NCBI RefSeq assembly: GCF_009903685.1
Contig: NZ_JAAABI010000001.1
Coordinates: 124,001-188,000, forward strand
Source: Flagellimonas ochracea
Lineage (GTDB): Bacteria > Bacteroidota > Bacteroidia > Flavobacteriales > Flavobacteriaceae
Length of the DNA stretch: 64,000 nt
Direction of reading: 5' to 3'
Under the pieces are notes generated by a model. That model saw only the letters and a list, made by a program, of their open reading frames with translations, did no database searches and was not told the DNA's origin. Shown one piece after another: positions 1 to 64,000 of the stretch. Position 1 is the stretch's first letter. Each line of letters begins with the position of its first letter. A program made the position numbers and the translations under genes.

Positions 1-464
1 ACGGCATTATCTCCTTTCAAGGATACATAGTCCTTCGTGCCAGATAGCAACCGGTCAAACTCGGTGGCTGTGACGGTCAAGGTTTCGTTGTTGGCAAAGC
101 GTTTTGCGGTTTCCTTTATAACCGCAAAGGCTTCGGGAAGCATGTCATTGAGGGTTTTTTCAGAGATTTTGTATGCTTCCTCGTTAAGGCTATCTATTTC
201 GACGTAGATTTCTTCATTCCGGTCTATGTCGTTGGAGTTTTGTACTTCTTCCTGCAGGGCTGCAATCTTCTGATTGATTTCTTTGCAATCTGCCGCTATC
301 TGTGATTTAAACACAACTGTTTTTTCTCTTAGTTCGTCATGTGTTAAACCTTCCAGTTGCTGCTCAAAGGATTTTATTTCTTTCACCAAAGGTTCCAGTG
401 CCTTTACGTCTTTCTGCGATTTATCTCCTACAAATACCTTTAGTACGGAATTAATAAAGCTCAT
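1..464 (-). CDS. secA: Preprotein translocase subunit SecA, N-terminal fragment
   Basis: This is the first ~154 codons of a gene that runs off the left edge. It begins MSFINSVLKVFVGDKSQKD and continues with a helical acidic stretch. The pattern matches the start of Bacteroidetes SecA, which carries an extra N-terminal helical segment before the DEAD motor; the motor itself lies outside the window, so no nucleotide-binding motif is visible. SecA is the ATPase that drives unfolded preproteins through SecYEG at the inner membrane. The ATG at 462-464 is the only plausible start. The identification rests on N-terminal similarity alone. Confidence 0.8.
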   Translation of the reverse strand, partial: MSFINSVLKVFVGDKSQKDVKALEPLVKEIKSFEQQLEGLTHDELREKTVVFKSQIAADCKEINQKIAALQEEVQNSNDIDRNEEIYVEIDSLNEEAYKISEKTLNDMLPEAFAVIKETAKRFANNETLTVTATEFDRLLSGTKDYVSLKGDNA

Positions 465-547
465 GAAATTATTTTTCTTTTGATGTGCAAAAGCTATTCC
501 ATAGTCCGGAGTGAAGTGAAAACTTTTGCTAGGGTGTCAAAATTACA

Positions 548-577
548 TAAAAAAAAGCCTCAAAAGAGACTTTTTTA
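548..577 (-). terminator. Rho-independent terminator of the DUF2795 gene
   Basis: On the minus strand an A-rich stem pairs AAAGTCTC with GAGGCTTT around a TTTT loop and is followed by a run of T. It lies just downstream of the DUF2795 stop codon, between that gene and secA, so it should separate the two transcripts. Confidence 0.6.
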
Positions 578-598
578 CGGGGTTTGTTTTCTTGAAAG

Positions 599-823
599 TT
601 AATATTCATCCTCGTTCCAGAGGTAATCTTCCTCTGTGGGATAATCGGGCCAAATTTCTTCGATGGACTCATAAATTTCGCCACCTTCTTCTTCCATGCT
701 CTGTAGGTTTTCAACAACCTCCAAGGGCGCTCCTGTTCGGATTGCGTAATCTATTAGTTCGTCTTTGGTGGCTGGCCACGGTGCATCACTTAAATATGAG
801 GCTAATTCTAATGTCCAGTACAT
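599..823 (-). CDS. DUF2795 domain-containing protein
   Basis: A 74-residue protein (MYWTLELASYLSDAPWPATK...). The region LASYLSDAPWPATKDELIDYAIRTGAP matches the DUF2795 family, a small helical fold of unknown function common in Bacteroidetes. The C-terminal third is strongly acidic (EEEGGEIYESIEEIWPDYPT). It stands alone between secA and a cobalamin adenosyltransferase, with its own terminator downstream. No signal peptide or membrane segment is seen, so it is probably cytosolic. The function is unknown. Confidence 0.85.
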   Translation of the reverse strand: MYWTLELASYLSDAPWPATKDELIDYAIRTGAPLEVVENLQSMEEEGGEIYESIEEIWPDYPTEEDYLWNEDEY

Positions 824-948
824 AGTAACGGTTTGATTTTAAATTTTTTGCAAAAATAATTTTTAAACACAATTTGTCAAGCAAAATCGCAATTAATTAA
901 AGATTATTTTGAAACTGACAAAATTCTAACGCCAAAAAAGCGATTTTA

Positions 949-1506
949 TTAGTCCAATTTCTCTGGAATCCACTTAACCTCCTTTGCTTTTACATCTCTT
1001 GACAACTTTCGTGCCAACACAAAAAGATAATCGGATAACCTGTTTATATAGGAAAGCAATGCTTCAGGAACGGGCTCTTGCTCGTGCAAGTAGGAAATCA
1101 TGCGCTCGGCCCTTCGGCAAACTGTTCTGGCAATATGACAGTATGACACGATGGTATGCCCGCCAGGGAGGATAAAGTGCGTCATCTCAGGTAGATTTTC
1201 ATTCATTTGGTCCATTTCCTTTTCCAGCAGTTCGATGTCTTGGTTGTTTATTCTTGGAATTTTAAGCCGGCTGTCCTTTTTAGGCTCGGTAGCCAAGATT
1301 GAACCTACGGTAAACAGCTTTTCCTGGATCAATGCAATCGTTTTTTGGGAATGGGAATCAATCTTTTGATCACGAAGCAGACCAAGGAAGGCGTTAAGTT
1401 CGTCTATGGTTCCGTAGCTCTCTATTCGGATATGATGCTTGGGAACCCTAGTGCCGGTGAACAATGCCGTGGTGCCCTTGTCTCCTGTTTTGGTGTAAAT
1501 TTTCAT
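949..1506 (-). CDS. Cob(I)yrinic acid a,c-diamide adenosyltransferase, PduO type
   Basis: A 185-residue protein that moves the adenosyl group of ATP onto the cobalt of corrinoids to give adenosylcobalamin. The PduO-type ATP-binding signature TKTGDKGTTALFTG lies at residues 5-18. The second signature, ARTVCRRAERMISYL, is around residue 130, followed by SDYLFVLARKL. The length is normal for the family, a trimeric four-helix bundle. No cobalamin biosynthesis genes are nearby, so it probably acts on salvaged corrinoids, which is inference. No cobalamin riboswitch is visible upstream. Confidence 0.92.
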   Translation of the reverse strand: MKIYTKTGDKGTTALFTGTRVPKHHIRIESYGTIDELNAFLGLLRDQKIDSHSQKTIALIQEKLFTVGSILATEPKKDSRLKIPRINNQDIELLEKEMDQMNENLPEMTHFILPGGHTIVSYCHIARTVCRRAERMISYLHEQEPVPEALLSYINRLSDYLFVLARKLSRDVKAKEVKWIPEKLD

Positions 1507-1561
1507 AGTGGTCAGTGGTCATCTTTAGCGTTTCCTAAATTTGCGAAATAGCCTTCTTTTT

Positions 1562-2029
1562 CTAAAGCTCCAATATTCCAGAAATTAATGACTTATATTC
1601 TTCAATATCCTTTTCAAATTTCCTTTGTATAGCAATCCACAATATAATTCCCAATGCTAATATCATTCCTCCAAGTATAAAGATTGAGCCACTGCCACTT
1701 ATTCCAGAGATTATCGCAATTAGCAAACCCAAACCCAAAGCAATATGTGTAAATATTACCAACGACATTAAAAAGTGTTGATTAAAGTGAATTTCTATAT
1801 TGGTCTTGTTTTCAGTGTTTACTTTCAACAATTTTCCATTAACAATAGTCCAGTTTTGGAATGCCATATACCAAACAAAAAGTATCCGTTTACGCACTTT
1901 AAAAGTCAATGAATTATTTTCATTATTCTCCATATCAAAAACAAATCCATTATCAGGTCCAAGTGCGGATTTTAATTTCTTACTAATTTCTTTAGGATTA
2001 TTTTTCACTTCAAAATTCCATGCTTTCAT
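1562..2029 (-). CDS. Hypothetical membrane protein with two transmembrane segments
   Basis: A 155-residue protein I do not recognise. The first ~80 residues are soluble and begin MKAWNFEVKNNPKEISKKL. Two hydrophobic segments follow at about residues 88-108 and 112-132 (for example ALGLGLLIAIISGI), and the tail is charged. It lies 55 bp downstream of the adenosyltransferase start on the same strand. An FNHFLMSLV-like segment precedes the first helix. No catalytic motif is seen. Confidence 0.7.
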   Translation of the reverse strand: MKAWNFEVKNNPKEISKKLKSALGPDNGFVFDMENNENNSLTFKVRKRILFVWYMAFQNWTIVNGKLLKVNTENKTNIEIHFNQHFLMSLVIFTHIALGLGLLIAIISGISGSGSIFILGGMILALGIILWIAIQRKFEKDIEEYKSLISGILEL

Positions 2030-2082
2030 ATTTTCCCTTTAAATTTTTGGCGACTCATTGCTCATTGCCAATTGTTCAATGG

Positions 2083-2244
2083 CTATTGCTCATTGTTTCT
2101 TTCATTTCTGCGTTTCCCTTCCATGAACTTGCGCGACCTTCTTCGCTTGTTGGCCCTTTTGTTTCGGAATAGAATAACGAGGTATATCAACCCCAATACC
2201 ACTAGAATGTACCATATTGTGTTGTCTGTAGATGCATATTCCAT
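2083..2244 (-). CDS. Small single-pass membrane protein, 53 aa
   Basis: A short gene with an ATG at 2242-2244 and a TAG stop at 2083-2085. The product starts MEYASTDNTIWYILVVLGLI, has one hydrophobic helix at residues 10-26, and then a very basic tail (RNKRANKRRRSRKFMEGKRR). By the positive-inside rule the tail would be cytoplasmic. It sits between two minus-strand genes and fills an otherwise empty gap. The function is unknown. Support is the intact reading frame and the clear helix-plus-basic-tail composition. Confidence 0.6.
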   Translation of the reverse strand: MEYASTDNTIWYILVVLGLIYLVILFRNKRANKRRRSRKFMEGKRRNERNNEQ

Positions 2245-2261
2245 AACTTAAAATTACTTTT

Positions 2262-2765
2262 TTAAATCCGAATGGTGAAATGTTGTTTCACTTGTTCTTT
2301 CCGAATGAAAATGGCCCCACAATAAAACATATCGATGCTCACAGAAATCTCCGGTAACTTCGTTAGTTCTGCCCAATCCTGCTGTTTTTTTTGATTTGCA
2401 TGTATGGAATTCACTAAAATCATGCTGTCATTATGAAACACTCTTTCATGAAGAAGTGCATGGAATCCTAATTTATCCAATTGATTTATAAACAAAACGT
2501 CCCTCGGACTGTCCTCGAAATTGATTTGGTGAAATTTGTTGCTGATTTTCCTTTTTATCGCTTCGTTATTTTCGAGATACACTTTTTCTGCTTGAAAATA
2601 GTGAATGCTATTCATTAGCACATTAAGGGCCTTATCCCTTGAAAATCTTTTTTTGGAATATAGACACTGGGTCACATAGTTGAATACAAAAGGGGAGTGC
2701 ACACCGTGGGCATTGGTGGATTTTACCAAAAACTTTAAATATGCTATAAACTTGAACATAAACAC
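2262..2765 (-). CDS. Short methyltransferase-like protein with HGVHSPF motif
   Basis: A 167-residue protein with the N-terminal signature STNAHGVHSPFVFNYVTQCL. I know this signature from a Bacteroidetes family of SAM-dependent O-methyltransferase-like proteins of about 230 residues. This copy is shorter, and I see no glycine-rich SAM-binding loop, so it may be degenerate or have lost activity. It ends with the family-like FHIRI-type tail (QHFTIRI). It lies 26 bp downstream of the ABC-F gene on the same strand and may be co-transcribed with it. The function is uncertain. Confidence 0.6.
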   Translation of the reverse strand: MFMFKFIAYLKFLVKSTNAHGVHSPFVFNYVTQCLYSKKRFSRDKALNVLMNSIHYFQAEKVYLENNEAIKRKISNKFHQINFEDSPRDVLFINQLDKLGFHALLHERVFHNDSMILVNSIHANQKKQQDWAELTKLPEISVSIDMFYCGAIFIRKEQVKQHFTIRI

Positions 2766-2791
2766 CCCCGTGGTCCTCTCAAAGGGACATA

Positions 2792-4669
2792 TTAATCATC
2801 TAAAATGGAAGAAAGCTCAAACCAACGTTCTGTTTTAGCTTCAATGTTGTCTGATACTTCCTTGAGTTGAATGGAGAGTTGGTCGATTTCATCACCCGTT
2901 AAATCTGGGTTCCCAAACTTGTGCTGCAGTACTTCTTTCTTTTCCTCCAGTTTTTGGATTTCCCTTTCCAAATTCTTGTATTCCTTTTGTTCCAAATATG
3001 AAAGCTTTCTGGAATCATCCTTTTCTTTCCATTGTGTTTTTTGAGGCTTGGCTGTGCCATTCTCCTTGTTTTGCCTTTCTACCGCAACCTGACTGTTTTC
3101 ATAAATCCTGTAGTCGGAGTAGTTCCCAGGAAAGTCTTCTATGATTCCATCGCCTTTGAAAATGAACAAATGATCCACAATTTTGTCCATAAAATAGCGA
3201 TCGTGGGACACTACGATCAAACATCCCGGAAAGTCCAATAAAAAGCTTTCTAGCACATTCAATGTTACGATGTCCAAATCATTGGTGGGCTCATCCAATA
3301 TCAAAAAGTTTGGGTTTTGGATGAGCACTGTACATAAATAAAGGCGTTTTCGCTCTCCACCACTCAGTTTTTCTACAAAATCGTATTGTTTTTTACGATC
3401 AAAAAGAAAGCGCTCCAATAGCTGCTGTGCCGAAATTTGTTTTCCTTTTTTTAGGGGAATATAATCACCAAACGCTTTGATGACATCAATTACTTTTTGT
3501 CCTTCTTTAACCGGAATGCCCTTTTGGGTATAGTAACCAAATTTTAGTGTGTCGCCCACGACAACTTTGCCACCGTCAATAGTTTCATTTTGGGTTAAGA
3601 TGTTCAAGAAAGTGGATTTCCCGCTCCCATTTTTTCCAATGATGCCCACACGCTCACCTTTGGTGAAGGTATAATCGAACTTGTCCAAGATCAATTTATC
3701 ACCATAGAATTTGGAAACCTTGTGCAATTCTAAAATCTTACTTCCAAGGCGTTCCATGTTCAACTCCAATTGTACTTGGTGCTCCTGCCTTCTTTGGTGT
3801 GCCCGTTGCTTAATTTCCTTAAAATCATCTATCCTCGATTTGGATTTGGTGGTTCGTGCCTTGGGCTGTCTACGCATCCATTCCAGTTCTTTTTTGTAGA
3901 GCAGTTTGGATTTGTGTTGCTCTACCGCTTGTCGTTCAAAACGGGCTTCCTTTTCTTTCAGATAATAGGAGTAGTTTCCTTTGTAGGTATAAAGTTGGTT
4001 GTTGTCCAGTTCAATGATTTCGTTGCAGATACGATCCAAAAAATATCGATCGTGGGTAACCATAAAAAGCGTAATGTTCTCTTTGGTGAAGTAAGTTTCC
4101 AGCCATTCAATCATTTCAAGGTCCAAATGGTTGGTAGGTTCATCCAAAATGAGCAACTCAGGATTTTTGAGTAAGGCGTTGGCAAGGGCCAAGCGTTTTT
4201 TTTGTCCGCCAGAAAGTGTGCTCACTTTGGCATCAAGCTGGGTCAATTGTAGTTTAAAGAGAATTTGCTTGTACTGGGTTTCAAAATCCCAGGCATTGTT
4301 CCTTTCCATGGCTTCGAAGGCCTTTTGATATTTTTCGGCATCATCCGGATTCTCAACGGCTTTTTCATAGGCCGCAATAATCCTTAAAACCTCATTGTCC
4401 GTTGCAAGGATGGTTTCTTCAATGGTGAGCGCAGGGTTTAGTTGGGGCTCTTGTTCCAAAAATGCAATTTTGGTGCCTTTTCGCAGAGTTACTTGTCCAG
4501 TTTCGGAAACATCCTTACCTGATAAAATATTGAGAATGGAGGTTTTGCCACTCCCATTTTTTGCAATGAGCGCAATTTTTTGGTCTTTGTTAATACCAAA
4601 AGAAATGTTGGAGAAAAGAACTAACTCACCATAAGATTTTGATATGTTTTCTGCCGTCAAAAGGTTCAT
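2792..4669 (-). CDS. uup: ABC-F family ATPase, Uup-like
   Basis: A 625-residue soluble protein with two ABC cassettes and no membrane domain. Cassette 1 has Walker A AKNGSGKTS (near residue 37), signature LSGGQKKRLALA and Walker B LLILDEPTNHLDL. Cassette 2 has GKNGSGKST, LSGGERKRLYLC and FLILDEPTNDLD. The inter-cassette linker contains the basic RRQPKARTTKSKSR segment of ABC-F proteins. A C-terminal coiled coil (residues ~540-620) is the Uup hallmark. ABC-F proteins act on ribosomes or on branched DNA (Uup). The exact substrate is inferred from the C-terminal domain. Confidence 0.88.
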   Translation of the reverse strand: MNLLTAENISKSYGELVLFSNISFGINKDQKIALIAKNGSGKTSILNILSGKDVSETGQVTLRKGTKIAFLEQEPQLNPALTIEETILATDNEVLRIIAAYEKAVENPDDAEKYQKAFEAMERNNAWDFETQYKQILFKLQLTQLDAKVSTLSGGQKKRLALANALLKNPELLILDEPTNHLDLEMIEWLETYFTKENITLFMVTHDRYFLDRICNEIIELDNNQLYTYKGNYSYYLKEKEARFERQAVEQHKSKLLYKKELEWMRRQPKARTTKSKSRIDDFKEIKQRAHQRRQEHQVQLELNMERLGSKILELHKVSKFYGDKLILDKFDYTFTKGERVGIIGKNGSGKSTFLNILTQNETIDGGKVVVGDTLKFGYYTQKGIPVKEGQKVIDVIKAFGDYIPLKKGKQISAQQLLERFLFDRKKQYDFVEKLSGGERKRLYLCTVLIQNPNFLILDEPTNDLDIVTLNVLESFLLDFPGCLIVVSHDRYFMDKIVDHLFIFKGDGIIEDFPGNYSDYRIYENSQVAVERQNKENGTAKPQKTQWKEKDDSRKLSYLEQKEYKNLEREIQKLEEKKEVLQHKFGNPDLTGDEIDQLSIQLKEVSDNIEAKTERWFELSSILDD

Positions 4670-4690
4670 GCAAACAATTTATATATGGAG

Positions 4691-5860
4691 TTAAGGGTGT
4701 GCCATTTTAATGTTAAAGGCATACCTGATACCCAAGGTTAACATTATGGGAATAACAACCGGTGAGAAAATCTGGATTTTTAAAATCCAAAGCAGCATCA
4801 AAACCGCAAATAGCGAAAGGAGAAACCAAAAATACTTGATACACCAAGAGGGTAGTTTAGGCTGAAAAATTAAGACAAACCCCGCCACTAAGTTGACTGG
4901 AAAAGCCCATAGCAGGTTAAAATTATAGGGGGTTGAGGTATGGTCGGTGGCCACCCATAATAAAAATAGAACGGTTCCGACTAACCCTGTCAACAGCAAT
5001 AATGAAAAATCCAACCACTTACTTTTTGTTTTGTGCCTATAATCCAAATAGGTAATGATCGTCGTGAAAATCAAAAGTAAAAGAAACCAGAAAAGCGGAG
5101 ATAGCGGAAAAAAGTCATTGTTTGTATGTTCGCTATAGTCCAATACCGTGCGTTCCCTTTTCACCAAGGGTTCTCCATTTTTTGTTGTATTGTCCATTTG
5201 GTACATGGTGTAGTAGGGCAGGAACATATGTTCTTTTACGGTTGCTTTTCGATCCACCACCGACCCAAAGGCCAAATCGATTCCGAAGGCACCCCAAGAA
5301 TTAACGTTCAAATGCTGCCGAACCAACTGCCTAAAGGTGTACCGTTTTTCAAGATGTGAACCCTCAAAAACAATGGCATCGCCATAAAGATTTTTTAAAA
5401 TATCACCAGTAATACTGGAGCAATTGTACCAAAGCGGGTCATAGAGGTAGTCACGATTTTGAGGGAGATAGTTGTTTTCCAGATAGGCGTGTATCCGGTT
5501 TTTTTCTTCGAGCGTAAAATCGAAGATTTGTTCCTTTACCCATCTTTTTTCAAGTTCATACTCGAAAAGGAAGGCATCAAAACTTCTTCTGGACAGGGAA
5601 TAAATGAGTTTTCCCTTAACAAAGTTGAGATAGAAATTGGGTCTGTTAAAATCAAAGGTGCCATAGTTGTAGACCACATCGATCCCCAATTCAGGATCTT
5701 GGACCCGAATGGCGGTATGGCCGAACGCGTAATACAACTCATCCCCGGCCGAACAGGTGAGCAAGCTTACTTGTGACTTATGCGTTAGTTGTGGTGCTTG
5801 AGAAAATACCTTTATCCCGAGGCACAGACATGCTATAAAAAGAATAATGTGAAGTCTCAT
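4691..5860 (-). CDS. DUF4105 (Lnb N-terminal-like) membrane protein
   Basis: A 389-residue protein with a signal peptide (residues 1-20, cleavage near FSQA). A periplasmic DUF4105 domain covers residues ~25-240, with the motif GDELYYAFGHTAIRVQDP and the cysteine motif LWYNCSSITGDIL. The Cys/His arrangement of this family resembles papain-like hydrolases, but activity is unproven. The C-terminal third (250-389) has about five hydrophobic helices. It is transcribed divergently from pssA and 22 bp upstream of the ABC-F gene. Confidence 0.82.
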   Translation of the reverse strand: MRLHIILFIACLCLGIKVFSQAPQLTHKSQVSLLTCSAGDELYYAFGHTAIRVQDPELGIDVVYNYGTFDFNRPNFYLNFVKGKLIYSLSRRSFDAFLFEYELEKRWVKEQIFDFTLEEKNRIHAYLENNYLPQNRDYLYDPLWYNCSSITGDILKNLYGDAIVFEGSHLEKRYTFRQLVRQHLNVNSWGAFGIDLAFGSVVDRKATVKEHMFLPYYTMYQMDNTTKNGEPLVKRERTVLDYSEHTNNDFFPLSPLFWFLLLLIFTTIITYLDYRHKTKSKWLDFSLLLLTGLVGTVLFLLWVATDHTSTPYNFNLLWAFPVNLVAGFVLIFQPKLPSWCIKYFWFLLSLFAVLMLLWILKIQIFSPVVIPIMLTLGIRYAFNIKMAHP

Positions 5861-5960
5861 CTCAAATTATGTCTGGCAAATATCAAAATAAATATGGCTC
5901 TGTGGCACATCAAAATCAATCTCGTTGATTTTTCTCTTATTTTTACGGAAATCTGACCAT

Positions 5961-6692
5961 ATGAAGCAATATATCCCGAACCTATTAACACTTTTCAATG
6001 TTTTTAGTGGTTGCGTGGCTGTTATGTTCGCTGTGTTGAACCGTTTAGAGCTGGCAGCACTATTTGTTTTCATAGGAATTCTGTTCGACTTCTTAGATGG
6101 ATTGGCCGCACGGTTATTAAACGTGCGAAGCGAAGTAGGTGTGCAATTGGATTCTTTGGCAGATATGATTACCAGTGGTTTGACTCCGGGCGTTATCATG
6201 TTTCAATTGTTGGCCATGGCGGAACGAGGTGGTTGGAATCTCGGTTTTTTTGGTCATGACACGGAGATGACCCTACTTCCTTTTTTGGGATTTGTAATCA
6301 CCATGGCATCGGCATATCGTTTGGCCAAGTTCAATGTGGACGAAAACCAAGTTTATTCTTTTAGGGGATTGCCCACTCCGGCAAATGCCTTGTTGATTCT
6401 TTCCCTGCCCTTGATTTTATTGTACCACAATAATGAAATTTTGAGTGGAATAATACTCAACCAATGGTTTTTAATAGGGTTGACATTGGTAAGCGCCTAC
6501 CTGCTGAATTCCAACATAACCCTCTTTGCTTTAAAATTTGCCAATTGGAGTTTTAGGGATAATGCAGTGCGCTATTTATTTTTGATAGGGAGTTTGGTCC
6601 TCATATTGACCCTTAGGTTTTTGGCGATACCGCTAATCATCCTGTTTTATATTTTGGCTTCCCTTTTGATGCCTAAAACAGAAGTGGATTAA
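5961..6692 (+). CDS. pssA: CDP-diacylglycerol--serine O-phosphatidyltransferase
   Basis: A 243-residue polytopic enzyme that joins CDP-diacylglycerol and serine to form phosphatidylserine, the precursor of phosphatidylethanolamine. The CDP-alcohol phosphotransferase motif D-G-x2-A-R-x8-G-x3-D-x3-D is complete: [20 protein letters not shown], then LAD. I chose the ATG at 5961 ([18 protein letters not shown]) rather than the upstream in-frame ATG at 5925, because family members begin with this helix. The 3' end overlaps lptB by 4 bp in convergent orientation. Confidence 0.93.
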
Positions 6693-7429
6693 AAATCCAA
6701 TTTCTTTTTTCTAAGTTCAAAATTTTGTCCCAGATATACTTTCCGGACCATCTCATCCACAGCCAACTCTTCAGGAATGCCAGCTTTTAAGATTCCTCCC
6801 TCGAACATTAAATAAGACCGCTCGGTAATGGCCAAGGTTTCCTGCACATTGTGGTCAGTAATAAGGATGCCGATATTTTTGTTTTTAAGCTGTGCCACGA
6901 TTCGTTGAATGTCCTCTACAGCCACTGGGTCCACCCCGGCAAAGGGTTCATCCAGCAAAATGAACTTTGGGTCAGTCGCCAACGCACGTGCAATTTCGGT
7001 ACGTCTCCGTTCACCGCCAGACAGCAAATCACCACGATTTTTTCGAATGTGTCCCAATCCAAACTCATCAATCAAGGATTCCATTTTCATATGCTGTTCC
7101 TTCTTGCTCAGTTTGGTCAACTGCAAGACGCTCAAAATGTTATCTTCAATGCTCAATTTTCGAAAAACAGAGGCTTCTTGGGCCAAATACCCTATGCCGT
7201 TCTGGGCTCTTTTGTACATGGGAAAATTGGTGATTTCCATATCGTCCAAAAAAATTTGCCCTCCGTTTGGCTTGATGAGCCCTACAATCATGTAAAATGA
7301 TGTGGTTTTTCCCGCGCCGTTGGGACCCAAAAGGCCCACAATTTCACCTTGGTTTACTTCAAGCGATATGCCTTTGACCACTTTTCGCCCTCTATAGGCC
7401 TTCATTATATTTTCTGCGCGTAGCTTCAT
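6689..7429 (-). CDS. lptB: LPS export ABC transporter ATP-binding protein
   Basis: A 246-residue ATPase that powers lipopolysaccharide extraction from the inner membrane with LptF/LptG. Walker A is [13 protein letters not shown], the signature [15 protein letters not shown], Walker [16 protein letters not shown], and the switch histidine is in [12 protein letters not shown]. The GVDP and HNVRETL-type segments are typical of LptB rather than of other ABC ATPases. It is the last gene of a kdsD-tatC-AhpD-like-lptB cluster, and kdsD makes a KDO precursor, which supports an LPS role. Confidence 0.93.
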
Positions 7430-7486
7430 ACGAATTTGCCAAAACTAATCATATTCTATTTCTATGAATGATTCTTTGGGTTTTTT

Positions 7487-7837
7487 TTAAGCCTCGTTTT
7501 CTTCCAAATCCTCCCAAAATTCATAGGCGCGTCTCAAATGCGGAATAACTATTGTACCGCCCACCAGCGTTGCTATTCCCAAAGTTTCCATTATCTCTTC
7601 CTTATTGGCACCTGCTTTTTTGGAACTCTCCAAATGATACTTCACACAATCATCGCAACGGAGCACAGCAGATGCAACTAATCCAAGCAATTCCTTGGTC
7701 TTTACATCCAGGGCACCAGCCATATAGGCGTTGGTGTCCAAGTTAAAGATGCGTTTGATGAGCTTGTTGTTTTCATCGAGCAACTTGTCGTTCATCTTAG
7801 AACGATAGTCGTTGAATTCTTCGACTTTATTTGGCAT
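7487..7837 (-). CDS. Carboxymuconolactone decarboxylase / AhpD-like protein
   Basis: A 116-residue helical protein with the redox motif RCDDCVKYHLESSKKAG (residues ~61-77), a CxxC plus His arrangement typical of AhpD-like members. The first ~35 residues are charged. It overlaps the end of tatC by 11 bp on the same strand, so the two are almost certainly translationally coupled. A peroxidase or disulfide-exchange role is likely from the motif. The partner protein is not apparent. Confidence 0.85.
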   Translation of the reverse strand: MPNKVEEFNDYRSKMNDKLLDENNKLIKRIFNLDTNAYMAGALDVKTKELLGLVASAVLRCDDCVKYHLESSKKAGANKEEIMETLGIATLVGGTIVIPHLRRAYEFWEDLEENEA

Positions 7838-8663
7838 TTGCTTTTTCTTTTTTAGCTTCCCTTTTTAGGACTATTTTAGAAATATGGATACTTATTTGGT
7901 ATAAAATAAGTACAGGAACCGCTACCACAATTTGGCTGGCCACATCGGGAGGGGTAATAATGGCCGAGAAAACCAATACGATCACCATGGCTATTTTTCG
8001 ATACTTCCTAAGAATTTCTGGCGTCACCAGTCCGACTTTTGTCAAAAAGAAGATGATGATGGGCAGCTCGAACATAATCCCACAGGCAATGACGGATGCC
8101 CTTACCGTAGCAATAAATGAACCAATATCAATTTCATTGAGCACCTCCTTACTCACCTGATACGTGCCCAAAAAGTTGATGGATAAAGGCGCTACTACAT
8201 AATATCCGAATAGTACACCCATAAAGAACAGTAAAGAAGCGGTCAATATAAACCCCCTTGAGTACTTTCGTTCCTTCTCATAAAGTCCTGGGCTAATGAA
8301 GCGCCACAACTCCCAAAGCACATAAGGAAATGCAATGATGAATCCAGCCCAGATAGAAGTCCAGATGTGGGCCGAAAATTGCCCTGCCATGGTTCGGTTT
8401 TGAATGGTAAAAGGCAAGGATTCACCACAAAACTCAGAGTCAATCCCGAAAAAGGTGGCTATTCTACAGAAGAATCTGTAGGTTGGAAAATCCATTTTTT
8501 TGGGACCAAAGATTACCGTGTCAAAAATGAAATCTTTCATTACAAAAGCAACGCAGCCAATAATCACGATTGCCAGTGTGGATCGTATCAAGTGCCAACG
8601 CAGTTCTTCCAAATGGTCCAAAAAGGACATTTCGTCGTATTTTTTCTTTGCTTCGTCAGCCAT
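7827..8663 (-). CDS. tatC: Sec-independent (Tat) translocase subunit TatC
   Basis: A 278-residue protein with six hydrophobic helices and the TatC start MSFLDHLEELRWHLIRS, the cytoplasmic region that binds twin-arginine signals. Other family features are FIIAFPYVLWELWRFISPGL and the conserved ...FELPIIIFFLTKVGLV. It receives folded proteins carrying twin-arginine signal peptides; no tatA/B gene is in the window. Its stop and the kdsD start share one base. A possible Tat substrate is the ankyrin-like cassette protein at 40173-41048. Confidence 0.95.
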   Translation of the reverse strand: MADEAKKKYDEMSFLDHLEELRWHLIRSTLAIVIIGCVAFVMKDFIFDTVIFGPKKMDFPTYRFFCRIATFFGIDSEFCGESLPFTIQNRTMAGQFSAHIWTSIWAGFIIAFPYVLWELWRFISPGLYEKERKYSRGFILTASLLFFMGVLFGYYVVAPLSINFLGTYQVSKEVLNEIDIGSFIATVRASVIACGIMFELPIIIFFLTKVGLVTPEILRKYRKIAMVIVLVFSAIITPPDVASQIVVAVPVLILYQISIHISKIVLKREAKKEKANAK

Positions 8664-9628
8664 TATAGGATTCCCTCGTTTATAAGATTATGGATATGGA
8701 CCACACCGGCATACGACCCATTGTCAAATGCCAAAAGTTGCGAAATGCCTTTTTCCTGAAGCAGGTTCAACGCTTTAATGGCTAGCATGTCCACCTCAAT
8801 GGATTTCGGGTTGGAAGTCATGATGTCCTTAGCGGTAAGGTCGCTGATGTTATCATGTTTGCTCAACATTCTTCGAATGTCACCATCTGTAACAATACCC
8901 ACGACCTTTCCTTGTTTCATAACAGCCGTGACGCCCAGCATTTTTTCAGAAATTTCCACAATCACCTCCTTAACACTACTATTAACGTCGACCTCCGGTT
9001 TTTGATTATTGACCACAATGTCGGCAACCCTGAGGTAAAGTTTCTTACCCAAAGACCCTCCAGGATGATATTTGGCAAAATCTGAACTGCTAAAGCCCCG
9101 CAGCTCCAAAAGACAAATCGCCAAGGCATCGCCCATCGCCATCTGAGCTGAGGTACTTGTTGTAGGAGCTAGATTGTTGGGACAGGCTTCCTTTTCCACA
9201 AAGGTGTTCAACACAAAATCAGCCTGCTTGGCCAAAATTGAATCCATATTTCCTGTTATCCCGACCAATTTGTTCTTTGCTATTTTAATTAGGGGGAGCA
9301 GGGCCTTTATCTCTGGGGTGTTGCCACTTTTAGAGAGACAAATTACAATGTCATTTTCCTGTATAGTTCCCAAATCTCCATGAATAGCATCAGCTGCGTG
9401 CATAAATATGGCGGGGGTTCCTGTAGAATTTAGCGTGGCAACAATTTTTGAAGCTATTATGGCGCTTTTTCCCACACCGGAAACCACCACTCTTCCTTTA
9501 GATTCAAAAATGTGTTGTACCGCATGGGCAAACTGTTCGTCAAGTTGCCCGATAAGATTGTGAATGGCCTTGCTTTCCGTCTCAAGGGTCCGTTTTGCTA
9601 TCGATAAAATAGATTGGATATCGCTCAA
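8663..9628 (-). CDS. kdsD: Arabinose-5-phosphate isomerase, KpsF/GutQ family
   Basis: A 321-residue enzyme that converts ribulose-5-phosphate to arabinose-5-phosphate, the first step to KDO for lipopolysaccharide. A SIS sugar-isomerase domain spans residues ~30-170 (GRVVVSGVGKSAIIASKI and CLSKSGNTPEI). Two CBS domains (about 200-260 and 265-321) follow, as usual for KdsD. It is the first gene of the operon ending with lptB, so sugar-precursor synthesis and LPS export are co-transcribed. Confidence 0.92.
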   Translation of the reverse strand: MSDIQSILSIAKRTLETESKAIHNLIGQLDEQFAHAVQHIFESKGRVVVSGVGKSAIIASKIVATLNSTGTPAIFMHAADAIHGDLGTIQENDIVICLSKSGNTPEIKALLPLIKIAKNKLVGITGNMDSILAKQADFVLNTFVEKEACPNNLAPTTSTSAQMAMGDALAICLLELRGFSSSDFAKYHPGGSLGKKLYLRVADIVVNNQKPEVDVNSSVKEVIVEISEKMLGVTAVMKQGKVVGIVTDGDIRRMLSKHDNISDLTAKDIMTSNPKSIEVDMLAIKALNLLQEKGISQLLAFDNGSYAGVVHIHNLINEGIL

Positions 9629-9686
9629 GGTAATTAACTGATTAGCTAGATTGTATTCCTAAAAGAATGTGTTATATTTAAGATTA

Positions 9687-9714
9687 CAAAACTAATCAAA
9701 CTATCCTTTACAAA
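9687..9714 (-). promoter_or_regulatory. kdsD: Putative Bacteroidetes-type promoter for kdsD
   Basis: On the minus strand TTTG (9711-9714) is followed after 16 bases by TAGTTTTG (9687-9694), a match to the Bacteroidetes -33 TTTG / -7 TAnnTTTG consensus with slightly short spacing. It lies about 60 bp upstream of the kdsD ATG, in the divergent gap with recQ. Confidence 0.4.
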
Positions 9715-9809
9715 CCACGATGAAAAATGGAATACCTTTTGCATTGGTTTGATATTGGAAATTTGAACTTCTCCAGCCTTATCAGGTTGATATAAATGAT
9801 AATACGGAA

Positions 9810-12008
9810 ATGAGCCTTACGAGTACCGATTTACACTCCTCACTGAAGAAATATTTTGGTTTTTCAAAGTTTAAGGGACTGCAAGAAAAGGTGATAGAGA
9901 ACATCCTTGAAGATAGGGACACCTTTGTGATCATGCCCACAGGAGGTGGGAAATCGCTGTGCTATCAGCTACCTGCCCTTATGAAGGAGGGCACCGCTAT
10001 TGTGGTATCCCCATTGATTGCCTTAATGAAGAACCAGGTAGATGCCATCCGGGGGATTTCTGAGCAAACAGGAATAGCCCACGTGCTCAATTCTTCCTTG
10101 ACCAAAACCGAAGTGAAACAGGTGAAAGAGGACGTGGTCAATGGTTTGACCAAGTTGTTGTACGTAGCTCCCGAATCCTTGGCCAAAGAGGAGAATGTGG
10201 AGTTCTTAAAAAAGGTCCATCTTTCTTTTGTGGCCGTGGATGAAGCCCATTGCATTTCCGAATGGGGGCATGACTTTAGACCGGAGTATCGAAATCTTAG
10301 AAGCATTATTGACCGTTTGGGGGATAATATTCCCATAATTGGACTCACGGCTACGGCAACCCCAAAGGTACAAGAGGATATTATTAAAAACCTGGCCATG
10401 ACAGATGCCAAGGTATTCAAGGCATCTTTCAACAGACCCAATCTATTTTACGAGGTAAGGCCTAAGACGCAGAATGTGGATGCGGATATTATCCGTTTTG
10501 TAAAGCAGAATCAAGGAAAATCTGGAATTATCTATTGCCTAAGCCGAAAACGGGTGGAAGAGCTGGCACAAGTACTTCAAGTAAATGGCATTAGTGCAGT
10601 TCCCTATCATGCAGGATTTGATGCCAAAACCAGGGCCAGATACCAAGATATGTTCCTAATGGAAGAAGTGGATGTGGTCGTGGCGACTATTGCTTTTGGT
10701 ATGGGGATAGACAAGCCCGATGTGCGCTTTGTGATTCATCACGACATTCCCAAGAGTATTGAAAGTTATTATCAGGAAACCGGAAGGGCCGGTCGGGATG
10801 GAGGAGAAGGTCATTGTTTGGCCTTCTATGCTTATAAAGATGTAGAAAAGCTGGAAAAGTTCATGTCAGGCAAACCTGTGGCCGAACAGGAAATTGGTAA
10901 TGCCCTTCTACAAGAAATTGTGGCTTACGCCGAAACATCCATGTCACGAAGAAAGTTTATCCTACATTATTTTGGAGAGGACTTTGATGAGGTAAATGGT
11001 GAGGGTGCTGATATGGACGACAATGCCCGTAACCCCAAACCTAAGGAAGAGGCTAAGGATGAAGTATTGAAACTCCTACGGGTAGTCAAGGAGACCAATG
11101 AAAAATTCAAAACCAAGGAAGTAGTAAAAATACTGGTGGGCAAGGTCAATGCCATGATTTCCTCCCACAAAACCGATGAAAAAGAGTTCTTCGGTACTGG
11201 TTCAGAAAAAGATGAGTCTTATTGGATGGCGTTGGTGCGACAGGTTTTAGTAGCGGGGTTGCTAAAAAAGGAAATTGAACGCTATGGGATATTGCATTTG
11301 ACCTTAGCGGGAGAAGAATTTTTAAAAAATCCAAGGTCTTTTCAAATGACAAAAGACCATGTTTATTCCGAGGAAAATGATCAAGCCGTAATTACAGCAG
11401 CAAAATCAAATGGTGCAGCCGATGATATGCTTTTAAAACTGCTTCGGGATTTAAGAAAAAAAGAAGCAAAAAAGCTAGAAGTGCCTCCCTTTGTGGTCTT
11501 TCAAGATCCTTCACTTGATGATATGGCATTGAAGTACCCTATCTCCATGGAAGAACTTGTTAATATTCAGGGCGTGGGAGAGGGTAAGGCCAAAAAATAT
11601 GGCAAGCCTTTTGTAAGTCTTATTGCTTCTTATGTGGAAGAGCATGATGTGGTAAGACCTGACGATCTTGTGGTGAAAAGCACTGGAGCCAATTCAGCGC
11701 TTAAATTATACATCATCCAAAGTGTTGATCGCAAGTTAGCTTTAGATGATATCGCATCCGCCAAAGGACTGGAGCTCTCAGAACTTATAAAAGAAATGGA
11801 GCAGATTGTATTCAGCGGCACGAAATTGAATATCGGTTATTGGATTGACGAAATTCTCGATGAAGACCAACAAGAAGAAATCCACGACTACTTTCTGGAG
11901 GCCGAAACCGATTCCATTTCAGAGGCCGTGGAAGAGTTCGAGGGCGATTACGAAGATGAAGAACTACGCTTATACCGACTCAAATTCATAAGCGAGGTGG
12001 CGAATTAG
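9810..12008 (+). CDS. recQ: ATP-dependent DNA helicase RecQ, lacking zinc cysteines
   Basis: A 732-residue 3'-5' DNA helicase for recombination and fork repair. Motif I is MPTGGGKSLCYQLP, motif II DEAHCISEWGHDFRPEY, and motif VI ETGRAGRDG. An RQC region (~370-500) and an HRDC domain (~590-670) follow, then an acidic tail. In E. coli RecQ four cysteines bind zinc after the helicase core; here the matching stretch reads SRRKFILHYFGEDFDEVNG and then EGADMDDNARNPK, with no cysteine. Transcription diverges from kdsD. The 3' end overlaps the next convergent gene by 4 bp. Confidence 0.93.
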   Translation: MSLTSTDLHSSLKKYFGFSKFKGLQEKVIENILEDRDTFVIMPTGGGKSLCYQLPALMKEGTAIVVSPLIALMKNQVDAIRGISEQTGIAHVLNSSLTKTEVKQVKEDVVNGLTKLLYVAPESLAKEENVEFLKKVHLSFVAVDEAHCISEWGHDFRPEYRNLRSIIDRLGDNIPIIGLTATATPKVQEDIIKNLAMTDAKVFKASFNRPNLFYEVRPKTQNVDADIIRFVKQNQGKSGIIYCLSRKRVEELAQVLQVNGISAVPYHAGFDAKTRARYQDMFLMEEVDVVVATIAFGMGIDKPDVRFVIHHDIPKSIESYYQETGRAGRDGGEGHCLAFYAYKDVEKLEKFMSGKPVAEQEIGNALLQEIVAYAETSMSRRKFILHYFGEDFDEVNGEGADMDDNARNPKPKEEAKDEVLKLLRVVKETNEKFKTKEVVKILVGKVNAMISSHKTDEKEFFGTGSEKDESYWMALVRQVLVAGLLKKEIERYGILHLTLAGEEFLKNPRSFQMTKDHVYSEENDQAVITAAKSNGAADDMLLKLLRDLRKKEAKKLEVPPFVVFQDPSLDDMALKYPISMEELVNIQGVGEGKAKKYGKPFVSLIASYVEEHDVVRPDDLVVKSTGANSALKLYIIQSVDRKLALDDIASAKGLELSELIKEMEQIVFSGTKLNIGYWIDEILDEDQQEEIHDYFLEAETDSISEAVEEFEGDYEDEELRLYRLKFISEVAN

Positions 12009-12316
12009 TATCCACCATCCCATTCCCCAGCTGATATCATCGCCACGATGAATCCGAAATACAGGATTAATAAAACCAGTGAAATAATGGCAAACGCCAA
12101 TCCAATATAGGATAGTATTTTACCTGTTTTCACATTGCTATAATCCGTATAGCCCTCTGGATTTTGTTCGTAAAGCTTGGTGGCTGTCTTGGCTTTTGTC
12201 AATCCTATAATGCTGAAAATAGCTCCGAAAGGCCCACAGCAAAACAAAGTGCCAACGATGGACAAGATGCCCATCGTCAATACAGTTCCTGCTCCTGGCA
12301 AGGGTTGTTGACTCAT
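12005..12316 (-). CDS. CCC-motif / DUF4190-like small membrane protein
   Basis: A 103-residue protein with two hydrophobic helices. The first contains LFCCGPFGAIFSIIGLTKA, followed by a tyrosine-rich cytoplasmic loop (YEQNPEGYTDYSNVKTGKI) and a second helix. The layout is the same as in the neighbour at 12327-12650, so the two are likely paralogues in one operon. It is convergent with recQ. The function is unknown. Confidence 0.75.
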   Translation of the reverse strand: MSQQPLPGAGTVLTMGILSIVGTLFCCGPFGAIFSIIGLTKAKTATKLYEQNPEGYTDYSNVKTGKILSYIGLAFAIISLVLLILYFGFIVAMISAGEWDGGY

Positions 12317-12326
12317 AAAATATGTT

Positions 12327-12650
12327 TTATTGGTATTGTTCCATCATTTCATTTACCTTTTCCATATAGCCTTCCCAGCCACCCATTTGATTGATGGACC
12401 ACAAAGAATATAGGAAATAGAGCGCTCCCAAGACCATGCCTATTATCGCTACGGTCTTAACCGTTTTCAATGTTTTGTAATTGGAATACAAATCTGGATT
12501 TTCGGCATAGGTCTTTTCATCTTTCTTTACCAGAAAGAACGCGATTCCTGCAAGAAGAAGCCCAGGGACACCACCAAAGCAACAGCATATAAAAGAAAGA
12601 ATTGCCAAAACTAGGGCGATGGTAACGTTGGGTAGGTTTTTTTGTTCCAT
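12327..12650 (-). CDS. CCC-motif membrane protein
   Basis: A 107-residue protein with helix 1 containing ILSFICCCFGGVPGLLLAGI, the triple cysteine that names the family. A loop YAENPDLYSNYKTLKTVKT and a second helix (VAIIGMVLGALYFLYSLW) follow. It is 10 bp upstream of its paralogue at 12005-12316 and 10 bp downstream of a DUF2752 gene, so the three probably form one transcript. Members of this cluster type recur in Bacteroidetes. No biochemical role is known to me. Confidence 0.8.
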   Translation of the reverse strand: MEQKNLPNVTIALVLAILSFICCCFGGVPGLLLAGIAFFLVKKDEKTYAENPDLYSNYKTLKTVKTVAIIGMVLGALYFLYSLWSINQMGGWEGYMEKVNEMMEQYQ

Positions 12651-12660
12651 GGTTAAATAT

Positions 12661-13059
12661 TTATTGTATCAGTTTTATTATAAAATTTATTAAAATCAAA
12701 ACTACGCTGGTGACGCCCAAACCAGTGGTAAGTGTGTTGAGTGCTCTGTTGCTAAAAATTTTGCCACCCGCCAGTAGTAGGAAAAAGGGTATCAATGTAA
12801 AAATGGCAGGGTACATTTTAAAGGCAGCAAGAAAATTTCCTTCGAAAAGAAGCACAACAGACCGTTGTAGACCACAACCTGGACATTCCAATCCAAAAAG
12901 GGCCTTGTTCAGGCACGGTAGCATAAAATCCTTTATGTTGAGCAAAAAAACGGTTGGTTGCAGTAGCATTGTTATGGTTATTGCCAAGAAAAATACTACT
13001 ATTTTTACTTTTTGATGAACTTTTCGACAATTTTTTGAGACAGGTAGCACAGTGGACAA
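12661..13059 (-). CDS. DUF2752 domain-containing membrane protein
   Basis: A 132-residue protein with three hydrophobic segments and the DUF2752 signature LFGLECPGCGLQRSVVLLFEGN (CPxCGxxR). In Bacteroidetes this gene usually accompanies CCC-motif proteins, as it does here. The start at 13059 overlaps the start of the divergent Smr gene by 8 bp. No better downstream start exists before the first helix, so either the genes truly overlap or the Smr gene starts later. Confidence 0.78.
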   Translation of the reverse strand: MSTVLPVSKNCRKVHQKVKIVVFFLAITITMLLQPTVFLLNIKDFMLPCLNKALFGLECPGCGLQRSVVLLFEGNFLAAFKMYPAIFTLIPFFLLLAGGKIFSNRALNTLTTGLGVTSVVLILINFIIKLIQ

Positions 13060-13594
13060 TATTACGATAGGAGATTATGTGGAAGTATTGGACGAGGCCA
13101 TTTCAGGTCGAGTAGAGGCAATGAATGGCAACGAGATAACCTTACTTACCCAAGATGGTTTTTTGTTGAAATATGCAATTAATGAAGTCGTAAAAGTGAA
13201 AGATGGCATAGTGGTCACCAATTTTGAAGCAGCCCAGATAAAGGCACAAAAAGAACAGCCAAAAAGAAAGAAGCCGCCCACACAAAGACCCAAAGCGCGC
13301 AATGCGCCTAAAATGGAAGTGGATTTACATATTCATCAATTGGTGAAGTCGACACATGGCATGAGCAAATTCGACATACTGAATCTACAGCTGGAAACGG
13401 CAAAGCGGCAGTTGGATTTTGCCATGGATAAGCGCATTCAAAAAGTAGTCTTTATCCACGGGGTGGGAGAGGGAATTTTAAAGGAAGAACTACACTATCT
13501 CTTTAAAAAGTACGATAATCTTAAGTATTATGATGCCGAATATCAAAAATACGGCTTAGGAGCAACAGAGGTGTATGTCTATCAAAACGCCTAG
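13052..13594 (+). CDS. Smr/MutS2-type domain protein (DUF2027-like N-terminus)
   Basis: A 180-residue protein. The N-terminal ~60 residues (GDYVEVLDEAISGRVEAMNG) form a small beta domain. A basic linker follows (KEQPKRKKPPTQRPKARNAPK). The C-terminal Smr domain has VDLHIHQLV and KVVFIHGVGEGILKEEL, the usual DLHG / HGxGxG pattern with the glycine replaced in the first motif. Smr domains are nucleases on nucleic-acid junctions or stalled-ribosome mRNA. The start codon is GTG. Strand use is divergent from the DUF2752 gene. Confidence 0.82.
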   Translation: MDNITIGDYVEVLDEAISGRVEAMNGNEITLLTQDGFLLKYAINEVVKVKDGIVVTNFEAAQIKAQKEQPKRKKPPTQRPKARNAPKMEVDLHIHQLVKSTHGMSKFDILNLQLETAKRQLDFAMDKRIQKVVFIHGVGEGILKEELHYLFKKYDNLKYYDAEYQKYGLGATEVYVYQNA

Positions 13595-14109
13595 TCAGGA
13601 ACCGCAGTGGTTACCTCACCAAACTCATTGATGGACAAATTGGTGATACGCTCACCGGATTCGGTTACAAAGGAAACCCCACTTAAACTGATTGTATGAA
13701 TGAAACTGGTGCTGTCTTCATTTGCCATGGTTTCTATGATGACCAAGCCGTCTTGAGCCTCGATTTCATCCAATACAATAGGGGAAACAGGGGGTACATC
13801 ATCGCAAAAATAGTTGGTGCTAACGTTGTCGTCAAAAATACGGTAAGTAAGTTTAGACTGCCCTGGAACCGCACTTTCGGTGGTGATGGTATCACCAACA
13901 ACACCATTGTTCAAAGCACCACTTTGCAGTTCCAAGATCAAACTCTCTGAAGTGTTCAATTTGAACAGCAGGTTGCTCGTATCTGGTTGTGGCGAATCAC
14001 AAGACTGAACAGTAACGCTGTCAAAATCAATTGTCTCAATTTGCAGGTCACCATCGCTACATGAAATCACAAAGCAAGAAAGGAGCGCTACCCGTAAAAA
14101 ATTTCCCAT
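13591..14109 (-). CDS. Hypothetical lipoprotein
   Basis: A 172-residue protein with a short signal peptide ending in a lipobox-like VISC (Cys ~18) followed by SDGDLQIETIDFDS, so it is probably an outer-membrane-anchored lipoprotein. The mature part is beta-rich and holds cysteines at SVTVQSCDSPQ and TNYFCDDVPP that could form a disulfide. It is convergent with the Smr gene (4 bp overlap). I do not recognise the family beyond typical flavobacterial lipoproteins. Confidence 0.7.
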   Translation of the reverse strand: MGNFLRVALLSCFVISCSDGDLQIETIDFDSVTVQSCDSPQPDTSNLLFKLNTSESLILELQSGALNNGVVGDTITTESAVPGQSKLTYRIFDDNVSTNYFCDDVPPVSPIVLDEIEAQDGLVIIETMANEDSTSFIHTISLSGVSFVTESGERITNLSINEFGEVTTAVPD

Positions 14110-14186
14110 GCTCCAAATTTAAAGGAATTCCATTTTAATAGCCTAGTACTAGCCAATACTTTAAATGAAATTAACTTAATTTCCCC

Positions 14187-14194
14187 TATTTTTG
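14187..14194 (+). promoter_or_regulatory. Putative -7 element upstream of cysteine desulfurase
   Basis: TATTTTTG is an exact match to the Bacteroidetes -7 consensus TAnnTTTG, 26 bp before the ATG at 14220. No clear TTTG -33 box is present at the preferred spacing, so this is a tentative call. Confidence 0.35.
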
Positions 14195-14219
14195 AGCAGG
14201 TGTAAAATGATAGCTGATT

Positions 14220-15368
14220 ATGCAAAAAATATATTTGGACAATGCGGCCACGACCCAAGTACGGGAAGAGGTTATTGCCAAAATGCAACAAGCACTGGGC
14301 GAGTTTTACGGAAATCCATCATCCACACACAGTTTTGGCCGATCTGCGAAGACTGCCGTGGAAAAGGCCCGTAAAACCATCGCCAAAACCCTGAATGCCC
14401 AACCTTCCGAAATAATTTTTACATCTGGCGGAACGGAGGCGGATAACATGATTTTACGTTGTGCAGTTCGGGATTCCGGGGTTGAGACCATTATCACCTC
14501 CAAAGTGGAACACCATGCCGTTTTACATACCGCGGAGGAGTTACAAAAGGAATATGGTATTTCGTTGGAATTTGTGGATTTGGACGAGCACGGCAATCCC
14601 AAGTTAGATCATTTGGAATCATTATTAAAGGCGAATGATACCAAAAAGTTGGTAAGTCTGATGCATGTGAACAACGAAATAGGCAATATATTGGACATCG
14701 AGGCTATCGGGGACCTATGCAAAGAATATGGGGCATTGTTTCACTCGGATACTGTGCAGTCCATAGGCCATTACGCCTTGGATGTGCAATCCATACATAT
14801 TGACTTTTTGACGGCTGCAGCCCATAAATTTCATGGACCCAAAGGCATCGGTTTTGCCTTTATCCGAAAAAATTCAGGATTGAAACCTTTTATTTTTGGA
14901 GGATCGCAAGAGCGTGGCTTTAGAGCTGGAACGGAACCTTTTCATAACATTGTTGGATTGGAGGAGGCATTTGTGCAAGCGTATGAAAATTTGGAAGAAG
15001 AGATTCAGTATGTAAAGGGACTAAAGCGCCATTTTATAGAAAGCGTAAAAAAAGAAATACCAGAAGTCATGTTCAATGGGCTTTCTGGTGATTTGGAACA
15101 TAGCACGTATACGCTGACCAATGTCCGATTGCCTTTTGATAAGCAAAAAGGTCTGATGCTTTTGTTTCACTTGGATCTGAAAGGAATCGCATGTTCCAAA
15201 GGAAGTGCCTGTCAATCGGGCAGCAATTTAGGGTCGCATGTATTGACGGAAATTTTGTCTCCGGAAGAATTGGAAAAGCCCTCCCTTCGTTTTTCGTTTT
15301 CAAAATACAATACTAAAGAGGAATTGGACTATACCGTGAAGGTGCTCAAGGAATTTGCCGAAAGTTGA
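14220..15368 (+). CDS. Cysteine desulfurase, NifS/IscS family
   Basis: A 382-residue PLP enzyme that removes sulfur from cysteine to give alanine and an enzyme persulfide for Fe-S clusters or tRNA thiolation. The N-terminal motif is IYLDNAATTQV. The PLP lysine is in TAAAHKFHGPKGIGF, preceded by HSDTVQSIGH. The catalytic cysteine lies in SKGSACQSGSN. Length and loop are IscS-like. No iscU or scaffold gene is adjacent, so the acceptor pathway is not defined by context. Confidence 0.93.
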   Translation: MQKIYLDNAATTQVREEVIAKMQQALGEFYGNPSSTHSFGRSAKTAVEKARKTIAKTLNAQPSEIIFTSGGTEADNMILRCAVRDSGVETIITSKVEHHAVLHTAEELQKEYGISLEFVDLDEHGNPKLDHLESLLKANDTKKLVSLMHVNNEIGNILDIEAIGDLCKEYGALFHSDTVQSIGHYALDVQSIHIDFLTAAAHKFHGPKGIGFAFIRKNSGLKPFIFGGSQERGFRAGTEPFHNIVGLEEAFVQAYENLEEEIQYVKGLKRHFIESVKKEIPEVMFNGLSGDLEHSTYTLTNVRLPFDKQKGLMLLFHLDLKGIACSKGSACQSGSNLGSHVLTEILSPEELEKPSLRFSFSKYNTKEELDYTVKVLKEFAES

Positions 15369-16019
15369 TCAATTCTTGTTTTTTCGCTTTTTTTCCTTAT
15401 CGTAAGGAAATTTACGCGAAGCCATTTTCATCATTTTGTCGATTAGCTCCGTGGTGTTCTTGCCCGTTTTTTTGGTAATGCCTTTCTCATATTTCCAAAG
15501 CAGTTTCCCAGTTTCACCATCACTGACTTTTACACCTATGCGTCCATAATCTGCATCTCCGCTAAAGTAATCCAAAAGGCTAAAATCGGTGGGCACACCT
15601 TCGGAAAGCAAAATGTTCAGCTTCAAAGTACCACTTATTATTCCATCAACCTTTAGGAACTTGCATAACTGTTGTGTAGTGTAAATATCAAGATCACTGT
15701 ATTTAATGCCATTTTGGGACAACAGCGCATTGGTGTCTTCAATATTTTGGAATTCCACATTGAACTTTTTCCTTTTCTTGCGCTTGGAAAAATAAGTTTC
15801 CAACGCATTCTGTACGGCAAACCCTTCTCTTCTGGCAAGCTTGGTCAATTCATTTGCATCAACCTCATTATCTAGATCCAAATTGGTTATGAAGGGAATA
15901 ATGGCCAGAACCTTATGGTCCTCTGAAAGCGCATCAAATCTTCGGTGCTCATAAATGTTCTTTTGAGCTGATACAGCAATTGTGGCAAAGAACACTATAT
16001 GGATAAAGATTTTCTTCAT
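15369..16019 (-). CDS. Hypothetical secreted protein
   Basis: A 216-residue protein with signal peptide MKKIFIHIVFFATIAVSAQK. The middle part carries HKVLAIIPFITNLD and a stretch similar to lipoproteins that sense partner proteins (VDGIISGTLKLNILLSEG, then GVKVSDGETGKLLWKYEKG). The general pattern recalls CsgG/LpoB-like folds, but the similarity is weak. It lies immediately downstream of the TonB-dependent receptor on the same strand (9 bp), so co-expression is likely. The C-terminus is very basic (KEKKRKNKN). Confidence 0.65.
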   Translation of the reverse strand: MKKIFIHIVFFATIAVSAQKNIYEHRRFDALSEDHKVLAIIPFITNLDLDNEVDANELTKLARREGFAVQNALETYFSKRKKRKKFNVEFQNIEDTNALLSQNGIKYSDLDIYTTQQLCKFLKVDGIISGTLKLNILLSEGVPTDFSLLDYFSGDADYGRIGVKVSDGETGKLLWKYEKGITKKTGKNTTELIDKMMKMASRKFPYDKEKKRKNKN

Positions 16020-16028
16020 TTTTTTAGT

Positions 16029-18497
16029 TTAAAACCGCATTCCAAATTTTAGGTTGATAACACGACTGGTCAAAAAATTGGGAACCGCGAACTGTTGCCG
16101 TGAATCCACATCGCGCACCCAGGTATTGGTTATTGAGTTTTGATTGTTGAACATGTTGAAAATTTCAAAACCAACATTGAATTCTTCAAAAGCATGCAAC
16201 CAATGTTCTTTGGGGCGGCTGTTTTTTTCGTCTGCAAAAATATAGGAAATTCCCATATCGGCCCTCCTATAATCTCTTAATCTATTCTGAAAATTATAGG
16301 GGTCTGCATTACTTGGTGAACCACCGGGAACTCCCGTGTTGTAAACCAAGTTAAGGTAAAGCTTTAGATTGGGAATGCTGGGAACATAATCTTGAAAGAG
16401 CACGGCAAACTTGAAACGTTGATCTGTTGGTCTGGAAATGTATCCGCGGCCATCAATATTTTCCTCGGTCTGCAGGTATCCCAAACTCACCCAGGATTGT
16501 GTGCCTGGTACAAAAGCACCTGTCAACCTAAAGTCAAATCCGTAGGCAAAGGCTTTTGCATTGTTTTCTGCGGCATATCGAATTCTGACATCTTCTATCG
16601 TATAGGGATTGACATTGTAAAGGTTCTTATAATAGGCTTCCCCGATAAGGGTAAAAGGTTGTTCCCAAAGGTTGAAACTGTATTCACTTCCAAGAACATA
16701 GTGAATCGACCTTTGAGCTTCCACATTCGGATTGATTTCCCCAAACCTGTTTCTTAACTCCCGATAGAAAGGAGGTTGTTGGTAGCTTCCGACCGCAAAG
16801 CGGAACAATACGTCACTTTCCCAATCAGGCTTTATGGAAAATTGTCCACGTGGGCTCAAAATGGTTTGGGAAGTGGATGCGAACCCAGGACCATTTAAGT
16901 TCCAGTAGTGCGCCCTTAGCCCAAGATTCCAGTAAATATTATGTGTCCCCCATTGTGTTTGTGTCGCATATTGGACAAAGCCTGAAAGACGATTTGTTTT
17001 TACAAAATTTGTGGCCCTTACGGCATCAAAGGATACAATATCAGCGATGAAGGGCTCCTCGGGCTGATTGTTGACAAACTCCGGCTCCGAAGGACGAATA
17101 AAAAAACCTGCAGAGTCTATAAACTCCGATTCACGCAGTTGATCGCGGAAGTCCTCGTGGGCATATTTTACCCCCCATTCAAGCGAAGTTCCGTTCTTTT
17201 TATAAGCCCCTCGATGAGAAAGATTAAAAATCAAGGCATCCAATTGGTTTCGGGCTCGATTAAATTGGGACCCGACCCCACGTGTTGAAATGGCCTCGCC
17301 TAAATCGGGACTGTTTAGATCAGTCTCAACTTCCCCAAGTTCGTATGAAGCAATCACATCGGAAAATTCCTCCTCCTGTGTATGGTATACTGATGTGGTA
17401 AAAGACAGCTTGGTATAATCTCCGACAAAATAATCAGCCTTTATTGCTCCCAATGCACTATTGTATGTATTATTTTCCATCCCATCATAAAAAATCAATA
17501 GGAGTTGCGGGTCATTCAAGGTGCCAAAATTGGTCTGTCGAGTCAACGGTTCATTTTCATAATCATTAATGGAATAGGTACCCAAAAAATTAAGGTGGAA
17601 TTTTTTTGAAAAACGATACGTCAGAAACGTTTGTAGATCTACAAAGGTTGGATTTAAGTTGCTCTGGGTCTGTTGACTGTTCACCAATAGGCTATTGTTG
17701 CGGTATCGCATGCCAGTAATGGTCGTAAATCGCTGGCTTTGTGATGCCGTCTCCAACGTGGTGCTGGCTCCCAACAGGCTACCATTGAGGCGTAGGCCAA
17801 ACTTAACTGGAGTTTTATAAGTAATGTCCAAAACGGAGGAAAGCCGATCCCCATATTTGGATTGAAATCCTCCTGCGGAGAATTTAAGTGTGGAAATCAT
17901 ATCGCTGTTCACAAAACTCAATCCCTCTTGCTGTGCAGATCGGATGAGAAAAGGGCGATATACTTCAATATCGTTCACATAAACCAGGTTCTCATCAAAA
18001 TTGCCCCCCCGCACATGGTATTGGGTGCTCAGTTCATTGTTGAAGGAGACACCAGGGAGGAGTTTTAGAATGTTTTCAACACCCGCATTGGCACCGGGGA
18101 TTTTGCGGACAATTTCCGGACTTACCGTGGTTATGCCATCTACGCTTTTTACTCCCGTTGCCGAAACATCCACACCGGCAACCTGAATGGCACTGGTGTT
18201 CATTACAGGATTAAATTCGTAGGTTTCATTGGTGTTGAGAATCAAGTCTTCCAATATCACATCTTGGTGGCCCAAATGGGAAAACACAATGGTATTCTTG
18301 GTTTCGGCAATGAGCTCCAAAAGATAATGCCCATTTTCATCCGAAGTTGTTCCCCGATTTTCGGTAACAATGTTAACCCGGGGTATAGGATTGTTGTTTT
18401 TGTCCAAGATTACACCATAGACCGTGGCAGTTTGTGCCTGAAGCGAGAAGGCCACAAGCATCAACATAGAAACAAATATGGCGCTCCTGCTGGTCAA
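16029..18497 (-). CDS. TonB-dependent outer-membrane receptor with carboxypeptidase-regulatory domain
   Basis: An 822-residue protein with a signal peptide (residues 1-21). A carboxypeptidase regulatory-like beta domain (VYGVILDKNNNPIPRVNIVT, ~24-105) precedes a plug domain (~115-235, with VRGGNFDENLVYVNDIEVYR). A 22-strand-type barrel ends in a terminal aromatic (NLKFGMRF). No SusD partner is adjacent, so it is not a classical Sus pair. The substrate cannot be told. The next gene upstream is a periplasmic M23 peptidase, 5 bp away. Confidence 0.9.
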   Translation of the reverse strand: MTSRSAIFVSMLMLVAFSLQAQTATVYGVILDKNNNPIPRVNIVTENRGTTSDENGHYLLELIAETKNTIVFSHLGHQDVILEDLILNTNETYEFNPVMNTSAIQVAGVDVSATGVKSVDGITTVSPEIVRKIPGANAGVENILKLLPGVSFNNELSTQYHVRGGNFDENLVYVNDIEVYRPFLIRSAQQEGLSFVNSDMISTLKFSAGGFQSKYGDRLSSVLDITYKTPVKFGLRLNGSLLGASTTLETASQSQRFTTITGMRYRNNSLLVNSQQTQSNLNPTFVDLQTFLTYRFSKKFHLNFLGTYSINDYENEPLTRQTNFGTLNDPQLLLIFYDGMENNTYNSALGAIKADYFVGDYTKLSFTTSVYHTQEEEFSDVIASYELGEVETDLNSPDLGEAISTRGVGSQFNRARNQLDALIFNLSHRGAYKKNGTSLEWGVKYAHEDFRDQLRESEFIDSAGFFIRPSEPEFVNNQPEEPFIADIVSFDAVRATNFVKTNRLSGFVQYATQTQWGTHNIYWNLGLRAHYWNLNGPGFASTSQTILSPRGQFSIKPDWESDVLFRFAVGSYQQPPFYRELRNRFGEINPNVEAQRSIHYVLGSEYSFNLWEQPFTLIGEAYYKNLYNVNPYTIEDVRIRYAAENNAKAFAYGFDFRLTGAFVPGTQSWVSLGYLQTEENIDGRGYISRPTDQRFKFAVLFQDYVPSIPNLKLYLNLVYNTGVPGGSPSNADPYNFQNRLRDYRRADMGISYIFADEKNSRPKEHWLHAFEEFNVGFEIFNMFNNQNSITNTWVRDVDSRQQFAVPNFLTSRVINLKFGMRF

Positions 18498-18501
18498 TAC
18501 A

Positions 18502-20193
18502 TTATTTTCTGAAGAAAGTACTGGTAAAAGTACTGGAGTTGCCTACATTGTCTGTAACGACAATTCGTAGTTCACATTGCGTGTCTTGGGAAACCTTATC
18601 ATCAAAATTATAAGTAAGGGTATTGGTCTTTGGTTCATATTCCATTAGGATCCAATCACCGTTCAACCATGCGTTATAGGAATTTATCCCACTCATGTCA
18701 TCTGTTATTGAAACACTCAAGTATCTGTAATTGTTCAACCACTGTCTTTCCTTAAAGTTTTTGGGCACTATGGTAGGTGCCACGCTGTCCTTTACCAAGG
18801 TGTAGGTGCCCAAGGCTCGGGTGCGTGTGGTAAACGAGCCATCCCGTTTATAGGTTTTGGAGTGTCGGGGTTGCAAATTTTCGTCAAGTCTTGCTATGAA
18901 AAGTTGCTTTTTTTCCTCGGGCGTGAAGCCTGTTGCATCAAAACTTATGGTGAAGTTACGGTGCGCCGCTACGCTATTATTATGAATGGTGATAGTGTCC
19001 TTTCCTTTTTCAAGATGTATGGGGAAGTCCTCATAAAACGTATTTGCTGGAAAATAAACCTTTGCGGCTCCTAAATCAAAACTATTGGGTTTAGAGGCAA
19101 AAACAAAGTCGTTGGTGTTCGTGGTTTCCTTTCCAATTTGTGGTAATTCTCGTTTGCCATCTACCGGGATGATTACTTTTACTTCATTTCCTTTAACATC
19201 CGAAATATAAAGCTCCACATTGCACGAAAGACCTTGCTTCACATTGATTTTGCCATCATTGTGGAGTGTTTTGTAAATGCTCAACCTATTATAGGGCTCT
19301 TTAAAGCATTTTTGGATACGTTGCCCGTACTTCCCAAAATGTTCATAATCTATAAGCGTGTTTATGTATCGGGTCTCACCAAACGAAAAAGTTTCAAAAT
19401 CATATTCGGAATACACTTTTCCATTCACCAGTTGTTTTACAGCATAGACTCCATTTTTATTTGCGGCCATATCCTGTCGGTCAAACCCGTTGAAACCAAA
19501 ACCAATGGTACCAATGGCGGTTACACGATCAGCTAAAAAAGAACCATCTGGCCGTTTGCTGAAATTCAATTGCACTTTTTTGGTGCTTTGATTTAGCACA
19601 GCATCATTAGAGAGTGGATATCCAAAAAGCCCTAAGAGTGTAGGGTTGGTTGCATCCCTTATTTCATAGCCGTACAAAAGTGGATTGGTTGGTTTTTCAG
19701 TCACACTGCTCCGGATTTCAAAATGTAAGTGCGGTCCAGAGGAACCTCCCGTGTTTCCAGAATACGCTATGGTGGTTCCTTTGGAAACTTCCAATTCCCC
19801 ATAATCTGGAAAAAGCTCTACTTCGTAGGACTGTTTTTGATATTGGGCGTTTTTTACAAAATCTTCAATCTCAGGCCCGAATTTTTGAAGATGGGCATAT
19901 ACCGAAGTGTACCCATTGGGATGTGCAACATAGAGTGCCTTTCCGTATCCCCAATGCGATACTTTGATACGGGTCACGGTTCCATCAGCAATGGCACGTA
20001 TGGGCAATCCTTCCCGTCGTTGTGTTTTGATGTCTATTCCGGAATGAAAATGATTGGAACGCAGTTCGCCAAAGGTGCCCGCCAATATCAGTGGAATGTC
20101 CAATGGGGCTCTGAAGGCGTCCTTGGGATATTTTTCTTGGGCTTTGGGGGCAATGAAGAACAAAAAAAGAATTCCGAACAGGTTGAGACGCAT
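18502..20193 (-). CDS. M23 family (LytM-type) metallopeptidase
   Basis: A 563-residue exported protein (signal peptide 1-18). The M23 domain occupies residues ~35-190 with the zinc motifs HFHSGIDIKTQ and GPHLHFEIR, so both ligand groups are intact. The remaining ~370 residues form beta-rich Ig-like regions (e.g. VSITDDMSGINSYNAWLNG). M23 enzymes are endopeptidases that cut peptidoglycan cross-links. The gene is 5 bp upstream of the TonB-dependent receptor and transcribed away from zapA. Confidence 0.9.
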   Translation of the reverse strand: MRLNLFGILFLFFIAPKAQEKYPKDAFRAPLDIPLILAGTFGELRSNHFHSGIDIKTQRREGLPIRAIADGTVTRIKVSHWGYGKALYVAHPNGYTSVYAHLQKFGPEIEDFVKNAQYQKQSYEVELFPDYGELEVSKGTTIAYSGNTGGSSGPHLHFEIRSSVTEKPTNPLLYGYEIRDATNPTLLGLFGYPLSNDAVLNQSTKKVQLNFSKRPDGSFLADRVTAIGTIGFGFNGFDRQDMAANKNGVYAVKQLVNGKVYSEYDFETFSFGETRYINTLIDYEHFGKYGQRIQKCFKEPYNRLSIYKTLHNDGKINVKQGLSCNVELYISDVKGNEVKVIIPVDGKRELPQIGKETTNTNDFVFASKPNSFDLGAAKVYFPANTFYEDFPIHLEKGKDTITIHNNSVAAHRNFTISFDATGFTPEEKKQLFIARLDENLQPRHSKTYKRDGSFTTRTRALGTYTLVKDSVAPTIVPKNFKERQWLNNYRYLSVSITDDMSGINSYNAWLNGDWILMEYEPKTNTLTYNFDDKVSQDTQCELRIVVTDNVGNSSTFTSTFFRK

Positions 20194-20348
20194 AAGGTAT
20201 TTCTAATTACATACGAAAGTAACCAATGTTTTGATTTATGAAAAAAGGATTCCAAAACTTAAAGTAAAACTCGAATAATAATCGGTAAAAGTATTGTACA
20301 GTTACCCTAGGATGGTTAAATTTGTTTAATACGCATTGATGTTTGCAT

Positions 20349-20639
20349 ATGAGCGAACTTGTTGAGATTGTGGATTCTTTGGAAAACAAGGTTAGCAAAC
20401 TGTTGCACAAATTAGAAGTGTTGCACCAGGCTAATTCCAAATTGAAAAAAGAATTGAACCTTGCCAAAGAGGAGACCCAACTTAAGGAGAACGCGGTTCA
20501 GGAATGGGAAGAGAAATACAATTCCTTGAAGATGGCAAACACGATGCTGGGTAGTAAAACGAGTAAAACAGAAGCTAAGCTCAAGATAAATACATTGATT
20601 CGCGAACTGGATGTTTGCATAGCAAAACTTGCGGATTAG
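20349..20639 (+). CDS. Coiled-coil protein upstream of zapA
   Basis: A 96-residue protein that is almost entirely heptad-like (SELVEIVDSLENKVSKLLHK and onward), with no membrane segment. It is 15 bp upstream of zapA on the same strand. The position and coiled-coil character suggest a division-associated partner of ZapA, analogous to ZapB, but that is inference. I chose the ATG at 20349 over the TTG two codons earlier. Confidence 0.72.
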   Translation: MSELVEIVDSLENKVSKLLHKLEVLHQANSKLKKELNLAKEETQLKENAVQEWEEKYNSLKMANTMLGSKTSKTEAKLKINTLIRELDVCIAKLAD

Positions 20640-20654
20640 TTTGTATCATAAATT

Positions 20655-20948
20655 ATGGACGAGAAGCTCAAAATTAAGCTTTCCATAGCAGATAGGTTAT
20701 ATCCTTTGACGATAGACCCAAAGCAGGAGGAAGGATTGCGGAAAGCGGCCAAGAACATTGAGAAATTGGCAAAAAAGTTTGAGCAAAACTATGCCGTAAG
20801 GGACAAACAAGATGTTTTGGCCATGTGTGCCCTACAGTTTGCCTCAAAAATTGAGCAAAGCGGAATAGACAGTTCTGAAAGTACAAAAACAGCACTGGAG
20901 CGCCTTAAGGCATTGGATGATTTGGTTCATTCAAAAATAGGGGAATAA
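20655..20948 (+). CDS. zapA: Cell division protein ZapA
   Basis: A 97-residue protein with the ZapA fold: an N-terminal beta part (KLKIKLSIADRLYPLTIDPK), an EEGLRKAAKNIEKLAKKF helix and a C-terminal coiled coil. ZapA bundles FtsZ filaments at the division site. It is followed by the 6S RNA gene, an arrangement also seen in Gammaproteobacteria, where ssrS sits near zapA. Confidence 0.88.
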   Translation: MDEKLKIKLSIADRLYPLTIDPKQEEGLRKAAKNIEKLAKKFEQNYAVRDKQDVLAMCALQFASKIEQSGIDSSESTKTALERLKALDDLVHSKIGE

Positions 20949-20970
20949 GTTCTTTAAAATATATATTGTT

Positions 20971-21143
20971 ACTGCCCACATTGGTGATAATTTTTTGACA
21001 AACTCAACACTATAATTTTTGAAAAGGGTGAGTTTAGGTTGTAAAAGCGGGCCCTACTCGTATAGGGATTCTTGAGCAGCTTGTTAGCCCTAAACCTGTA
21101 ATTAGGAGTTTGTACAAAACTTCCGCCCAATGTGGGCTTTTTT
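20971..21143 (+). ncRNA. ssrS: 6S RNA (ssrS)
   Basis: The 220 bp between zapA and rny hold a long closed hairpin. Its ends pair GCCCACATTGG (20974-20984) with CCAATGTGGGC near 21127-21137, and a second stem pairs ACAAACTC with GAGTTTGT. A large internal bubble lies between them, followed by T7, which forms the terminator. This rod with a central bubble, about 170 nt long, at the zapA locus fits 6S RNA, the regulator that mimics an open promoter and sequesters RNA polymerase. Assignment is by structure and synteny; no alignment was run. Confidence 0.75.
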
Positions 21144-21163
21144 TATAACCAAACATTACCAAA

Positions 21164-22735
21164 ATGGATAATACAATCATAATAGGAATAGCCGTACTGG
21201 TTGGACTGGTCGTAGGCTTTGCCATTGCCAAGATCATGGAGAAAGGCAAGGCAACAAAAACCATTGCCAACGCAAGGAAAGAGGCAACGGATATCATCAA
21301 AGAAGCCAAAAAAGAAGGTGAAAGCATTAAGAAGGATAAAATATTTCAAGCTAAAGAAAAGTTCTTGGAACTAAAGGCAGAGCATGAAAAAGTAATCATC
21401 AATAAGGACAAAAAAATAGCAGAAGCCGAAAAGCGCACACGGGACAAGGAGTCTCAGATAAGCAGTGAGCTTTCCAAGAATAAGAAATTGGGTGAAAGGC
21501 TGGAAGAGCAAATCAGGGAAGTGACCTATAAGAGCGAGATTTTGGATAAGAAGCAATCTGAGCTCGAAAAACTGCATAAAAGTCAAGTGCAACAGCTTGA
21601 GGTTATTTCCGGTCTGTCTGCAGAAGATGCCAAGAGCCAACTTTTGGAGTCCCTAAAAGAAACCGCCAAGACCGATGCCATGGCCTATCTTCAAAATACT
21701 TTGGAGGAGGTAAAGTTGACCGCGCAACAGGAGGCCCGCAAAATTGTTATCAATACCATACAGCGTATAGGTACTGAAGAGGCAGTTGAAAACTGTGTTT
21801 CCGTTTTTAATTTGGAGTCCGATGATGTCAAAGGGCGCATTATTGGTCGTGAAGGGCGAAATATTCGAGCCATTGAAGCAGCTACCGGCGTGGAGATTAT
21901 TGTGGATGATACGCCCGAGGCCATTATCCTTTCTTGTTTTGATTCAGTTAGGAGAGAAGTGGCCCGATTGTCGCTGCATCGATTGGTGACCGATGGACGC
22001 ATACACCCGGCCCGCATTGAGGAAGTGGTGAAAAAAACGGAGAAGCAAATCAATGAAGAAATTGCAGAAATTGGCAAGCGTACCGTAATCGATTTGGGTA
22101 TACATGGATTGCATCCCGAACTGATAAAGGCGGTGGGTAGAATGAAATATCGTTCCTCTTATGGCCAAAACCTGCTGCAACACTCTCGTGAAGTGGCCAA
22201 ATTATGTGGGGTAATGGCAGCTGAATTAGGACTTAACCCAAAATTGGCCAAGCGAGCTGGGCTGCTGCATGATATTGGAAAAGTGCCCATGGCCGAGGTA
22301 GAGGTGGAGACACCCCATGCCATTTTAGGAATGCAGTGGGCACAAAAATATGGGGAGAACAAAGAGGTGTGCAATGCCATTGGTGCCCACCATGATGAGA
22401 TAGAAATGACAACATTAATTTCACCCATTGTTCAAGTTTGCGATGCTATAAGTGGAGCACGTCCCGGAGCACGCAGACAAGTGTTGGATTCTTACATTCA
22501 ACGTTTGAAGGATTTGGAAGATATTGCTTTCGCTTTCAATGGAGTACAAAAAGCCTACGCCATTCAGGCTGGTAGGGAGCTTAGGGTGATTGTTGAGAGC
22601 GAAAAGGTAAGCGATGATAAGGCCGCCGAACTCTCTTTTGAGATTTCACAGAAAATCCAGACCGATATGACCTATCCTGGACAGGTTAAGGTGACCGTAA
22701 TCAGGGAAACCCGATCTGTGAATGTGGCGAAATAA
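21164..22735 (+). CDS. rny: Ribonuclease Y
   Basis: A 523-residue membrane-anchored endoribonuclease that initiates mRNA decay. An N-terminal transmembrane helix (residues ~4-22) is followed by a long coiled coil (25-190). A KH RNA-binding domain comes next ([20 protein letters not shown]). The HD catalytic domain has [17 protein letters not shown] and [10 protein letters not shown], with the HD pair intact. The domain order and length are standard. It follows the 6S RNA terminator by ~20 bp. Confidence 0.95.
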
Positions 22736-22736
22736 A

Positions 22737-23567
22737 CTAATTGGTTTTTTGATAAACCCCACTTTCGAGTATCAGCAAGTTTTTCTGAAGATGCGAAAAC
22801 AAATTGGAAAGTTTCGACAAGGTTGATTCCCCCATTAATAGGCTTAGGCTTACTTTAGGTGGACCTGACGTCTCAATTTTGGTGAATAGTGATTTAAAAA
22901 AGGTAATTCCAGCTTCAGTTTGATTGGTCGTTGATATTTTCAAAAACCCCAAATTGTTTAGAATGCTTGCTACTTCATCAATCCCAATCAAAAAACTGAA
23001 ACTTTCATGATTTGCCCATGGCATAGGATATTCAATGGGACCTACATGGGTTGTAAAGATGTCGTAATACAAAAAGTATCCTCCTGGTTTCAATACTCTT
23101 CGTGCTTCCCCATAGAATTTCTGCTTGTCCGGAATGTTCATCTGAACATGTTGCGTCCAAACCACATCAAAAGAGTTGTCATCAAAGGGTAAGGCCGTAG
23201 CGCTTCCTTGAATGAATTTTGTCTTGTGATTCAGTCCTACAAGCTTGGAAAGTGCATTCGCTGTTTTAACGAACTCTGAACTAAGGTCGATGCCTATCGT
23301 ATCGCAATCATATTGATGGGCCAACATTCTACAAGGTCCTCCAATACCACTTCCCATGTCAAGGACTTTTGACCCCTTTATATTTATGGATGATGCCAGT
23401 TCTTTGGACACCTCCGAACCCCTTACATGAAATTCATCCACCCCTGCAATGTCATGTCTGGTTACCTGATTCAAATCGATGTTTTGTTCTTTAAGGCGAA
23501 CAAGGATATCTTCATATAGTCCTTTTTTCAAATAGTGTGTCTCTATTTTTTTGTTGAGCGAGTCCAT
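22737..23567 (-). CDS. Class I SAM-dependent methyltransferase
   Basis: A 276-residue protein with SAM-binding motif I VLDMGSGIGGPCRML, an acidic end of strand 2 (IGIDLS) and a post-I motif ALPFDDNSFDVVWTQHVQMN. The pattern resembles small-molecule methyltransferases of the sarcosine/glycine or sterol type. I chose the ATG at 23567 (MDSLNKKIETHYLKKGLYED) over the upstream in-frame ATG. The gene is convergent with rny with a 1 bp gap. The substrate is unknown. Confidence 0.85.
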   Translation of the reverse strand: MDSLNKKIETHYLKKGLYEDILVRLKEQNIDLNQVTRHDIAGVDEFHVRGSEVSKELASSINIKGSKVLDMGSGIGGPCRMLAHQYDCDTIGIDLSSEFVKTANALSKLVGLNHKTKFIQGSATALPFDDNSFDVVWTQHVQMNIPDKQKFYGEARRVLKPGGYFLYYDIFTTHVGPIEYPMPWANHESFSFLIGIDEVASILNNLGFLKISTTNQTEAGITFFKSLFTKIETSGPPKVSLSLLMGESTLSKLSNLFSHLQKNLLILESGVYQKTN

Positions 23568-23697
23568 TATTCTATAGTGTTGTGTCAAAAGTTATGAATA
23601 TATCTTCTAATCATAATGGTTTTTAGGTCTGATATTTATCATGTTTTACTCAAATTCATTGGGCTAACTTCATGGGAGAATTAAAATACATTTCAAA

Positions 23698-24114
23698 ATG
23701 AAAAAGAGTATTCCCATTTCAGAAATAATGACCAAAAACGTTATCACGTTGAGTTTGGGCGATGATTTGGTCACTGCAGAAGAGCGTTTTAAGAAAAATC
23801 GTATTAGGCACATTCCTGTTGTTGAGGACAAGCATGTAGTTGGCATGTTAAGTTATACGGATTTGCTTCGTATAAGTTTTGCTGATGCTGTGGGTCCAAA
23901 TGGAGAGTCAATAGAAGATGGAGTTTATGATATGTTTACTCTATCTCAAGTAATGGTACATGATGTTGTGAGTGTAACTCCCCAAACCACCATCAAGGAT
24001 GTGGCTAAGTTTCTATCTCAAAGAGAGTTTCATGCCCTACCGGTAATTGATAACGATGAACTCGTGGGAATCGTTACCACCACAGACCTAATTAATTATC
24101 TGTTGGAATTATAG
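23698..24114 (+). CDS. CBS domain pair protein
   Basis: A 138-residue protein made of two CBS domains (about 8-60 and 78-136), with the motifs RIRHIPVVEDKHVVGMLSY and EFHALPVIDNDELVGIVTT. Such stand-alone pairs bind adenine nucleotides and act as energy or redox sensors. There is no attached catalytic domain and no operon partner, so the target is unknown. Confidence 0.88.
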   Translation: MKKSIPISEIMTKNVITLSLGDDLVTAEERFKKNRIRHIPVVEDKHVVGMLSYTDLLRISFADAVGPNGESIEDGVYDMFTLSQVMVHDVVSVTPQTTIKDVAKFLSQREFHALPVIDNDELVGIVTTTDLINYLLEL

Positions 24115-24227
24115 TATCATCAACATCAAATAGTAACTGTATTTAGACCCCAATCATTGGCAATAATCGTTCGGATTGATGCTATTTTTTGACGGACAAG
24201 CAACAAGCGGTCATGGTTCTTTGTTGG

Positions 24228-26267
24228 CTATTCCTCTTCAGAGCTGTCCTCAGCCTCCTTGTTCAACTTGTTCTCCAAAATGTTCAGCTTTTTGAGTTTC
24301 TCCTTCCAGGTTTCCAAAGATGATTTGTGCTTGTCGATATTATCCACAACTTCTTTTACCAAAGGATTGCTTTCAGAAGCATTGGAGAAAAATTGTAGGT
24401 TGTTTTCCAATTGCCTTATTTCCGATTTACTTTCGCTAATCTTTTTCTTGATGAACACTCTTTCGTTGCTGATGGCATATTCATCTTCGGTTTTGGCCAA
24501 CTGTTGAACTTTATTTCCGTATTTGAGCAATTCGGACTCTTGTTTACTAACCCCAGATTTTTTCAGCAGGGCATCTAAAATTTTATTGAACTTACCATTG
24601 ATATGCCGCTTGTTGTAGGGAATCCTACCATACTTTTTCCATTCGGAGAGAAATTCTTTGATGTCCTCCAGGTCCTTGTCCTTATTACCGCTTAATTGAA
24701 ACTCCTTAAGACGCTTCAAACAATCATTTTTCTTGTCAAGGTTATCATATTCCTCTTTGCGGCCCTCATTTTTCTCGGCATGTAAGCGGTCAAAATAGTG
24801 ATTGCAGGCATTTTTGAACTCTGTCCATATTTTGTCAGAGTACTTTCTAGGCACATGCCCGATATTTTTCCATTCACTTTGTATACGCTTCATTTCAGGG
24901 GTAGCGGTTTCCCAATCTTCGCTATCTTTTAGTGCCAAAGCACGATTAAGCAACTCCCTTTTCTTTTCTAGGTTAGTGTGTTGGTCCCTTTTCTGGTTCT
25001 TATAAAAAGAATTTTTGCTTCTATTGAATTTACGAACCGTGTCTTTAAAGGAGGACCAAGTTTCTTCATTCACCCTTTGGGGGACTTTACCGGCCTTGAA
25101 AAAAGCATCCCGCAAAGCTTCCACTTCCTTTATCTGTTGCTGTATTCCTTTGTGGTTATTGGCAACATTGTCGGCAATGGCATCTATGGAACCAATTATT
25201 TCCAGCTTTTTTTCTAGATTCTTTTCATAGGATTTTTCAAGTTCCTTGAAGTGTTCCTGCCTACGTTGGTGTATTACCTTGGTGGCATTGCTAAACCGCT
25301 CCCAGACTTCTTCCCGTTGTTCCTTGGCTACAGGGCCAATGTCCTCTTTCCAAATTTTGTGCAGGGTTTGTAGCTCTCTAAAGGCCTTGCCAAGGTCGGT
25401 TTCATCGGCCAAGGCTTCAGCACGTTCCACCAGTTTTATCTTTTCCTCTAGATTGTGCTTAAAATCAAGGTCTCGAAGCTCACGGTTCAAGTGCAGAAAA
25501 TCGTAAAAGATTTCCATATGATGATGGTAGGTACGCCAAACATCATTATAGTTGTTTCGGGGCACAGGACCTGCATTTTTCCAGCGCTCCTGCAAATCTT
25601 TAAAGTTTTTGTAAGTAGTGTTGATGTCTTCCTCTACATTGATCAGACCTTTGAGTTCTTCAATGATTTCCAATCTGTTTTGCAGATTGTTCTTAAGGTT
25701 GTGTTCCAGTTGTTTGTAGTAGTGGTCTCTTTTTTCGCGATATTCCGAGTATACTTCGTTGAATTGCCTTTTGGCCACGGAGTTGTACCTGAAGTCAATT
25801 TCATTGCCCCCATTGGCAACGAATTCCTCTTTTTTATGCTCAATGAATTCCTGAAATTTTTGGTCAAACTCGTGTTTAATGGAACTTACGTGTTTGCCAA
25901 TAGCCTGTACCTTTTCATTTCTGACCAACTTTTGCAATTCTCCCACCAGGTTTTCCATGGACATGGCATGATAATCCAAGATGGGTATAAAATGCCTTTT
26001 CTCATTTTCTGTATCCTCAGCGTCCTCCGCATTGGATTCTTCAATTTCTTGAAGCGCCTTCTCATCGTCATCCGATTTCCCATCACCACTTTCGCTAGTG
26101 GTTTTGGTTTCTTCAGTGGATTCGGGTACCGGGTTATTCTCGTGTGTGCTTTCGTCGGATGTATTGGAATTCGAAATGGGGCTTTCTTCCAATGAAGGTT
26201 TTGTCTTTTCGGGTTTATTTTCGGTGCCTCCTTCAGATTCCTGAAGTTTTTGTTCATTTTCCTGCAT
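24228..26267 (-). CDS. DUF349 repeat protein
   Basis: A 679-residue, highly charged protein. Residues 1-90 are low-complexity and acidic (GDGKSDDDEKALQEIEESNA). Five DUF349 repeats follow, each with a W-K-x2-G-x-V-P core: RWKNAGPVPRNNY, IWKEDIGPVAKEQ, AFFKAGKVPQRVN, EWKNIGHVPRKYS and EWKKYGRIPYNKR. A coiled coil forms the C-terminus. No membrane segment is present. The family function is unknown. Confidence 0.88.
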   Translation of the reverse strand: MQENEQKLQESEGGTENKPEKTKPSLEESPISNSNTSDESTHENNPVPESTEETKTTSESGDGKSDDDEKALQEIEESNAEDAEDTENEKRHFIPILDYHAMSMENLVGELQKLVRNEKVQAIGKHVSSIKHEFDQKFQEFIEHKKEEFVANGGNEIDFRYNSVAKRQFNEVYSEYREKRDHYYKQLEHNLKNNLQNRLEIIEELKGLINVEEDINTTYKNFKDLQERWKNAGPVPRNNYNDVWRTYHHHMEIFYDFLHLNRELRDLDFKHNLEEKIKLVERAEALADETDLGKAFRELQTLHKIWKEDIGPVAKEQREEVWERFSNATKVIHQRRQEHFKELEKSYEKNLEKKLEIIGSIDAIADNVANNHKGIQQQIKEVEALRDAFFKAGKVPQRVNEETWSSFKDTVRKFNRSKNSFYKNQKRDQHTNLEKKRELLNRALALKDSEDWETATPEMKRIQSEWKNIGHVPRKYSDKIWTEFKNACNHYFDRLHAEKNEGRKEEYDNLDKKNDCLKRLKEFQLSGNKDKDLEDIKEFLSEWKKYGRIPYNKRHINGKFNKILDALLKKSGVSKQESELLKYGNKVQQLAKTEDEYAISNERVFIKKKISESKSEIRQLENNLQFFSNASESNPLVKEVVDNIDKHKSSLETWKEKLKKLNILENKLNKEAEDSSEEE

Positions 26268-26406
26268 GAGTAGTGTATTCTTTCCTTTGGATTCAAAGAT
26301 CTCATAGCCAAGTTAACAACTAAATTGCCCATTAACAAAAGTATTTGGGGTTCTTTTGCGGAACCTCTACGGGTCCAGAATCTAGGAAAATGTCATTAAT
26401 TTGGAG

Positions 26407-27162
26407 TTAGTCAGGGGTGTTCCAAATTTCCCACGCCTTTTCGGCTTGCCCCACCAACATTGTCTTTCCATTGCAGATGGCTGCTCCCTTTTGCTCTCCC
26501 AATGTCAGGAAACGTGTTTTTTCTGGGTTATAGATAAGGTCAAACAATAAGTGCTTTTCGCCCACATATTGGTAGGGGATGGGGGGTCGGTCTTCAATAT
26601 TGGGGTAAGTGCCCACTGGTGTGCAGTTGATGATCAGTGTGTGGGTTTGCATAACGCTTTCGTCCAATTCGTCATAGAGCAATTGATTTTTCTTTTTGCT
26701 CCGGGAGACATAGGTGTGTTTTATGTCCAGTTCGTCCAATACAAAGCAAATTGCTTTCGAGGCACCACCTGTACCCAAAACAAGGGCTTTGACGTGCTGG
26801 GCTTTCAAAAAGGGCAGTAAGGCCGTTTTAAATCCATGAGCATCAGTGTTGTACCCTATTAGACCTTTTGGAGCGATTTTTATAGTGTTGACAGCACCAA
26901 TTTTTTGAGCAATTGGGTCTAATCGGTCCAAATAAGGAATAATTTCTTGTTTATAGGGTATGGTAACGTTCAAACCCTTTATCCCTTGCTGCTGTAAAAT
27001 ATCTTCAACTTTGGAAATGGTCTCAATATCAAAATTCTGGTAGCTGTGGTCCGCTAAGCCCAAATCCTTAAACTTTTTGGTAAAATAACCTTGAGAAAAA
27101 GAATATCCTATATTCTTACCTAGTAACCCGTACCTGTTTTCTTTCCTTTCTTTTTTTTCCAT
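26407..27162 (-). CDS. aroE: Shikimate dehydrogenase
   Basis: A 251-residue enzyme that reduces 3-dehydroshikimate to shikimate with NADPH in aromatic amino-acid synthesis. The substrate site includes GYSFSQGYFT and LNVTIPYKQEIIPYLD, with the catalytic Lys in YKQ. The Rossmann loop is VLGTGGASKAICFVL, and GYNTDAHGF is the conserved Asp motif. The ATG at 27162 lies 47 bp inside the upstream DUF368 gene. No later start would keep the first strand, so the overlap is probably real. Confidence 0.9.
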   Translation of the reverse strand: MEKKERKENRYGLLGKNIGYSFSQGYFTKKFKDLGLADHSYQNFDIETISKVEDILQQQGIKGLNVTIPYKQEIIPYLDRLDPIAQKIGAVNTIKIAPKGLIGYNTDAHGFKTALLPFLKAQHVKALVLGTGGASKAICFVLDELDIKHTYVSRSKKKNQLLYDELDESVMQTHTLIINCTPVGTYPNIEDRPPIPYQYVGEKHLLFDLIYNPEKTRFLTLGEQKGAAICNGKTMLVGQAEKAWEIWNTPD

Positions 27163-28153
27163 ACCAATCCAAAATCAATAACACCAAAACTCCGAGAACA
27201 ATAAAGCACATGGCCCACCAAGTTTCCATATTGGCCATGTCAGGAAGATACCGCTCATAGTTGAGTATTATTCTATCACCGTTGGAATCCATAAGGGGAT
27301 TTCCAAAGGCATCTTGCTTGTAAAGTGTGCGTTTCCAAGGCCAAAGTACACCCAAAGAACCCGTTATAAAGCCTAAGATAACTGCTGTGGTAGTGGTCTT
27401 GAAATGTTTCAAGACAAAACTTAAAACATGGGAAAAACTTACCAACCCCGTAGCAGATCCCAGGGTGAAAACGGCCAATATCTTTAAGGTTTCCATGCGT
27501 TCTGGATTATCCAGAAAATCGAAATTCCAAGAAAATATATCTTTGAAAGTGTCGTATAGTGCATTTACGGAGTCCACCAATAACAGCACATAGTTTCCAA
27601 GGAGAATTAGTATAAAAGACCCCGAGAGTCCGGGCATGGTCATTCCCGAAACACTTATAATACCACAGAAAAAGATGAAAAACAAATTGTCATTTTCCCT
27701 TGCCGGACTCAGAAAACTTATGGAAACACCAATCACAAGTCCTAAAATGGCTGCAAAGACAGTGCGTCGGTTCCACGGTTCAAAATCCTTGCCTATGTAA
27801 TAAATGGAGCCCAAAATCATTCCAAAAAAGGAAGCCCAAACAAATAGTTCTTTTCGTTCCAAAAAATAGTCCAGTACCTGCGAGACGCTAAAATAACTGA
27901 CCAGCATGCCAAATATGAGCAAGACTAAAAATTGGGCGTTGGTATATCTTAAAAAACTTTTTATTCTACCATTAAAAAGTAGTTTAAGGGCCTTTACATT
28001 CAACTTTTGTAAAGAATAGATGAATTCTTCATAAAACCCGCCCACAAAGGCCACGATTCCGCCGGAAACTCCGGGTACTTTATTGGCCGCACCCATACAG
28101 AGTCCCTTGATGACCAAGAAGAATTTGTCTAGAAATGTTCTAGGCTGATGCAT
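27116..28153 (-). CDS. DUF368 (PopT-type polyprenyl-phosphate transporter)
   Basis: A 345-residue polytopic membrane protein (about 9 helices). The DUF368 start motif KGLCMGAANKVPGVSGGIVAFVGG is clear, and a second copy-like motif GMTMPGLSGSFILILLGNY lies mid-protein. The family was reported to recycle undecaprenyl phosphate across the membrane (PopT) for cell-wall and glycan synthesis. It is the second of two tandem paralogues and overlaps aroE by 47 bp. Confidence 0.85.
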   Translation of the reverse strand: MHQPRTFLDKFFLVIKGLCMGAANKVPGVSGGIVAFVGGFYEEFIYSLQKLNVKALKLLFNGRIKSFLRYTNAQFLVLLIFGMLVSYFSVSQVLDYFLERKELFVWASFFGMILGSIYYIGKDFEPWNRRTVFAAILGLVIGVSISFLSPARENDNLFFIFFCGIISVSGMTMPGLSGSFILILLGNYVLLLVDSVNALYDTFKDIFSWNFDFLDNPERMETLKILAVFTLGSATGLVSFSHVLSFVLKHFKTTTTAVILGFITGSLGVLWPWKRTLYKQDAFGNPLMDSNGDRIILNYERYLPDMANMETWWAMCFIVLGVLVLLILDWYGKKRKERKQVRVTR

Positions 28154-28172
28154 GTGCCAATTTGGTTTTGTA

Positions 28173-29090
28173 CTATTTTTTGGAAGCTAATCTTTCCAGG
28201 ATAAAAATAAGCGAAAAACCTATCATGGCTAGTATTAAAGCAGGTAATAACTGATTGTTGCCCTCAAAGGCTGTTGGCCAAACATTAACATCATCGACAA
28301 CGATGGACTTGTCGCCAAACGTTTTGGTCTCCAATACTTTTTTCCAAGGCCATATTTTGTTCAAAGATCCTAAGATAAAACCTGTCAATAGAGCCAAGGT
28401 TATGTTTTTGTAATGGTTGAACATCCACTTTAGTAGCCTTGCGAAGCTCAATAGCCCAAAAATTGCCCCGACACCTACAACCAATATCGTTGTAACATCA
28501 CGTTGATGAACGGAATCCAATATAGTTTTGTACGAACCCAATAATACTAGTATGAATGCTCCCGATATGCCTGGCAGAATCATGGCACACACGGCCAAAG
28601 CCCCAGACAGAAACAGATAGGGTAAACTGTCCACATTTTCACTTGCTGGAAGTTCCGTGATAAAGTAGGCCAAAAGTGCGCCAAAAAGCAACATGAAAAT
28701 GGTTCCCAAATTCCATTTAGCAATCTCTTTTCCCACAAAAATGATGCTGGCCAGAACAAGACCAAAAAAGAAGGACCATAGCAGAATTGGCTTATTTTCC
28801 AGCAACCAGCTCAAGAACTTGGCAAGAGAAATTACACTGATAAAGATTCCCAAAAATAAGGCCAGCAAAAAATTGCCATTCAGTTGGTCCCAAAAGGCTT
28901 TCACCCCGTCTTTTTTAAGTGTTGAAAAAAGGGATAGATTAATATTGTTGATGGAGGTGATGAGCTCTTCATAAATTCCTGAAATAAATGCAATGGTGCC
29001 TCCAGATACTCCCGGAACCACATCGGCGGCCCCCATGGCTATTCCCTTGAAGGTAATGATGATATAATCCAGTAGTTGGCGTGATTTCAT
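28173..29090 (-). CDS. DUF368 (PopT-type polyprenyl-phosphate transporter), paralogue
   Basis: A 305-residue polytopic protein with the family motifs KGIAMGAADVVPGVSGGTIAF near the N-terminus and CAMILPGISGAFILVLLGSY in the middle. It is 19 bp upstream of the second DUF368 gene. The two proteins align throughout in order and motifs, with different C-terminal extensions, so they arose by tandem duplication. The likely role is return of undecaprenyl phosphate to the inner leaflet, by family inference. Confidence 0.87.
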   Translation of the reverse strand: MKSRQLLDYIIITFKGIAMGAADVVPGVSGGTIAFISGIYEELITSINNINLSLFSTLKKDGVKAFWDQLNGNFLLALFLGIFISVISLAKFLSWLLENKPILLWSFFFGLVLASIIFVGKEIAKWNLGTIFMLLFGALLAYFITELPASENVDSLPYLFLSGALAVCAMILPGISGAFILVLLGSYKTILDSVHQRDVTTILVVGVGAIFGLLSFARLLKWMFNHYKNITLALLTGFILGSLNKIWPWKKVLETKTFGDKSIVVDDVNVWPTAFEGNNQLLPALILAMIGFSLIFILERLASKK

Positions 29091-29114
29091 GGACTGGTGT
29101 AAAAATACCTTTTG

Positions 29115-30515
29115 TTAGGTAGTGGTTTTTTTTACTTCAGAAACCAATAATTGCAGCCATCTAAATTTTTTGAATTCCGGGAACTCTTCTTTGAAGGATT
29201 CAAGCTGTTCCATGTCCTTGTGCATGGCCTTGACCAAGTTTTCCCTGGCGGCCAAGGTTTCTTTGTTTCTAAAGTAGACCCCAGCAAGCTTATAGTGTAA
29301 CTCTGAGCTCTCTGGATAAAATTCAAGTCCTTGTACCAACACCTGAATTGAAGAATTGTAATCCTCCAACCTTTTGAGGACTTCGGCCCATCCAAGCCAA
29401 GTGTCCAACTCATAATTGCCCAAATCTACCGTGTGCTTAAAAGCAAAATCAGCTTCATCAAGGTTTTCAAGCGCTATGTAGGTCTTAGCAGCTTTTTTCC
29501 AATACAAGGGATTTTCACCGTCTATGTTGATGGCCTTGTTGATATAATGAAGAGCCTTCTTATAGTTTTGCTGGTTGTAATGGAAATCTGTAATAGCCAA
29601 CCAACCTTTGTCCAATAGGGGGTCTTCATGAACCGTATTGTAGTAATAGTATTTGGCCAAATCGGTGTTTCCCAATTTTTCATGGCATTTACCAATGCGC
29701 AAATAGGCATGGGAAGTTGGGTCTTCAATAGAAATGGTGGTTTCGTAGTTTTCCACAGCCTCATTGTAGCGACCTAACTTTTCCAAGACTTTGCCTTTTT
29801 CAAAATATGCACCCATAAAGGTGTCATCTGAAATGATGGCAAAATCATAAGCGGCAAGTGCTTCTTGGAACATATCCACGGCATAATACATCTTGCCCAA
29901 CTGGTGCCAAGCCACTTCGCAATAGGGATTTCTCTCCAGATAATCGTTCAGGTAATGAATAGCGCCATCGTAATCCTCCAAGAATTCAAAGCAGTAAACA
30001 ACATTGTATAGCGAGGAGTAGTCATTGTCATCCAGCTCAACGCATTTCATAAAACTTTCTTTGGCATGCTTATAATCATCCATGAAGAGATATTCCATGC
30101 CTAGAAGGGAATAGATGTCAAAGCTATTGTCTGCAAGGTGCAAAGCTTCCAAAAGCAGATTGACCGCCTTTTCATGGTTGTCCTGTTTGGAGTATATGTT
30201 GGCACGCTGAATAAAGATTTCCTCATTGTGTGCATCAATATGTTGAATTTCATCCAATAATTTTTCGGCAGCTGCATATTTGTCCTCAAAAGTCAGCACT
30301 TCCACTTGCAATAACTTCAACTCCAAAGAATTTGGATGTTGCTCCAAACCAATTTGGATGGCCTTCTTACCCAAGGATATTTTTCCAAGGTTCAAGTAGT
30401 GGTGGATGATTTCTTCAAAGTCCTCGGCATCGAAAAAATAGACATCGTCTGTCTTGAGCATGGACTCGAACTTATTAATGGATTTATCAGGATATTCGTT
30501 AGAATCTAACGCCAT
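29115..30515 (-). CDS. Tetratricopeptide repeat protein
   Basis: A 466-residue soluble protein made almost entirely of TPR-like helical pairs (for example LLGMEYLFMDDYKHAKESF and YLRIGKCHEKLGNTDLAKYY). There are about 11 repeats from residue ~50 to ~440. There is no signal peptide. It is 24 bp upstream of the first DUF368 gene on the same strand. TPR proteins are protein-binding scaffolds; the partner is unknown. Confidence 0.85.
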   Translation of the reverse strand: MALDSNEYPDKSINKFESMLKTDDVYFFDAEDFEEIIHHYLNLGKISLGKKAIQIGLEQHPNSLELKLLQVEVLTFEDKYAAAEKLLDEIQHIDAHNEEIFIQRANIYSKQDNHEKAVNLLLEALHLADNSFDIYSLLGMEYLFMDDYKHAKESFMKCVELDDNDYSSLYNVVYCFEFLEDYDGAIHYLNDYLERNPYCEVAWHQLGKMYYAVDMFQEALAAYDFAIISDDTFMGAYFEKGKVLEKLGRYNEAVENYETTISIEDPTSHAYLRIGKCHEKLGNTDLAKYYYYNTVHEDPLLDKGWLAITDFHYNQQNYKKALHYINKAINIDGENPLYWKKAAKTYIALENLDEADFAFKHTVDLGNYELDTWLGWAEVLKRLEDYNSSIQVLVQGLEFYPESSELHYKLAGVYFRNKETLAARENLVKAMHKDMEQLESFKEEFPEFKKFRWLQLLVSEVKKTTT

Positions 30516-30601
30516 AGGAACGTATTTGGTTATACTATGGACTTAAAATTAACCTTTTGACAAGGTGTTTAAGTCAGCATTTTCGGTATGTTATCAACAA
30601 A

Positions 30602-31798
30602 TTAGTTAACAGAAATGGAATTACAGTCATTCAAAATCTTGATGATTTGGTCGCAACCCTGCTCTATTTCTTTCATTGAAATGGTTAAGGGAGGGGAGAT
30701 TCTAACCGCCTTGGGTTCAAACAACAACCAAAAAAGAATAAGCCTTTCTTTAGCGGCGGTCCGTACTAGGTGATTGGCGATTTCCCTGTTCTTTAAAATT
30801 AGGGCGAGCATAAGTCCTTTGCCTCGAATTTCGCTGATTAAGGGGTGTTTCAATCGTGCTTTAAACAGTTTTTCCTTTTCCAAAGTCTGTTGCATTAACT
30901 GTGATTCTGTTATTTCTTGTAAAGTGGCGAAACTGGCTGCCGCAATTACGGGATTTCCACCAAAAGTAGTAATGTGGCCCAGTTTTGGGCCGTGTTGCAG
31001 TGTGGCCATCATTTTTTTGGAAGCCACAAAGGCACCCACTGGCAGTCCCGATGCCATACCCTTGCCTATGACCAATATATCGGGAACACAGTCGTAGTGT
31101 TCAAAAGCGAAAAGTTTTCCAGTTCTTCCAAATCCAGGTTGAATTTCATCCAATATGAGCAAGGCCCCGACTTCATTGCAGCGTTCCCTAACTTTTTTAA
31201 GGTAGTCATTTTTTGGAAGAATAAAACCGGCTCCACCTTGAATGGTTTCCAATACCACAGCGGCGGTCTTAGTGGTGATTTTTTCCAAATCTGCTTCTTC
31301 GTTGAACTGGATAAACCGTACATCGGGTATCAATGGTCTAAAAGCACTTTTTCGCTCTTCGTAGCCCATAATGCTGAGACTCCCCATGGTATTCCCGTGA
31401 TAGGCGTGGTGAGCCGCTATTAATTGTGAACGGCCTGTAAATCTACGAGCTAATTTCAAGGCTCCTTCCATGGCTTCGGTGCCAGAATTTACCAAATAGG
31501 TGGTTTCCAAATTTTTGGGAAGATATGAAGCTAAAAGTTTGGAAAATCCCACCGCAGGTCCTTGTATATATTCCCCATACACCATAACGTGCATATAGCG
31601 GTCGACTTGCTCTTTGATTGCATTGATTACCCGGGGATGACCATGCCCCAATCCACAGGCCGATACCCCGGCCACAAAGTCCAAATGTGCGTTTCCTTCT
31701 CGGTCGTAAATGTAGCTGCCCTTGGCATGGGATACTTCCAAACCCAATGGATGTGGAGTGGTTTGTGCTTGATATGTATAGAAATCTTCTTGGGTCAT
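30602..31798 (-). CDS. Class III PLP-dependent aminotransferase
   Basis: A 398-residue enzyme of the acetylornithine/GABA-type group. The PLP lysine lies in DILVIGKGMASGLPVGAF; LLILDEIQPGFGRTGKLFAF binds the cofactor ring and NSGTEAMEGALKLARRFTG the phosphate. Length is normal. No arginine or lysine biosynthesis gene is adjacent, so the substrate cannot be set. The start overlaps the end of the OstA gene by 4 bp, which implies translational coupling. Confidence 0.88.
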   Translation of the reverse strand: MTQEDFYTYQAQTTPHPLGLEVSHAKGSYIYDREGNAHLDFVAGVSACGLGHGHPRVINAIKEQVDRYMHVMVYGEYIQGPAVGFSKLLASYLPKNLETTYLVNSGTEAMEGALKLARRFTGRSQLIAAHHAYHGNTMGSLSIMGYEERKSAFRPLIPDVRFIQFNEEADLEKITTKTAAVVLETIQGGAGFILPKNDYLKKVRERCNEVGALLILDEIQPGFGRTGKLFAFEHYDCVPDILVIGKGMASGLPVGAFVASKKMMATLQHGPKLGHITTFGGNPVIAAASFATLQEITESQLMQQTLEKEKLFKARLKHPLISEIRGKGLMLALILKNREIANHLVRTAAKERLILFWLLFEPKAVRISPPLTISMKEIEQGCDQIIKILNDCNSISVN

Positions 31799-33501
31799 TG
31801 TTGTGTCGGCACTTTCTTTACGGCTATTTTTTTGGGTTTTAGAGCCTTGGAACGCTGTAAATTGTTCACTGGGTCATTTTCGTTCTCCTGCCGTTCTTGT
31901 TCTTCGGCATCAATGTCAATTGGATTGTCAAGACCTCTAATTTTGACCAGTTCAATATTGTTGTCATCCTCATCAAAAATCTCATCTTTAGAGCGTATCC
32001 GTTCATCTCCCCGCCATACGAAACCTTTCAGTTTTCTGCTCTCAACGGGCAATTCGGTTTCTGGGAAAATATCGCCGTCTGGATTGATAAAGAAAGTGAT
32101 GTCCTCAATATCATTATTGGCCATCAACAATCGAATTTTGCTGCAAATAGTCTTGTCAATGCCCACTAACTCATCATCGTCGTTGTATACATAGTATATG
32201 ACCTCGGTATTCTGGACCAAATCGATGATTTTAAGTTCGTTTTCTATGAACTTTCCAAAAAGATTCTTCCCCTTGGCCTGGTTATACCCTTCGTTGCCAA
32301 TGGTATCCAATGAAATGATAAAGGCATTTTCAATCACCTTTAGAGAATCCAGTTTTTCAGTTTCCAAATCGGAAATGAGATGGATGCTATCCCCGGTTAT
32401 CTGGTTTTCAACATTCCAAAGTATAGGTTCGGTAATCAATTGGGTTACCCCTGTTTTTTGATCAAAATGTATGGAATCGCACTTTCCGCTAAGGTCGGTT
32501 TTATAGAATTTGGCATTTCGGAATGCCCGCAAAATACGTTCCTCAGGCTTACCGGTCACCATTAAAGTATCACCGTGCATATAGAGAGAATCTTTTTCCA
32601 CTAAACTTATGGAAACCGCTCTCTTGGTTGCAAAAACCGAATCTTTGGACTTATGTACTTCAGCATAATGTGCTTTGATGACACCATTGTTGATGGTATC
32701 GGTGATTTTAATGTTGTTCACCGCAGAGGCGAACTCAGATGCCTTGTCGAAGTAGAGGCTGTCGCCTTCAATGATTTTGTTGTCATAGTTGATTTTGGTA
32801 TTCTTAATGCCATACCCCTGTTCGATTTTGGTGTCGTAAAAACCACGCTCGCAGTATATTTTGTACTCTTCTCCGGTAATTGTTGAAGGACCGTACATGT
32901 ATGCATTTTTTGATGTGGTGTAATAATCCAACTGCTCAGAGTCGATGATATAATCAGGATTGTCTATATGGACACTATCGCGAAACTGGTACTTTTTTGG
33001 GGTCATAAAGTAAGTGCCCACTCTACTTGTCAGAACGTTGGCAGAATCTACCACCTTGCCCCCTGAGCGGTAGTAGGATTCTTGTTTTTCGCGATCAAAA
33101 TATAGGGTATCCGTGGTCAAGGTCATTTGCCCGTTGGTCAAGTCTACATTTTCCCAAGCTTTAGCGAGTTTGGTATTGCCATCGTAGTCCATTTTTCCGC
33201 TGTTCATCTCTATAGAGTCGCCTTGTTGTAGGCGAATGTTCCCAATGGCCTTAAGACGATTCTCTTGGGTGTAAAAAATGGCAATATCGCACCATAGATC
33301 AGCGCCTTGGTGTTCAAATTGGACCTGGCGTTCATCATCTTTGCTAAAAATGGAAGCACCCGGAAATTGAGCTTCATCCTTAGTGAAATTGGCTCCGTAA
33401 ACAATGTTTATTTGCCTGCCTTGAGTTGCTGTTTCTTCTTGGGCCGAAACAACAAGATGGCAGAAAACCCAGATGATGAGGATGGTCTTTTTCAAACCCA
33501 T
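31795..33501 (-). CDS. OstA/LptA-like protein
   Basis: A 568-residue exported protein (signal peptide residues 1-20, cleavage near VSAQE). It consists of repeated short beta-strand units of the OstA (LptA) type, such as GNIRLQQGDSIEMNSGKMDYDG and AKAWENVDLTNGQMTLTTDTLYFD. The C-terminal ~60 residues are charged (EEQERQENENDPVN). LptA-type proteins bridge LPS across the periplasm; an LPS role is likely but the partner set is not here. It is the first core gene to the left of the cassette region. Confidence 0.83.
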   Translation of the reverse strand: MGLKKTILIIWVFCHLVVSAQEETATQGRQINIVYGANFTKDEAQFPGASIFSKDDERQVQFEHQGADLWCDIAIFYTQENRLKAIGNIRLQQGDSIEMNSGKMDYDGNTKLAKAWENVDLTNGQMTLTTDTLYFDREKQESYYRSGGKVVDSANVLTSRVGTYFMTPKKYQFRDSVHIDNPDYIIDSEQLDYYTTSKNAYMYGPSTITGEEYKIYCERGFYDTKIEQGYGIKNTKINYDNKIIEGDSLYFDKASEFASAVNNIKITDTINNGVIKAHYAEVHKSKDSVFATKRAVSISLVEKDSLYMHGDTLMVTGKPEERILRAFRNAKFYKTDLSGKCDSIHFDQKTGVTQLITEPILWNVENQITGDSIHLISDLETEKLDSLKVIENAFIISLDTIGNEGYNQAKGKNLFGKFIENELKIIDLVQNTEVIYYVYNDDDELVGIDKTICSKIRLLMANNDIEDITFFINPDGDIFPETELPVESRKLKGFVWRGDERIRSKDEIFDEDDNNIELVKIRGLDNPIDIDAEEQERQENENDPVNNLQRSKALKPKKIAVKKVPTQQ

Positions 33502-33615
33502 AGAATTTTCGCCAAAAGTAGGGTTTTTGCGGAAAGTAGCGCATAACGTTTACAAAGGTTTGGGAATTGGAGGTTTTGTCGCTCCTGTTATACTATTTTT
33601 TGAATACCATAGTTG

Positions 33616-34914
33616 CTATTTGCTCTTATAAATAATGCCCTCTTTCATTACAAAATCCACATTTTCCAATACTTGAATATCATCTAACGGATTGCCTTTT
33701 ACGCCTATGATATCCGCCCATTTCCCGACGTCTATACTGCCCGTGTTTTTTTCAATTCCGATAAGTTCTGCTGCATTTATAGTTACCGATTTAAGAATGT
33801 CAATGGGTTTCATTCCTGCGTCCCTCATTAGTTTGAATTGCTCGGCGTTTCTACCATGTTCATATATTGATGCATCAGAACCGAAAGCCATTTTAACCCC
33901 TTGTTTGTATGCGAACCCAAATTTTTCAGCAAAATCCTCGTACAATTCCTGGTTATTTTTAGTTATTCCTTTGTCACTGATGTCTTCATTCATTTCCATG
34001 AGGCTTACGTATGCAGCTAACAAATCCATTACTAGAAATACGTTATGTTCTTTGATTAAATCAACCGCCTCGTGATCTAGAAATGTTCCATGTTCAATGG
34101 AATTTACGCCTGCTTTGACCGCATTCTTAATTCCGTCTGCTCCGTGGGAATGAGCTGCCACTTTAATGCCTCTTTTGTTTGCTTCTTCTACTGCAGCTTT
34201 CATTTCTTCAATGGTAAATGATGCTGCTCCTGGGATGGAGTTTGATGTTCCAAAACCGCCGGTGGCATTGATTTTTAAAAGATTGACCCCATTTTTTATT
34301 AGGGTTCTGGCTCTTTTCCTAACTTCCAGCGCTCCATCAACAGGATTTCCCGGGTTAGGTTCGAGTCTGAATTGAGGTGCCATCCAATTGGCCCAAACAC
34401 CATGTCCGCCTGTCATGGTAATTGCCTTTCCGCTCACATACATTCTTGGACCCTCAATCCAGTTTTTATTAATTGCGTCCCGTAATGCAATGTCAACATA
34501 GAAATCTGCTCCTACATCGCGAACTGTTGTGAACCCAGCTTGTAGTGTTTGTTTTGCATATTTTGCTCCAAGAATTCCATACGATGCTATGGGTAACTCA
34601 TAAACATCCTTGGTTTTATCAAAAGAGGGGTCCGTTAGATGCGTGTGGCAATCAATGAGGCCAGGAAGCAGTGTATATTCAGAGAGGTCAATAAAGTCAT
34701 CGTATTTTGATAGGTCAGGGTTGCGGGTTAATGCAATTATTCTTCCGTTTTGAACAGAAATAAGCACATTTTTTTCCATTCGATCTTCGTGGACGTCAAG
34801 AAAATGGCCCCCAAAGATGTGTTGAACGGTGTTTTGGGCAAGAATATTTGTTGTAGATGTCCAAAAAACAAAGGCTATAAGCCCTAATTTCCCTATGGCT
34901 TTCATCTGATTCAT
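33616..34914 (-). CDS. Amidohydrolase family protein (prolidase/imidazolonepropionase-like)
   Basis: A 432-residue metal-dependent hydrolase with a signal peptide (cleavage near NILAQN). Metal ligands: LIDCHTHLTD (HxH), AAHSHGADGI, IEHGTFLD and AFGSDAS. The GVNLLKINATGGFG segment holds the bridging lysine. This set is typical of the amidohydrolase group annotated as Xaa-Pro dipeptidases. It may be the most distal cargo of the cassette array, since the 335 bp upstream contain a degenerate repeat; alternatively it is core. Confidence 0.83.
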   Translation of the reverse strand: MNQMKAIGKLGLIAFVFWTSTTNILAQNTVQHIFGGHFLDVHEDRMEKNVLISVQNGRIIALTRNPDLSKYDDFIDLSEYTLLPGLIDCHTHLTDPSFDKTKDVYELPIASYGILGAKYAKQTLQAGFTTVRDVGADFYVDIALRDAINKNWIEGPRMYVSGKAITMTGGHGVWANWMAPQFRLEPNPGNPVDGALEVRKRARTLIKNGVNLLKINATGGFGTSNSIPGAASFTIEEMKAAVEEANKRGIKVAAHSHGADGIKNAVKAGVNSIEHGTFLDHEAVDLIKEHNVFLVMDLLAAYVSLMEMNEDISDKGITKNNQELYEDFAEKFGFAYKQGVKMAFGSDASIYEHGRNAEQFKLMRDAGMKPIDILKSVTINAAELIGIEKNTGSIDVGKWADIIGVKGNPLDDIQVLENVDFVMKEGIIYKSK

Positions 34915-35248
34915 TTTAATGATTGTTAATCACTGTATGACCAAAGGGGAACTTGTTACTATAATTCCAGCAACTATTAGCTAGGTCATTGGAGGCAATT
35001 CGTGGTTGGCTTGGCAATTAAATTTAACGGGCCAGTCCAGCGATAGCCTTTTCTGTCCGGATATAAACTTACGTTATTTTGGGCAAATGGACCGTAATAT
35101 CTCTCGGCCGTTGAGGAAATTAGCTCAAAGGGAGAATATGGCGAATCGATCTGAATTGAACGACCGCAGGCATTTTGTTAAAGAAGATTGTGCTAAATTC
35201 CTTTGAAAATTAGGAACAATAGGCTGTACACTTTGTTAACGGCACTTA
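34915..35248. other. Gap of 334 bp with degenerate cassette-site and hairpin remnants
   Basis: No gene is visible. The stretch near 35085-35120 (CCGTAATATCTCTCGGCCGT) resembles the right arm of the attC sites, e.g. CCGTAATGAACTATAGCCGT at 53784-53803. From about 35110 to 35180 the sequence aligns with the hairpin element of 43350, 48185 and 49087 (TTGAACGACCGCAGGCATTT). Both are eroded, which suggests an old end of the array. Confidence 0.45.
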
Positions 35249-36007
35249 TTATCTTTTGTGCTCAGGGCTATCAAATCCGGCTTTGCACCCAGCTTGCCAT
35301 TCATCAGGTTGATTGCCATACGCCGGAACGCCTCCATTGTCTTTGAGCATTCGAGCTAGATGTAGGCAGTTCCAAACCAAAAATGTAGTGTTTCTATTAG
35401 TGAAATCATTTTCAGGACCACCAGAGCCCTCATCCCTATAAGATGGTCCAGGTCCAGCTTCTCCCATCCAACCGGCATCGGCTTGAGGGGGGATTGTGTA
35501 GCCAATGTGCGACAATGAGAAAAGAATGTTCATTGCACAGTGCTTTACGCCATCTTCATTTCCCGTAATCAGAGTGGCCCCAACCTTGCCATAGTCTCTA
35601 TATTGTCCTTTTTCGTTGAATTGATGTGTGTAGCCATACATTCTTTCCAAAGTTCGGTTACAAACCGATGATTTTTCTCCCAACCAAACAGAGGTACACA
35701 AAATTAGAATATCGCAAGCGTCCACTTCCTTTTGGATAATTGGCCAATCATCCTTGTCCCATTCAGGAGTTTTTGACATATCCAATCCCAGCCCTGCCGG
35801 AATATCATAATCCACGGGCCTAATAATTTTTGTGCTTGCTCCATTGGCCTCAAATATTTTTTGAGCAACGTTTATCAGACCTTCAGTATGGGAAAGAACC
35901 GGTGTTCTGTTGAGAGTGCAATTTAGAAATAGCACCTTCAAATCATCGTATTTTGCAGGTGGGTTTTCACAATGCCTCTCGGTCATACTTTTTAATTGTT
36001 CGCTCAT
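35249..36007 (-). CDS. NADPH-dependent FMN reductase / flavodoxin-like oxidoreductase
   Basis: A 252-residue flavodoxin-fold protein. The FMN phosphate loop lies in VLFLNCTLNRTPVLSHTEGL and the second flavin segment in ILILCTSVWLGEKSSVCNRT; GATLITGNEDGVKHCAMNI is also typical. No signal peptide is present. It reduces flavin or quinone-like substrates by family inference. It is in the distal, eroded part of the array, with a decayed repeat downstream. Confidence 0.82.
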   Translation of the reverse strand: MSEQLKSMTERHCENPPAKYDDLKVLFLNCTLNRTPVLSHTEGLINVAQKIFEANGASTKIIRPVDYDIPAGLGLDMSKTPEWDKDDWPIIQKEVDACDILILCTSVWLGEKSSVCNRTLERMYGYTHQFNEKGQYRDYGKVGATLITGNEDGVKHCAMNILFSLSHIGYTIPPQADAGWMGEAGPGPSYRDEGSGGPENDFTNRNTTFLVWNCLHLARMLKDNGGVPAYGNQPDEWQAGCKAGFDSPEHKR

Positions 36008-36116
36008 ATTATTCTGTTTTGTTTGCCTACTCTGGATTGGTTTTCGGCTTTGCCCATAAAATTTTTAGATTGCCAGATAACGCTCTCAACAAATGGTGGT
36101 TTCAATACCTTTATTC

Positions 36117-36665
36117 CTATCTTATCTCATACCATAGTTCGACCATTCCATCCTTGAAGGCTGTAACATCTTTTAAATGCAACAACTGTTCTTTCCCAAT
36201 ATAATCAAAGAAAAGGGTTCCGTTCCCTAAAATAATCGGTATGATTGTTATGTTTATGCTATCTGCCAATCCTAGTCTTAGAAATTCTTTCGTAAGCATA
36301 GCTCCTCCGACCATCCAAATGTTGCTATATCTAGGTCTTACATTGTTGGCCACAATTTTGGCCAAGTCGCCAGATAGAAATTGAACAGTTTTTTTGTCTG
36401 ATATTAAATCTCTATTGGTCAAAACGAAAACGGGAGTATCTCCATAGGGCCAACCAAGTTTAACTGCGTGTTCGTAGGTACGTGAACCCATTACATAACA
36501 GTCTATTGATTCAAGGAAATTGGAAACATACTCTTTGGTCAGCTCAATTCCTTTATTGTAGCTATCTGTTGAATGCATCCAAGAAACACTTCCGTCTTTC
36601 TTGGCGATAAAACCATCAAGACTGGAAACCATATGAATTGTAATTTTTGAATTTTCAGGCTTCAT
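36117..36665 (-). CDS. Dihydrofolate reductase family (RibD C-terminal-like) protein
   Basis: A 182-residue protein with the fold signature KITIHMVSSLDGFIAKKDGS at the N-terminus, YVMGSRTYEHAVKLGWPYGD in the middle and IWMVGGAMLTKEFLRLGLAD toward the end. These match the RibD_C/YyaP group, NADPH-dependent reductases, rather than true FolA. Such genes are common in integron cassettes. A degenerate attC lies immediately upstream (36679-36825), so it forms a cassette of its own or with the FMN reductase. Confidence 0.87.
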   Translation of the reverse strand: MKPENSKITIHMVSSLDGFIAKKDGSVSWMHSTDSYNKGIELTKEYVSNFLESIDCYVMGSRTYEHAVKLGWPYGDTPVFVLTNRDLISDKKTVQFLSGDLAKIVANNVRPRYSNIWMVGGAMLTKEFLRLGLADSINITIIPIILGNGTLFFDYIGKEQLLHLKDVTAFKDGMVELWYEIR

Positions 36666-36678
36666 TTCTCAAATTGTG

Positions 36679-36825
36679 ATGCTCGGTCTCGGGCACAATT
36701 TTGCTGTGACGACTTCTGCAATGCAACAATCGAGAAGGTGCGTTGGCAAAGTAGGACAGTTTTGCCGAAATCTATTTTTTTGATCACTACTTTAATTTTT
36801 TGATTTTGTGCCATTGCTGGCGACT
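36679..36825 (-). repeat. Degenerate attC-like site
   Basis: The left arm GCTCGGTCTCGGGCACAA resembles the array consensus AACGGTCTCGGCTATG. The right arm TTGTGCCATTGCTGGCG resembles TAGCCATTGTTGGC. The two arms pair through GGCACAA/TTGTGCC. The core trinucleotides are mutated (GCTC instead of AAC, GCT instead of GTT), so it is probably inactive. Confidence 0.55.
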
Positions 36826-36826
36826 G

Positions 36827-37315
36827 CTATTTCATGTTCAGATACTTTATCACAATCCCTATCTGGCCCAAATGATATGCATCGTGCTGTATCATTCCAT
36901 TCAGCAACCAGTTGTATGTGTATAAGCCTTTGAAGTCAGTATCATAGTATTGTTCAGCAAGAAAGTCATCATTTTTGGAATGCAACAGTTCTATTAGATC
37001 AGATAGCGTTTTGTCGTAGGAGGATTTGATTTTTTTCCAGCCGACAACTTTGAGTTTATCGTTGGTCAACCAATTTTCTTCGCAATCATCGGTACAGCTT
37101 CCCTCACCTGTTCTAATTTTTAAAATTGCTTCACTGCGCCAAAGTGTCAAATGGGAAATTATCTCAGCAACACTGTGCAAATCCTTAATGGGTCTTTCAA
37201 AGTATTCATTTTCATCCACTTGTTTTAACCTGTTCAAAAAAGTACTCCCAATCCAAGGTTTTCCGTATTGGATATCTTCTAATTGATAAATTATATTTTG
37301 AATAGCACTGTTCAT
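36827..37315 (-). CDS. DinB family protein
   Basis: A 162-residue four-helix-bundle protein. The three DinB metal histidines are suggested by HSVAEIISHLTLWRSEAIL and by GMIQHDAYHLGQIGIV (HxxxHxxQ). DinB proteins are putative metal-dependent enzymes or thiol S-transferases, often stress-linked. The gene stops 2 bp after the degenerate attC at 36679-36825, as expected for a cassette. Confidence 0.87.
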   Translation of the reverse strand: MNSAIQNIIYQLEDIQYGKPWIGSTFLNRLKQVDENEYFERPIKDLHSVAEIISHLTLWRSEAILKIRTGEGSCTDDCEENWLTNDKLKVVGWKKIKSSYDKTLSDLIELLHSKNDDFLAEQYYDTDFKGLYTYNWLLNGMIQHDAYHLGQIGIVIKYLNMK

Positions 37316-37460
37316 GCAATTATTATTAGTGGTCTCATATAATCTGTGCCTTGTTGTACGTCCGTTTTATGGCAATATATTTAAAGAGACCTTTTTATTG
37401 GAGTGACTGGCAGTCAGTTGGTCTTTTTGTCTCCAAATTCTGGTACTGTTCGGATAGTGA

Positions 37461-38330
37461 TCATTTCTTATACTCATGCTTTACCCAGTCTACTTCCATG
37501 ACCCACTCACCCGTCATCGGTGAGTCCGTGATTTTGGCGTAGTTTAAAATGGCAAACATGGGTTCTGGATAATTATCACCTTCACCAACATTTCGATATA
37601 CTTCTTTACCATCCAGGCGATACACCAGGTCACTGCCCTGCCATTCTACTGAGTATTCGTGAAATTCATTGAGCGTTGCATCAATATTGGTGCGATAGTT
37701 CATCCAATCTGCTTTATCGCATTCCCCCAAGCTTTTTATAGCTCCTGTCGTAAATTTGTTCGCTAAGTGATCTCCGTGGTGTTCAAAAATATCAATCTCA
37801 CCAGACCCGGTCAACGGCCAACAAATGTTTTCATCAGCCTCCTGTACTGGGGGCTCATTGTTTTGTGCGCCCAATATCCACCAGGCTGGAAACATACTGG
37901 GTTCGCCATTGCCCCACAGTTTTAATCGAGCTGTCCATTTACCTTTAATGAATTCCCTCCGGTTCTTTGATGCTATGCGGCCAGCAACGTACTCGGTATC
38001 GGGATGTTGATTACCGTGTTTATCCATATTATCGCAGGGGCGTTTCTCGCCAATATTGACCACTTTCAATTTTAGTGTGCCATCACTAACCTCCCGTGTT
38101 CCGAATTCATTATCGGGCACGTAGCAATGGTTCTCATTATTTACCCAAATTCGTTGGTCCTGCCAATTGTCGGGATTGAATGTTTCGAAATCATCAAAGA
38201 AATCAACCTCCCAGGTATTTGTTGTCTTCTCCACTTTATTGTCTTTTTTGCTGCCATCCTTGCAGCTAAAGAGTAGTAGTAAAGATAAGAATGCGAGAAA
38301 GGTGAAAATCCGTTTCATATTTTTTACCAT
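37461..38330 (-). CDS. Glycoside hydrolase family 16 lipoprotein
   Basis: A 289-residue lipoprotein (SLLLLFSCKDG, Cys ~23). The GH16 catalytic motif ExDxxE is intact in GSGEIDIFEHHGDH. The carbohydrate cleft segment FPAWWILGAQNNEPP and the C-terminal MFAILNYAKITDSPMTGEWV fit the beta-sandwich. GH16 enzymes cut laminarin, agar or carrageenan; the substrate cannot be set from sequence alone. It is unusually large and metabolic for cassette cargo. The flanking attC arms are eroded. Confidence 0.87.
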   Translation of the reverse strand: MVKNMKRIFTFLAFLSLLLLFSCKDGSKKDNKVEKTTNTWEVDFFDDFETFNPDNWQDQRIWVNNENHCYVPDNEFGTREVSDGTLKLKVVNIGEKRPCDNMDKHGNQHPDTEYVAGRIASKNRREFIKGKWTARLKLWGNGEPSMFPAWWILGAQNNEPPVQEADENICWPLTGSGEIDIFEHHGDHLANKFTTGAIKSLGECDKADWMNYRTNIDATLNEFHEYSVEWQGSDLVYRLDGKEVYRNVGEGDNYPEPMFAILNYAKITDSPMTGEWVMEVDWVKHEYKK

Positions 38331-38547
38331 TAATAAGGTTGAAGTTAGTTAAAATTTGTAATGGGTTATAAACAATATCTTGCAAAAACCCCCGAATAAT
38401 AGGTTTATCCATTTTCATGGAAATATCCACAATTGACACATTGGTCTTTTTCATTTTCCGTATTTGGTTGATATTTTAAGTACTAGCACAATGTTTGGTA
38501 TAAAATGGGTTCGCAATGCATATTACCCATCGTTACCTACTGATTTT

Positions 38548-40035
38548 TTAGTCGAATATATGTTCTTCATAATCTTTCCACCATTTTTCAATATCAATCT
38601 TTGGCTTTCTACAAATGTAAAGGGGAATTCCGTTTTCTTCCCCAATTGCATATTTGTGAGTTATTATTTTTACCAATTCCATTTCTTCAAAAACATATTC
38701 CACAGATGGTTTTTCATTACCCAAACTGATCCAAACATCGGCATCTTTATTTCCGTAACCCCAAATCCAAAAACTCCCATGCCTACTGATTGGGTTTGGT
38801 AAATCGTATTTTTTTCCCAGTATTTTGAGAGCTCCTGCCTCCCCATAATTTTCCGCCCATAAAACACAGTTGTTTTTTTCTTCAAGGCTCAAGGATTGGT
38901 ACACACTATCCACTAATTTTACTTGTTCTTCCCAGCCAAACATATCGGCGTAATCCCCAGTGAGTTCTATGCGTCCGTTTTTCTCCTCTAAGCCTTTGTA
39001 TTCCACAAATTTTTCAATGTCAAGCACTGGAGTGGCTTCTGGGATAAAATAGATGGAGGGTATGAGCAAAATAAATCCGAATATGTAAATGAGTGATGGT
39101 TTTCTAGAAAGCAAAGCTTCTATTTTAACGGCTCCGCTTGCAAAAAGAACAGGGTAAGCAGCAAAAAAATAATAGGCTTTGGAATTTAGGATCCACATGG
39201 TGGAAAATATTACCAGCGTTGCAATTCCAATGACTTTGTACTTTTTCAGGTTTTTGCCGACGAGGAGCGCGATTACACCCAAAATGCTGATAACCAATGT
39301 AAACGGAAAGTATAATTGTACCAGGGCAAATTCCATCGGATGAATTCCAGACAATTGTTTTTGACTCAATACTTCCAAATGCTTCAAAATCGGAAAGCCG
39401 TTTTGAGCTTGCCAGAGTATATTTGGTAAGAAAATTAAGAGCGCAATGCATGCCGAAACGTATAGCCATTTGTTCTTGAATAATTTTCCTTTTTGATAGA
39501 AGAACAAACCAATAAAAATCCCAAATGCCCAAACCAATATGGTGTATTTGTTCATTAGGCCCAGCCCCAGGGATATTCCCAAAAAAAGTAGAAACTTTTT
39601 GTCTTGTGAGTTTATGAATCTGATCAGGTAGTAAAACCCCAGTGTCCAGAAAAATTGGTCAAACGCAACAGGCTGGAATAGTGTATGATTTCGGAAAAAG
39701 GGCCAGAAGGCCAGTATACAGATACCCGAAAGTAAAATAGCTTTGGACTTACCGCCCAACTCTTTGGCCATCAAACAACATAAGACAAGAATCCCTACAC
39801 CTGCAAGCGTAGGGAAAAGTCGCATTCCCAAAAGCGAATAATCGAATACCAAATAGGATATTTTTCCAATTAAACCTATGAGGGGCGGAAATTCCATAAA
39901 TCCCCAATTTAGATGCTCGCTAACGGATAAATGAAGTAATTCGTCACGATGGAACCCGTAATTTCGATTTCCAAACCATTGAATTGTTAATTTGATACTG
40001 GATAAAATCAGAATTATTGGTAAATATGTTTTCAC
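38548..40035 (-). CDS. Glycosyltransferase family 39 / ArnT-like membrane protein
   Basis: A 495-residue protein with about 11 hydrophobic helices. The start has WFGNRNYGFHRDELLHLSVS, where the first-loop acidic residues of GT-C enzymes lie (HRDE). FPPLIGLIGKISYLVFDYSL follows. A C-terminal soluble domain of ~150 residues is typical of this Bacteroidetes family. GT39-like enzymes use polyprenyl-linked sugars. The attC at 40052-40118 is 17 bp from its start codon, so it is likely cassette-borne. Confidence 0.82.
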   Translation of the reverse strand: MKTYLPIILILSSIKLTIQWFGNRNYGFHRDELLHLSVSEHLNWGFMEFPPLIGLIGKISYLVFDYSLLGMRLFPTLAGVGILVLCCLMAKELGGKSKAILLSGICILAFWPFFRNHTLFQPVAFDQFFWTLGFYYLIRFINSQDKKFLLFLGISLGLGLMNKYTILVWAFGIFIGLFFYQKGKLFKNKWLYVSACIALLIFLPNILWQAQNGFPILKHLEVLSQKQLSGIHPMEFALVQLYFPFTLVISILGVIALLVGKNLKKYKVIGIATLVIFSTMWILNSKAYYFFAAYPVLFASGAVKIEALLSRKPSLIYIFGFILLIPSIYFIPEATPVLDIEKFVEYKGLEEKNGRIELTGDYADMFGWEEQVKLVDSVYQSLSLEEKNNCVLWAENYGEAGALKILGKKYDLPNPISRHGSFWIWGYGNKDADVWISLGNEKPSVEYVFEEMELVKIITHKYAIGEENGIPLYICRKPKIDIEKWWKDYEEHIFD

Positions 40036-40051
40036 TGGTTTTTCTGCTTGC

Positions 40052-40118
40052 AGGTAACGGCTTCGGCTATGAGCATTAGCTTCCTGGAGGGCTGTATTGC
40101 TTATAGGTTTGGTAGTGC
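40052..40118 (-). repeat. attC-like site, short form
   Basis: The left arm AGGTAACGGCTTCGGCTATG pairs with the right arm TTATAGGTTTGGTAGTG. The left R box (GGTAAC) and L box (GGCTAT) are good; the right R' box is degraded (GGTAGTG instead of GTTRRRY). It separates the GT39 and ankyrin-like genes. Confidence 0.65.
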
Positions 40119-40172
40119 TGTCTTTTTATCAATATAATCTAACTATTTGTTGATCAGAATAATATAGGACGG

Positions 40173-41048
40173 TTATGAGACTTTGTCAGCAACTATTGTC
40201 AACCCAGGTTCTGAGACTGTCAATGATTTGATGGTTTCATTCTGCATCTGAAAAGTAATGATTACTGAAGGGGCACCATTATAGGTAAATTTATTATCTC
40301 CGATTTTATAAAGAGCTCCTCCAAATCCTCCTATTGGTCCTAAAGAAAGCAATTTCCTCATATTTATATCAATAGTAAAACCGTCTTGTTCGCCTTCACC
40401 ATACTTGTAATTTCCCAGATATTTTTTTTGTTCTTGTGAATTTACATCTAAGTATTGTTCGCCACCTGCATCTCCCAACGATTCCAAATATTCGATAGTT
40501 AACCGTAAATCATTGATCTCCTTTTCAGTCATTTTATCCTTCATTCTTTCTCCAGCATATGCATGGTCCAATAAGCTGATACCATGGGGCCCTGTGCTCC
40601 GTTGTATACCGGGTGTAGATTTAACAACAGACTTTATTACATGAAATGCACCCAGCATTGCAAAAGTAAAAATTGTGGGTCTAGCACCTTTGCTTATCAG
40701 GTACATAGCGATATCTCTTCTGCCTACATGAGATGCGGCACCTATGGCTGATTCGAAATCACCAAAACGCCATTCCCATACAGACCTTGAAAGCTCAGGC
40801 CTTTTTTCTACAATTTCTTTCACACGGTCCAAGTCAAAATGGGATTTACCCACGACCTCTGCTATTATCTCAGGATCAATATTTGGAAAGTGTTCAGGAA
40901 TATCTTCATCATTTGATGGCCTATTTGACCAAATTAGATCATTGTTGGCAAGTGCCAACCCAGGAAGGGACAGACCCATAAAAGTTAAAGAGTAGGCCTT
41001 TAAAGCCGTTCTTCTGTCTATCTGATTATTTGTTCTTTCCATTTCCAT
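40173..41048 (-). CDS. Ankyrin-like protein with twin-arginine signal
   Basis: A 291-residue protein whose N-terminus, NQIDRRTALKAYSLTFMGLS, holds two arginines followed by a hydrophobic stretch ending LPGLALANN, a likely Tat signal. Residues ~60-150 contain ankyrin-like units (AIGAASHVGRRDIAMYLISK). The C-terminal part (GGALYKIGDNKFTYNGAPSV) is beta-rich. tatC is present at 7827-8663. It is bounded by attC sites on both sides, so it is a one-gene cassette. The function is unknown. Confidence 0.75.
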   Translation of the reverse strand: MEMERTNNQIDRRTALKAYSLTFMGLSLPGLALANNDLIWSNRPSNDEDIPEHFPNIDPEIIAEVVGKSHFDLDRVKEIVEKRPELSRSVWEWRFGDFESAIGAASHVGRRDIAMYLISKGARPTIFTFAMLGAFHVIKSVVKSTPGIQRSTGPHGISLLDHAYAGERMKDKMTEKEINDLRLTIEYLESLGDAGGEQYLDVNSQEQKKYLGNYKYGEGEQDGFTIDINMRKLLSLGPIGGFGGALYKIGDNKFTYNGAPSVIITFQMQNETIKSLTVSEPGLTIVADKVS

Positions 41049-41059
41049 TATTTTTTAAA

Positions 41060-41144
41060 CGCCATTATGGTCTCGGCTATGAATAGTTGCGAGGATTTTC
41101 AGAACTAGGCGAGAATAAGCAATTACCCATGACCATTGTCGGCG
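41060..41144 (-). repeat. attC-like site
   Basis: The left arm CGCCATTATGGTCTCGGCTATG pairs with the right arm CATGACCATTGTCGGCG. The centre holds AATAGTTGCG and AGCAATTACC, which pair again. The R' box is GTCGGCG and the left R box is changed to CGCCATT, so the core is partly eroded. It lies between the truncated PhnB-like gene and the ankyrin-like gene. Confidence 0.75.
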
Positions 41145-41163
41145 GTTCGTTTTTTTTATTGTA

Positions 41164-41400
41164 AGTTCAATTGCCAAGAAATACCAAATTGGTCAATTAC
41201 CCAACCAAAATTTTGGCTGGAACATTGTTGTTTAAAGATATAGTAACATTATCGTTTTCAGAGAATTTTGAAAATAGTCTTTCAAGTTTATTTTCACATT
41301 CAATATAGTTCGAAATGGCAGGTGTAAAATCCCAATTGTGAACAGGAGGACTGTCGCTGCACATAAATAGGTTTCCGTTTAATTCAAATGTGGCTTGCAT
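41164..41400 (-). pseudogene. Truncated, frameshifted PhnB-like VOC protein
   Basis: The open frame MQATFELNGNLFMCSDSPPV to NNVPAKILVG matches only the middle of PhnB-like proteins. The first ~60 residues of the family are absent. After the 41210-41225 region the family ending continues in another frame (QNFGWVIDQFGISWQLNLQ, then stop, about 41164). So it is both 5'-truncated at the attC boundary and frameshifted. An intact relative is at 48393-48821. Confidence 0.8.
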
Positions 41401-41452
41401 AATTCTTCCTTCAATTATGGTTATTCATCTTCTTGTTGTCCTTTAAAATGAC

Positions 41453-41506
41453 CGTCAACGGTTCGGTATAGACGAACGTTTCAATGCTGCCTATACATTG
41501 TTGGCA
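41453..41506 (-). repeat. attC-like site, 54 bp compact form
   Basis: The left arm is CGTCAACGGTTCGGTATAG and the right arm is CTATACATTGTTGGCA. R boxes GTCAAC and GTTGGCA flank L boxes GGTATAG/CTATAC. This is the shortest and cleanest site: it has almost no central loop and looks like a classical 59-base element. It separates the PhnB pseudogene from the amidohydrolase cassette. Confidence 0.9.
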
Positions 41507-41524
41507 TCAGAATTAATGCATCCA

Positions 41525-42463
41525 TCATTTTTGGTGACTTGATATCACCTCGGGGGAAAGCTCCAAAAAGCGGGCGGCATTATTATAGAGTATGTCTCTT
41601 TTTTCGCTTTCTGTAAGGAATGGTGCTTCTTTAACTGTTTTAACCGCAATGGAAATGGCTCCCGGCCACATCATCTGATCAGATCCAAACATAATGCGCT
41701 TGCCAAAACCGGCATCCATAAGCTGCTTTAGGGTTGAATAAAAGGCTTCTATGGGCAATGCCCAAGTCAACACACCAATATCAGTGTATAGCTTGGGGTA
41801 GACATACATCATAGCAATTGTTTCCTGGATATAAGGATAACCGGCATGGGCTAAAAAAGCCTTTAGATTGGGATGTTTGACCAATACTGGTTCAAATAGG
41901 GTTGGTTTTCCAAGGGTTGTTCTGAATTTTGGTGCAAAGCTGTGTGGTCCTCCCGGAGGACCTAATCCTGTATGTAAACATACCGGTATGCCATTCTCTT
42001 CAGCTATTTTGTAATAGGGGGCCATGGTTGGAACATCAGGTGATAACCCAAAGTATTGGAGTCCCAGCTCGCCTAAAATGTCCACTTCCCCCTTTTCGAA
42101 GAGAATCTTTAGGGAATCTGGAGACAGGATCGGTCGACCAAGTTCATCGGTTTGAATTCCGGTCAAAATTAATTCAGGTGCGTTGGTTTTCCATTTTTTA
42201 AGTGCTTCTAAGCTTGTACTGCTGATTACACCAAGCTTTATGTTGTTTTTTTCCATTTCCTCGGTGACCATCTGGAGATGCCTTTCCGAATTCTGTGGTG
42301 AAGTGAGTTCCTGTGCATATGATTCACCAGCCCAAGAAGCTTGGACATTTGGAGGAATTGAGCTATATCCGTGCAAATGGATATCGATGATTGGCTTTTT
42401 TGCTCCCTGAGAATAAACAACCACAGAAATTGTTAGAAAAAGAATAGGTAGAAGTTTTCTCAT
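41525..42463 (-). CDS. Amidohydrolase-2 (TIM-barrel) family protein
   Basis: A 312-residue exported protein (signal peptide 1-18, YSQGA). Metal-binding candidates: PIIDIHLHGYSS (HxH), CLHTGLGPPGG, FLAHAGYPYIQE and MFGSDQMMWPGA with the catalytic Asp. This is the COG2159-type decarboxylase/hydrolase fold. The stop is 18 bp from the compact attC, and the ATG is 18 bp from the long attC at 42481. It is a one-gene cassette. The substrate is unknown. Confidence 0.84.
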   Translation of the reverse strand: MRKLLPILFLTISVVVYSQGAKKPIIDIHLHGYSSIPPNVQASWAGESYAQELTSPQNSERHLQMVTEEMEKNNIKLGVISSTSLEALKKWKTNAPELILTGIQTDELGRPILSPDSLKILFEKGEVDILGELGLQYFGLSPDVPTMAPYYKIAEENGIPVCLHTGLGPPGGPHSFAPKFRTTLGKPTLFEPVLVKHPNLKAFLAHAGYPYIQETIAMMYVYPKLYTDIGVLTWALPIEAFYSTLKQLMDAGFGKRIMFGSDQMMWPGAISIAVKTVKEAPFLTESEKRDILYNNAARFLELSPEVISSHQK

Positions 42464-42480
42464 GTTAATTCATTTTTTGA

Positions 42481-42672
42481 TGCTAACGGTTTAGCTATGA
42501 ACAGTACGGGAGTAACCTTGCGTTTGCTTTCCGTCACGCACATAGCGGATCTTTTGGTTTTCTTTTTTTTCACACTAAGAAGCAAAATCCAAAAGATTTT
42601 ACGGACTTCATAAAAATACGCAAACCTTTCATTTGAGCCCGAAGCCCGTATTGTTTATAGGTTGTGTTGTCA
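42481..42672 (-). repeat. attC-like site, long form (192 bp)
   Basis: The left arm TGCTAACGGTTTAGCTATGA pairs with the right arm TATTGTTTATAGGTTGTGTT then GTCA. A second stem ACAGTACGGG/CCCGTATTGT extends it. The middle ~120 bp is variable and contains the weak pair TCTTTTGGTTTT/AATCCAAAAGA. It belongs to the cassette carrying the gene at 42737-43150. Confidence 0.85.
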
Positions 42673-42736
42673 TTGGTTTTTCTTCCACGTTGCCAATTAG
42701 ATTTCTAGCTCCGTTCATTTTGAATCCAATTTTTAT

Positions 42737-43150
42737 TCAGTCAAACGCCATTAAGTCTGGTTCCAGAAATTCCATTTTTGCTCTTTCCGAATTATATATA
42801 TCAAATCCGTAATGGCAGGAAATCAAGTCTTTGAAATTCGTTTTCAAACGTGGGAATTCAGTAATAAAGTCCTTAAAATTATTCGACTTTGATTTTAACT
42901 TAAAATGATAAACTGCTTTAATCGCAGCTATTGTCAAAGTCATATTGTACTTGTCATTGGCTCCAACGGATTTTACGAATTTTTGCAGATGGACTGGTAT
43001 ATATTTTTCCGCTCCTTCAATTCCATACTGGTCAATACAGATCCACGCCAACCTTAGATGAGCCTCATGAGAAAAGTCCGATGGATTTAATTGGCAGTTT
43101 ATGAACCGTTTTTCAAATTCTTGGTCGGAAAGTTCGAAATGTTTTTCCAT
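42737..43150 (-). CDS. Conserved hypothetical cassette protein
   Basis: A 137-residue soluble protein I cannot name. It has a conserved-looking segment NPSDFSHEAHLRLAWICIDQ and later VGANDKYNMTLTIAAIKAVY. I recall small Bacteroidetes and proteobacterial proteins with the same F-x-H-x-A-H-L-R-L-A-W pattern but no assigned function. The His residues could bind a metal. It is a one-gene cassette between the long attC (42481-42672) and the type 2 site at 43180. Confidence 0.75.
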   Translation of the reverse strand: MEKHFELSDQEFEKRFINCQLNPSDFSHEAHLRLAWICIDQYGIEGAEKYIPVHLQKFVKSVGANDKYNMTLTIAAIKAVYHFKLKSKSNNFKDFITEFPRLKTNFKDLISCHYGFDIYNSERAKMEFLEPDLMAFD

Positions 43151-43179
43151 ATTTCGGTTTTTTCAAAATTAATGACGAC

Positions 43180-43234
43180 TGCCCCACGGCTTTAGTAGCC
43201 ATTAGGCGCTGATTCGCTATAGCCTTGGTTAGGC
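43180..43234 (-). repeat. attC-like site, type 2, deleted centre
   Basis: The left arm TGCCCCACGGCTTTAGTAG and the right arm TCGCTATAGCCTTGGTTAGG follow the same scheme as 45750-45841 and 48878-48970, but about 40 bp of the centre is missing. The right R' box is GTTAGGC. It ends the ORF-less cassette 43235-43389. Confidence 0.75.
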
Positions 43235-43389
43235 AAGGTACCGAGCCAGCGGTTGTGAGGGCCTGTTCTTGGGTATTAAATATAAGGTTATTCTTGGCGA
43301 ATCTGCAGTCGTACTGTGGGCCTTTAGGAAAAATAGTTAAAGGATGGAAGATCACGAAGTGATCTGGCTTGAACGACCAAAGGTATTTT
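43235..43389 (-). other. ORF-less cassette with terminator-like hairpin (copy 1)
   Basis: A stretch of 155 bp between two attC sites has no ORF but is ~85% identical by eye to 48971-49126. Shared landmarks are CCAGCGGTTGTGAGGGCCTG, TTCTTGGGTATTAAATATA, AATCTGCAGTCGTA and the hairpin at 43350-43364 (GATCACgaaGTGATC). On the cassette strand the hairpin is followed by a T-rich tract. Confidence 0.75.
43336..43378 (-). terminator. Hairpin of ORF-less cassette, copy 1
   Basis: On the minus strand GATCAC-TTC-GTGATC is flanked by a weaker outer stem and followed by ACTATTTTTCC. Three copies of this hairpin occur in the array, always with a T-run on the transcribed side, which is the layout of an intrinsic terminator. 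Confidence 0.5.
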
Positions 43390-43520
43390 TGCTAACGGTT
43401 GGTATAAGAGCAGTACGGATCAAATTGCTCGTATTTTAAATAGCAATGTACCCTAATTAAAAGTAATAACAGTTTGAATTTATGCCCAAACCGCTATTAC
43501 TATTATACCTTTTTGTGTTT
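43390..43520 (-). repeat. attC-like site
   Basis: The left arm TGCTAACGGTTGGTATAAG pairs with the right arm TTATACCTTTTTGTGTT. A second stem uses AGCAGTACGG and CCGCTATTACT. The R' box is weak (GTGTTTT). The stop of the DUF1330-like gene is 6 bp to the right, so this site ends a three-gene cassette. Confidence 0.8.
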
Positions 43521-43525
43521 TCGTT

Positions 43526-43933
43526 TTATTTAAACTCATCAGCAAATAATATATTTATTTCTGAAAAACCATTGTCACGATATGGTATGATTGACTTGTA
43601 TTCATCACTTTTAAAAAGATTTATTAGATTCTGTTTATTTGGGAAGTCCATTATAAGAAGAAACTCACCTGGACTTTTTCCAAAGAATACATCACTTATT
43701 TTATTTCTTTTTATAACCCTACCTTCGATAGACAATAGCATAGGCATCACTTTTTCAACATAGGTTTGAAGAGCAACCAGATCATCAGGATTTGCTTTTG
43801 ATGTGACTATCAATGTGGTTTTTTTATTTACATCCATGGTCTCCCTCTTTTGAGATATTGATTTGATTGATAATAGAATAAAGGATAGGCACACTAATAA
43901 ATGAATACTTGGATTATTACTGAGCTGTTTCAT
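43526..43933 (-). CDS. DUF1330-like exported protein
   Basis: A 135-residue protein with an N-terminal hydrophobic segment (IHLLVCLSFILLSIKSISQ). The mature part has the ferredoxin-like pattern of the DUF1330/monooxygenase dimeric-barrel group: VEKVMPMLLSIEGRVIKRNK, GEFLLIMDFPNKQNLINLF and YRDNGFSEINILF. It is the last gene of a three-gene cassette and overlaps the AhpD-like gene by 17 bp. The function is unknown. Confidence 0.72.
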   Translation of the reverse strand: MKQLSNNPSIHLLVCLSFILLSIKSISQKRETMDVNKKTTLIVTSKANPDDLVALQTYVEKVMPMLLSIEGRVIKRNKISDVFFGKSPGEFLLIMDFPNKQNLINLFKSDEYKSIIPYRDNGFSEINILFADEFK

Positions 43934-44384
43934 ATCCTTGAACTTTATGGTTTCCTGGAATGAATTTGAAGGTCTTCATAAGACGTGTCCAGGTATTGAT
44001 TTGTGCTATAGCCAAGGTTAGATAACATATTTCCTCTTTTGTAAAAAATGTTGTTAATGGGTAATATATATCTTCAGGAATGGACTCTCTTGATAATTTG
44101 GTGAGACTATCGGTAAAGCTTAATACGGCAATTTCCTTATCGGTGAAGTATGGTGTTTCTTGCCATACACATAGCGATGATAAACGCAGATCTGTTTCGT
44201 TTAGATGTTGTAATTCTTTGTGATGCATATCTACACAATAAGCACAGCCATTTTTTTGAGCCACTCTTAGTCTAATAAGTTCCAAAAGATGTATACCTAG
44301 CGTAGAGTTATTGATGAAATTTTCTGTTTCCATTAAACTTTCGAACATCCCTTCGGGAATGTCTTGATAGCTAATTCGTTCCAT
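43917..44384 (-). CDS. AhpD-like / carboxymuconolactone decarboxylase family protein
   Basis: A 155-residue helical protein with the redox motif NGCAYCVDMHHKELQH (CxxC plus histidines), near residues 50-65. The last third (YLTLAIAQINTWTRLMKTF) fits the AhpD-like fold with its INxWNR-type end. Cassettes often carry such genes. Here it lies 85 bp downstream of a Crp/Fnr regulator, a pairing common in Bacteroidetes genomes. Confidence 0.87.
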   Translation of the reverse strand: MERISYQDIPEGMFESLMETENFINNSTLGIHLLELIRLRVAQKNGCAYCVDMHHKELQHLNETDLRLSSLCVWQETPYFTDKEIAVLSFTDSLTKLSRESIPEDIYYPLTTFFTKEEICYLTLAIAQINTWTRLMKTFKFIPGNHKVQGYETAQ

Positions 44385-44469
44385 TATTTTATTGTTTGAA
44401 TTGTTAATTATGAAGCAAATTTATTAGCCTTCAAGCCGAATTTCATTAAGATATCTTAAGAACGAATTA

Positions 44470-45003
44470 CTAATGTGTTTTTCGTAGTTCACTTAGATAT
44501 TCAGGAGTAATATCTAGATAAGAGGCAATCATATATTGTGGAACTCTTTGAGTAAAGTTGGGAATGGATTTTATGAGTCCAAAGTAACGGTCTTTGCTAG
44601 AGGCTTTCATGTAAAAATGGCTATTTCTTTGCTGTGCAATCAACCAATTCTCAGTTATAATTCTAAAAAGCCTTTCAATCTTAGGCAATTTGTCATATGT
44701 TGAATCAAGAATATCCTTTCTGATAGATAAGGTAGTAGTTGGCTCTAAAGCTTGAATGTTAACAGAGGAGGGCTTTTGTTTTATGAAGCTATCCATATTT
44801 GTGACCCACCAATTTTCTATTCCGAATTGAACTATCTTTTCCGTTCCTGAATCATCAAAGTAGAAGGTTCGCACCAAGCATTCAATAATAAAGTAATGGT
44901 GGTTACATAATTGGCCTGATTGTAAGAGGTACTCTTTTTTCTTAAATGTATTCTCTTCTAATAATGAACAGAAATACTCAAACTCAGAATCTTCTAAAGA
45001 CAC
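44470..45003 (-). CDS. Crp/Fnr family transcriptional regulator
   Basis: A 177-residue regulator. A cyclic-nucleotide-binding-type domain (KKKEYLLQSGQLCNHHYFII, IVQFGIENWWVTNMDSFIKQ) covers the first ~125 residues, and a short HTH end (PQYMIASYLDITPEYLSELR) closes the protein. The start codon is GTG; a coding-like extension (LIESLKKYIDRY) precedes it in frame, but no ATG, so the N-terminus may have been trimmed when the cassette formed. It probably controls the AhpD-like gene downstream. Confidence 0.84.
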   Translation of the reverse strand: MSLEDSEFEYFCSLLEENTFKKKEYLLQSGQLCNHHYFIIECLVRTFYFDDSGTEKIVQFGIENWWVTNMDSFIKQKPSSVNIQALEPTTTLSIRKDILDSTYDKLPKIERLFRIITENWLIAQQRNSHFYMKASSKDRYFGLIKSIPNFTQRVPQYMIASYLDITPEYLSELRKTH

Positions 45004-45068
45004 ATACCGGTCAATATATTTTTTTAGACTTTCGATGAGTTAAGATTTTATAGTTTGCTTCGAATGAA

Positions 45069-45267
45069 AAACAACGATATTGTATATGATTTGTGGCGAC
45101 TGGCCGCTAGCGCCGGCGCACTGCTACAGCGGAGTGTAGTGTATGTGCCCTAGGGAAGCCCTGGAAAGCCGCTCAACGTTTTTATCAGTTAATCCAAGTT
45201 AGTCATTTTTGTGGGAATTCAAATTCACTTAACTAGCTACCGCCGTGAATTATATACGTTGTTGTGC
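45069..45267 (-). repeat. attC-like site, long form (199 bp)
   Basis: The left arm AACAACGATATTGTATATGA pairs with the right arm AATTATATACGTTGTTGTGC. A GC-rich centre (45100-45180) holds further stems, such as CTACAGCGGAGTGTAG. The stop codon of the VOC gene (45250) lies inside the right arm, so the gene ends ...QQRI within the site. Confidence 0.8.
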
Positions 45268-45720
45268 ACTGGCATTTGTCCAACATTGTAATTCAATGAG
45301 ATTTCCTTCAGGGTCCCTCGCATAAGTGAATGTGATTTCTCCAACGCCAATTATTTCCTTTTTCACGATTTCTCCAAAAGATGTTCCTCCATTAGATATT
45401 AATTTTTCAAGAGTACGTTCCACATTTTCAACTTCAAAGGCAATATGTCCAAAGCCTCGTCTATTTGGAGGTGTAAAATCTTGGGTTATGATTTCGCTAT
45501 ACTGATAGATTTCAAGTGTTGGTCCACTTTCTCCATATCCTGGCAACAACAAATGTGCTCCTTCAAGTGTCGCATTTTTAACTCCGGTTCCTTTCTCCAA
45601 CCATTTTCCAGTTTGATTTCGGATAGGGGGTACTATTTTGCAATTAAATGTTTCGACGTAAAAAGCAACAAGATTTTTCCAGTTAGTGCTTATTATGTTT
45701 GTATGAATAAATTTCATCAA
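45250..45720 (-). CDS. VOC family (glyoxalase-like) protein
   Basis: A 156-residue vicinal-oxygen-chelate protein. The first module starts MMKFIHTNIISTNWKNLVAF with the metal His, and the last contains FTYARDPEGNLIELQCW, with the conserved Asp-Pro-x-Gly-x2-Ile-Glu-Leu end and its Glu ligand. The middle RRGFGHIAFEVENVERTLEK supplies another His. The C-terminal residues NASAQQRI are encoded by the attC arm. The substrate is unknown. Confidence 0.87.
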   Translation of the reverse strand: MMKFIHTNIISTNWKNLVAFYVETFNCKIVPPIRNQTGKWLEKGTGVKNATLEGAHLLLPGYGESGPTLEIYQYSEIITQDFTPPNRRGFGHIAFEVENVERTLEKLISNGGTSFGEIVKKEIIGVGEITFTYARDPEGNLIELQCWTNASAQQRI

Positions 45721-45749
45721 AGACTATTTCTTTTAGGCTTGCGCACAAA

Positions 45750-45841
45750 GGCCTCACGGCTATGGCGAGTAGTGGTGCAAGCTCAGCTTGCAATAGCTAT
45801 GGAAGCCATTAGACGCTGATTCGCTATGGCCTTTGTTAGGC
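45750..45841 (-). repeat. attC-like site, type 2
   Basis: The left arm GGCCTCACGGCTATGGCGAG pairs with the right arm TCGCTATGGCCTTTGTTAGG (R' box GTTAGGC). The apex is a perfect 8-bp palindrome TGCAAGCTcAGCTTGCA at 45776-45792. The arms differ from the main type, but the R-spacer-L layout is the same. It separates the VOC and hydrolase cassettes. Confidence 0.85.
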
Positions 45842-45846
45842 AAAGT

Positions 45847-46782
45847 TTATTTAAGGTATTTCGATATCCATGTTGCGGCACTGGTCGTCCATTCATCAGG
45901 TAGTTTATGACCGCTATCAAACCATTTGATTTCCTTGTTTTTGCTTTTCAAGAGGTCGTAAAGTTTTTGGCCATCAGTTTTTGAATAGTTCCTATTATCA
46001 CTTTCCCCCATTAGCATAAGAAAAGATGATGTCTTAACAAATGGCGCAAAATTATAGACGGCAAGGGCTGAAAAGGGTTCCTTTAATACAGGAGTGACAC
46101 TTGCTACAGCAGTATTCAACCTAGAATCGACTGCACTAAGGTTGAATACCATCATACCTCCCATACTATAACCAATTGCCCCAAAACCTGTGGAATCTAT
46201 TTCTTCACGTGTTGCCAGATAATCCATGGCTCTGCGATATTCAATTACCGTTTGGACTATCATATCTCTTGCACGCATTACCCAACCTTTCTGAAAGATA
46301 AAAACATCGGCAGATTCATAATCATTGTTTAGCATTCGTTCACCATGATATTCAGCATCTAGGCTTAAAACTGCAAAACCAGAATCTATCAGCCGTTCCG
46401 TCAAGAGTCTCCCTGAATTAAAACTATTTTCTTTCCACCAGCTTTCTTTAGAATCGCCAACACCATGTAATACTAAAACACATTTGTAAGGACCATTCCC
46501 TTTTTTTGGAATGCCCAAATAACCGGGTACGCGACTATTGGCGATACCTTCAAAAACTATTTTTTCTCGAATATAATTTATGTCCTCATTTTTTTCAACG
46601 GTTCTAGCTCCTAATGGAATGCTCTTATCATAATCAAAGAAGTGATTCATAACCTTAAATGCCTCCGATTTAATCGGACTCATGATAATGGAATCACTCT
46701 CCTGAGAGGCCGTTAAACGAGGAAAGAAAAATAAGGCGATACAAAAAAATATTGTGATAGTATGGAATGCTTTAGACTTCAT
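45847..46782 (-). CDS. Exported alpha/beta hydrolase, dienelactone-hydrolase-like
   Basis: A 311-residue protein with a signal peptide (LTASQE) and an alpha/beta hydrolase fold. The nucleophile elbow is GAIGYSMGGMMVFN (GxSxGG). The oxyanion region is CVLVLHGVGDSKESWW, LMLMGESDNRNY holds the acid, and WFDSGHKLPDEW the catalytic His. This resembles acetyl xylan esterase/dienelactone hydrolases. It is a one-gene cassette between type 2 (45750) and type 1 (46804) attC sites. Confidence 0.86.
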   Translation of the reverse strand: MKSKAFHTITIFFCIALFFFPRLTASQESDSIIMSPIKSEAFKVMNHFFDYDKSIPLGARTVEKNEDINYIREKIVFEGIANSRVPGYLGIPKKGNGPYKCVLVLHGVGDSKESWWKENSFNSGRLLTERLIDSGFAVLSLDAEYHGERMLNNDYESADVFIFQKGWVMRARDMIVQTVIEYRRAMDYLATREEIDSTGFGAIGYSMGGMMVFNLSAVDSRLNTAVASVTPVLKEPFSALAVYNFAPFVKTSSFLMLMGESDNRNYSKTDGQKLYDLLKSKNKEIKWFDSGHKLPDEWTTSAATWISKYLK

Positions 46783-46803
46783 GATATTTTAATTTCTAAT
46801 TTT

Positions 46804-46934
46804 GCCTAACGGTCTCGTGTATGAGTAGTAGCGGATTTTTACTCACAAATCTTTTGGTTTTTCACTGACCATTGTTTTATTTTTTTTTAACGTTTTTTCA
46901 TTTAAACCGCTATTACTTAAACACATTGTTGTGT
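46804..46934 (-). repeat. attC-like site
   Basis: The left arm GCCTAACGGTCTCGTGTATG pairs with the right arm TAAACACATTGTTGTGTG. A second stem pairs AGTAGTAGCGG with CCGCTATTACT. The centre is AT-rich. The core boxes are intact (GCCTAAC, GTTGTGT). Confidence 0.87.
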
Positions 46935-46945
46935 GTTCGGCTTTA

Positions 46946-47521
46946 TCATTCACTCCATATTCCATTCTTAAACAACTGAAACCATTTTTCAATTTCAGTC
47001 TCAGATTTCAGTCTTATTTTTCTAAAAATCTCAGTCGCAAATTCAATCGGAGCAATTCCATTTGCTGTAATGATATTTTTGTCAGTTACCGCTAATTTGT
47101 TTTGATAGTTTTCTTGTCCGTTATATTCAGGAACAACTGCTTTTAAGTATCCTAAATCATTGCTTGTGTGGTGCAAGTTGTTTAAAACACCCAGCTGTCC
47201 TAAGTAAAAAGTTGCCCCACAAATTGCAGCAATTGACTTTTTATTATCAATCAGTTCTTTTACAAGATTGTCAATCATTGTTATTTCTCTTTGCTCCCAA
47301 GCTACGCCTCCAGGCAGAACCAACATGTCAATTTCTTCAGATTTCAATTCTGAAAATGAAAGATTCGGTTTCACTTCCAATCCGCCCATAGATTTTACAG
47401 GATTACCATCTTTCGAGAAGTAAACTAAGCCAAACTGCTCACTTTTGTTAATTTCAGGTGTTAAATAAGCAATCTCCCAATCAGAGAATCCATCAAATAA
47501 AAACACACAAATCTTCTTCAT
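46946..47521 (-). CDS. DJ-1/PfpI family protein
   Basis: A 191-residue protein from the ATG at 47521 (MKKICVFLFDGFSDWEIAYL). The family nucleophile elbow AAICGATFYLGQLGVL has the catalytic Cys, and LVLPGGVAWEQREI the Glu-adjacent loop. IITANGIAPIEFATEIF ends the fold. DJ-1/PfpI members act as amidases, glyoxalases or chaperones. The ORF could start 8 codons earlier; I prefer the internal Met as the family start. It follows the YdeI-like gene by 35 bp, with no attC between, so both form one cassette. Confidence 0.85.
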   Translation of the reverse strand: MKKICVFLFDGFSDWEIAYLTPEINKSEQFGLVYFSKDGNPVKSMGGLEVKPNLSFSELKSEEIDMLVLPGGVAWEQREITMIDNLVKELIDNKKSIAAICGATFYLGQLGVLNNLHHTSNDLGYLKAVVPEYNGQENYQNKLAVTDKNIITANGIAPIEFATEIFRKIRLKSETEIEKWFQLFKNGIWSE

Positions 47522-47556
47522 ATTTATCTGTTTAAATTTATACAAATCTTTGGTGG

Positions 47557-48123
47557 CTAATAGTATTTATCAATTCCCCCAAATCCTTTAGTTATTTTGT
47601 TCTCTTTTGTCTTGCTAATAAAACTATTCAAGCGCTTTTCAAACTCATCAGGTCTTTTTCTTGCACTTTCAATATACGCAATTCTGATTCGTTTATATGG
47701 CTCAGGAAAGTTCTGATAATTTCCCCAAACAACTTTATCTACTTTTAACCTCGCTATTATATCTTCAGGGAAAACGAATTTTTGCTGAACTATTTTTAGA
47801 ACTTCATTCTTAATTGAACTGTGAATTAAATTGTTTTCAAAAAGCCATTTCAAGCGTTCAATATTGGGTTGTGAGAAAGTGGAGTTCTTTCTTCGCCTGC
47901 AAAATCTCTGAATAGAAGTATTCTCATTTAACGACTTAACAGTACTGTCAATCCAACCAAAACAAAGAGCTTCTTCAACTGCATCATTATACAATATTCG
48001 TTTCTTGTTCGTTTTCTTCAACGGATACTCTAACCAAATATCATTTTCTGTCTCAAAGTTTACCTCAAGCCATTCTCTCCACTCTTTTCTATCAATGAAA
48101 TATTTAGTTGTTAGTTCGTTCAT
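47557..48123 (-). CDS. YdeI/OmpD-associated family protein
   Basis: A 188-residue cytosolic protein with the family motifs EWREWLEVNFETENDIWLEY and EEALCFGWIDSTVKSLNENT, then CRRRKNSTFSQPNIERLKWL. The C-terminal helix pair YIESARKRPDEFEKRLNSF is also characteristic. Some members are linked to outer-membrane protein effects, but the biochemical role is unclear. It is the first gene of a two-gene cassette. An inverted-repeat hairpin lies between it and its upstream attC (48185-48199). Confidence 0.87.
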   Translation of the reverse strand: MNELTTKYFIDRKEWREWLEVNFETENDIWLEYPLKKTNKKRILYNDAVEEALCFGWIDSTVKSLNENTSIQRFCRRRKNSTFSQPNIERLKWLFENNLIHSSIKNEVLKIVQQKFVFPEDIIARLKVDKVVWGNYQNFPEPYKRIRIAYIESARKRPDEFEKRLNSFISKTKENKITKGFGGIDKYY

Positions 48124-48171
48124 TTTTCATTTCCTACTTGAAATTATGTGCGGCCTTTAGGAAAAAAATAG

Positions 48172-48214
48172 TTCAAGGAGGGAAGATCACGAAGTGATCT
48201 GGCTTGAACGACCG
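48172..48214 (-). terminator. Hairpin upstream of the YdeI-like cassette gene (copy 2)
   Basis: The central palindrome GATCACgaaGTGATC is at 48185-48199, with outer pairing TTCAAG/CTTGAA, followed on the minus strand by ACTATTTTTTT. It sits within the 5' region of the YdeI cassette with no type 2 attC of its own, unlike the copies at 43350 and 49087, so it may be the remnant of a fused ORF-less cassette. Confidence 0.5.
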
Positions 48215-48224
48215 CAGGTATTTT

Positions 48225-48341
48225 TCCTAACGGTCTTGTATAACCGCAGTTCTCTGCGATGGTATTTTGAAGTTAGGAAGTTAAACTATTTTAAGAAGGT
48301 GATCTGAAAAGAGCTTGAATTGCGGTTATACGTTGTTGGCC
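48225..48341 (-). repeat. attC-like site
   Basis: The left arm TCCTAACGGTCTTGTATAAC pairs with the right arm GCGGTTATACGTTGTTGGCC. R boxes TCCTAAC and GTTGGCC, L boxes TGTATAA and TTATAC. The second stem CCGCAGTT/AATTGCGG extends it. It is a well-kept site. Confidence 0.9.
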
Positions 48342-48392
48342 GTAGTTATTTTACTTCAATAGTTTGCGTTAAATATTATATACTCACATTAT

Positions 48393-48821
48393 TTATTCAG
48401 AAAGCACAAATTGCCACGATATTCCAAATTTGTCTTCACACCATCCATATTTCTTACCAAATCCATAATCACCTTCGCCATCGTAGTTGTCTAGAGGAAC
48501 CATTATCTGACCACCATTCGCAGAAAGCTTTTCAAAAAGCGTTTGTATAACACCATCAGAATTGTCACTTATGAAAATTGAAACAGCGGGAGTAAAGGAC
48601 CAAGCATGATTATAATTGCTTTCAGAAACCATGTAATCAGTTCCATTTAATGTAAATACACCATATTTAATAAGCTCAGGTGTACCACCTGCTTCGCCTT
48701 CCGAGTATTTTTTTATGCTTTTAATTTCAGAATTTGGAAAGATGTCAGTGTAAAAGTTTATTGCTTCTTCAGCCTTTCCGCACTGGTCGCCTACAAATGT
48801 TAGAAAAGTTGTTGTTCTCAT
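48393..48821 (-). CDS. PhnB-like VOC family protein
   Basis: A 142-residue protein with the PhnB start FLTFVGDQCGKAEEAINFYT, the central GTDYMVSESNYNHAWSFTPA and the ending YGWCEDKFGISWQFVLSE. This is the complete version of the family whose truncated copy lies at 41164-41400. PhnB-like proteins are widespread and their substrates unknown. One-gene cassette between attC sites at 48225 and 48878. Confidence 0.88.
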   Translation of the reverse strand: MRTTTFLTFVGDQCGKAEEAINFYTDIFPNSEIKSIKKYSEGEAGGTPELIKYGVFTLNGTDYMVSESNYNHAWSFTPAVSIFISDNSDGVIQTLFEKLSANGGQIMVPLDNYDGEGDYGFGKKYGWCEDKFGISWQFVLSE

Positions 48822-48877
48822 TTTATTTATTCAATTTTCAATAATGGATATTTTCAGTTTTGTCTAATTACCGCCAA

Positions 48878-48970
48878 ATGCCCCACGGCTTTGGCGAGTA
48901 GCGTTGCAGTTTCAGCTTGCATTAGCTATGGAAGCCATTAGACGCTGATTCGCTATAGCCTTGGTTAGGT
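48878..48970 (-). repeat. attC-like site, type 2
   Basis: The left arm TGCCCCACGGCTTTGGCGAG and the right arm TCGCTATAGCCTTGGTTAGG. The centre contains GTTGCAGTTTCAGCTTGCAT, a degenerate form of the perfect apex palindrome at 45776-45792. It ends the second ORF-less cassette. Confidence 0.82.
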
Positions 48971-49126
48971 TAAGTACCGGACCAGCGGTTGTGAGGGCCT
49001 GTTCTTGGGTATTAAATATAGGGTTATTCTTGCCGAATCTGCAGTCGTAGTGTGGGGCCTTTAGGAAAAAAAGTTCAAGGAGGGAAGATCACGAAGTGAT
49101 TTGGCTTGAACGACCGCAGGTATTTT
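48971..49126 (-). other. ORF-less cassette with terminator-like hairpin (copy 3)
   Basis: A stretch of ~156 bp between attC 48878-48970 and 49127-49257, homologous to 43235-43389 along its whole length. It carries no ORF, a conserved CCAGCGGTTGTGAGGGCCTG block and the hairpin at 49087-49101 (GATCACgaaGTGATT). The conservation of a noncoding cassette in two places suggests mobility as a unit. Confidence 0.75.
49074..49116 (-). terminator. Hairpin of ORF-less cassette, copy 3
   Basis: Palindrome with one mismatch at 49087-49101 inside the outer stem TTCAAG/CTTGAA, followed on the minus strand by ACTTTTTTTCC. It matches the intrinsic-terminator layout on the array's transcribed strand. Confidence 0.5.
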
Positions 49127-49257
49127 GCCTAACGGTCTCGGCTATGGGTAGTTACGCGGGTTAGTACTAAACTTTGCAGGTACACACCAAGTTGGAAATT
49201 CCTGTGGAATTTCCAAAGTAGGCGAGAACAAGCAATTACTTATGGCCATTGTTAGCA
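49127..49257 (-). repeat. attC-like site
   Basis: The left arm GCCTAACGGTCTCGGCTATG pairs with the right arm TATGGCCATTGTTAGCA. The inner stem GTAGTTACGC/GCAATTACTT extends it. A perfect 11-bp palindrome (TTGGAAATTCC, tgt, GGAATTTCCAA) sits at 49192-49216 near the centre. Confidence 0.92.
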
Positions 49258-49264
49258 AAAGTGC

Positions 49265-49669
49265 TTATTCAATATCCTCGCTCTCAATTTGATATTTGTA
49301 TTTAAAAAATCTTTTTGATGGTTCACTTGCTATCCAATAGTCATCTATGTTATAAATATTTTTCCCAGTGTCATTTTCTTTGTACACTTTAAGAATCTGT
49401 TCCGCTTGATTTTTAATAACCACAGAGTCATAATCTACAAGTGAAGGTTCAAGAAAAGTGCTGCCAATATCAAAACCTTCCTGAAAGAGTTCAATTCCCT
49501 TAGGAAGTATTTGCAAGGTTTTGCTTAAACTTTCATCTGACGAGATAAATTGAATAGTCAGAGTTTGAGATGTCAAATTTTCAATATCTGCTTCCATATC
49601 CGATACGGGGTCACAACTTGAGAAAATTAGAGCCATCATTGTCAATACAAATAGATTTTTCATATTCAT
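49265..49669 (-). CDS. Hypothetical cassette lipoprotein
   Basis: A lipoprotein of ~134 residues from the ATG at 49669 (MNMKNLFVLTMMALIFSSCD; the lipobox Cys follows SS). The mature part has ADIENLTSQTLTIQFISSDE, beta-rich, with no known domain. The ORF could extend ten codons further, but that stretch is not signal-peptide-like. The stop is 8 bp from the attC at 49127-49257. One-gene cassette. Confidence 0.72.
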   Translation of the reverse strand: MNMKNLFVLTMMALIFSSCDPVSDMEADIENLTSQTLTIQFISSDESLSKTLQILPKGIELFQEGFDIGSTFLEPSLVDYDSVVIKNQAEQILKVYKENDTGKNIYNIDDYWIASEPSKRFFKYKYQIESEDIE

Positions 49670-49690
49670 TATTTTATGTGAGGCATTTTT

Positions 49691-49873
49691 TGCCATCGGT
49701 CCGGCTATGATTCCGTTGCGGCTGGCGGCTGGTGAGCGACGGCGCGGGCCGGTGCGATTTTCCAGCGAGCCAAGACGCGGGACGGAATCATTCCCGATTG
49801 TTTTGAGAGTTAAAATAAGAAAAGTTATTCCTTTTGACCAATCGGCAGCAATGGATCATAGCCTTTGTTGTGT
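49691..49873 (-). repeat. attC-like site, long GC-rich form (183 bp)
   Basis: The left arm TGCCATCGGTCCGGCTATGA pairs with the right arm GATCATAGCCTTTGTTGTGT. The inner stem TTCCGTTGCGG/GGCAGCAATGG continues it. A GC-rich centre (49726-49800) contains GACGGAATCATTCC. The stop codon of the next gene (49856-49858) is inside the right arm. Confidence 0.85.
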
Positions 49874-50311
49874 GTAGTGTTTTTGCTTTTTTAAATCAAT
49901 TTTTAAGTTTCTATAACCTAAATATTCTACTTCGATTTTTTTTAATTTGCCATGAAGTACATCAGATTGATAAATTCCATTTTCGTCTGTGCTTATTTTC
50001 TTTTTTTCAGTCGAACCGTTTTGTTTGATTGATAATATCAGTTTTGCGTTTGTTAGTGGTTCTTTTGTTTGGGCGTCGAAAACTTTTCCACGGACTGATT
50101 TTCCGTATTCCAATTGTGATATGTTCATTGAAATTTCCCCCATTACGATACATCCGTCCCGTCTATCAATTCCGTAATCTGGGTCTCTGTCCACGATCAG
50201 TTCGTTTGAGGGTCGATTTTCAATTATCAATTCCGAAAGTCCAGTCAGATTTTGAGTCCCTCGGCAACTGAAAATCAAAAGGATTAATATTAGTATTGTT
50301 TATCTTCGCAT
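49856..50311 (-). pseudogene. Carboxypeptidase-regulatory-like lipoprotein with in-frame stop
   Basis: The reading frame 49856-50278 encodes a 140-residue beta domain (YGKSVRGKVFDAQTKEPLTN, KKIEVEYLGYRNLKIDLKKQ) resembling the CarboxypepD_reg-like fold. Its signal peptide continues upstream in frame from an ATG at 50309-50311 as MRR-stop-TILILILLIFSC: codon 4 is TAA (50300-50302). So a nonsense change separates the true start from the lipobox. Translation from the TTG at 50278 would lose the signal. The C-terminal TQQRL is attC-encoded. Confidence 0.78.
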
Positions 50312-50329
50312 TGGCTTTTTCGACATTAC

Positions 50330-50460
50330 ACACAACGGTCTCGGCTATGAGTAGTTGCGTGGTTTAGCACTTTACTTTGCAAGTACGCACCAAACTGAAA
50401 ATCCGCAAGGATTTTCAGAAGTAGACGAGAACAAGCAATTACTTATAGCCATTGTTGTAG
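50330..50460 (-). repeat. attC-like site, best type 1 example
   Basis: The left arm ACACAACGGTCTCGGCTATG pairs with the right arm TATAGCCATTGTTGTAG. The inner stem AGTAGTTGC/GCAATTACT extends it. A perfect 10-bp palindrome (CTGAAAATCC, gcaa, GGATTTTCAG) is at 50395-50418. The TPR gene's stop (50439) lies in the right arm. Confidence 0.92.
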
Positions 50461-51512
50461 GTAGTTTTTTTACAATTATTTTTTAATAATTCAATTCCTC
50501 TTTTCTGTCCAAGTTCTGATAATTCATTCCAATCTTTACAAGCTAATTCAAATTTTCCAGTTTCATAGTAAATAGCAGCTCTGTTATAAAGCGCATCTAT
50601 GTTTTTTGGGTCTAACTCATAACTTTTAGTAAAGTTTTTAATAGAACTCTCATAATCTTTATTCTGATAAGACCTTATTCCTTTTTTGAAATATTCACTA
50701 GCTTTTTGAATTACTCTTGTGTCTCCACCATAAAAATGGTCTAATTGATAGAAAGAATCAGTGAAAAATTTCATTGAAATTCCACGAAATGTTTTTGTTT
50801 TTTCGTCTTTTAATACGAATGGCATTTCTAGGGTATCAAGATGTTTGAATTTATCTAAGTTCCAAAGTTTATACGATTTGTTAATCACTTTTTTAATTCT
50901 CTCAATTTTACTTGAGTCATTTGTGTTAGAGTAATTTATTAAGGTACTTATATTTTTATTTTTTAAATCTATTGTTATAACTCCTTTAGCTTTAAAGTTG
51001 CTGTGTTTTTTCTTAAAAGCTTTGTTCAGTTCAAGCATTAAACTCGAGTTTAAAGTTGGTGTATAGAATTCATTTGCAACTTGATTTTTACTTTCTCCCT
51101 TTTCCTCTTTAATTTCATTGAATAATTTTTGTTCTCTAACAAAATAGAACCTCTTTAATTTGTCGTTTTCCATTCCGTTTATTCTTTCACAGAGAATCAA
51201 CGTATCATTTTTTACTCTTTCTATTTCGTATCCGGAAGTTGAAGATGTTTTGATAAAGTTTTTATTTAATGAGAATGGAAAACAAACTTCATTTACTCTA
51301 TGAGTTGGATTTCCATTATTACACATTTCCAATTTTTTAAAAGTGTAATTAACATAAGAAGAGTCAGTCAAGAAACGGTCTATTAAACTACTGCCGTCTT
51401 TCATCTCAATCTTATATTTTATCCAATCTCCATTCAATTCAGAAATATTGACTTTTTGGCAATACGATTTGATTGTAATTAGAAGGAATAATAAAAGTAT
51501 GTTTTTCGTCAT
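50439..51512 (-). CDS. Exported TPR-containing protein
   Basis: A 357-residue protein with signal peptide MTKNILLLFLLITIKSYCQK. A central TonB-C-like or beta region (GVITIDLKNKNISTLINYSN) and two TPRs at ~270-335 (YFKKGIRSYQNKDYESSIKN, DALYNRAAIYYETGKFELAC) are visible. The last residues NNGYK are encoded by the attC right arm. The gene is AT-rich. It is the largest cassette gene near the recombinase. The function is unknown. Confidence 0.78.
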   Translation of the reverse strand: MTKNILLLFLLITIKSYCQKVNISELNGDWIKYKIEMKDGSSLIDRFLTDSSYVNYTFKKLEMCNNGNPTHRVNEVCFPFSLNKNFIKTSSTSGYEIERVKNDTLILCERINGMENDKLKRFYFVREQKLFNEIKEEKGESKNQVANEFYTPTLNSSLMLELNKAFKKKHSNFKAKGVITIDLKNKNISTLINYSNTNDSSKIERIKKVINKSYKLWNLDKFKHLDTLEMPFVLKDEKTKTFRGISMKFFTDSFYQLDHFYGGDTRVIQKASEYFKKGIRSYQNKDYESSIKNFTKSYELDPKNIDALYNRAAIYYETGKFELACKDWNELSELGQKRGIELLKNNCKKTTYNNGYK

Positions 51513-51523
51513 TTTTAAATTAC

Positions 51524-51657
51524 CTACAACGGTTCGTGTATGGCTTCGTTGCGGAAAACGTCCAACGGACTTTTCCGCTGTAGCCCGAATTTAGCGAATC
51601 AGGCTGGAATTTCTGTTTGGAAATTCCGACCGCAATGAGCTATACACAATGTTAGCA
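51524..51657 (-). repeat. attC-like site
   Basis: The left arm CTACAACGGTTCGTGTATGG pairs with the right arm AGCTATACACAATGTTAGCA. The inner stem TTCGTTGCGG/CCGCAATGAG extends it. A GGAATTTC/GAAATTCC palindrome is near the centre (51607-51628). Confidence 0.9.
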
Positions 51658-51664
51658 TACGTAT

Positions 51665-52125
51665 TTATTGTTTTCGTTCAAAGCGCTGTCCATTATCGAA
51701 AAGGAGAGACGTTTCGTTCAACACGCTAATTCCTATGAATTCTGACATGATATTTAGTCCAAATTTCTTATTTCGATATTCTACAACAGCTGGATAGTCG
51801 TAAGACTTGCCATTCATAGTATTTGTGCTATCTATATATTGAAAATCCATTCCGGTTATACTCAATTCATTAATGGGTTCATTTGAATTGATTTTTGCCC
51901 AATGCTCAATTTCAATTTGGTCAATTTCTGGCAATGAAAATTTATTGTGAGAAGTATTTTTGGAATTGACAAATTCCCATTTATCGGAGATTGATACCAA
52001 TATGGATTTTATTGAATCCATAACTTTTTCTTCCGATAATACTTGAGGATTTGCATTGTCCTTTTTTTGACTGCAAGAACAAAGAAAAACAAGTCCGATT
52101 ATCAGTACAATTTTTTTTTATCCAT
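51665..52125 (-). pseudogene. Cassette lipoprotein frameshifted at a poly-A tract
   Basis: The open frame 51665-52021 (118 codons, MDSIKSILVSISDKWEFVNS) lacks an export signal. Upstream, the same frame encodes IVLIIGLVFLCSCSQKKDNA, a clear lipobox, but the ATG at 52123-52125 (MDK...) is one base out of frame because of a nine-A tract (9 T on the + strand, 52111-52119). Ten A would join ATG and lipobox. The cause could be real decay, phase variation or an assembly error. Confidence 0.72.
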
Positions 52126-52130
52126 ATGTA

Positions 52131-52263
52131 TGCTAACGGTTTGTGTAAGGATAGTTGCGTGTGCGAGCAACTAACTTACTAAAAATGGAACGAGCCAGAG
52201 GAAAATCCGCAGGATTTTCCGAATAAGTAAGAACCAAGCAATTATTTTTACACGTTGTTACCA
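52131..52263 (-). repeat. attC-like site
   Basis: The left arm TGCTAACGGTTTGTGTAAGG pairs with the right arm TTTTACACGTTGTTACCA. The inner stem ATAGTTGC/GCAATTAT extends it. A perfect palindrome (GGAAAATCC, gca, GGATTTTCC) is at 52200-52220. Confidence 0.9.
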
Positions 52264-52271
52264 GCTGGTTT

Positions 52272-52971
52272 TTATTTAAATTTTCTGTAATATGTTTTTT
52301 CTTTTCCTAAAAAACCAATCTCTGGCTCAAAGGTCAATGGATATAATTTTCTCCCTTTAAGAACAAAAATCTTTGTCATCCAATCCAATATTGCAATGTC
52401 TCCAGTTTCTTCACTTTCCGATGCAAAAATCTCAATGTAATTTTTGTCAGTTTTTGGTCTGAAAATAGAGTCAGTTAATTTTAGAAGATTACTTTCAATC
52501 TCCATTTTTAAAATATCCTTAATTTCAATTTTTTCAACTTTAGTTCTTGGAACAGTTAGAACTCCGTTTTCGTTGGTTTTTATGAATTCTCCATTATTAA
52601 TAGACACATACCAATCCCACTTTTCTATGTCGGTTTTTCCTTTTTCAGCCAATCGTTGAAATTTTATCTCAATTTTCTATTGAATCAGAATTTTTGTATT
52701 CTTTCTCGATGATTTTAGGCTTTGCAGCATACAATACTTTGTCGGGATTTAGTTTTAGAGTATCTCCAATTTTTTTGTATGTTCCTTTTAGTGTTCCACT
52801 GCCTAAAATGTCTTGGTGATATTGATATTCAAAAGTTCCATTTTTATTGAATTTATACACAAAACAATTAGGTCCGAATTCACAAATGTTGTGCTTGAAC
52901 TTTCCATCAATTTGAGCAATTGAACTCAATGATATTAATAATGTCAATATTTGTAGTACGGTTTTTTTCAA
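52272..52971 (-). pseudogene. Exported hypothetical cassette protein, frameshifted
   Basis: Two adjoining frames probably make one gene. The 5' part (52669-52971) has a signal peptide (ILTLLISLSSIAQIDGKFKH) and a beta-rich domain. After NSDSIE the frame stops at 52669, and the other frame continues as KIEIKFQRLAEKGKTDIEKW to the stop at 52272. A single added A in an A4 tract near 52675 restores a continuous ~231-residue protein. The 3' frame has only a TTG start. The function is unknown. Confidence 0.7.
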
Positions 52972-52976
52972 CTTGC

Positions 52977-53109
52977 TGGTAACGGTCTCGTATAACCGTC
53001 AGTTACGGGTTAAAATGCGTTAATTTTCGGTTAAGCACAAACGTTAGCAATTCCGAGTGGATTCGGACGTAGTCGAATCCGCCGTAATTGCGGTTATACA
53101 TTGTTGGCA
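52977..53109 (-). repeat. attC-like site
   Basis: The left arm TGGTAACGGTCTCGTATAAC pairs with the right arm GCGGTTATACATTGTTGGCA. The inner stem CCGTCAGTTACGG/CCGTAATTGCGG extends it. The stop codon of the hydrolase gene (53044) lies in the middle, so ~20 C-terminal codons are attC-encoded. Confidence 0.9.
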
Positions 53110-53652
53110 AATCGTTTTTATTTTTTCAGTTTTCTCAACCTTAATTTCTCCATTAGTCGGTATCATATTCTGCCAAACCCAATTGTAATGTTCAATCACT
53201 TGTTCTGCTTTCAAATGTGGTCTTTCTCCGGTTGTATGTCCATCTTCAACAACAGTTATATTATAATCCTTTGTTAAAGCAGATTGAATTGTCGATTCTA
53301 CACAAAAATCAGTTGCACATCCAGTAATAAATAATTCGTTCACATTCAGTTCTTTCAGTTTGGAGTGAAGTTCAGATTTGTAAAATACATCATTTGCATA
53401 TTTGTCAATTCGAACATCATTAGATTCTACAATTAAATCGTCCAAATTTTCCCAATCCGTATTATTTTTTTCAAATTCTCCAGTTCCAGTTCCATCGTGC
53501 TGGATATAAACAACAGGATAATTTAATTCACGAAACATTTCGGCAAGTTCATTAATTCGCTTAATAACTCCAATTGTGTCAAATCGTGGTGTTTTTGGTA
53601 TGAAAGAACCTTTCTGCATATCAATTACTAATAAAGCTTTTCTCTTTTCCAT
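53044..53652 (-). CDS. Isochorismatase-like cysteine hydrolase
   Basis: A 202-residue hydrolase with the Asp-Lys-Cys triad: D in ALLVIDMQKGSF, K in VRIDKYANDVFY and C in ITGCATDFCVEST. These enzymes cut amide or ether bonds in nicotinamide- or isochorismate-like substrates. The family fold ends near NMIPTNGEIKVEK; the remaining residues (ITADSTTSESTRNC) are read from the attC, a scar of capture. It is the second cassette from the recombinase. The substrate is unknown. Confidence 0.87.
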   Translation of the reverse strand: MEKRKALLVIDMQKGSFIPKTPRFDTIGVIKRINELAEMFRELNYPVVYIQHDGTGTGEFEKNNTDWENLDDLIVESNDVRIDKYANDVFYKSELHSKLKELNVNELFITGCATDFCVESTIQSALTKDYNITVVEDGHTTGERPHLKAEQVIEHYNWVWQNMIPTNGEIKVEKTEKIKTICQQCITAITADSTTSESTRNC

Positions 53653-53678
53653 CAGTTTTTAGTGTTCTGTCAAATGTT

Positions 53679-53811
53679 TGCCAACGGTTTTGGCTATGGT
53701 TTCGTTACGGAATGGCACGCAGTGTTATTCCGACGTAAACCAAGCCTTTGATACAAGATAGGAATTTTCGGTAGAAAATTCCGCCGTAATGAACTATAGC
53801 CGTTGTTGGCA
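53679..53811 (-). repeat. attC-like site, first from the recombinase
   Basis: The left arm TGCCAACGGTTTTGGCTATG pairs with the right arm CTATAGCCGTTGTTGGCA. Both R boxes are perfect complements (TGCCAAC/GTTGGCA). The arms have unequal spacers (6 and 3 bases), which gives the extrahelical asymmetry typical of attC. A perfect palindrome (GGAATTTTC, ggta, GAAAATTCC) is at 53761-53782. Confidence 0.92.
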
Positions 53812-53818
53812 ATAGTTT

Positions 53819-54292
53819 TTATTCAATTTGGTAATACAATGTTTTTATCAGTTTTCCGTCAGCGTAAATTTCCGTATGAGTAATTCGGTCAGACGTTATT
53901 TTAATTTCCAGTATTACTTTTCTACTTAAAACAGCTTCTTTAACAATTTCGTGTTTCGGAACAATGACTGTCAATTTAGCTTGCTCTTCGTCTGAAAGAG
54001 CCAAATATTCCTCATTGGTTTCTGGTCCCTCAATATTATTCAATTCAGCGTAAGTTTCATTCGGATAATCAATCAGATGCAAACTATTCATTTCTCCACT
54101 ATGTCCTATCACGAGAGAAAACACTTTTTCATTAGTCAAATTCAGAGTGTCCATTTTAGGTTCAATTATGCGAAAATCAAATGCAGGATTTTCTTTAGAT
54201 TCCTCTGATTTATCTGTTGCATCAATGACAATATTCTGACTATAAATCGTCGAGAATAGGAATAGAAATAATATTGTCAGATTGAGCTTCAT
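53819..54292 (-). CDS. Exported hypothetical protein, first cassette
   Basis: A 157-residue protein with signal peptide MKLNLTILFLFLFSTIYSQN. The mature part starts IVIDATDKSEESKENPAFDF and is beta-rich, with no family I know. Its ATG is 7 bp from the core site at 54300-54306, so it has no room for a promoter of its own and must be expressed from the attI/recombinase side. By position it is the most recently captured gene. Confidence 0.72.
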   Translation of the reverse strand: MKLNLTILFLFLFSTIYSQNIVIDATDKSEESKENPAFDFRIIEPKMDTLNLTNEKVFSLVIGHSGEMNSLHLIDYPNETYAELNNIEGPETNEEYLALSDEEQAKLTVIVPKHEIVKEAVLSRKVILEIKITSDRITHTEIYADGKLIKTLYYQIE

Positions 54293-54299
54293 AAATTAT

Positions 54300-54306
54300 T
54301 GCCAAC
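54300..54306 (-). other. Apparent attI core site
   Basis: TGCCAAC on the + strand (GTTGGCA on the cassette strand) equals the R box of the first attC, but only one half is present. The sequence on the recombinase side (TCGTTTATAATCACAATTTA) is not the usual attC partner arm, as expected for a non-palindromic attI. The 114 bp from here to the recombinase start would also hold the Pc-like promoter for the cassettes; I see no clean TAnnTTTG element there. Confidence 0.7.
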
Positions 54307-54420
54307 TCGTTTATAATCACAATTTATCCATTTTTGACGATTAACCGGCCCTATTAAAAAGGTAAATCTTACTTTTTGCGAAAATATCTTAATTTTAAGT
54401 ATCCTAAATCTTGCGCCCAA

Positions 54421-55269
54421 ATGGATGGTAAATCACAGTTGATCAAGTTTCAAAAAATTATGGAACTTAAGGGGTATAGTCCCAATACCATTGCAGCCTA
54501 CATGTCTGCCCTTAAGCTCTTCCATTTAAAAACCGGTGTTACATATTGGAACAGTCTTAGCAACATTGAGATACATCGCGTGTGTTTCGATTTTTTCAGC
54601 CATAAAAAGATGTCCTACGCTGCTCAAAAACAAATGCTGGGAAGTCTTGTTCTTTTTTATCGGCTCATGTTCGACCGCGTACTACCCGTGGAAAATCTCC
54701 GACCCTCCCGAAAGTCCTTCAAAATTCCTGTGGTACTGGCCAAAAAGGAGGTAGAAGCTATGTTGGAACGTACCTCGAACCTGAAGCATAAGGCCATCTT
54801 GGCTACACTTTACGCATTGGGGCTACGCAGTGGAGAGCTTCTCAACCTTGCATTGAACCATCTGGACGGGGAACGAAAGACGGTATCCATATATGGCGCA
54901 AAAGGCAAAAAGGACCGACAGGTCATGTTCCCATTGGCGCTAAAGCAACTACTTAGAAAGTATTATATGGAATATAGGCCCAAAGTCTACCTTTTTGAGG
55001 GCCGAGATAACGGGCAATACACTGCTAGCAGTTTACTCAATGTGGTTAAAAGTGCAGCAAAAAGAGCACAAATCAAGAAAGTGGTGACCCCTCACACACT
55101 TCGGCATTCTTTTGCTACCCATCTATTGGAAAACGGAACGGATATTCGAATAATCCAAAAACTGTTGGGACATAAATCCATTAAAACCACTATGATCTAT
55201 ACGCACGTTAGCGTTTCAGAAATGGAACAGGTGCAAAGTCCAATAGAGCAGCTGCGGGTAACCCTTTAA
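54421..55269 (+). CDS. Xer/IntI-like tyrosine recombinase of the cassette array
   Basis: A 282-residue recombinase. The N-terminal SAM-like arm domain has MELKGYSPNTIAAYMSALKL. All catalytic residues are present: R in YALGLRSGELLNLA, K in YGAKGKKDRQVMF, HxxR in TPHTLRHSFATHLL, H in LLGHKSIKT and Y in TTMIYTHVSV. The IntI-like end VQSPIEQL is visible. Between the Lys motif and TPHTLRH there are only ~55 residues, so the IntI-specific patch domain appears absent. The ATG at 54421 is preferred over the TTG at 54376. It is convergent with purA. Confidence 0.9.
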   Translation: MDGKSQLIKFQKIMELKGYSPNTIAAYMSALKLFHLKTGVTYWNSLSNIEIHRVCFDFFSHKKMSYAAQKQMLGSLVLFYRLMFDRVLPVENLRPSRKSFKIPVVLAKKEVEAMLERTSNLKHKAILATLYALGLRSGELLNLALNHLDGERKTVSIYGAKGKKDRQVMFPLALKQLLRKYYMEYRPKVYLFEGRDNGQYTASSLLNVVKSAAKRAQIKKVVTPHTLRHSFATHLLENGTDIRIIQKLLGHKSIKTTMIYTHVSVSEMEQVQSPIEQLRVTL

Positions 55270-55278
55270 GGGTTTTCT

Positions 55279-56547
55279 TTATCTGCGTATTGTTTGCAAC
55301 CGGTCGGGCCCCACGGAAACAATTTTGATGGGCACTTGTAGTTCCTGCTCCAAAAAGGCGATATAATCGTTAAGTGCCTTGGGAAGGTCTTCGGCCTTGG
55401 TCATTTTCGTGAGGTCTGCCGCCCATCCCTTTAACTCGGTATATACCGGCGTAACATTTTTGCTTTCAATGTTATAGGGCAAATGCTGGATGGTTTCCCC
55501 TTTGTATTGGTATGCGGTGCACACTTTGAGTTTGTCAAAACCACTGAGCACATCGGACTTCATCATCATCAAATCGGTGACTCCGTTAATTTGCACGGCG
55601 TATTTTAAGGCCACCAAATCCAACCATCCACAACGTCTCGGCCTACCTGTGGTGGCGCCAAACTCGTTGCCCACGCGCCCCATCGTCTCACCGTCTTGGT
55701 CAAAAAGTTCGGTAGGGAAGGGCCCGCTGCCCACACGGGTGGTGTATGCCTTGAAAATTCCATAAACCTTTTCAATTTTGTTGGGGGGTACGCCCAGACC
55801 TGTGCATGCACCGGCAGCCGTAGTGTTGGAAGAGGTTACATAGGGGTAGGTACCAAAATCAATGTCCAAAAGGGAGCCTTGGGCGCCCTCGGCCAAAATC
55901 TTCTGACCATTTGCCTGCGCTTTAAAAATATACTCCTCACTGTCAATGAACGACAGTTTTTTTAGGGTTTCAACTGCATCAAAAAACTCGGTTTCCAGTT
56001 CGGCCAAGTTGTATTGCACATCCACGTTGTAAAAACCGATCATGGCTTCGTGCTTGTCCGCCAATGCGCGGTATTTTTTCTTCCAGTTGCCAAACTCCAA
56101 ATCGCCCACACGCATGCCGTTTCTTCCCGTTTTGTCCATGTAAGTCGGCCCTATGCCCTTAAGGGTAGAGCCAATCTTGGCCTTTCCCTTTGCAGCTTCG
56201 GATGCAGCATCCAACAAGCGGTGTGTGGGTAGGATAAGATGTGCCTTTCGCGATATCAATAACTTGGAAACAATATCGATATTGAACTTGTCCAGGTTGT
56301 CCAGCTCTTTCTTAAAGATCACAGGGTCGATTACCACCCCATTCCCTACAATGTTGATGGCATTTTTATGAAAAATACCCGATGGAATGGTATGCAATAC
56401 ATGCTTTATACCATCAAACTCCAAAGTATGCCCGGCATTGGGGCCACCTTGAAAACGGGCGATAATGTCATAGTCCTTGGTCAGTACATCAACGATTTTT
56501 CCTTTTCCTTCGTCCCCCCATTGGAGGCCAAGCAATAAATCTACCAT
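55279..56547 (-). CDS. purA: Adenylosuccinate synthetase
   Basis: A 422-residue enzyme that joins IMP and aspartate with GTP to form adenylosuccinate in AMP synthesis. The GTP site GLQWGDEGKGKIVDVL opens the protein; GPNAGHTLEFDG is the second family motif, and SSNTTAAGACTGLGVPP follows later. Length is normal. It is the last gene of the relA/spoT-fur-purA set and ends 9 bp from the recombinase stop, so it marks the right edge of the array. Confidence 0.96.
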   Translation of the reverse strand: MVDLLLGLQWGDEGKGKIVDVLTKDYDIIARFQGGPNAGHTLEFDGIKHVLHTIPSGIFHKNAINIVGNGVVIDPVIFKKELDNLDKFNIDIVSKLLISRKAHLILPTHRLLDAASEAAKGKAKIGSTLKGIGPTYMDKTGRNGMRVGDLEFGNWKKKYRALADKHEAMIGFYNVDVQYNLAELETEFFDAVETLKKLSFIDSEEYIFKAQANGQKILAEGAQGSLLDIDFGTYPYVTSSNTTAAGACTGLGVPPNKIEKVYGIFKAYTTRVGSGPFPTELFDQDGETMGRVGNEFGATTGRPRRCGWLDLVALKYAVQINGVTDLMMMKSDVLSGFDKLKVCTAYQYKGETIQHLPYNIESKNVTPVYTELKGWAADLTKMTKAEDLPKALNDYIAFLEQELQVPIKIVSVGPDRLQTIRR

Positions 56548-56559
56548 GAAATGCGGTGG

Positions 56560-57042
56560 TTATTCGGTTAGGTTTTCTTCTTTGTTTCGGGTTCCGTAGA
56601 AATAAAGCGAATGGTTGTTGATTTTAATGTCAAAAACCTCTTCGATGGTCTTTTTTATGGATTGGATGCGGGGGTCACAGAACTCGACCACCTCTCCCGT
56701 ATCGGTAAGGATAACATGATCGTGCTGGTGGTCAAAATAAGATTTTTCATACTGCGCCTGGTTTTTTCCAAATTGGTGTTTGCGGACCAGTTTGCACTCC
56801 AAAAGTAGCTCTATGGTATTGTACAGGGTGGCACGGCTTACCCTGTAGTTTTTGGTTTTCATCTTAATGTAGAGCGACTCTACATCAAAATGGTCATCAC
56901 TGTTGTAGATTTCTTGCAAAATGGCATACCGTTCGGGTGTTTTGCGGTGTCCGTTTTCCTCCAGAAAGGAAGTGAACACATTTTTTACAATTTCCTGATC
57001 TTTATTGTTCCCCATGGCTTTGTGACCTCTGCTAAGTTGCAA
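56560..57042 (-). CDS. fur: Fur family transcriptional regulator
   Basis: A 160-residue repressor of the Fur type. The winged-helix DNA-binding half has [20 protein letters not shown] and [18 protein letters not shown]. The metal half carries [20 protein letters not shown], with several His residues for metal. The CxxC pairs of some Fur proteins are absent. It lies between purA (12 bp) and relA/spoT (15 bp), in an operon. The metal (Fe, Zn or Mn) cannot be told from sequence alone. Confidence 0.88.
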
Positions 57043-57057
57043 AGGTACAGCTAAAAA

Positions 57058-59262
57058 TTAAATTCTGCTCACTTTGTCAATTCCCTCCAAACGCTTCAAT
57101 TTGTCCATTAATTTTTTAAGGATGCTGTTGTTTTTTACCACCAAAGTGATATTGCCTTTAAAGGTTCCCCCATCGGCACTGAAATTCAGATTGCGCATGT
57201 TCACGTGCATATGGTCCGAGATAATGTTGGTGATGTCATTGACCAACCCTAAATTGTCTATCCCCGTTAGTTGAATGTCCACCGAAAACTCTTCTTGTGA
57301 TGAATCTATCCATTTGGCGCTCATTATTCTATAAGCGTAATTGGACTGGAGTGAAATGGCATTCGGACAATTTTTTTTGTGCACTTTTATGCCGTCATTA
57401 ACGCTCAAAAAACCGAAAACATCATCTCCGGGAATGGGATTGCAGCATTGGGACAATTTATAGCTGAGCTTTTCCTCTTCTTTGCCAAAAACGAGCATAT
57501 CGTATTTGGTGGTTATTTCCTCCTTGTCCACTTCTTTGGGAGATGGACTCCTTCGCATACGGTTTTTGAAAAAGTTGAGGAATGCGTTGTTGTAGGAAGA
57601 TGCAAAATCCTTCAGTTTTTCATTGTCGATTACCCCGATGCCCACACGGTAGAACAGGTCCAAACTCGTCTTCAACTTGAAGAACGTGACGAGTTTGTTC
57701 ACCGTATCCTCGTTGAGCGTTATTTTTTGCGACTTTAGTTTTCTACGCAAAATTTCCTTGCCTTCTTCTGCGATGTCCCTTTTCTCTTCGCGAAGAGAAG
57801 ATTTTATTTTGGCCCGGGCCCGGGCCGTTTTGGCATAGTCCAGCCAACTTTGATTGGGTTTCGCCGATTCGGAGGTGATGATTTCCACTTGGTCTCCACT
57901 GCGAAGTTCAGAACCTAAAGGTACTAGTTTGCCATTGACCTTGGCACCCCGGGTTTTCATCCCAATTTCAGTGTGTATATGGAATGCAAAATCAAGAGGT
58001 GTGGACCCTTTGGGCATGGATTTAAGCTCTCCTTGGGGCGTGAAAACGAATATTTCCTTGGAATAAAGGTTCAGCTTAAATTCTTCCACAAAATCCACCG
58101 CACTGCTATTGGAGTTTTCGAGGGCTTCCTGAAGGCGGTTCAACCAGGCTTCAATACCTTGTTCTTTTTGGTCCCCATGTTTGTACTTAAAATGGGCCGC
58201 GTAGCCCTTTTCGGCAATTTCATGCATCCGCTCACTGCGAATTTGAACTTCTACCCATTTTCCCTTTGGCCCCATAACCGTTATGTGCAGTGCCTCATAT
58301 CCAGTGGACTTGGGTGAAGTGATCCAGTCGCGAAGTCGAATGGGATTGGGGGTGAAGTGGTCTGTTACTATCGAATATATTTTCCAAGCAAGGAACTTTT
58401 CATTTTTTCTGTCAGACTTGTAAATGATACGGATGGCAAACTTGTCATAAACTTCATCAAAAGAGACGTTTTGGCCCTTCATTTTCCTTCGGATGGAAAA
58501 GATGGACTTCATCCGCCCCTTTATGTCATAATTCAATCCTTCCTTATCCAAGGAATTTCGAATCACATTGGAAAAATCCTCGATATAGGCCAGTTGTTCT
58601 TCCTCGGTGTCTTCAATTTTTGCCTGTATGTCTTTGTAGACCTCGGGCTCGGTATATTTTAGACTGAGGTCCTCCAAGTGGGTTTTTATGTTGTACAACC
58701 CTATTCGATGCGCAAGCGGAGCATAAATGTAAAGCGTTTCCGAGGCCATTTTCACCTGTTTGTGCTCCGGCATGGAGTCCAACGTGAGCATATTGTGATA
58801 ACGGTCGGCAATTTTAATGATGATTACACGAACATCATCATGCAGGGTCAACAGCATTTTTCGGAAATTCTCTGCTTGTTGACTAATGTCCTTATCCTTT
58901 TTAAGATGTGCAATTTTGGTGAGCCCATCCACAATACGGGCCACGGTTTCCCCAAACATGCGTTCAATGTCGTCCAAAGTATAAGCAGTATCCTCAACTA
59001 CATCATGAAGTAGTGCGGAAGCAATGGAAACGGCATCCAGTCCTATTTTGGAGGCAACAATTTTGGCCACAGCAATGGGATGGAAAATATAGGCCTCTCC
59101 CGATTTTCGACGTTGGTCCTTGTGGGCATCAACGGCCACGTCAAAGGCAGAGCGTATCAGTTTTTTGTCCTCAAGGGTCAAATTCTGATAGCTGATACGG
59201 AGCAATTCTTTGTACTGCTTCGCAATCTCCTTATTCTCTTTTTCAATGGCAGCCTCTGTCAT
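57058..59262 (-). CDS. spoT: Bifunctional (p)ppGpp synthetase/hydrolase, RelA/SpoT family
   Basis: A 734-residue protein with all four domains: an HD hydrolase (FHPIAVAKIVASKIGLDAVS and LLHDVVEDT, with HD and ED intact), a synthetase (FAIRIIYKS, IRLRDWITSPKSTGYEALHI), a TGS domain (IFVFTPQGELKSMPKGSTPL) and a C-terminal ACT domain. It makes and destroys the stringent-response alarmone. The intact HD motif supports bifunctionality. Confidence 0.94.
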   Translation of the reverse strand: MTEAAIEKENKEIAKQYKELLRISYQNLTLEDKKLIRSAFDVAVDAHKDQRRKSGEAYIFHPIAVAKIVASKIGLDAVSIASALLHDVVEDTAYTLDDIERMFGETVARIVDGLTKIAHLKKDKDISQQAENFRKMLLTLHDDVRVIIIKIADRYHNMLTLDSMPEHKQVKMASETLYIYAPLAHRIGLYNIKTHLEDLSLKYTEPEVYKDIQAKIEDTEEEQLAYIEDFSNVIRNSLDKEGLNYDIKGRMKSIFSIRRKMKGQNVSFDEVYDKFAIRIIYKSDRKNEKFLAWKIYSIVTDHFTPNPIRLRDWITSPKSTGYEALHITVMGPKGKWVEVQIRSERMHEIAEKGYAAHFKYKHGDQKEQGIEAWLNRLQEALENSNSSAVDFVEEFKLNLYSKEIFVFTPQGELKSMPKGSTPLDFAFHIHTEIGMKTRGAKVNGKLVPLGSELRSGDQVEIITSESAKPNQSWLDYAKTARARAKIKSSLREEKRDIAEEGKEILRRKLKSQKITLNEDTVNKLVTFFKLKTSLDLFYRVGIGVIDNEKLKDFASSYNNAFLNFFKNRMRRSPSPKEVDKEEITTKYDMLVFGKEEEKLSYKLSQCCNPIPGDDVFGFLSVNDGIKVHKKNCPNAISLQSNYAYRIMSAKWIDSSQEEFSVDIQLTGIDNLGLVNDITNIISDHMHVNMRNLNFSADGGTFKGNITLVVKNNSILKKLMDKLKRLEGIDKVSRI

Positions 59263-59306
59263 ACTATATTAAAATTACCACAATCTTATAAGGTAAACAA
59301 CAAAAA

Positions 59307-60539
59307 TTATGCCTTTAAGTTGCGGATACGATTCACCAATGGAGGATGTGAATAATGTACAAAAACGTAAGCGGGGTGAGGTGTCAAGTTGCTGAGGCTA
59401 TTTTTGGACAGCTTTTTAAGTGAGGTGATCAAAGGTTTGGCCGCAAAGGTGGTTTTGGCAAAATCATCTGCCTGAAATTCAAACTTGCGGGACAAATAGT
59501 TCATCACCAATCCGGTTACTTCGGAAATGGGCGAATATAGCAATGCAAACCCTACCAATCCAGCATGAAAACTTGGTTGGCTTACCCCAATGGCCAAGGA
59601 AATCTGGGGATCATTGATGAACAAGGAAAGAATGTACAGCGTGAATCCGGTCAAGAGCAAGGTCAGCGTTAAATTGAAAACAATGTGCTTTCGTTTATAA
59701 TGGCCCACCTCATGTGCCAAAACAGCCACGATTTCTTCTTCATCCAAGTCATTGATCAACGTGTCGAACAAGGTTATCCGTTTTTCTTTGCCAAACCCCG
59801 AAAAGTAGGCATTCGCCTTGGTAGATCGTTTGGAACCATCAATCACAAAAATGTTGTTGAGCTCAAAACCTACGTTGTGGGCATAAGTTTCAATGGCATT
59901 TTTTAAACTTCCCTCTTTTAATGGGGTTTGTTTATTGAAGAGTGGAACAATAAATCGGCTGTAAAACAAATTAATGAACAGGATAAAAGCCCCAATCAAA
60001 ATCCAGGCATACACCCAGAAGCGGTCTTCAGTCCATTGGTAAAAAAGAATAAACAGATACAAAAGGGCCCCTCCCAGAATTACAGTAAGAAGCATTCCTT
60101 TTAACTTGTCCAAAAAGAACAGCTTTTTAGTTGTTTTGTTGAAACCATATCTTTCTTCGATGACAAAGGTCCTGTAATAGGAAAAGGGTAAACCAATAAT
60201 GGCACTTCCCAGAAAAATAAAACCGAAGAAAATCAAAGTCATGGGAACTAGGTCTTCTGTAAAAGAACGGGTCCATTGGTCCAACCATTCAAAACCTCCC
60301 AAGCCTAAGAAGGCCAAGGTAATAAGCAAGGAAAAACCATCGGAAAGCAAACCAAACTTATAGTTGGTTTTTTTATAGGATTGGGATTTCTGATATTCTT
60401 CCTCATCAAAGACATCTTTCAGTTCTGCGGGTACTTTTGCCCCAAATTGTTTGGCATTGAGGAATTCCAGCAATTGATGGATCAAGTACTGAACCACCAA
60501 AATGGCAATGACAATATAAAAGAGCGTTGTTCTTTCCAT
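59307..60539 (-). CDS. M48 family CAAX-type metalloprotease
   Basis: A 410-residue membrane protease with ~7 hydrophobic helices and the zinc motif VLAHEVGHYKRKH (HExxH). A second Glu ligand lies in the EFQADDFAKTTF region. The N-terminal part YFGLLSDGFSLLITL-type helices match Ste24-like enzymes. Bacteria lack CAAX proteins, so membrane-protein quality control is the likely role. It is 44 bp upstream of the relA/spoT gene. Confidence 0.9.
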   Translation of the reverse strand: MERTTLFYIVIAILVVQYLIHQLLEFLNAKQFGAKVPAELKDVFDEEEYQKSQSYKKTNYKFGLLSDGFSLLITLAFLGLGGFEWLDQWTRSFTEDLVPMTLIFFGFIFLGSAIIGLPFSYYRTFVIEERYGFNKTTKKLFFLDKLKGMLLTVILGGALLYLFILFYQWTEDRFWVYAWILIGAFILFINLFYSRFIVPLFNKQTPLKEGSLKNAIETYAHNVGFELNNIFVIDGSKRSTKANAYFSGFGKEKRITLFDTLINDLDEEEIVAVLAHEVGHYKRKHIVFNLTLTLLLTGFTLYILSLFINDPQISLAIGVSQPSFHAGLVGFALLYSPISEVTGLVMNYLSRKFEFQADDFAKTTFAAKPLITSLKKLSKNSLSNLTPHPAYVFVHYSHPPLVNRIRNLKA

Positions 60540-60542
60540 AGC

Positions 60543-61346
60543 TTAAAATCCACGTTGCCGCTTAGCCTCAAATATAAGTATTGCGGCCGACACGGATACA
60601 TTCATGGAATCGATTTCACCCTGCATGGGTATTATGATGTTTTGGTCAGAATTTTCGAGCCAGGATGCGCTTAATCCTGTTGCTTCCGCACCCATGACCA
60701 GTGCACTTGCTTTTGTAAAATCACAGTCCACATAGTTTTTGGATGCGGATAGGGCAGCGCAAAAGATTTTGATTCCTTTGTTCTTGAGGTAATGTATTAT
60801 TTCTTCAGTATTTCCCAGGCCCACTTGATTGGTAAAAAGAGACCCCACACTGGAACGTATAATGTTTGGATTGTACAAATCGGTTTTAGGATTGGCAATC
60901 AGCACGGCATCCAGTTTAGCGGCGTCTGCAGTCCGTAACAAGGCACCAATGTTTCCCGGTTTTTCGGGTGCTTCGGCCACTAAAATCAATGGATTTTCTT
61001 GCTTTATGTTTAGTGTGTTCAGACTGTGCGGTTTGCTTTGCGCAATAGCAAGTACACCTTCGGTAGTGCCACGATGGGCGATTTTTTCATAAACCTGCGG
61101 AGTAGTTTCAATCACCTCTATTGACGCATTTCCTGATATGGTCTCTATTCCTTGCGCTGCAATAATGTTAGGATTGTAAAGTAAGGTTTTTAGCTGATAA
61201 CCACCTTTTAGGGCAAGACGAATCTCACGTTGTCCTTCCACGACAAAAAGTCCGGTTTTTTTCCGCTCACGAGCCTTTTCTTTTAAAAGCATTGCCTGCT
61301 TTACCAAAGGATTTTGGAGACTGCTGATCAGTTTGGTTGGCTTCAC
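60543..61346 (-). CDS. TrmH/SpoU family RNA 2'-O-methyltransferase
   Basis: A 267-residue SPOUT methyltransferase. The N-terminal RNA-binding domain has LVKQAMLLKEKARERKKTGL. The knot motifs are VAEAPEKPGNIGALLRTADA, ASALVMGAEATGLSASW and IIIPMQGEIDSMNVSVSAAI, the three SpoU signature blocks. The target is probably rRNA or tRNA. It is 3 bp upstream of the M48 gene start region and likely co-transcribed. Confidence 0.92.
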   Translation of the reverse strand: MKPTKLISSLQNPLVKQAMLLKEKARERKKTGLFVVEGQREIRLALKGGYQLKTLLYNPNIIAAQGIETISGNASIEVIETTPQVYEKIAHRGTTEGVLAIAQSKPHSLNTLNIKQENPLILVAEAPEKPGNIGALLRTADAAKLDAVLIANPKTDLYNPNIIRSSVGSLFTNQVGLGNTEEIIHYLKNKGIKIFCAALSASKNYVDCDFTKASALVMGAEATGLSASWLENSDQNIIIPMQGEIDSMNVSVSAAILIFEAKRQRGF

Positions 61347-61420
61347 ATGCTAAAAATACGCATTACAGCAGTGCTTGAAAAAGTATTTCGATGAGTTGTT
61401 GCACCTTACGATGCGGTTTT

Positions 61421-62536
61421 TCAGTCTACACTATACTTTTTTTGGTAATTGATCATGTATCCAACCACGGCATGGTAACTTCTTATGCCCTCATTTTGGT
61501 TGTTTACTTTTAAAAAAGTGTTGAATACAAATTTGAAGACCGGCTCTAACGGATTTTGATAGTTCTCCCAAAACTCTTTGAGTTCAGTAAAATTTTTCTT
61601 CACCCCTGGGTTTAGTGATTCAAAGATTTCTTTAGAACTGTCTTCATCTTTTCTGGCAAGATCGGAAAGACAATATCCAAGGGCATGATGATAGGCAGCG
61701 TATTTGAAATAAGGGTCTTCATTATGTTCTGTTACCAAAAAACCAATAAAGTTGGTGGCACCCTCGGCACCGTATCCCAATTGATGACCCACTTCGTGAC
61801 CGCTCACCATAGGTAATCGAAACATCGGGGTCAACGCATTTACTTGGGCTTCGTTGGTAAAGGGATTCAAATATCCGCCATAACCCATGTAGGTAAGGGG
61901 AAGACTGAACAAGGAAGCCTTAAGACTGGGTTTTTTGTATTCAAAAGCGGGATATTTTTCCTTAAAGCTTTCATATCCCTTCTTGGTTTTGTTGAATATT
62001 TCTCGACGGGAGTAGGGAATCTTAATTGCAGAGCTTGTATCCCCTGCTATTTGCTGTTGGTAGTTGTTGGTTTTTTTAGCCAAATATTTTGTGTAGCCGA
62101 TCAACTCAGTTAGTTCATATTCCCGGGCTATTCCCAATTTTTCACCAATGGGTTGTCGATAGTAGTTCATGCCCCAAAGAAAATGGAAGGCAAAGAAGGC
62201 CATTGAAAGAAATACCGCAATATCTTTTAAAAAGAACAGTGGTCTTTTTTTGATGGATTTCCTGTGCTTTAAAATAGAACGGACCACTAGAATAAAAAGA
62301 ACAAGATAAAAAATATCTCCCATGGAAAAGGGAATCCATCCCAAAAGCATTCTTAGTGCTTCAGAGATAACAGGATAAAGGCCGTTGCTGTAGTATTGCT
62401 CTACAAAATCGGGGTAAGCTCCCACCCATTTCACCAATACAATTTGAACCGGTAGGGCCAGGGCCACTATCGTTTTGGTCTTTTGTATAGGGGGAAGTCG
62501 CAATTTCATACTGATGGGCATTAAAAAAGGCCGCAA
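61421..62536 (-). CDS. DUF3810 membrane metalloprotease-like protein
   Basis: A 371-residue protein. An N-terminal ~120-residue membrane part has three hydrophobic helices. The C-terminal part holds the HExxH zinc motif MVSGHEVGHQLGYGAEGATN, which points to peptidase activity. The DUF3810 family is known in Bacteroidetes and Firmicutes but its substrate is not. It is expressed separately from the downstream PPIase gene by a terminator (62522-62553). Confidence 0.85.
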   Translation of the reverse strand: MRPFLMPISMKLRLPPIQKTKTIVALALPVQIVLVKWVGAYPDFVEQYYSNGLYPVISEALRMLLGWIPFSMGDIFYLVLFILVVRSILKHRKSIKKRPLFFLKDIAVFLSMAFFAFHFLWGMNYYRQPIGEKLGIAREYELTELIGYTKYLAKKTNNYQQQIAGDTSSAIKIPYSRREIFNKTKKGYESFKEKYPAFEYKKPSLKASLFSLPLTYMGYGGYLNPFTNEAQVNALTPMFRLPMVSGHEVGHQLGYGAEGATNFIGFLVTEHNEDPYFKYAAYHHALGYCLSDLARKDEDSSKEIFESLNPGVKKNFTELKEFWENYQNPLEPVFKFVFNTFLKVNNQNEGIRSYHAVVGYMINYQKKYSVD

Positions 62537-62553
62537 TATTTGGTTACGGCCTT
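62522..62553 (-). terminator. Rho-independent terminator after the PPIase gene
   Basis: On the minus strand AAGGCCG pairs with CGGCCTT around a 13-base loop and runs into a T6 tract. It lies in the 30 bp between the PPIase gene stop and the DUF3810 start, so it ends the PPIase transcript. Confidence 0.7.
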
Positions 62554-62566
62554 AAATAATTCATTT

Positions 62567-63682
62567 TTATTCCTGTATGCCTGTAATTTCAATATCGAAA
62601 ATCAAATCGGAATTTGGGGGTATGGGACCCCCGCCCTGAGCACCATATCCTAAATGGGAAGGAATGAAAAGTCGTACTTTGTCGCCAACTTTCATGGTCT
62701 GAAGCCCTTCTTTAAAACCAGGAATGAGTCGTGCATCTGGACTATAGTCCATAGGAAAGGCTTGGTAGCCCCCTCCTTGCATACGTTTCATGTCAAACTT
62801 GTTGAATCTTTTGGCCACTTCTTCGTAGTTGCTGTCAAACAAATCCCCATTAGGCAACCAACCGGCATAGTTTACCATTACTTTTTGACCAACTTTGGGC
62901 TGTTCTCCATTGCCTTCTACCAAGGAATAAATTCGTAACCCGGTATCGGTTTCTGAGGCTTCCTCCTTCTGTTGGGCAAATTCTGCTACCAACTCTTCCT
63001 TCATTTTTTGGAAGGCCGCTTCGGCTGCTTCTTCCTCAGCGAAATAATCTGTGAGAACTTGCACCGCATCAAAATTTTTGGCCGCTCTGCCATTTCTTAC
63101 AATTTCAACTTTTTTCATGACCACGTCCACCTTGGGTTTGTCCCTTGTTTCCGTCTCTACATTGGCAATGGTATCCACTACTTCCATGCCTTTGACCACT
63201 TCTCCAAACACGGTGTGCCTGCCATTCAACCACGGTGTTGGCTTATGGGTGATGAAAAACTGGCTTCCATTGGTTTTTGGTCCTGAATTGGCCATGGAAA
63301 GTATACCCTTCTTACTGTGGGAAAGGGAATCGTGGAACTCATCTTTGAATTTGTATCCGGGGTTTCCGCTTCCCGTTCCTGATGGGTCACCTCCTTGAAT
63401 CATAAAATCCTTGATAACCCTATGAAAGGTAAGGCCATCATAATATCTTTTGTCTTTTAGGCTATCACTTACAAAGGGATTGTTGCCTTCTGCCAGGGAT
63501 ACAAAATTGGCCACGGTAACTGGCGTTTTTTCATGTTCCAATTTTACAATAATGTCTCCTTCGGAGGTTTGAATGTCTGCAAAAATACCATCTCCGAGCT
63601 CGGCATACTGGCTGGATTTGCATCCAAGTAAAACCACCGAAAACAGGGTGATTATGAAAAGCATTTGTTTCATTTTATTCAT
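62567..63682 (-). CDS. Cyclophilin-FKBP fusion peptidyl-prolyl isomerase lipoprotein
   Basis: A 371-residue lipoprotein (FSVVLLGCKSSQ, Cys 21). Residues ~30-195 are a cyclophilin (TFHRVIKDFMIQGGDPSGTG, GSQFFITHKPTPWL). Residues ~265-371 form an FKBP domain (VGQKVMVNYAGWLPNGDLFD, GYGAQGGGPIPPNSDLIFDI). Both are prolyl isomerases, so this is a two-fold chaperone in the envelope. The gldI-type gene lies 4 bp upstream. Confidence 0.92.
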   Translation of the reverse strand: MNKMKQMLFIITLFSVVLLGCKSSQYAELGDGIFADIQTSEGDIIVKLEHEKTPVTVANFVSLAEGNNPFVSDSLKDKRYYDGLTFHRVIKDFMIQGGDPSGTGSGNPGYKFKDEFHDSLSHSKKGILSMANSGPKTNGSQFFITHKPTPWLNGRHTVFGEVVKGMEVVDTIANVETETRDKPKVDVVMKKVEIVRNGRAAKNFDAVQVLTDYFAEEEAAEAAFQKMKEELVAEFAQQKEEASETDTGLRIYSLVEGNGEQPKVGQKVMVNYAGWLPNGDLFDSNYEEVAKRFNKFDMKRMQGGGYQAFPMDYSPDARLIPGFKEGLQTMKVGDKVRLFIPSHLGYGAQGGGPIPPNSDLIFDIEITGIQE

Positions 63683-63686
63683 GGTT

Positions 63687-64000
63687 TTAGTTTAAACTAT
63701 CATTAGCAATTATGATTGTGTGTAGTTCTACGGAGGATTTTATAGGGGTCTTTGGGCCAATGACATTACCATCCCCGTGGTATCCGTAGGCTTGTAATGA
63801 AGGGAACAGAAATGTGGCCCTTTCATTGATTTTTAGCAATTTCACCGCTTGTTGTAACCCAGGAAACAGTTGTTCCTTGTCCACGACATAGGATGTAGGC
63901 CCAATGGCTTCGGCCGTGTAGAGCGTGTCATTGCTCAATGTCATTAAATTATAAGAGAACAAGATTTGGTCGTTGGTCTTTGGGGTATAGACAGCCGTGT
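63687..64000 (-). CDS. gldI: Gliding-motility peptidyl-prolyl isomerase GldI-like, C-terminal part
   Basis: A gene that continues beyond the right edge; the visible ~104 codons begin TAVYTPKTNDQILFSYNLMT in frame. The FKBP-like C-terminus is seen: FPGLQQAVKLLKINERATFL and SLQAYGYHGDGNVIGPKTPI. This form with GxGxxIGPKTP is the flavobacterial GldI, an envelope FKBP needed for gliding in Flavobacterium. The start lies outside the window. Confidence 0.75.
   Translation of the reverse strand, partial: TAVYTPKTNDQILFSYNLMTLSNDTLYTAEAIGPTSYVVDKEQLFPGLQQAVKLLKINERATFLFPSLQAYGYHGDGNVIGPKTPIKSSVELHTIIIANDSLN

Follow-up and report, generated by a model that had tools for sequence, protein, structure and literature searches.

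Can gene cassettes be captured and exchanged by a recombinase that lacks the very domain by which integron integrases are recognized? This question is raised by a locus of Flagellimonas ochracea, in which a row of attC-like sites and genes adjoins a tyrosine recombinase gene. Integron surveys define the integrase IntI by its I2 domain (PMC9668308; PMC2426708). In the sections cited here, a further paper holds I2 to be necessary for cassette capture and to be found in no other protein, and describes it as the step that gave the integrases single-strand recombination (PMC7790495). Because IntI1 reportedly no longer functions once I2 is lost (PMC7790495), single-strand attC use by the recombinase described here would be surprising.

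In the window (the whole 64,000-nt stretch of contig NZ_JAAABI010000001.1 that was analyzed), the region at 40052-55269 is, with a probability of about 0.85, an integron-type cassette array whose I2-less recombinase, by joining a bottom-strand attC hairpin to attI at the AAC/GTT core, likely captures cassettes and excises them. A sequence-only reading had earlier proposed an integron-like array, which was largely right. The layout, the attI site, the match between cassette ends, and the turnover of cassettes bear it out, whereas the absence of I2 and the position outside the IntI clade do not; the recombination itself we infer from the sequence.

The recombinase gene (54421-55269, + strand, ATG start) encodes a protein of 282 aa with the Pfam domains Phage_int_SAM_4 and Phage_integrase, and alignments reveal no I2. 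Next to it lies the attI region (54304-54420, no strand assigned), delimited by a flank shared with other genomes and by the point, at 54306, where the identity of the first cassette with its counterpart in genome G101 ends. By these comparisons, the attI core is the AAC at 54304-54306. To its right stands the motif TCGTTTATA, common to G152 and a Roseivirga MAG (L093). An identical flank with differing cassettes left of the AAC thus marks an attI site adjoining the recombinase gene: right of the AAC, five genomes of the same genus are identical, and left of it, toward the cassettes, each has a sequence of its own.

Unless stated otherwise, the attC-like sites below rest on a covariance model and on the end test (the match of a site's box to its own cassette start), gene families on Pfam, and hypothetical genes on the ORFs and Pfam; all genes are on the - strand. 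Leftward from attI, cassette 1 holds a hypothetical gene of 157 aa (53819-54292), whose DNA is 98.3% identical in an array of another genus, and is followed by site S18 (53679-53811). Cassette 2 encodes an isochorismatase family protein (53044-53652; S17 at 52977-53109), cassette 3 (52272-52971) contains two hypothetical genes (52669-52971 and 52272-52652; S16 at 52131-52263), and cassette 4 one (51665-52021; S15 at 51524-51657). A TPR protein (50439-51512; S14 at 50330-50460) and a CarboxypepD_reg-like protein (49856-50278; the long S13 at 49691-49873) occupy cassettes 5 and 6, and cassette 7 is again hypothetical (49265-49696). It is followed by S12 (49127-49257, found by the covariance model, with a weak box match of 6/11). 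A gene-less cassette (48964-49133) comes next and has a second copy at 43228-43396, with 153 of 169 aligned bases identical; the class-B site S11 (48880-48970) was recognized by eye and by the end test.

Farther left, a VOC/3-dmu-9_3-mt family gene (48393-48821) precedes S10 (48225-48341, end test with a shift of 8), and an OmdA/YdeI gene (47557-48123) shares the stretch 46946-48123 with a DJ-1/PfpI gene (46946-47545). S9 (46804-46934) was found by the covariance model, and its box has no match to its own cassette start. A dienelactone hydrolase-like gene (45847-46782) is followed by the class-B site S8 (45751-45841, by eye and end test), and a glyoxalase/VOC family gene (45250-45720) by the long S7 (45069-45267, by eye), whose box match of 7/11 with a shift of 8 equals its control maximum. 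The stretch 43526-45003 encodes a cNMP-binding regulator (44470-45003), a CMD protein (43917-44384), and a DUF1330 protein (43526-43933), and ends with S6 (43390-43518, covariance model, box 6/11). The other gene-less copy leads to the short class-B site S5 (43181-43234, by eye, box 7/11). A hypothetical gene (42737-43150), whose DNA is 73.6% identical in an array locus of G091, is followed by the long S4 (42481-42672, end test with a shift of 8), and an amidohydrolase gene (41525-42463) by the short S3 (41453-41506). A small ORF of 67 aa from the ORF list (41197-41400), perhaps a remnant and outside the gene count given below, precedes S2 (41062-41144, covariance model, box 7/11), the core of which is degenerate. 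The last cassette gene is hypothetical (40173-41048), and the array ends in the degenerate S1 (40052-40114, by eye, box without match).

The eighteen inverted-repeat sites of the sequence-only reading could all be placed (18/18, span 40052-53811), and its statement that the genes point away from the recombinase holds as well, as the 19 predicted genes of the array, chosen from a mechanical ORF list, are all on the - strand and the recombinase is on the + strand. ATG-started ORFs of at least 90 aa within the array number 17 on the - and 2 on the + strand. Site quality is uneven: the covariance model finds 13 of the 18 at E<=0.01 (nine of these 13 had themselves served to build it), and S1, S5, S7, S8, and S11 were recognized by eye. 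An Rfam search of the array stretch returned no fitting family and two sub-threshold matches to unrelated families.

In integrons, each attC box can pair with the beginning of the cassette to which it belongs. The window follows this rule: compared with their own cassette starts, the R'' boxes give 124 matches out of 216 (shuffle mean 70.8, sd 8.2; 0 of 100,000 shuffles as high), and compared with the other end of the same site 64 (p 0.81), p-values that assume independence, which related sites do not have. The two boxes of one site had been taken as partners, and this part of the sequence-only reading fails, since each box has its partner at the opposite end of its own cassette instead. The complementarity between a cassette's two ends extends 11 nt beyond GTT. 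The class-B sites S5, S8, and S11 have their left box displaced outward by about 8 nt, and the boxes of S4, S7, and S10 are affected by this; with the shift applied, 14 of the 18 boxes match at >=7/11, S12 and S6 reach 6/11 in fixed register, and no match is seen for S9 and S1. Because free-register controls (mean 4.7-6.2) attain maxima of 6-9, a score of 7 is weak. Other arrays tell the same story: over 320 adjacent pairs outside the window, cassette ends score 7.60/10 versus 3.73 for the ends of the same site and 3.85 for random ends. The direction is the same in 21 of the 22 arrays listed (at least three pairs each, window included), the exception being the G169 array (L184, three pairs; 5.00 vs 5.33). 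Plain palindromes or terminators were rejected as an account of the sites, as the two ends of a site show no more complementarity than random ends do, either in the window or in the 320 pairs. A simple scan for AAC..GTT stems separated arrays poorly from shuffled sequence, and looking de novo for canonical attC at 15 IntI loci, as a positive control of the end test, gave no output.

The predicted folds give the sites a polarity. The bottom strand is the more stable one in 316 of 330 rebuilt sites (one of the 331, above the length limit, is left out), while matched cassette bodies lean the opposite way (79/329). In the pairing profile of all 331 sites, the complementarity breaks off abruptly: positions 1-6 are paired in 87-91% and positions 12-14 in 11-15%; position 8 is a T.G pair in 74%, and inner position 1 a G.T pair in 97%. 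Across the 327 predicted folds that could be counted (four of the 331 are missing), the R''-L'' arm showed no conserved extrahelical bases: a single extrahelical base occurs there in 61, with 22 at the commonest place. The opposite arm carries a single-base bulge in 108/327 and a one-sided 3-nt bulge in 161/327.

As for the enzyme, insertion I2 is present in 14/14 IntI and absent from the window recombinase and the 38 relatives aligned with it, and in an alignment with IntI4 (PDB 2a3v) a gap appears where I2 stands. The TIGR02249 score is 195 bits, below the cut-off of 265. The reading frame is intact, and alignments (with 14 IntI; 40 rows) show R, K, HxxR, H, and Y, which we take to be the catalytic residues, all in place. 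In a quick tree, the 14 IntI rows cluster in a clade of their own (support 100) with the window recombinase outside it, and 39 of the 46 I2-less rows, window included, form a separate group (support 85). The genome's three other full-length copies, which are Xer-like and 29-35% identical to the window recombinase, branch outside the group that IntI and the I2-less rows form together (support 99). The sequence-only reading called the enzyme Xer-type; sequence and tree place it nearer to IntI than to the genome's own Xer-like proteins, but it lacks I2. A Xer chromosome-dimer resolvase would group with the host's XerC/XerD; in the tree the window recombinase does not, and its context is a cassette array.

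Cassette contents differ between relatives at the core, exact to the base, as comparisons of related genomes and plasmids reveal. The congeneric genome G152 has purA and the recombinase gene in synteny with the window, and no window cassette was matched in the 40 kb compared. From the AAC onward, a Flagellimonas and an Arenibacter plasmid share 13,908 bp at 99.993% identity, and their cassette sides gave no megablast match to each other. Genera share whole cassettes that end at the core. A cassette of 753 bp, delimited core to core, is present as a single copy at attI in G169 and as a tandem pair in G201. The 98.3% identity of the first window cassette with one in G101, from another genus, ends on the C of AAC on one side and on the other breaks within attC, short of the far core; either only part of this cassette was moved or a later event replaced its attC. 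Match ends fall within 3 nt of the core in 14/100 pairs at the start and 6/100 on the attC side (expected 0.27%), counted over 100 of 141 pairs, those above 3,000 bp or without annotated sites being dropped and some genomes counted more than once. Most of the 100 pairs do not end at the core, many of them because they lie in flanking genes. The integron-like reading could have failed if relatives shared the same genes in the same order or if the repeats were plain palindromes; it withstands both, since G152 and the five same-genus genomes differ in cassettes, since complementarity links the two ends of a cassette and not those of a site, and since the predicted folding favors the bottom strand.

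The arrangement is widespread. A family scan found such sites in 130 of 149 genera of Flavobacteriaceae, one 80-kb stretch (G113) holding 95 of them. Counting the recombinase as present at E<=1e-40, 96 of the 149 genomes have both recombinase and sites, 3 the recombinase only, 34 sites only, and 16 neither (Fisher p 1.7e-6). Arrays lie upstream of short recombinases and divergent from them in 21/22 loci; with long ones, which carry an N-terminal extension, they lie downstream and codirectional in 44/46, a count in which some genomes are repeated and one long row (L076) is a different recombinase, 29% identical. The notion that sites accompany short recombinases only was dropped once the family scan showed arrays downstream of long ones. 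Of four arrays examined from outside the family (G243, G251, G314, and G364), only two have a recombinase in the stretch covered; four genomes from outside the phylum (those of L162, L168, L170, and L171) gave 0 matches at E<=0.001. Of 247 genomes of the GTDB phylum, 70 have a canonical IntI above the protein family's cut-off, with no match inside Flavobacteriaceae, and a search with model R1 found window-type sites in 0/15 stretches around canonical IntI genes. The window genome itself has a second array without such a recombinase gene within the 40 kb examined, and single sites at other places.

Could another enzyme, such as the relatives' long-form recombinase, XerC/D, or a canonical IntI in trans, move the cassettes, leaving the adjoining gene a bystander? 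The 34 genomes with sites only would fit, through another enzyme or as relic arrays, and so would the other Xer-like genes and the second array of the window genome. We consider this unlikely, however, as attI sits directly beside the recombinase gene and is conserved with it, arrays lie on the same side in all four nearest relatives having more than contig-end flank, window-type sites are absent from the 15 canonical IntI loci, and the phylum scan gave no canonical IntI match within Flavobacteriaceae.

It is similarly improbable that the array is a dead relic of past cassette movement whose recombinase is now inactive or otherwise used. The five sites missed by the covariance model and the failure of S1 and S9 in the end test would fit, but the frame and catalytic residues are intact, and the near-identity of the attI-proximal cassette across genera makes its arrival look recent. 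Dispersed intergenic repeats with gene turnover by homologous recombination between them are very improbable: single sites elsewhere in the genome and the G101 break inside attC would suit such repeats, yet these would neither give each cassette's ends a private shared 11-nt box nor put joints at one AAC beside the recombinase in different genomes, so this account is already contradicted.

The integron-type array that we favor resembles the sedentary chromosomal integrons of the Vibrio type in its attI by the recombinase, its tandem same-strand cassettes, its AAC/GTT core, its attC boxes complementary to their own cassette starts, and its (here predicted) preference for the bottom-strand hairpin. 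A conserved G directly after AAC is shared too; in canonical attC it is reported for most sites (PMC2727003). There are differences as well. The window recombinase has no I2 and stands outside the IntI clade, and the folds show the one-sided 3-nt bulge opposite R''-L'' together with G.T pairs, and few single bases on R''-L'' itself. Complementarity outside GTT extends over 11 nt, versus about 4 nt in canonical attC. Canonical integrons of the same GTDB phylum differ in having I2 and, at the 15 loci searched, no window-type sites. Unlike Xer recombinases (archaeal Xer 4a8e, XerA 5hxy, and XerH 5jjv), the window enzyme sits by a cassette array, and the host's Xer-like proteins group elsewhere. 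Treponema integrons have an inverted layout, which the codirectional, downstream arrays of the long-form relatives recall; the Treponema enzyme (L170) has I2, however, and the window shows the usual divergent layout.

Apparently, then, this is a widespread integron variant without I2, in which the modeled G.T pairs set strand polarity. The two complementary cassette ends would be brought together in a circular cassette, and the predicted bottom-strand attC hairpin would recombine with attI at the AAC/GTT core, the adjoining I2-less recombinase presumably being the acting enzyme. On the top strand, the G.T pairs become A.C mismatches, hence the predicted polarity. One attC strand alone would react, a second strand exchange would be avoided, and the cassettes nearest attI would be the newest. 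On balance we lean, with moderate confidence, toward a second integron lineage, near-universal in Flavobacteriaceae and occurring also in other Bacteroidota and on mobilizable plasmids, that captures single-stranded attC without I2; strand choice would rest on G.T pairs surviving only on the bottom strand rather than on I2 reading extrahelical bases. Such a lineage would either represent the ancestral state of IntI before I2 or have invented the single-strand recombination of cassettes independently. A cassette system with a predicted bottom-strand signature but no I2 makes the history of I2 directly testable.

Reviews name Bacteroidota among the phyla with integrons (PMC8618304; PMC9668308), and the cited part of the IntegronFinder 2.0 paper gives Salinibacter ruber as the sole complete integron of Bacteroidetes proper (PMC9024848). 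In one Tenacibaculum genome, IntegronFinder reported none (PMC10013915); a different Tenacibaculum (L105) has 10 sites in our scan. Among open-licence papers (titles and abstract starts, no preprints), we found no report of I2-less integrons or of arrays in Flavobacteriaceae. Present tools probably miss a large cassette pool in Bacteroidota, and, since many other Flavobacteriaceae, as well as plasmids, show the same arrangement, an extensive system of gene exchange seems to have escaped notice.

Two smaller observations concern the recombinases. In the flanks first examined, mostly upstream, four short recombinases were accompanied by sites, and L049 gave one weak match. Finally, 28 phage records matched, of which the eight listed carry integrases 33-36% identical.

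The array lies between purA (55279-56547, - strand) and an ORF on the same strand (38548-40035) in G000:C11:124001-188000, and it holds 18 inverted-repeat sites (S1 to S18) and 19 predicted genes, every one of them on the - strand. Because the tyrosine recombinase (54421-55269, ATG start) is encoded on the + strand, these genes point away from it. The sites and gene orientation described in the sequence-only reading are confirmed. That reading's proposal of an integron-type array is supported by comparative evidence of several independent kinds, albeit with an enzyme that lacks I2, the insertion defining integron integrases. We favour a cassette-capturing integron whose I2-less integrase would capture cassettes by acting on attC sites predicted to fold from the bottom strand. 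The predicted array products comprise small enzymes along with proteins of unknown function, with Pfam families including amidohydrolase, DUF1330, carboxymuconolactone decarboxylase, cNMP-binding regulator, glyoxalases, dienelactone hydrolase, DJ-1/PfpI, OmdA, TPR, and isochorismatase. A repeat of 88 nt that contains a small hairpin and forms part of the gene-less cassette adjoins the cores of S6, S10, and S12 (43329-43416, 48164-48251, and 49066-49153); its copy at S10 is apparently truncated.

Because an integron cassette closes as a circle, the R'' box of its attC is expected to complement the beginning of that same cassette and not the opposite end of the site as integrated. Across the 18 window sites, matches between the R'' box and its own cassette start sum to 124/216, versus 64 for the same site's other end and 70.8 +- 8.2 for shuffled controls, with 124 or more reached in 0/100,000 shuffles. 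A covariance model (R1) was built from nine window sites and used to locate sites in other arrays, and the end test was repeated on 320 adjacent pairs, all outside the window. Here the cassette start scored 7.60/10 versus 3.73 for the same site and 3.85 for sites drawn at random from that array (p 1.5e-148 by Mann-Whitney test, uncorrected for relatedness). Among the 22 arrays listed with at least three pairs, the window included, 21 showed the cassette-start excess, the exception being L184 in G169 (3 pairs, 5.00 versus 5.33). Outside AAC/GTT, R1 pairs the first base only, and within the site; therefore, the end match is not produced by the model.

Comparison between genomes places the cassette boundary at the putative attI core AAC (54304-54306). 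Upstream of the recombinase, five genomes of the same genus (G169, G179, G196, G200, and G201) share one sequence to the right of AAC, and each has a different one to the left. Contig 2 of G200 is, across the 18 kb compared, the Flagellimonas marinaquae plasmid NZ_CP092416.1, which is 99.993% identical to an Arenibacter algicola plasmid across 13,908 bp from AAC (L227 position 12814); the cassette sides of the two plasmids gave no match by megablast. A 753-bp cassette, measured core to core, occurs as a single copy beside attI in G169 and as two tandem copies in G201, and blocks of 99-100% identity common to several same-genus genomes are combined differently. In another genus, G101 carries an array cassette 98.3% identical to the first window cassette, with one end of the identity on the C of AAC (54306) and the other inside attC; the 490-bp cassette body is present in 2/299 genomes, G000 (the window's own) and G101. 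G113 and G145, from two genera, have a 93.4% identical 802-bp stretch in common, both ends of which lie at most 3 nt from a core. When 100 matched pairs were examined, the start end lay within 3 nt of a core in 14 and the attC end in 6 (expected 0.27%); the remaining ends lie away from cores, many because those matches are flanking genes. In the cassette-order comparison that the sequence-only reading had proposed, same-genus G152 has purA and the recombinase (69% identical) at the same positions, with no match to the window cassettes within the 40 kb examined. L073:11687-11860 and window 53683-53807 are alike in the cassette gene and R''-L'' half and different in the attC interior, which we read as a hybrid attC.

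In 331 rebuilt sites, complementarity extends 11 nt beyond GTT and then ends: Watson-Crick pairs occupy outer positions 1-6 in 87-91% of sites and position 7 in 57%, T.G stands at position 8 in 74%, and positions 9-11 are paired in 68-75%, versus 11-15% for positions 12-14. Inside the core, the first base pair is G.T in 97% of sites and the second one in 65%; on the top strand, the same positions read as A.C mismatches. The bottom strand gave the more stable predicted fold in 316/330 sites (mean -28.3 versus -24.2 kcal/mol for the top), and 152 versus 12 with the two largest arrays omitted, whereas random cassette-body segments showed the opposite lean (79/329). In canonical attC, strand choice is set by single extrahelical bases in the R''-L'' arm (PMC2727003). 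Such bases appear on that arm in 61/327 predicted folds (22 of these at the commonest place); the opposite arm carries single bases in 108/327 and a one-sided 3-nt bulge beside the core in 161/327.

Sites and recombinase are widespread and associated. R1 sites (E<=1e-4) were found in 130/149 Flavobacteriaceae genomes (one per genus), from 1 to at least 22 per genome, and in 66/247 Bacteroidota genomes, and recombinase relatives (E<=1e-40) in 99/149. Both occur in 96 of the 149 genomes, the recombinase alone in 3, sites alone in 34, and neither in 16 (Fisher odds ratio 15, p 1.7e-6). The 80 named loci nearest to the recombinase, many shortened by contig ends, contain 139 matches, a few being one site on both strands. 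Of four arrays outside the family, two (G251 and G314) have an I2-less relative within the stretch and two (G243 and G364) have none. Unlike most of the family, genus g128 lacks R1 sites (E<=1e-4) in 11 genomes and has them in 3. G000 has another array of ~18 sites (G000:C11:855997-881787; L082 and L083), whose genes keep a consistent orientation, with no such recombinase within the 40 kb examined; its 14 pairs were positive in the end test, scoring 6.43/10 versus 4.29 (same site) and 3.49 (random). Further sites are scattered on C4, C22, C44, C51, C52, and elsewhere on C11. G113 (L064-L067) has 95 sites within 80 kb, about half being a low-scoring subtype at ~450 bp spacing that looks like one small cassette multiplied.

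Canonical IntI surroundings served as controls. The 15 canonical IntI neighbourhoods searched (4-20 kb, with several truncated at contig ends) contained no R1 site at E<=0.1, and neither did L162, L168, or L170-L172; four whole genomes outside the phylum gave 0 matches, and one Rhodothermia genome gave 2 weak ones. In the 247-genome phylum scan, canonical IntI exceeded the cut-off in 70 genomes, none within the family. One 4.6-kb contig of a Planctomycetota MAG (L162) carries an I2-less recombinase directly beside a canonical IntI.

The recombinases come in two layouts. Short forms have the array upstream and divergent in 21/22 loci, as in the window, and long forms have it downstream and codirectional in 44/46. 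The long form has ~100 additional N-terminal residues (e.g., L107:9662-10828 and L130:9689-10828), with no Pfam domain in five proteins scanned; this part, in which a W-S-x-T-like motif recurs, is a candidate for what replaces I2. The loci L227:11520-12816 and L140:10916-12001 concern one cassette: on a mobilizable Flagellimonas plasmid, erm(F) lies reversed within this attI-adjoining cassette, which, 96-97% identical, also adjoins a long-form recombinase in Paenimyroides viscosum.
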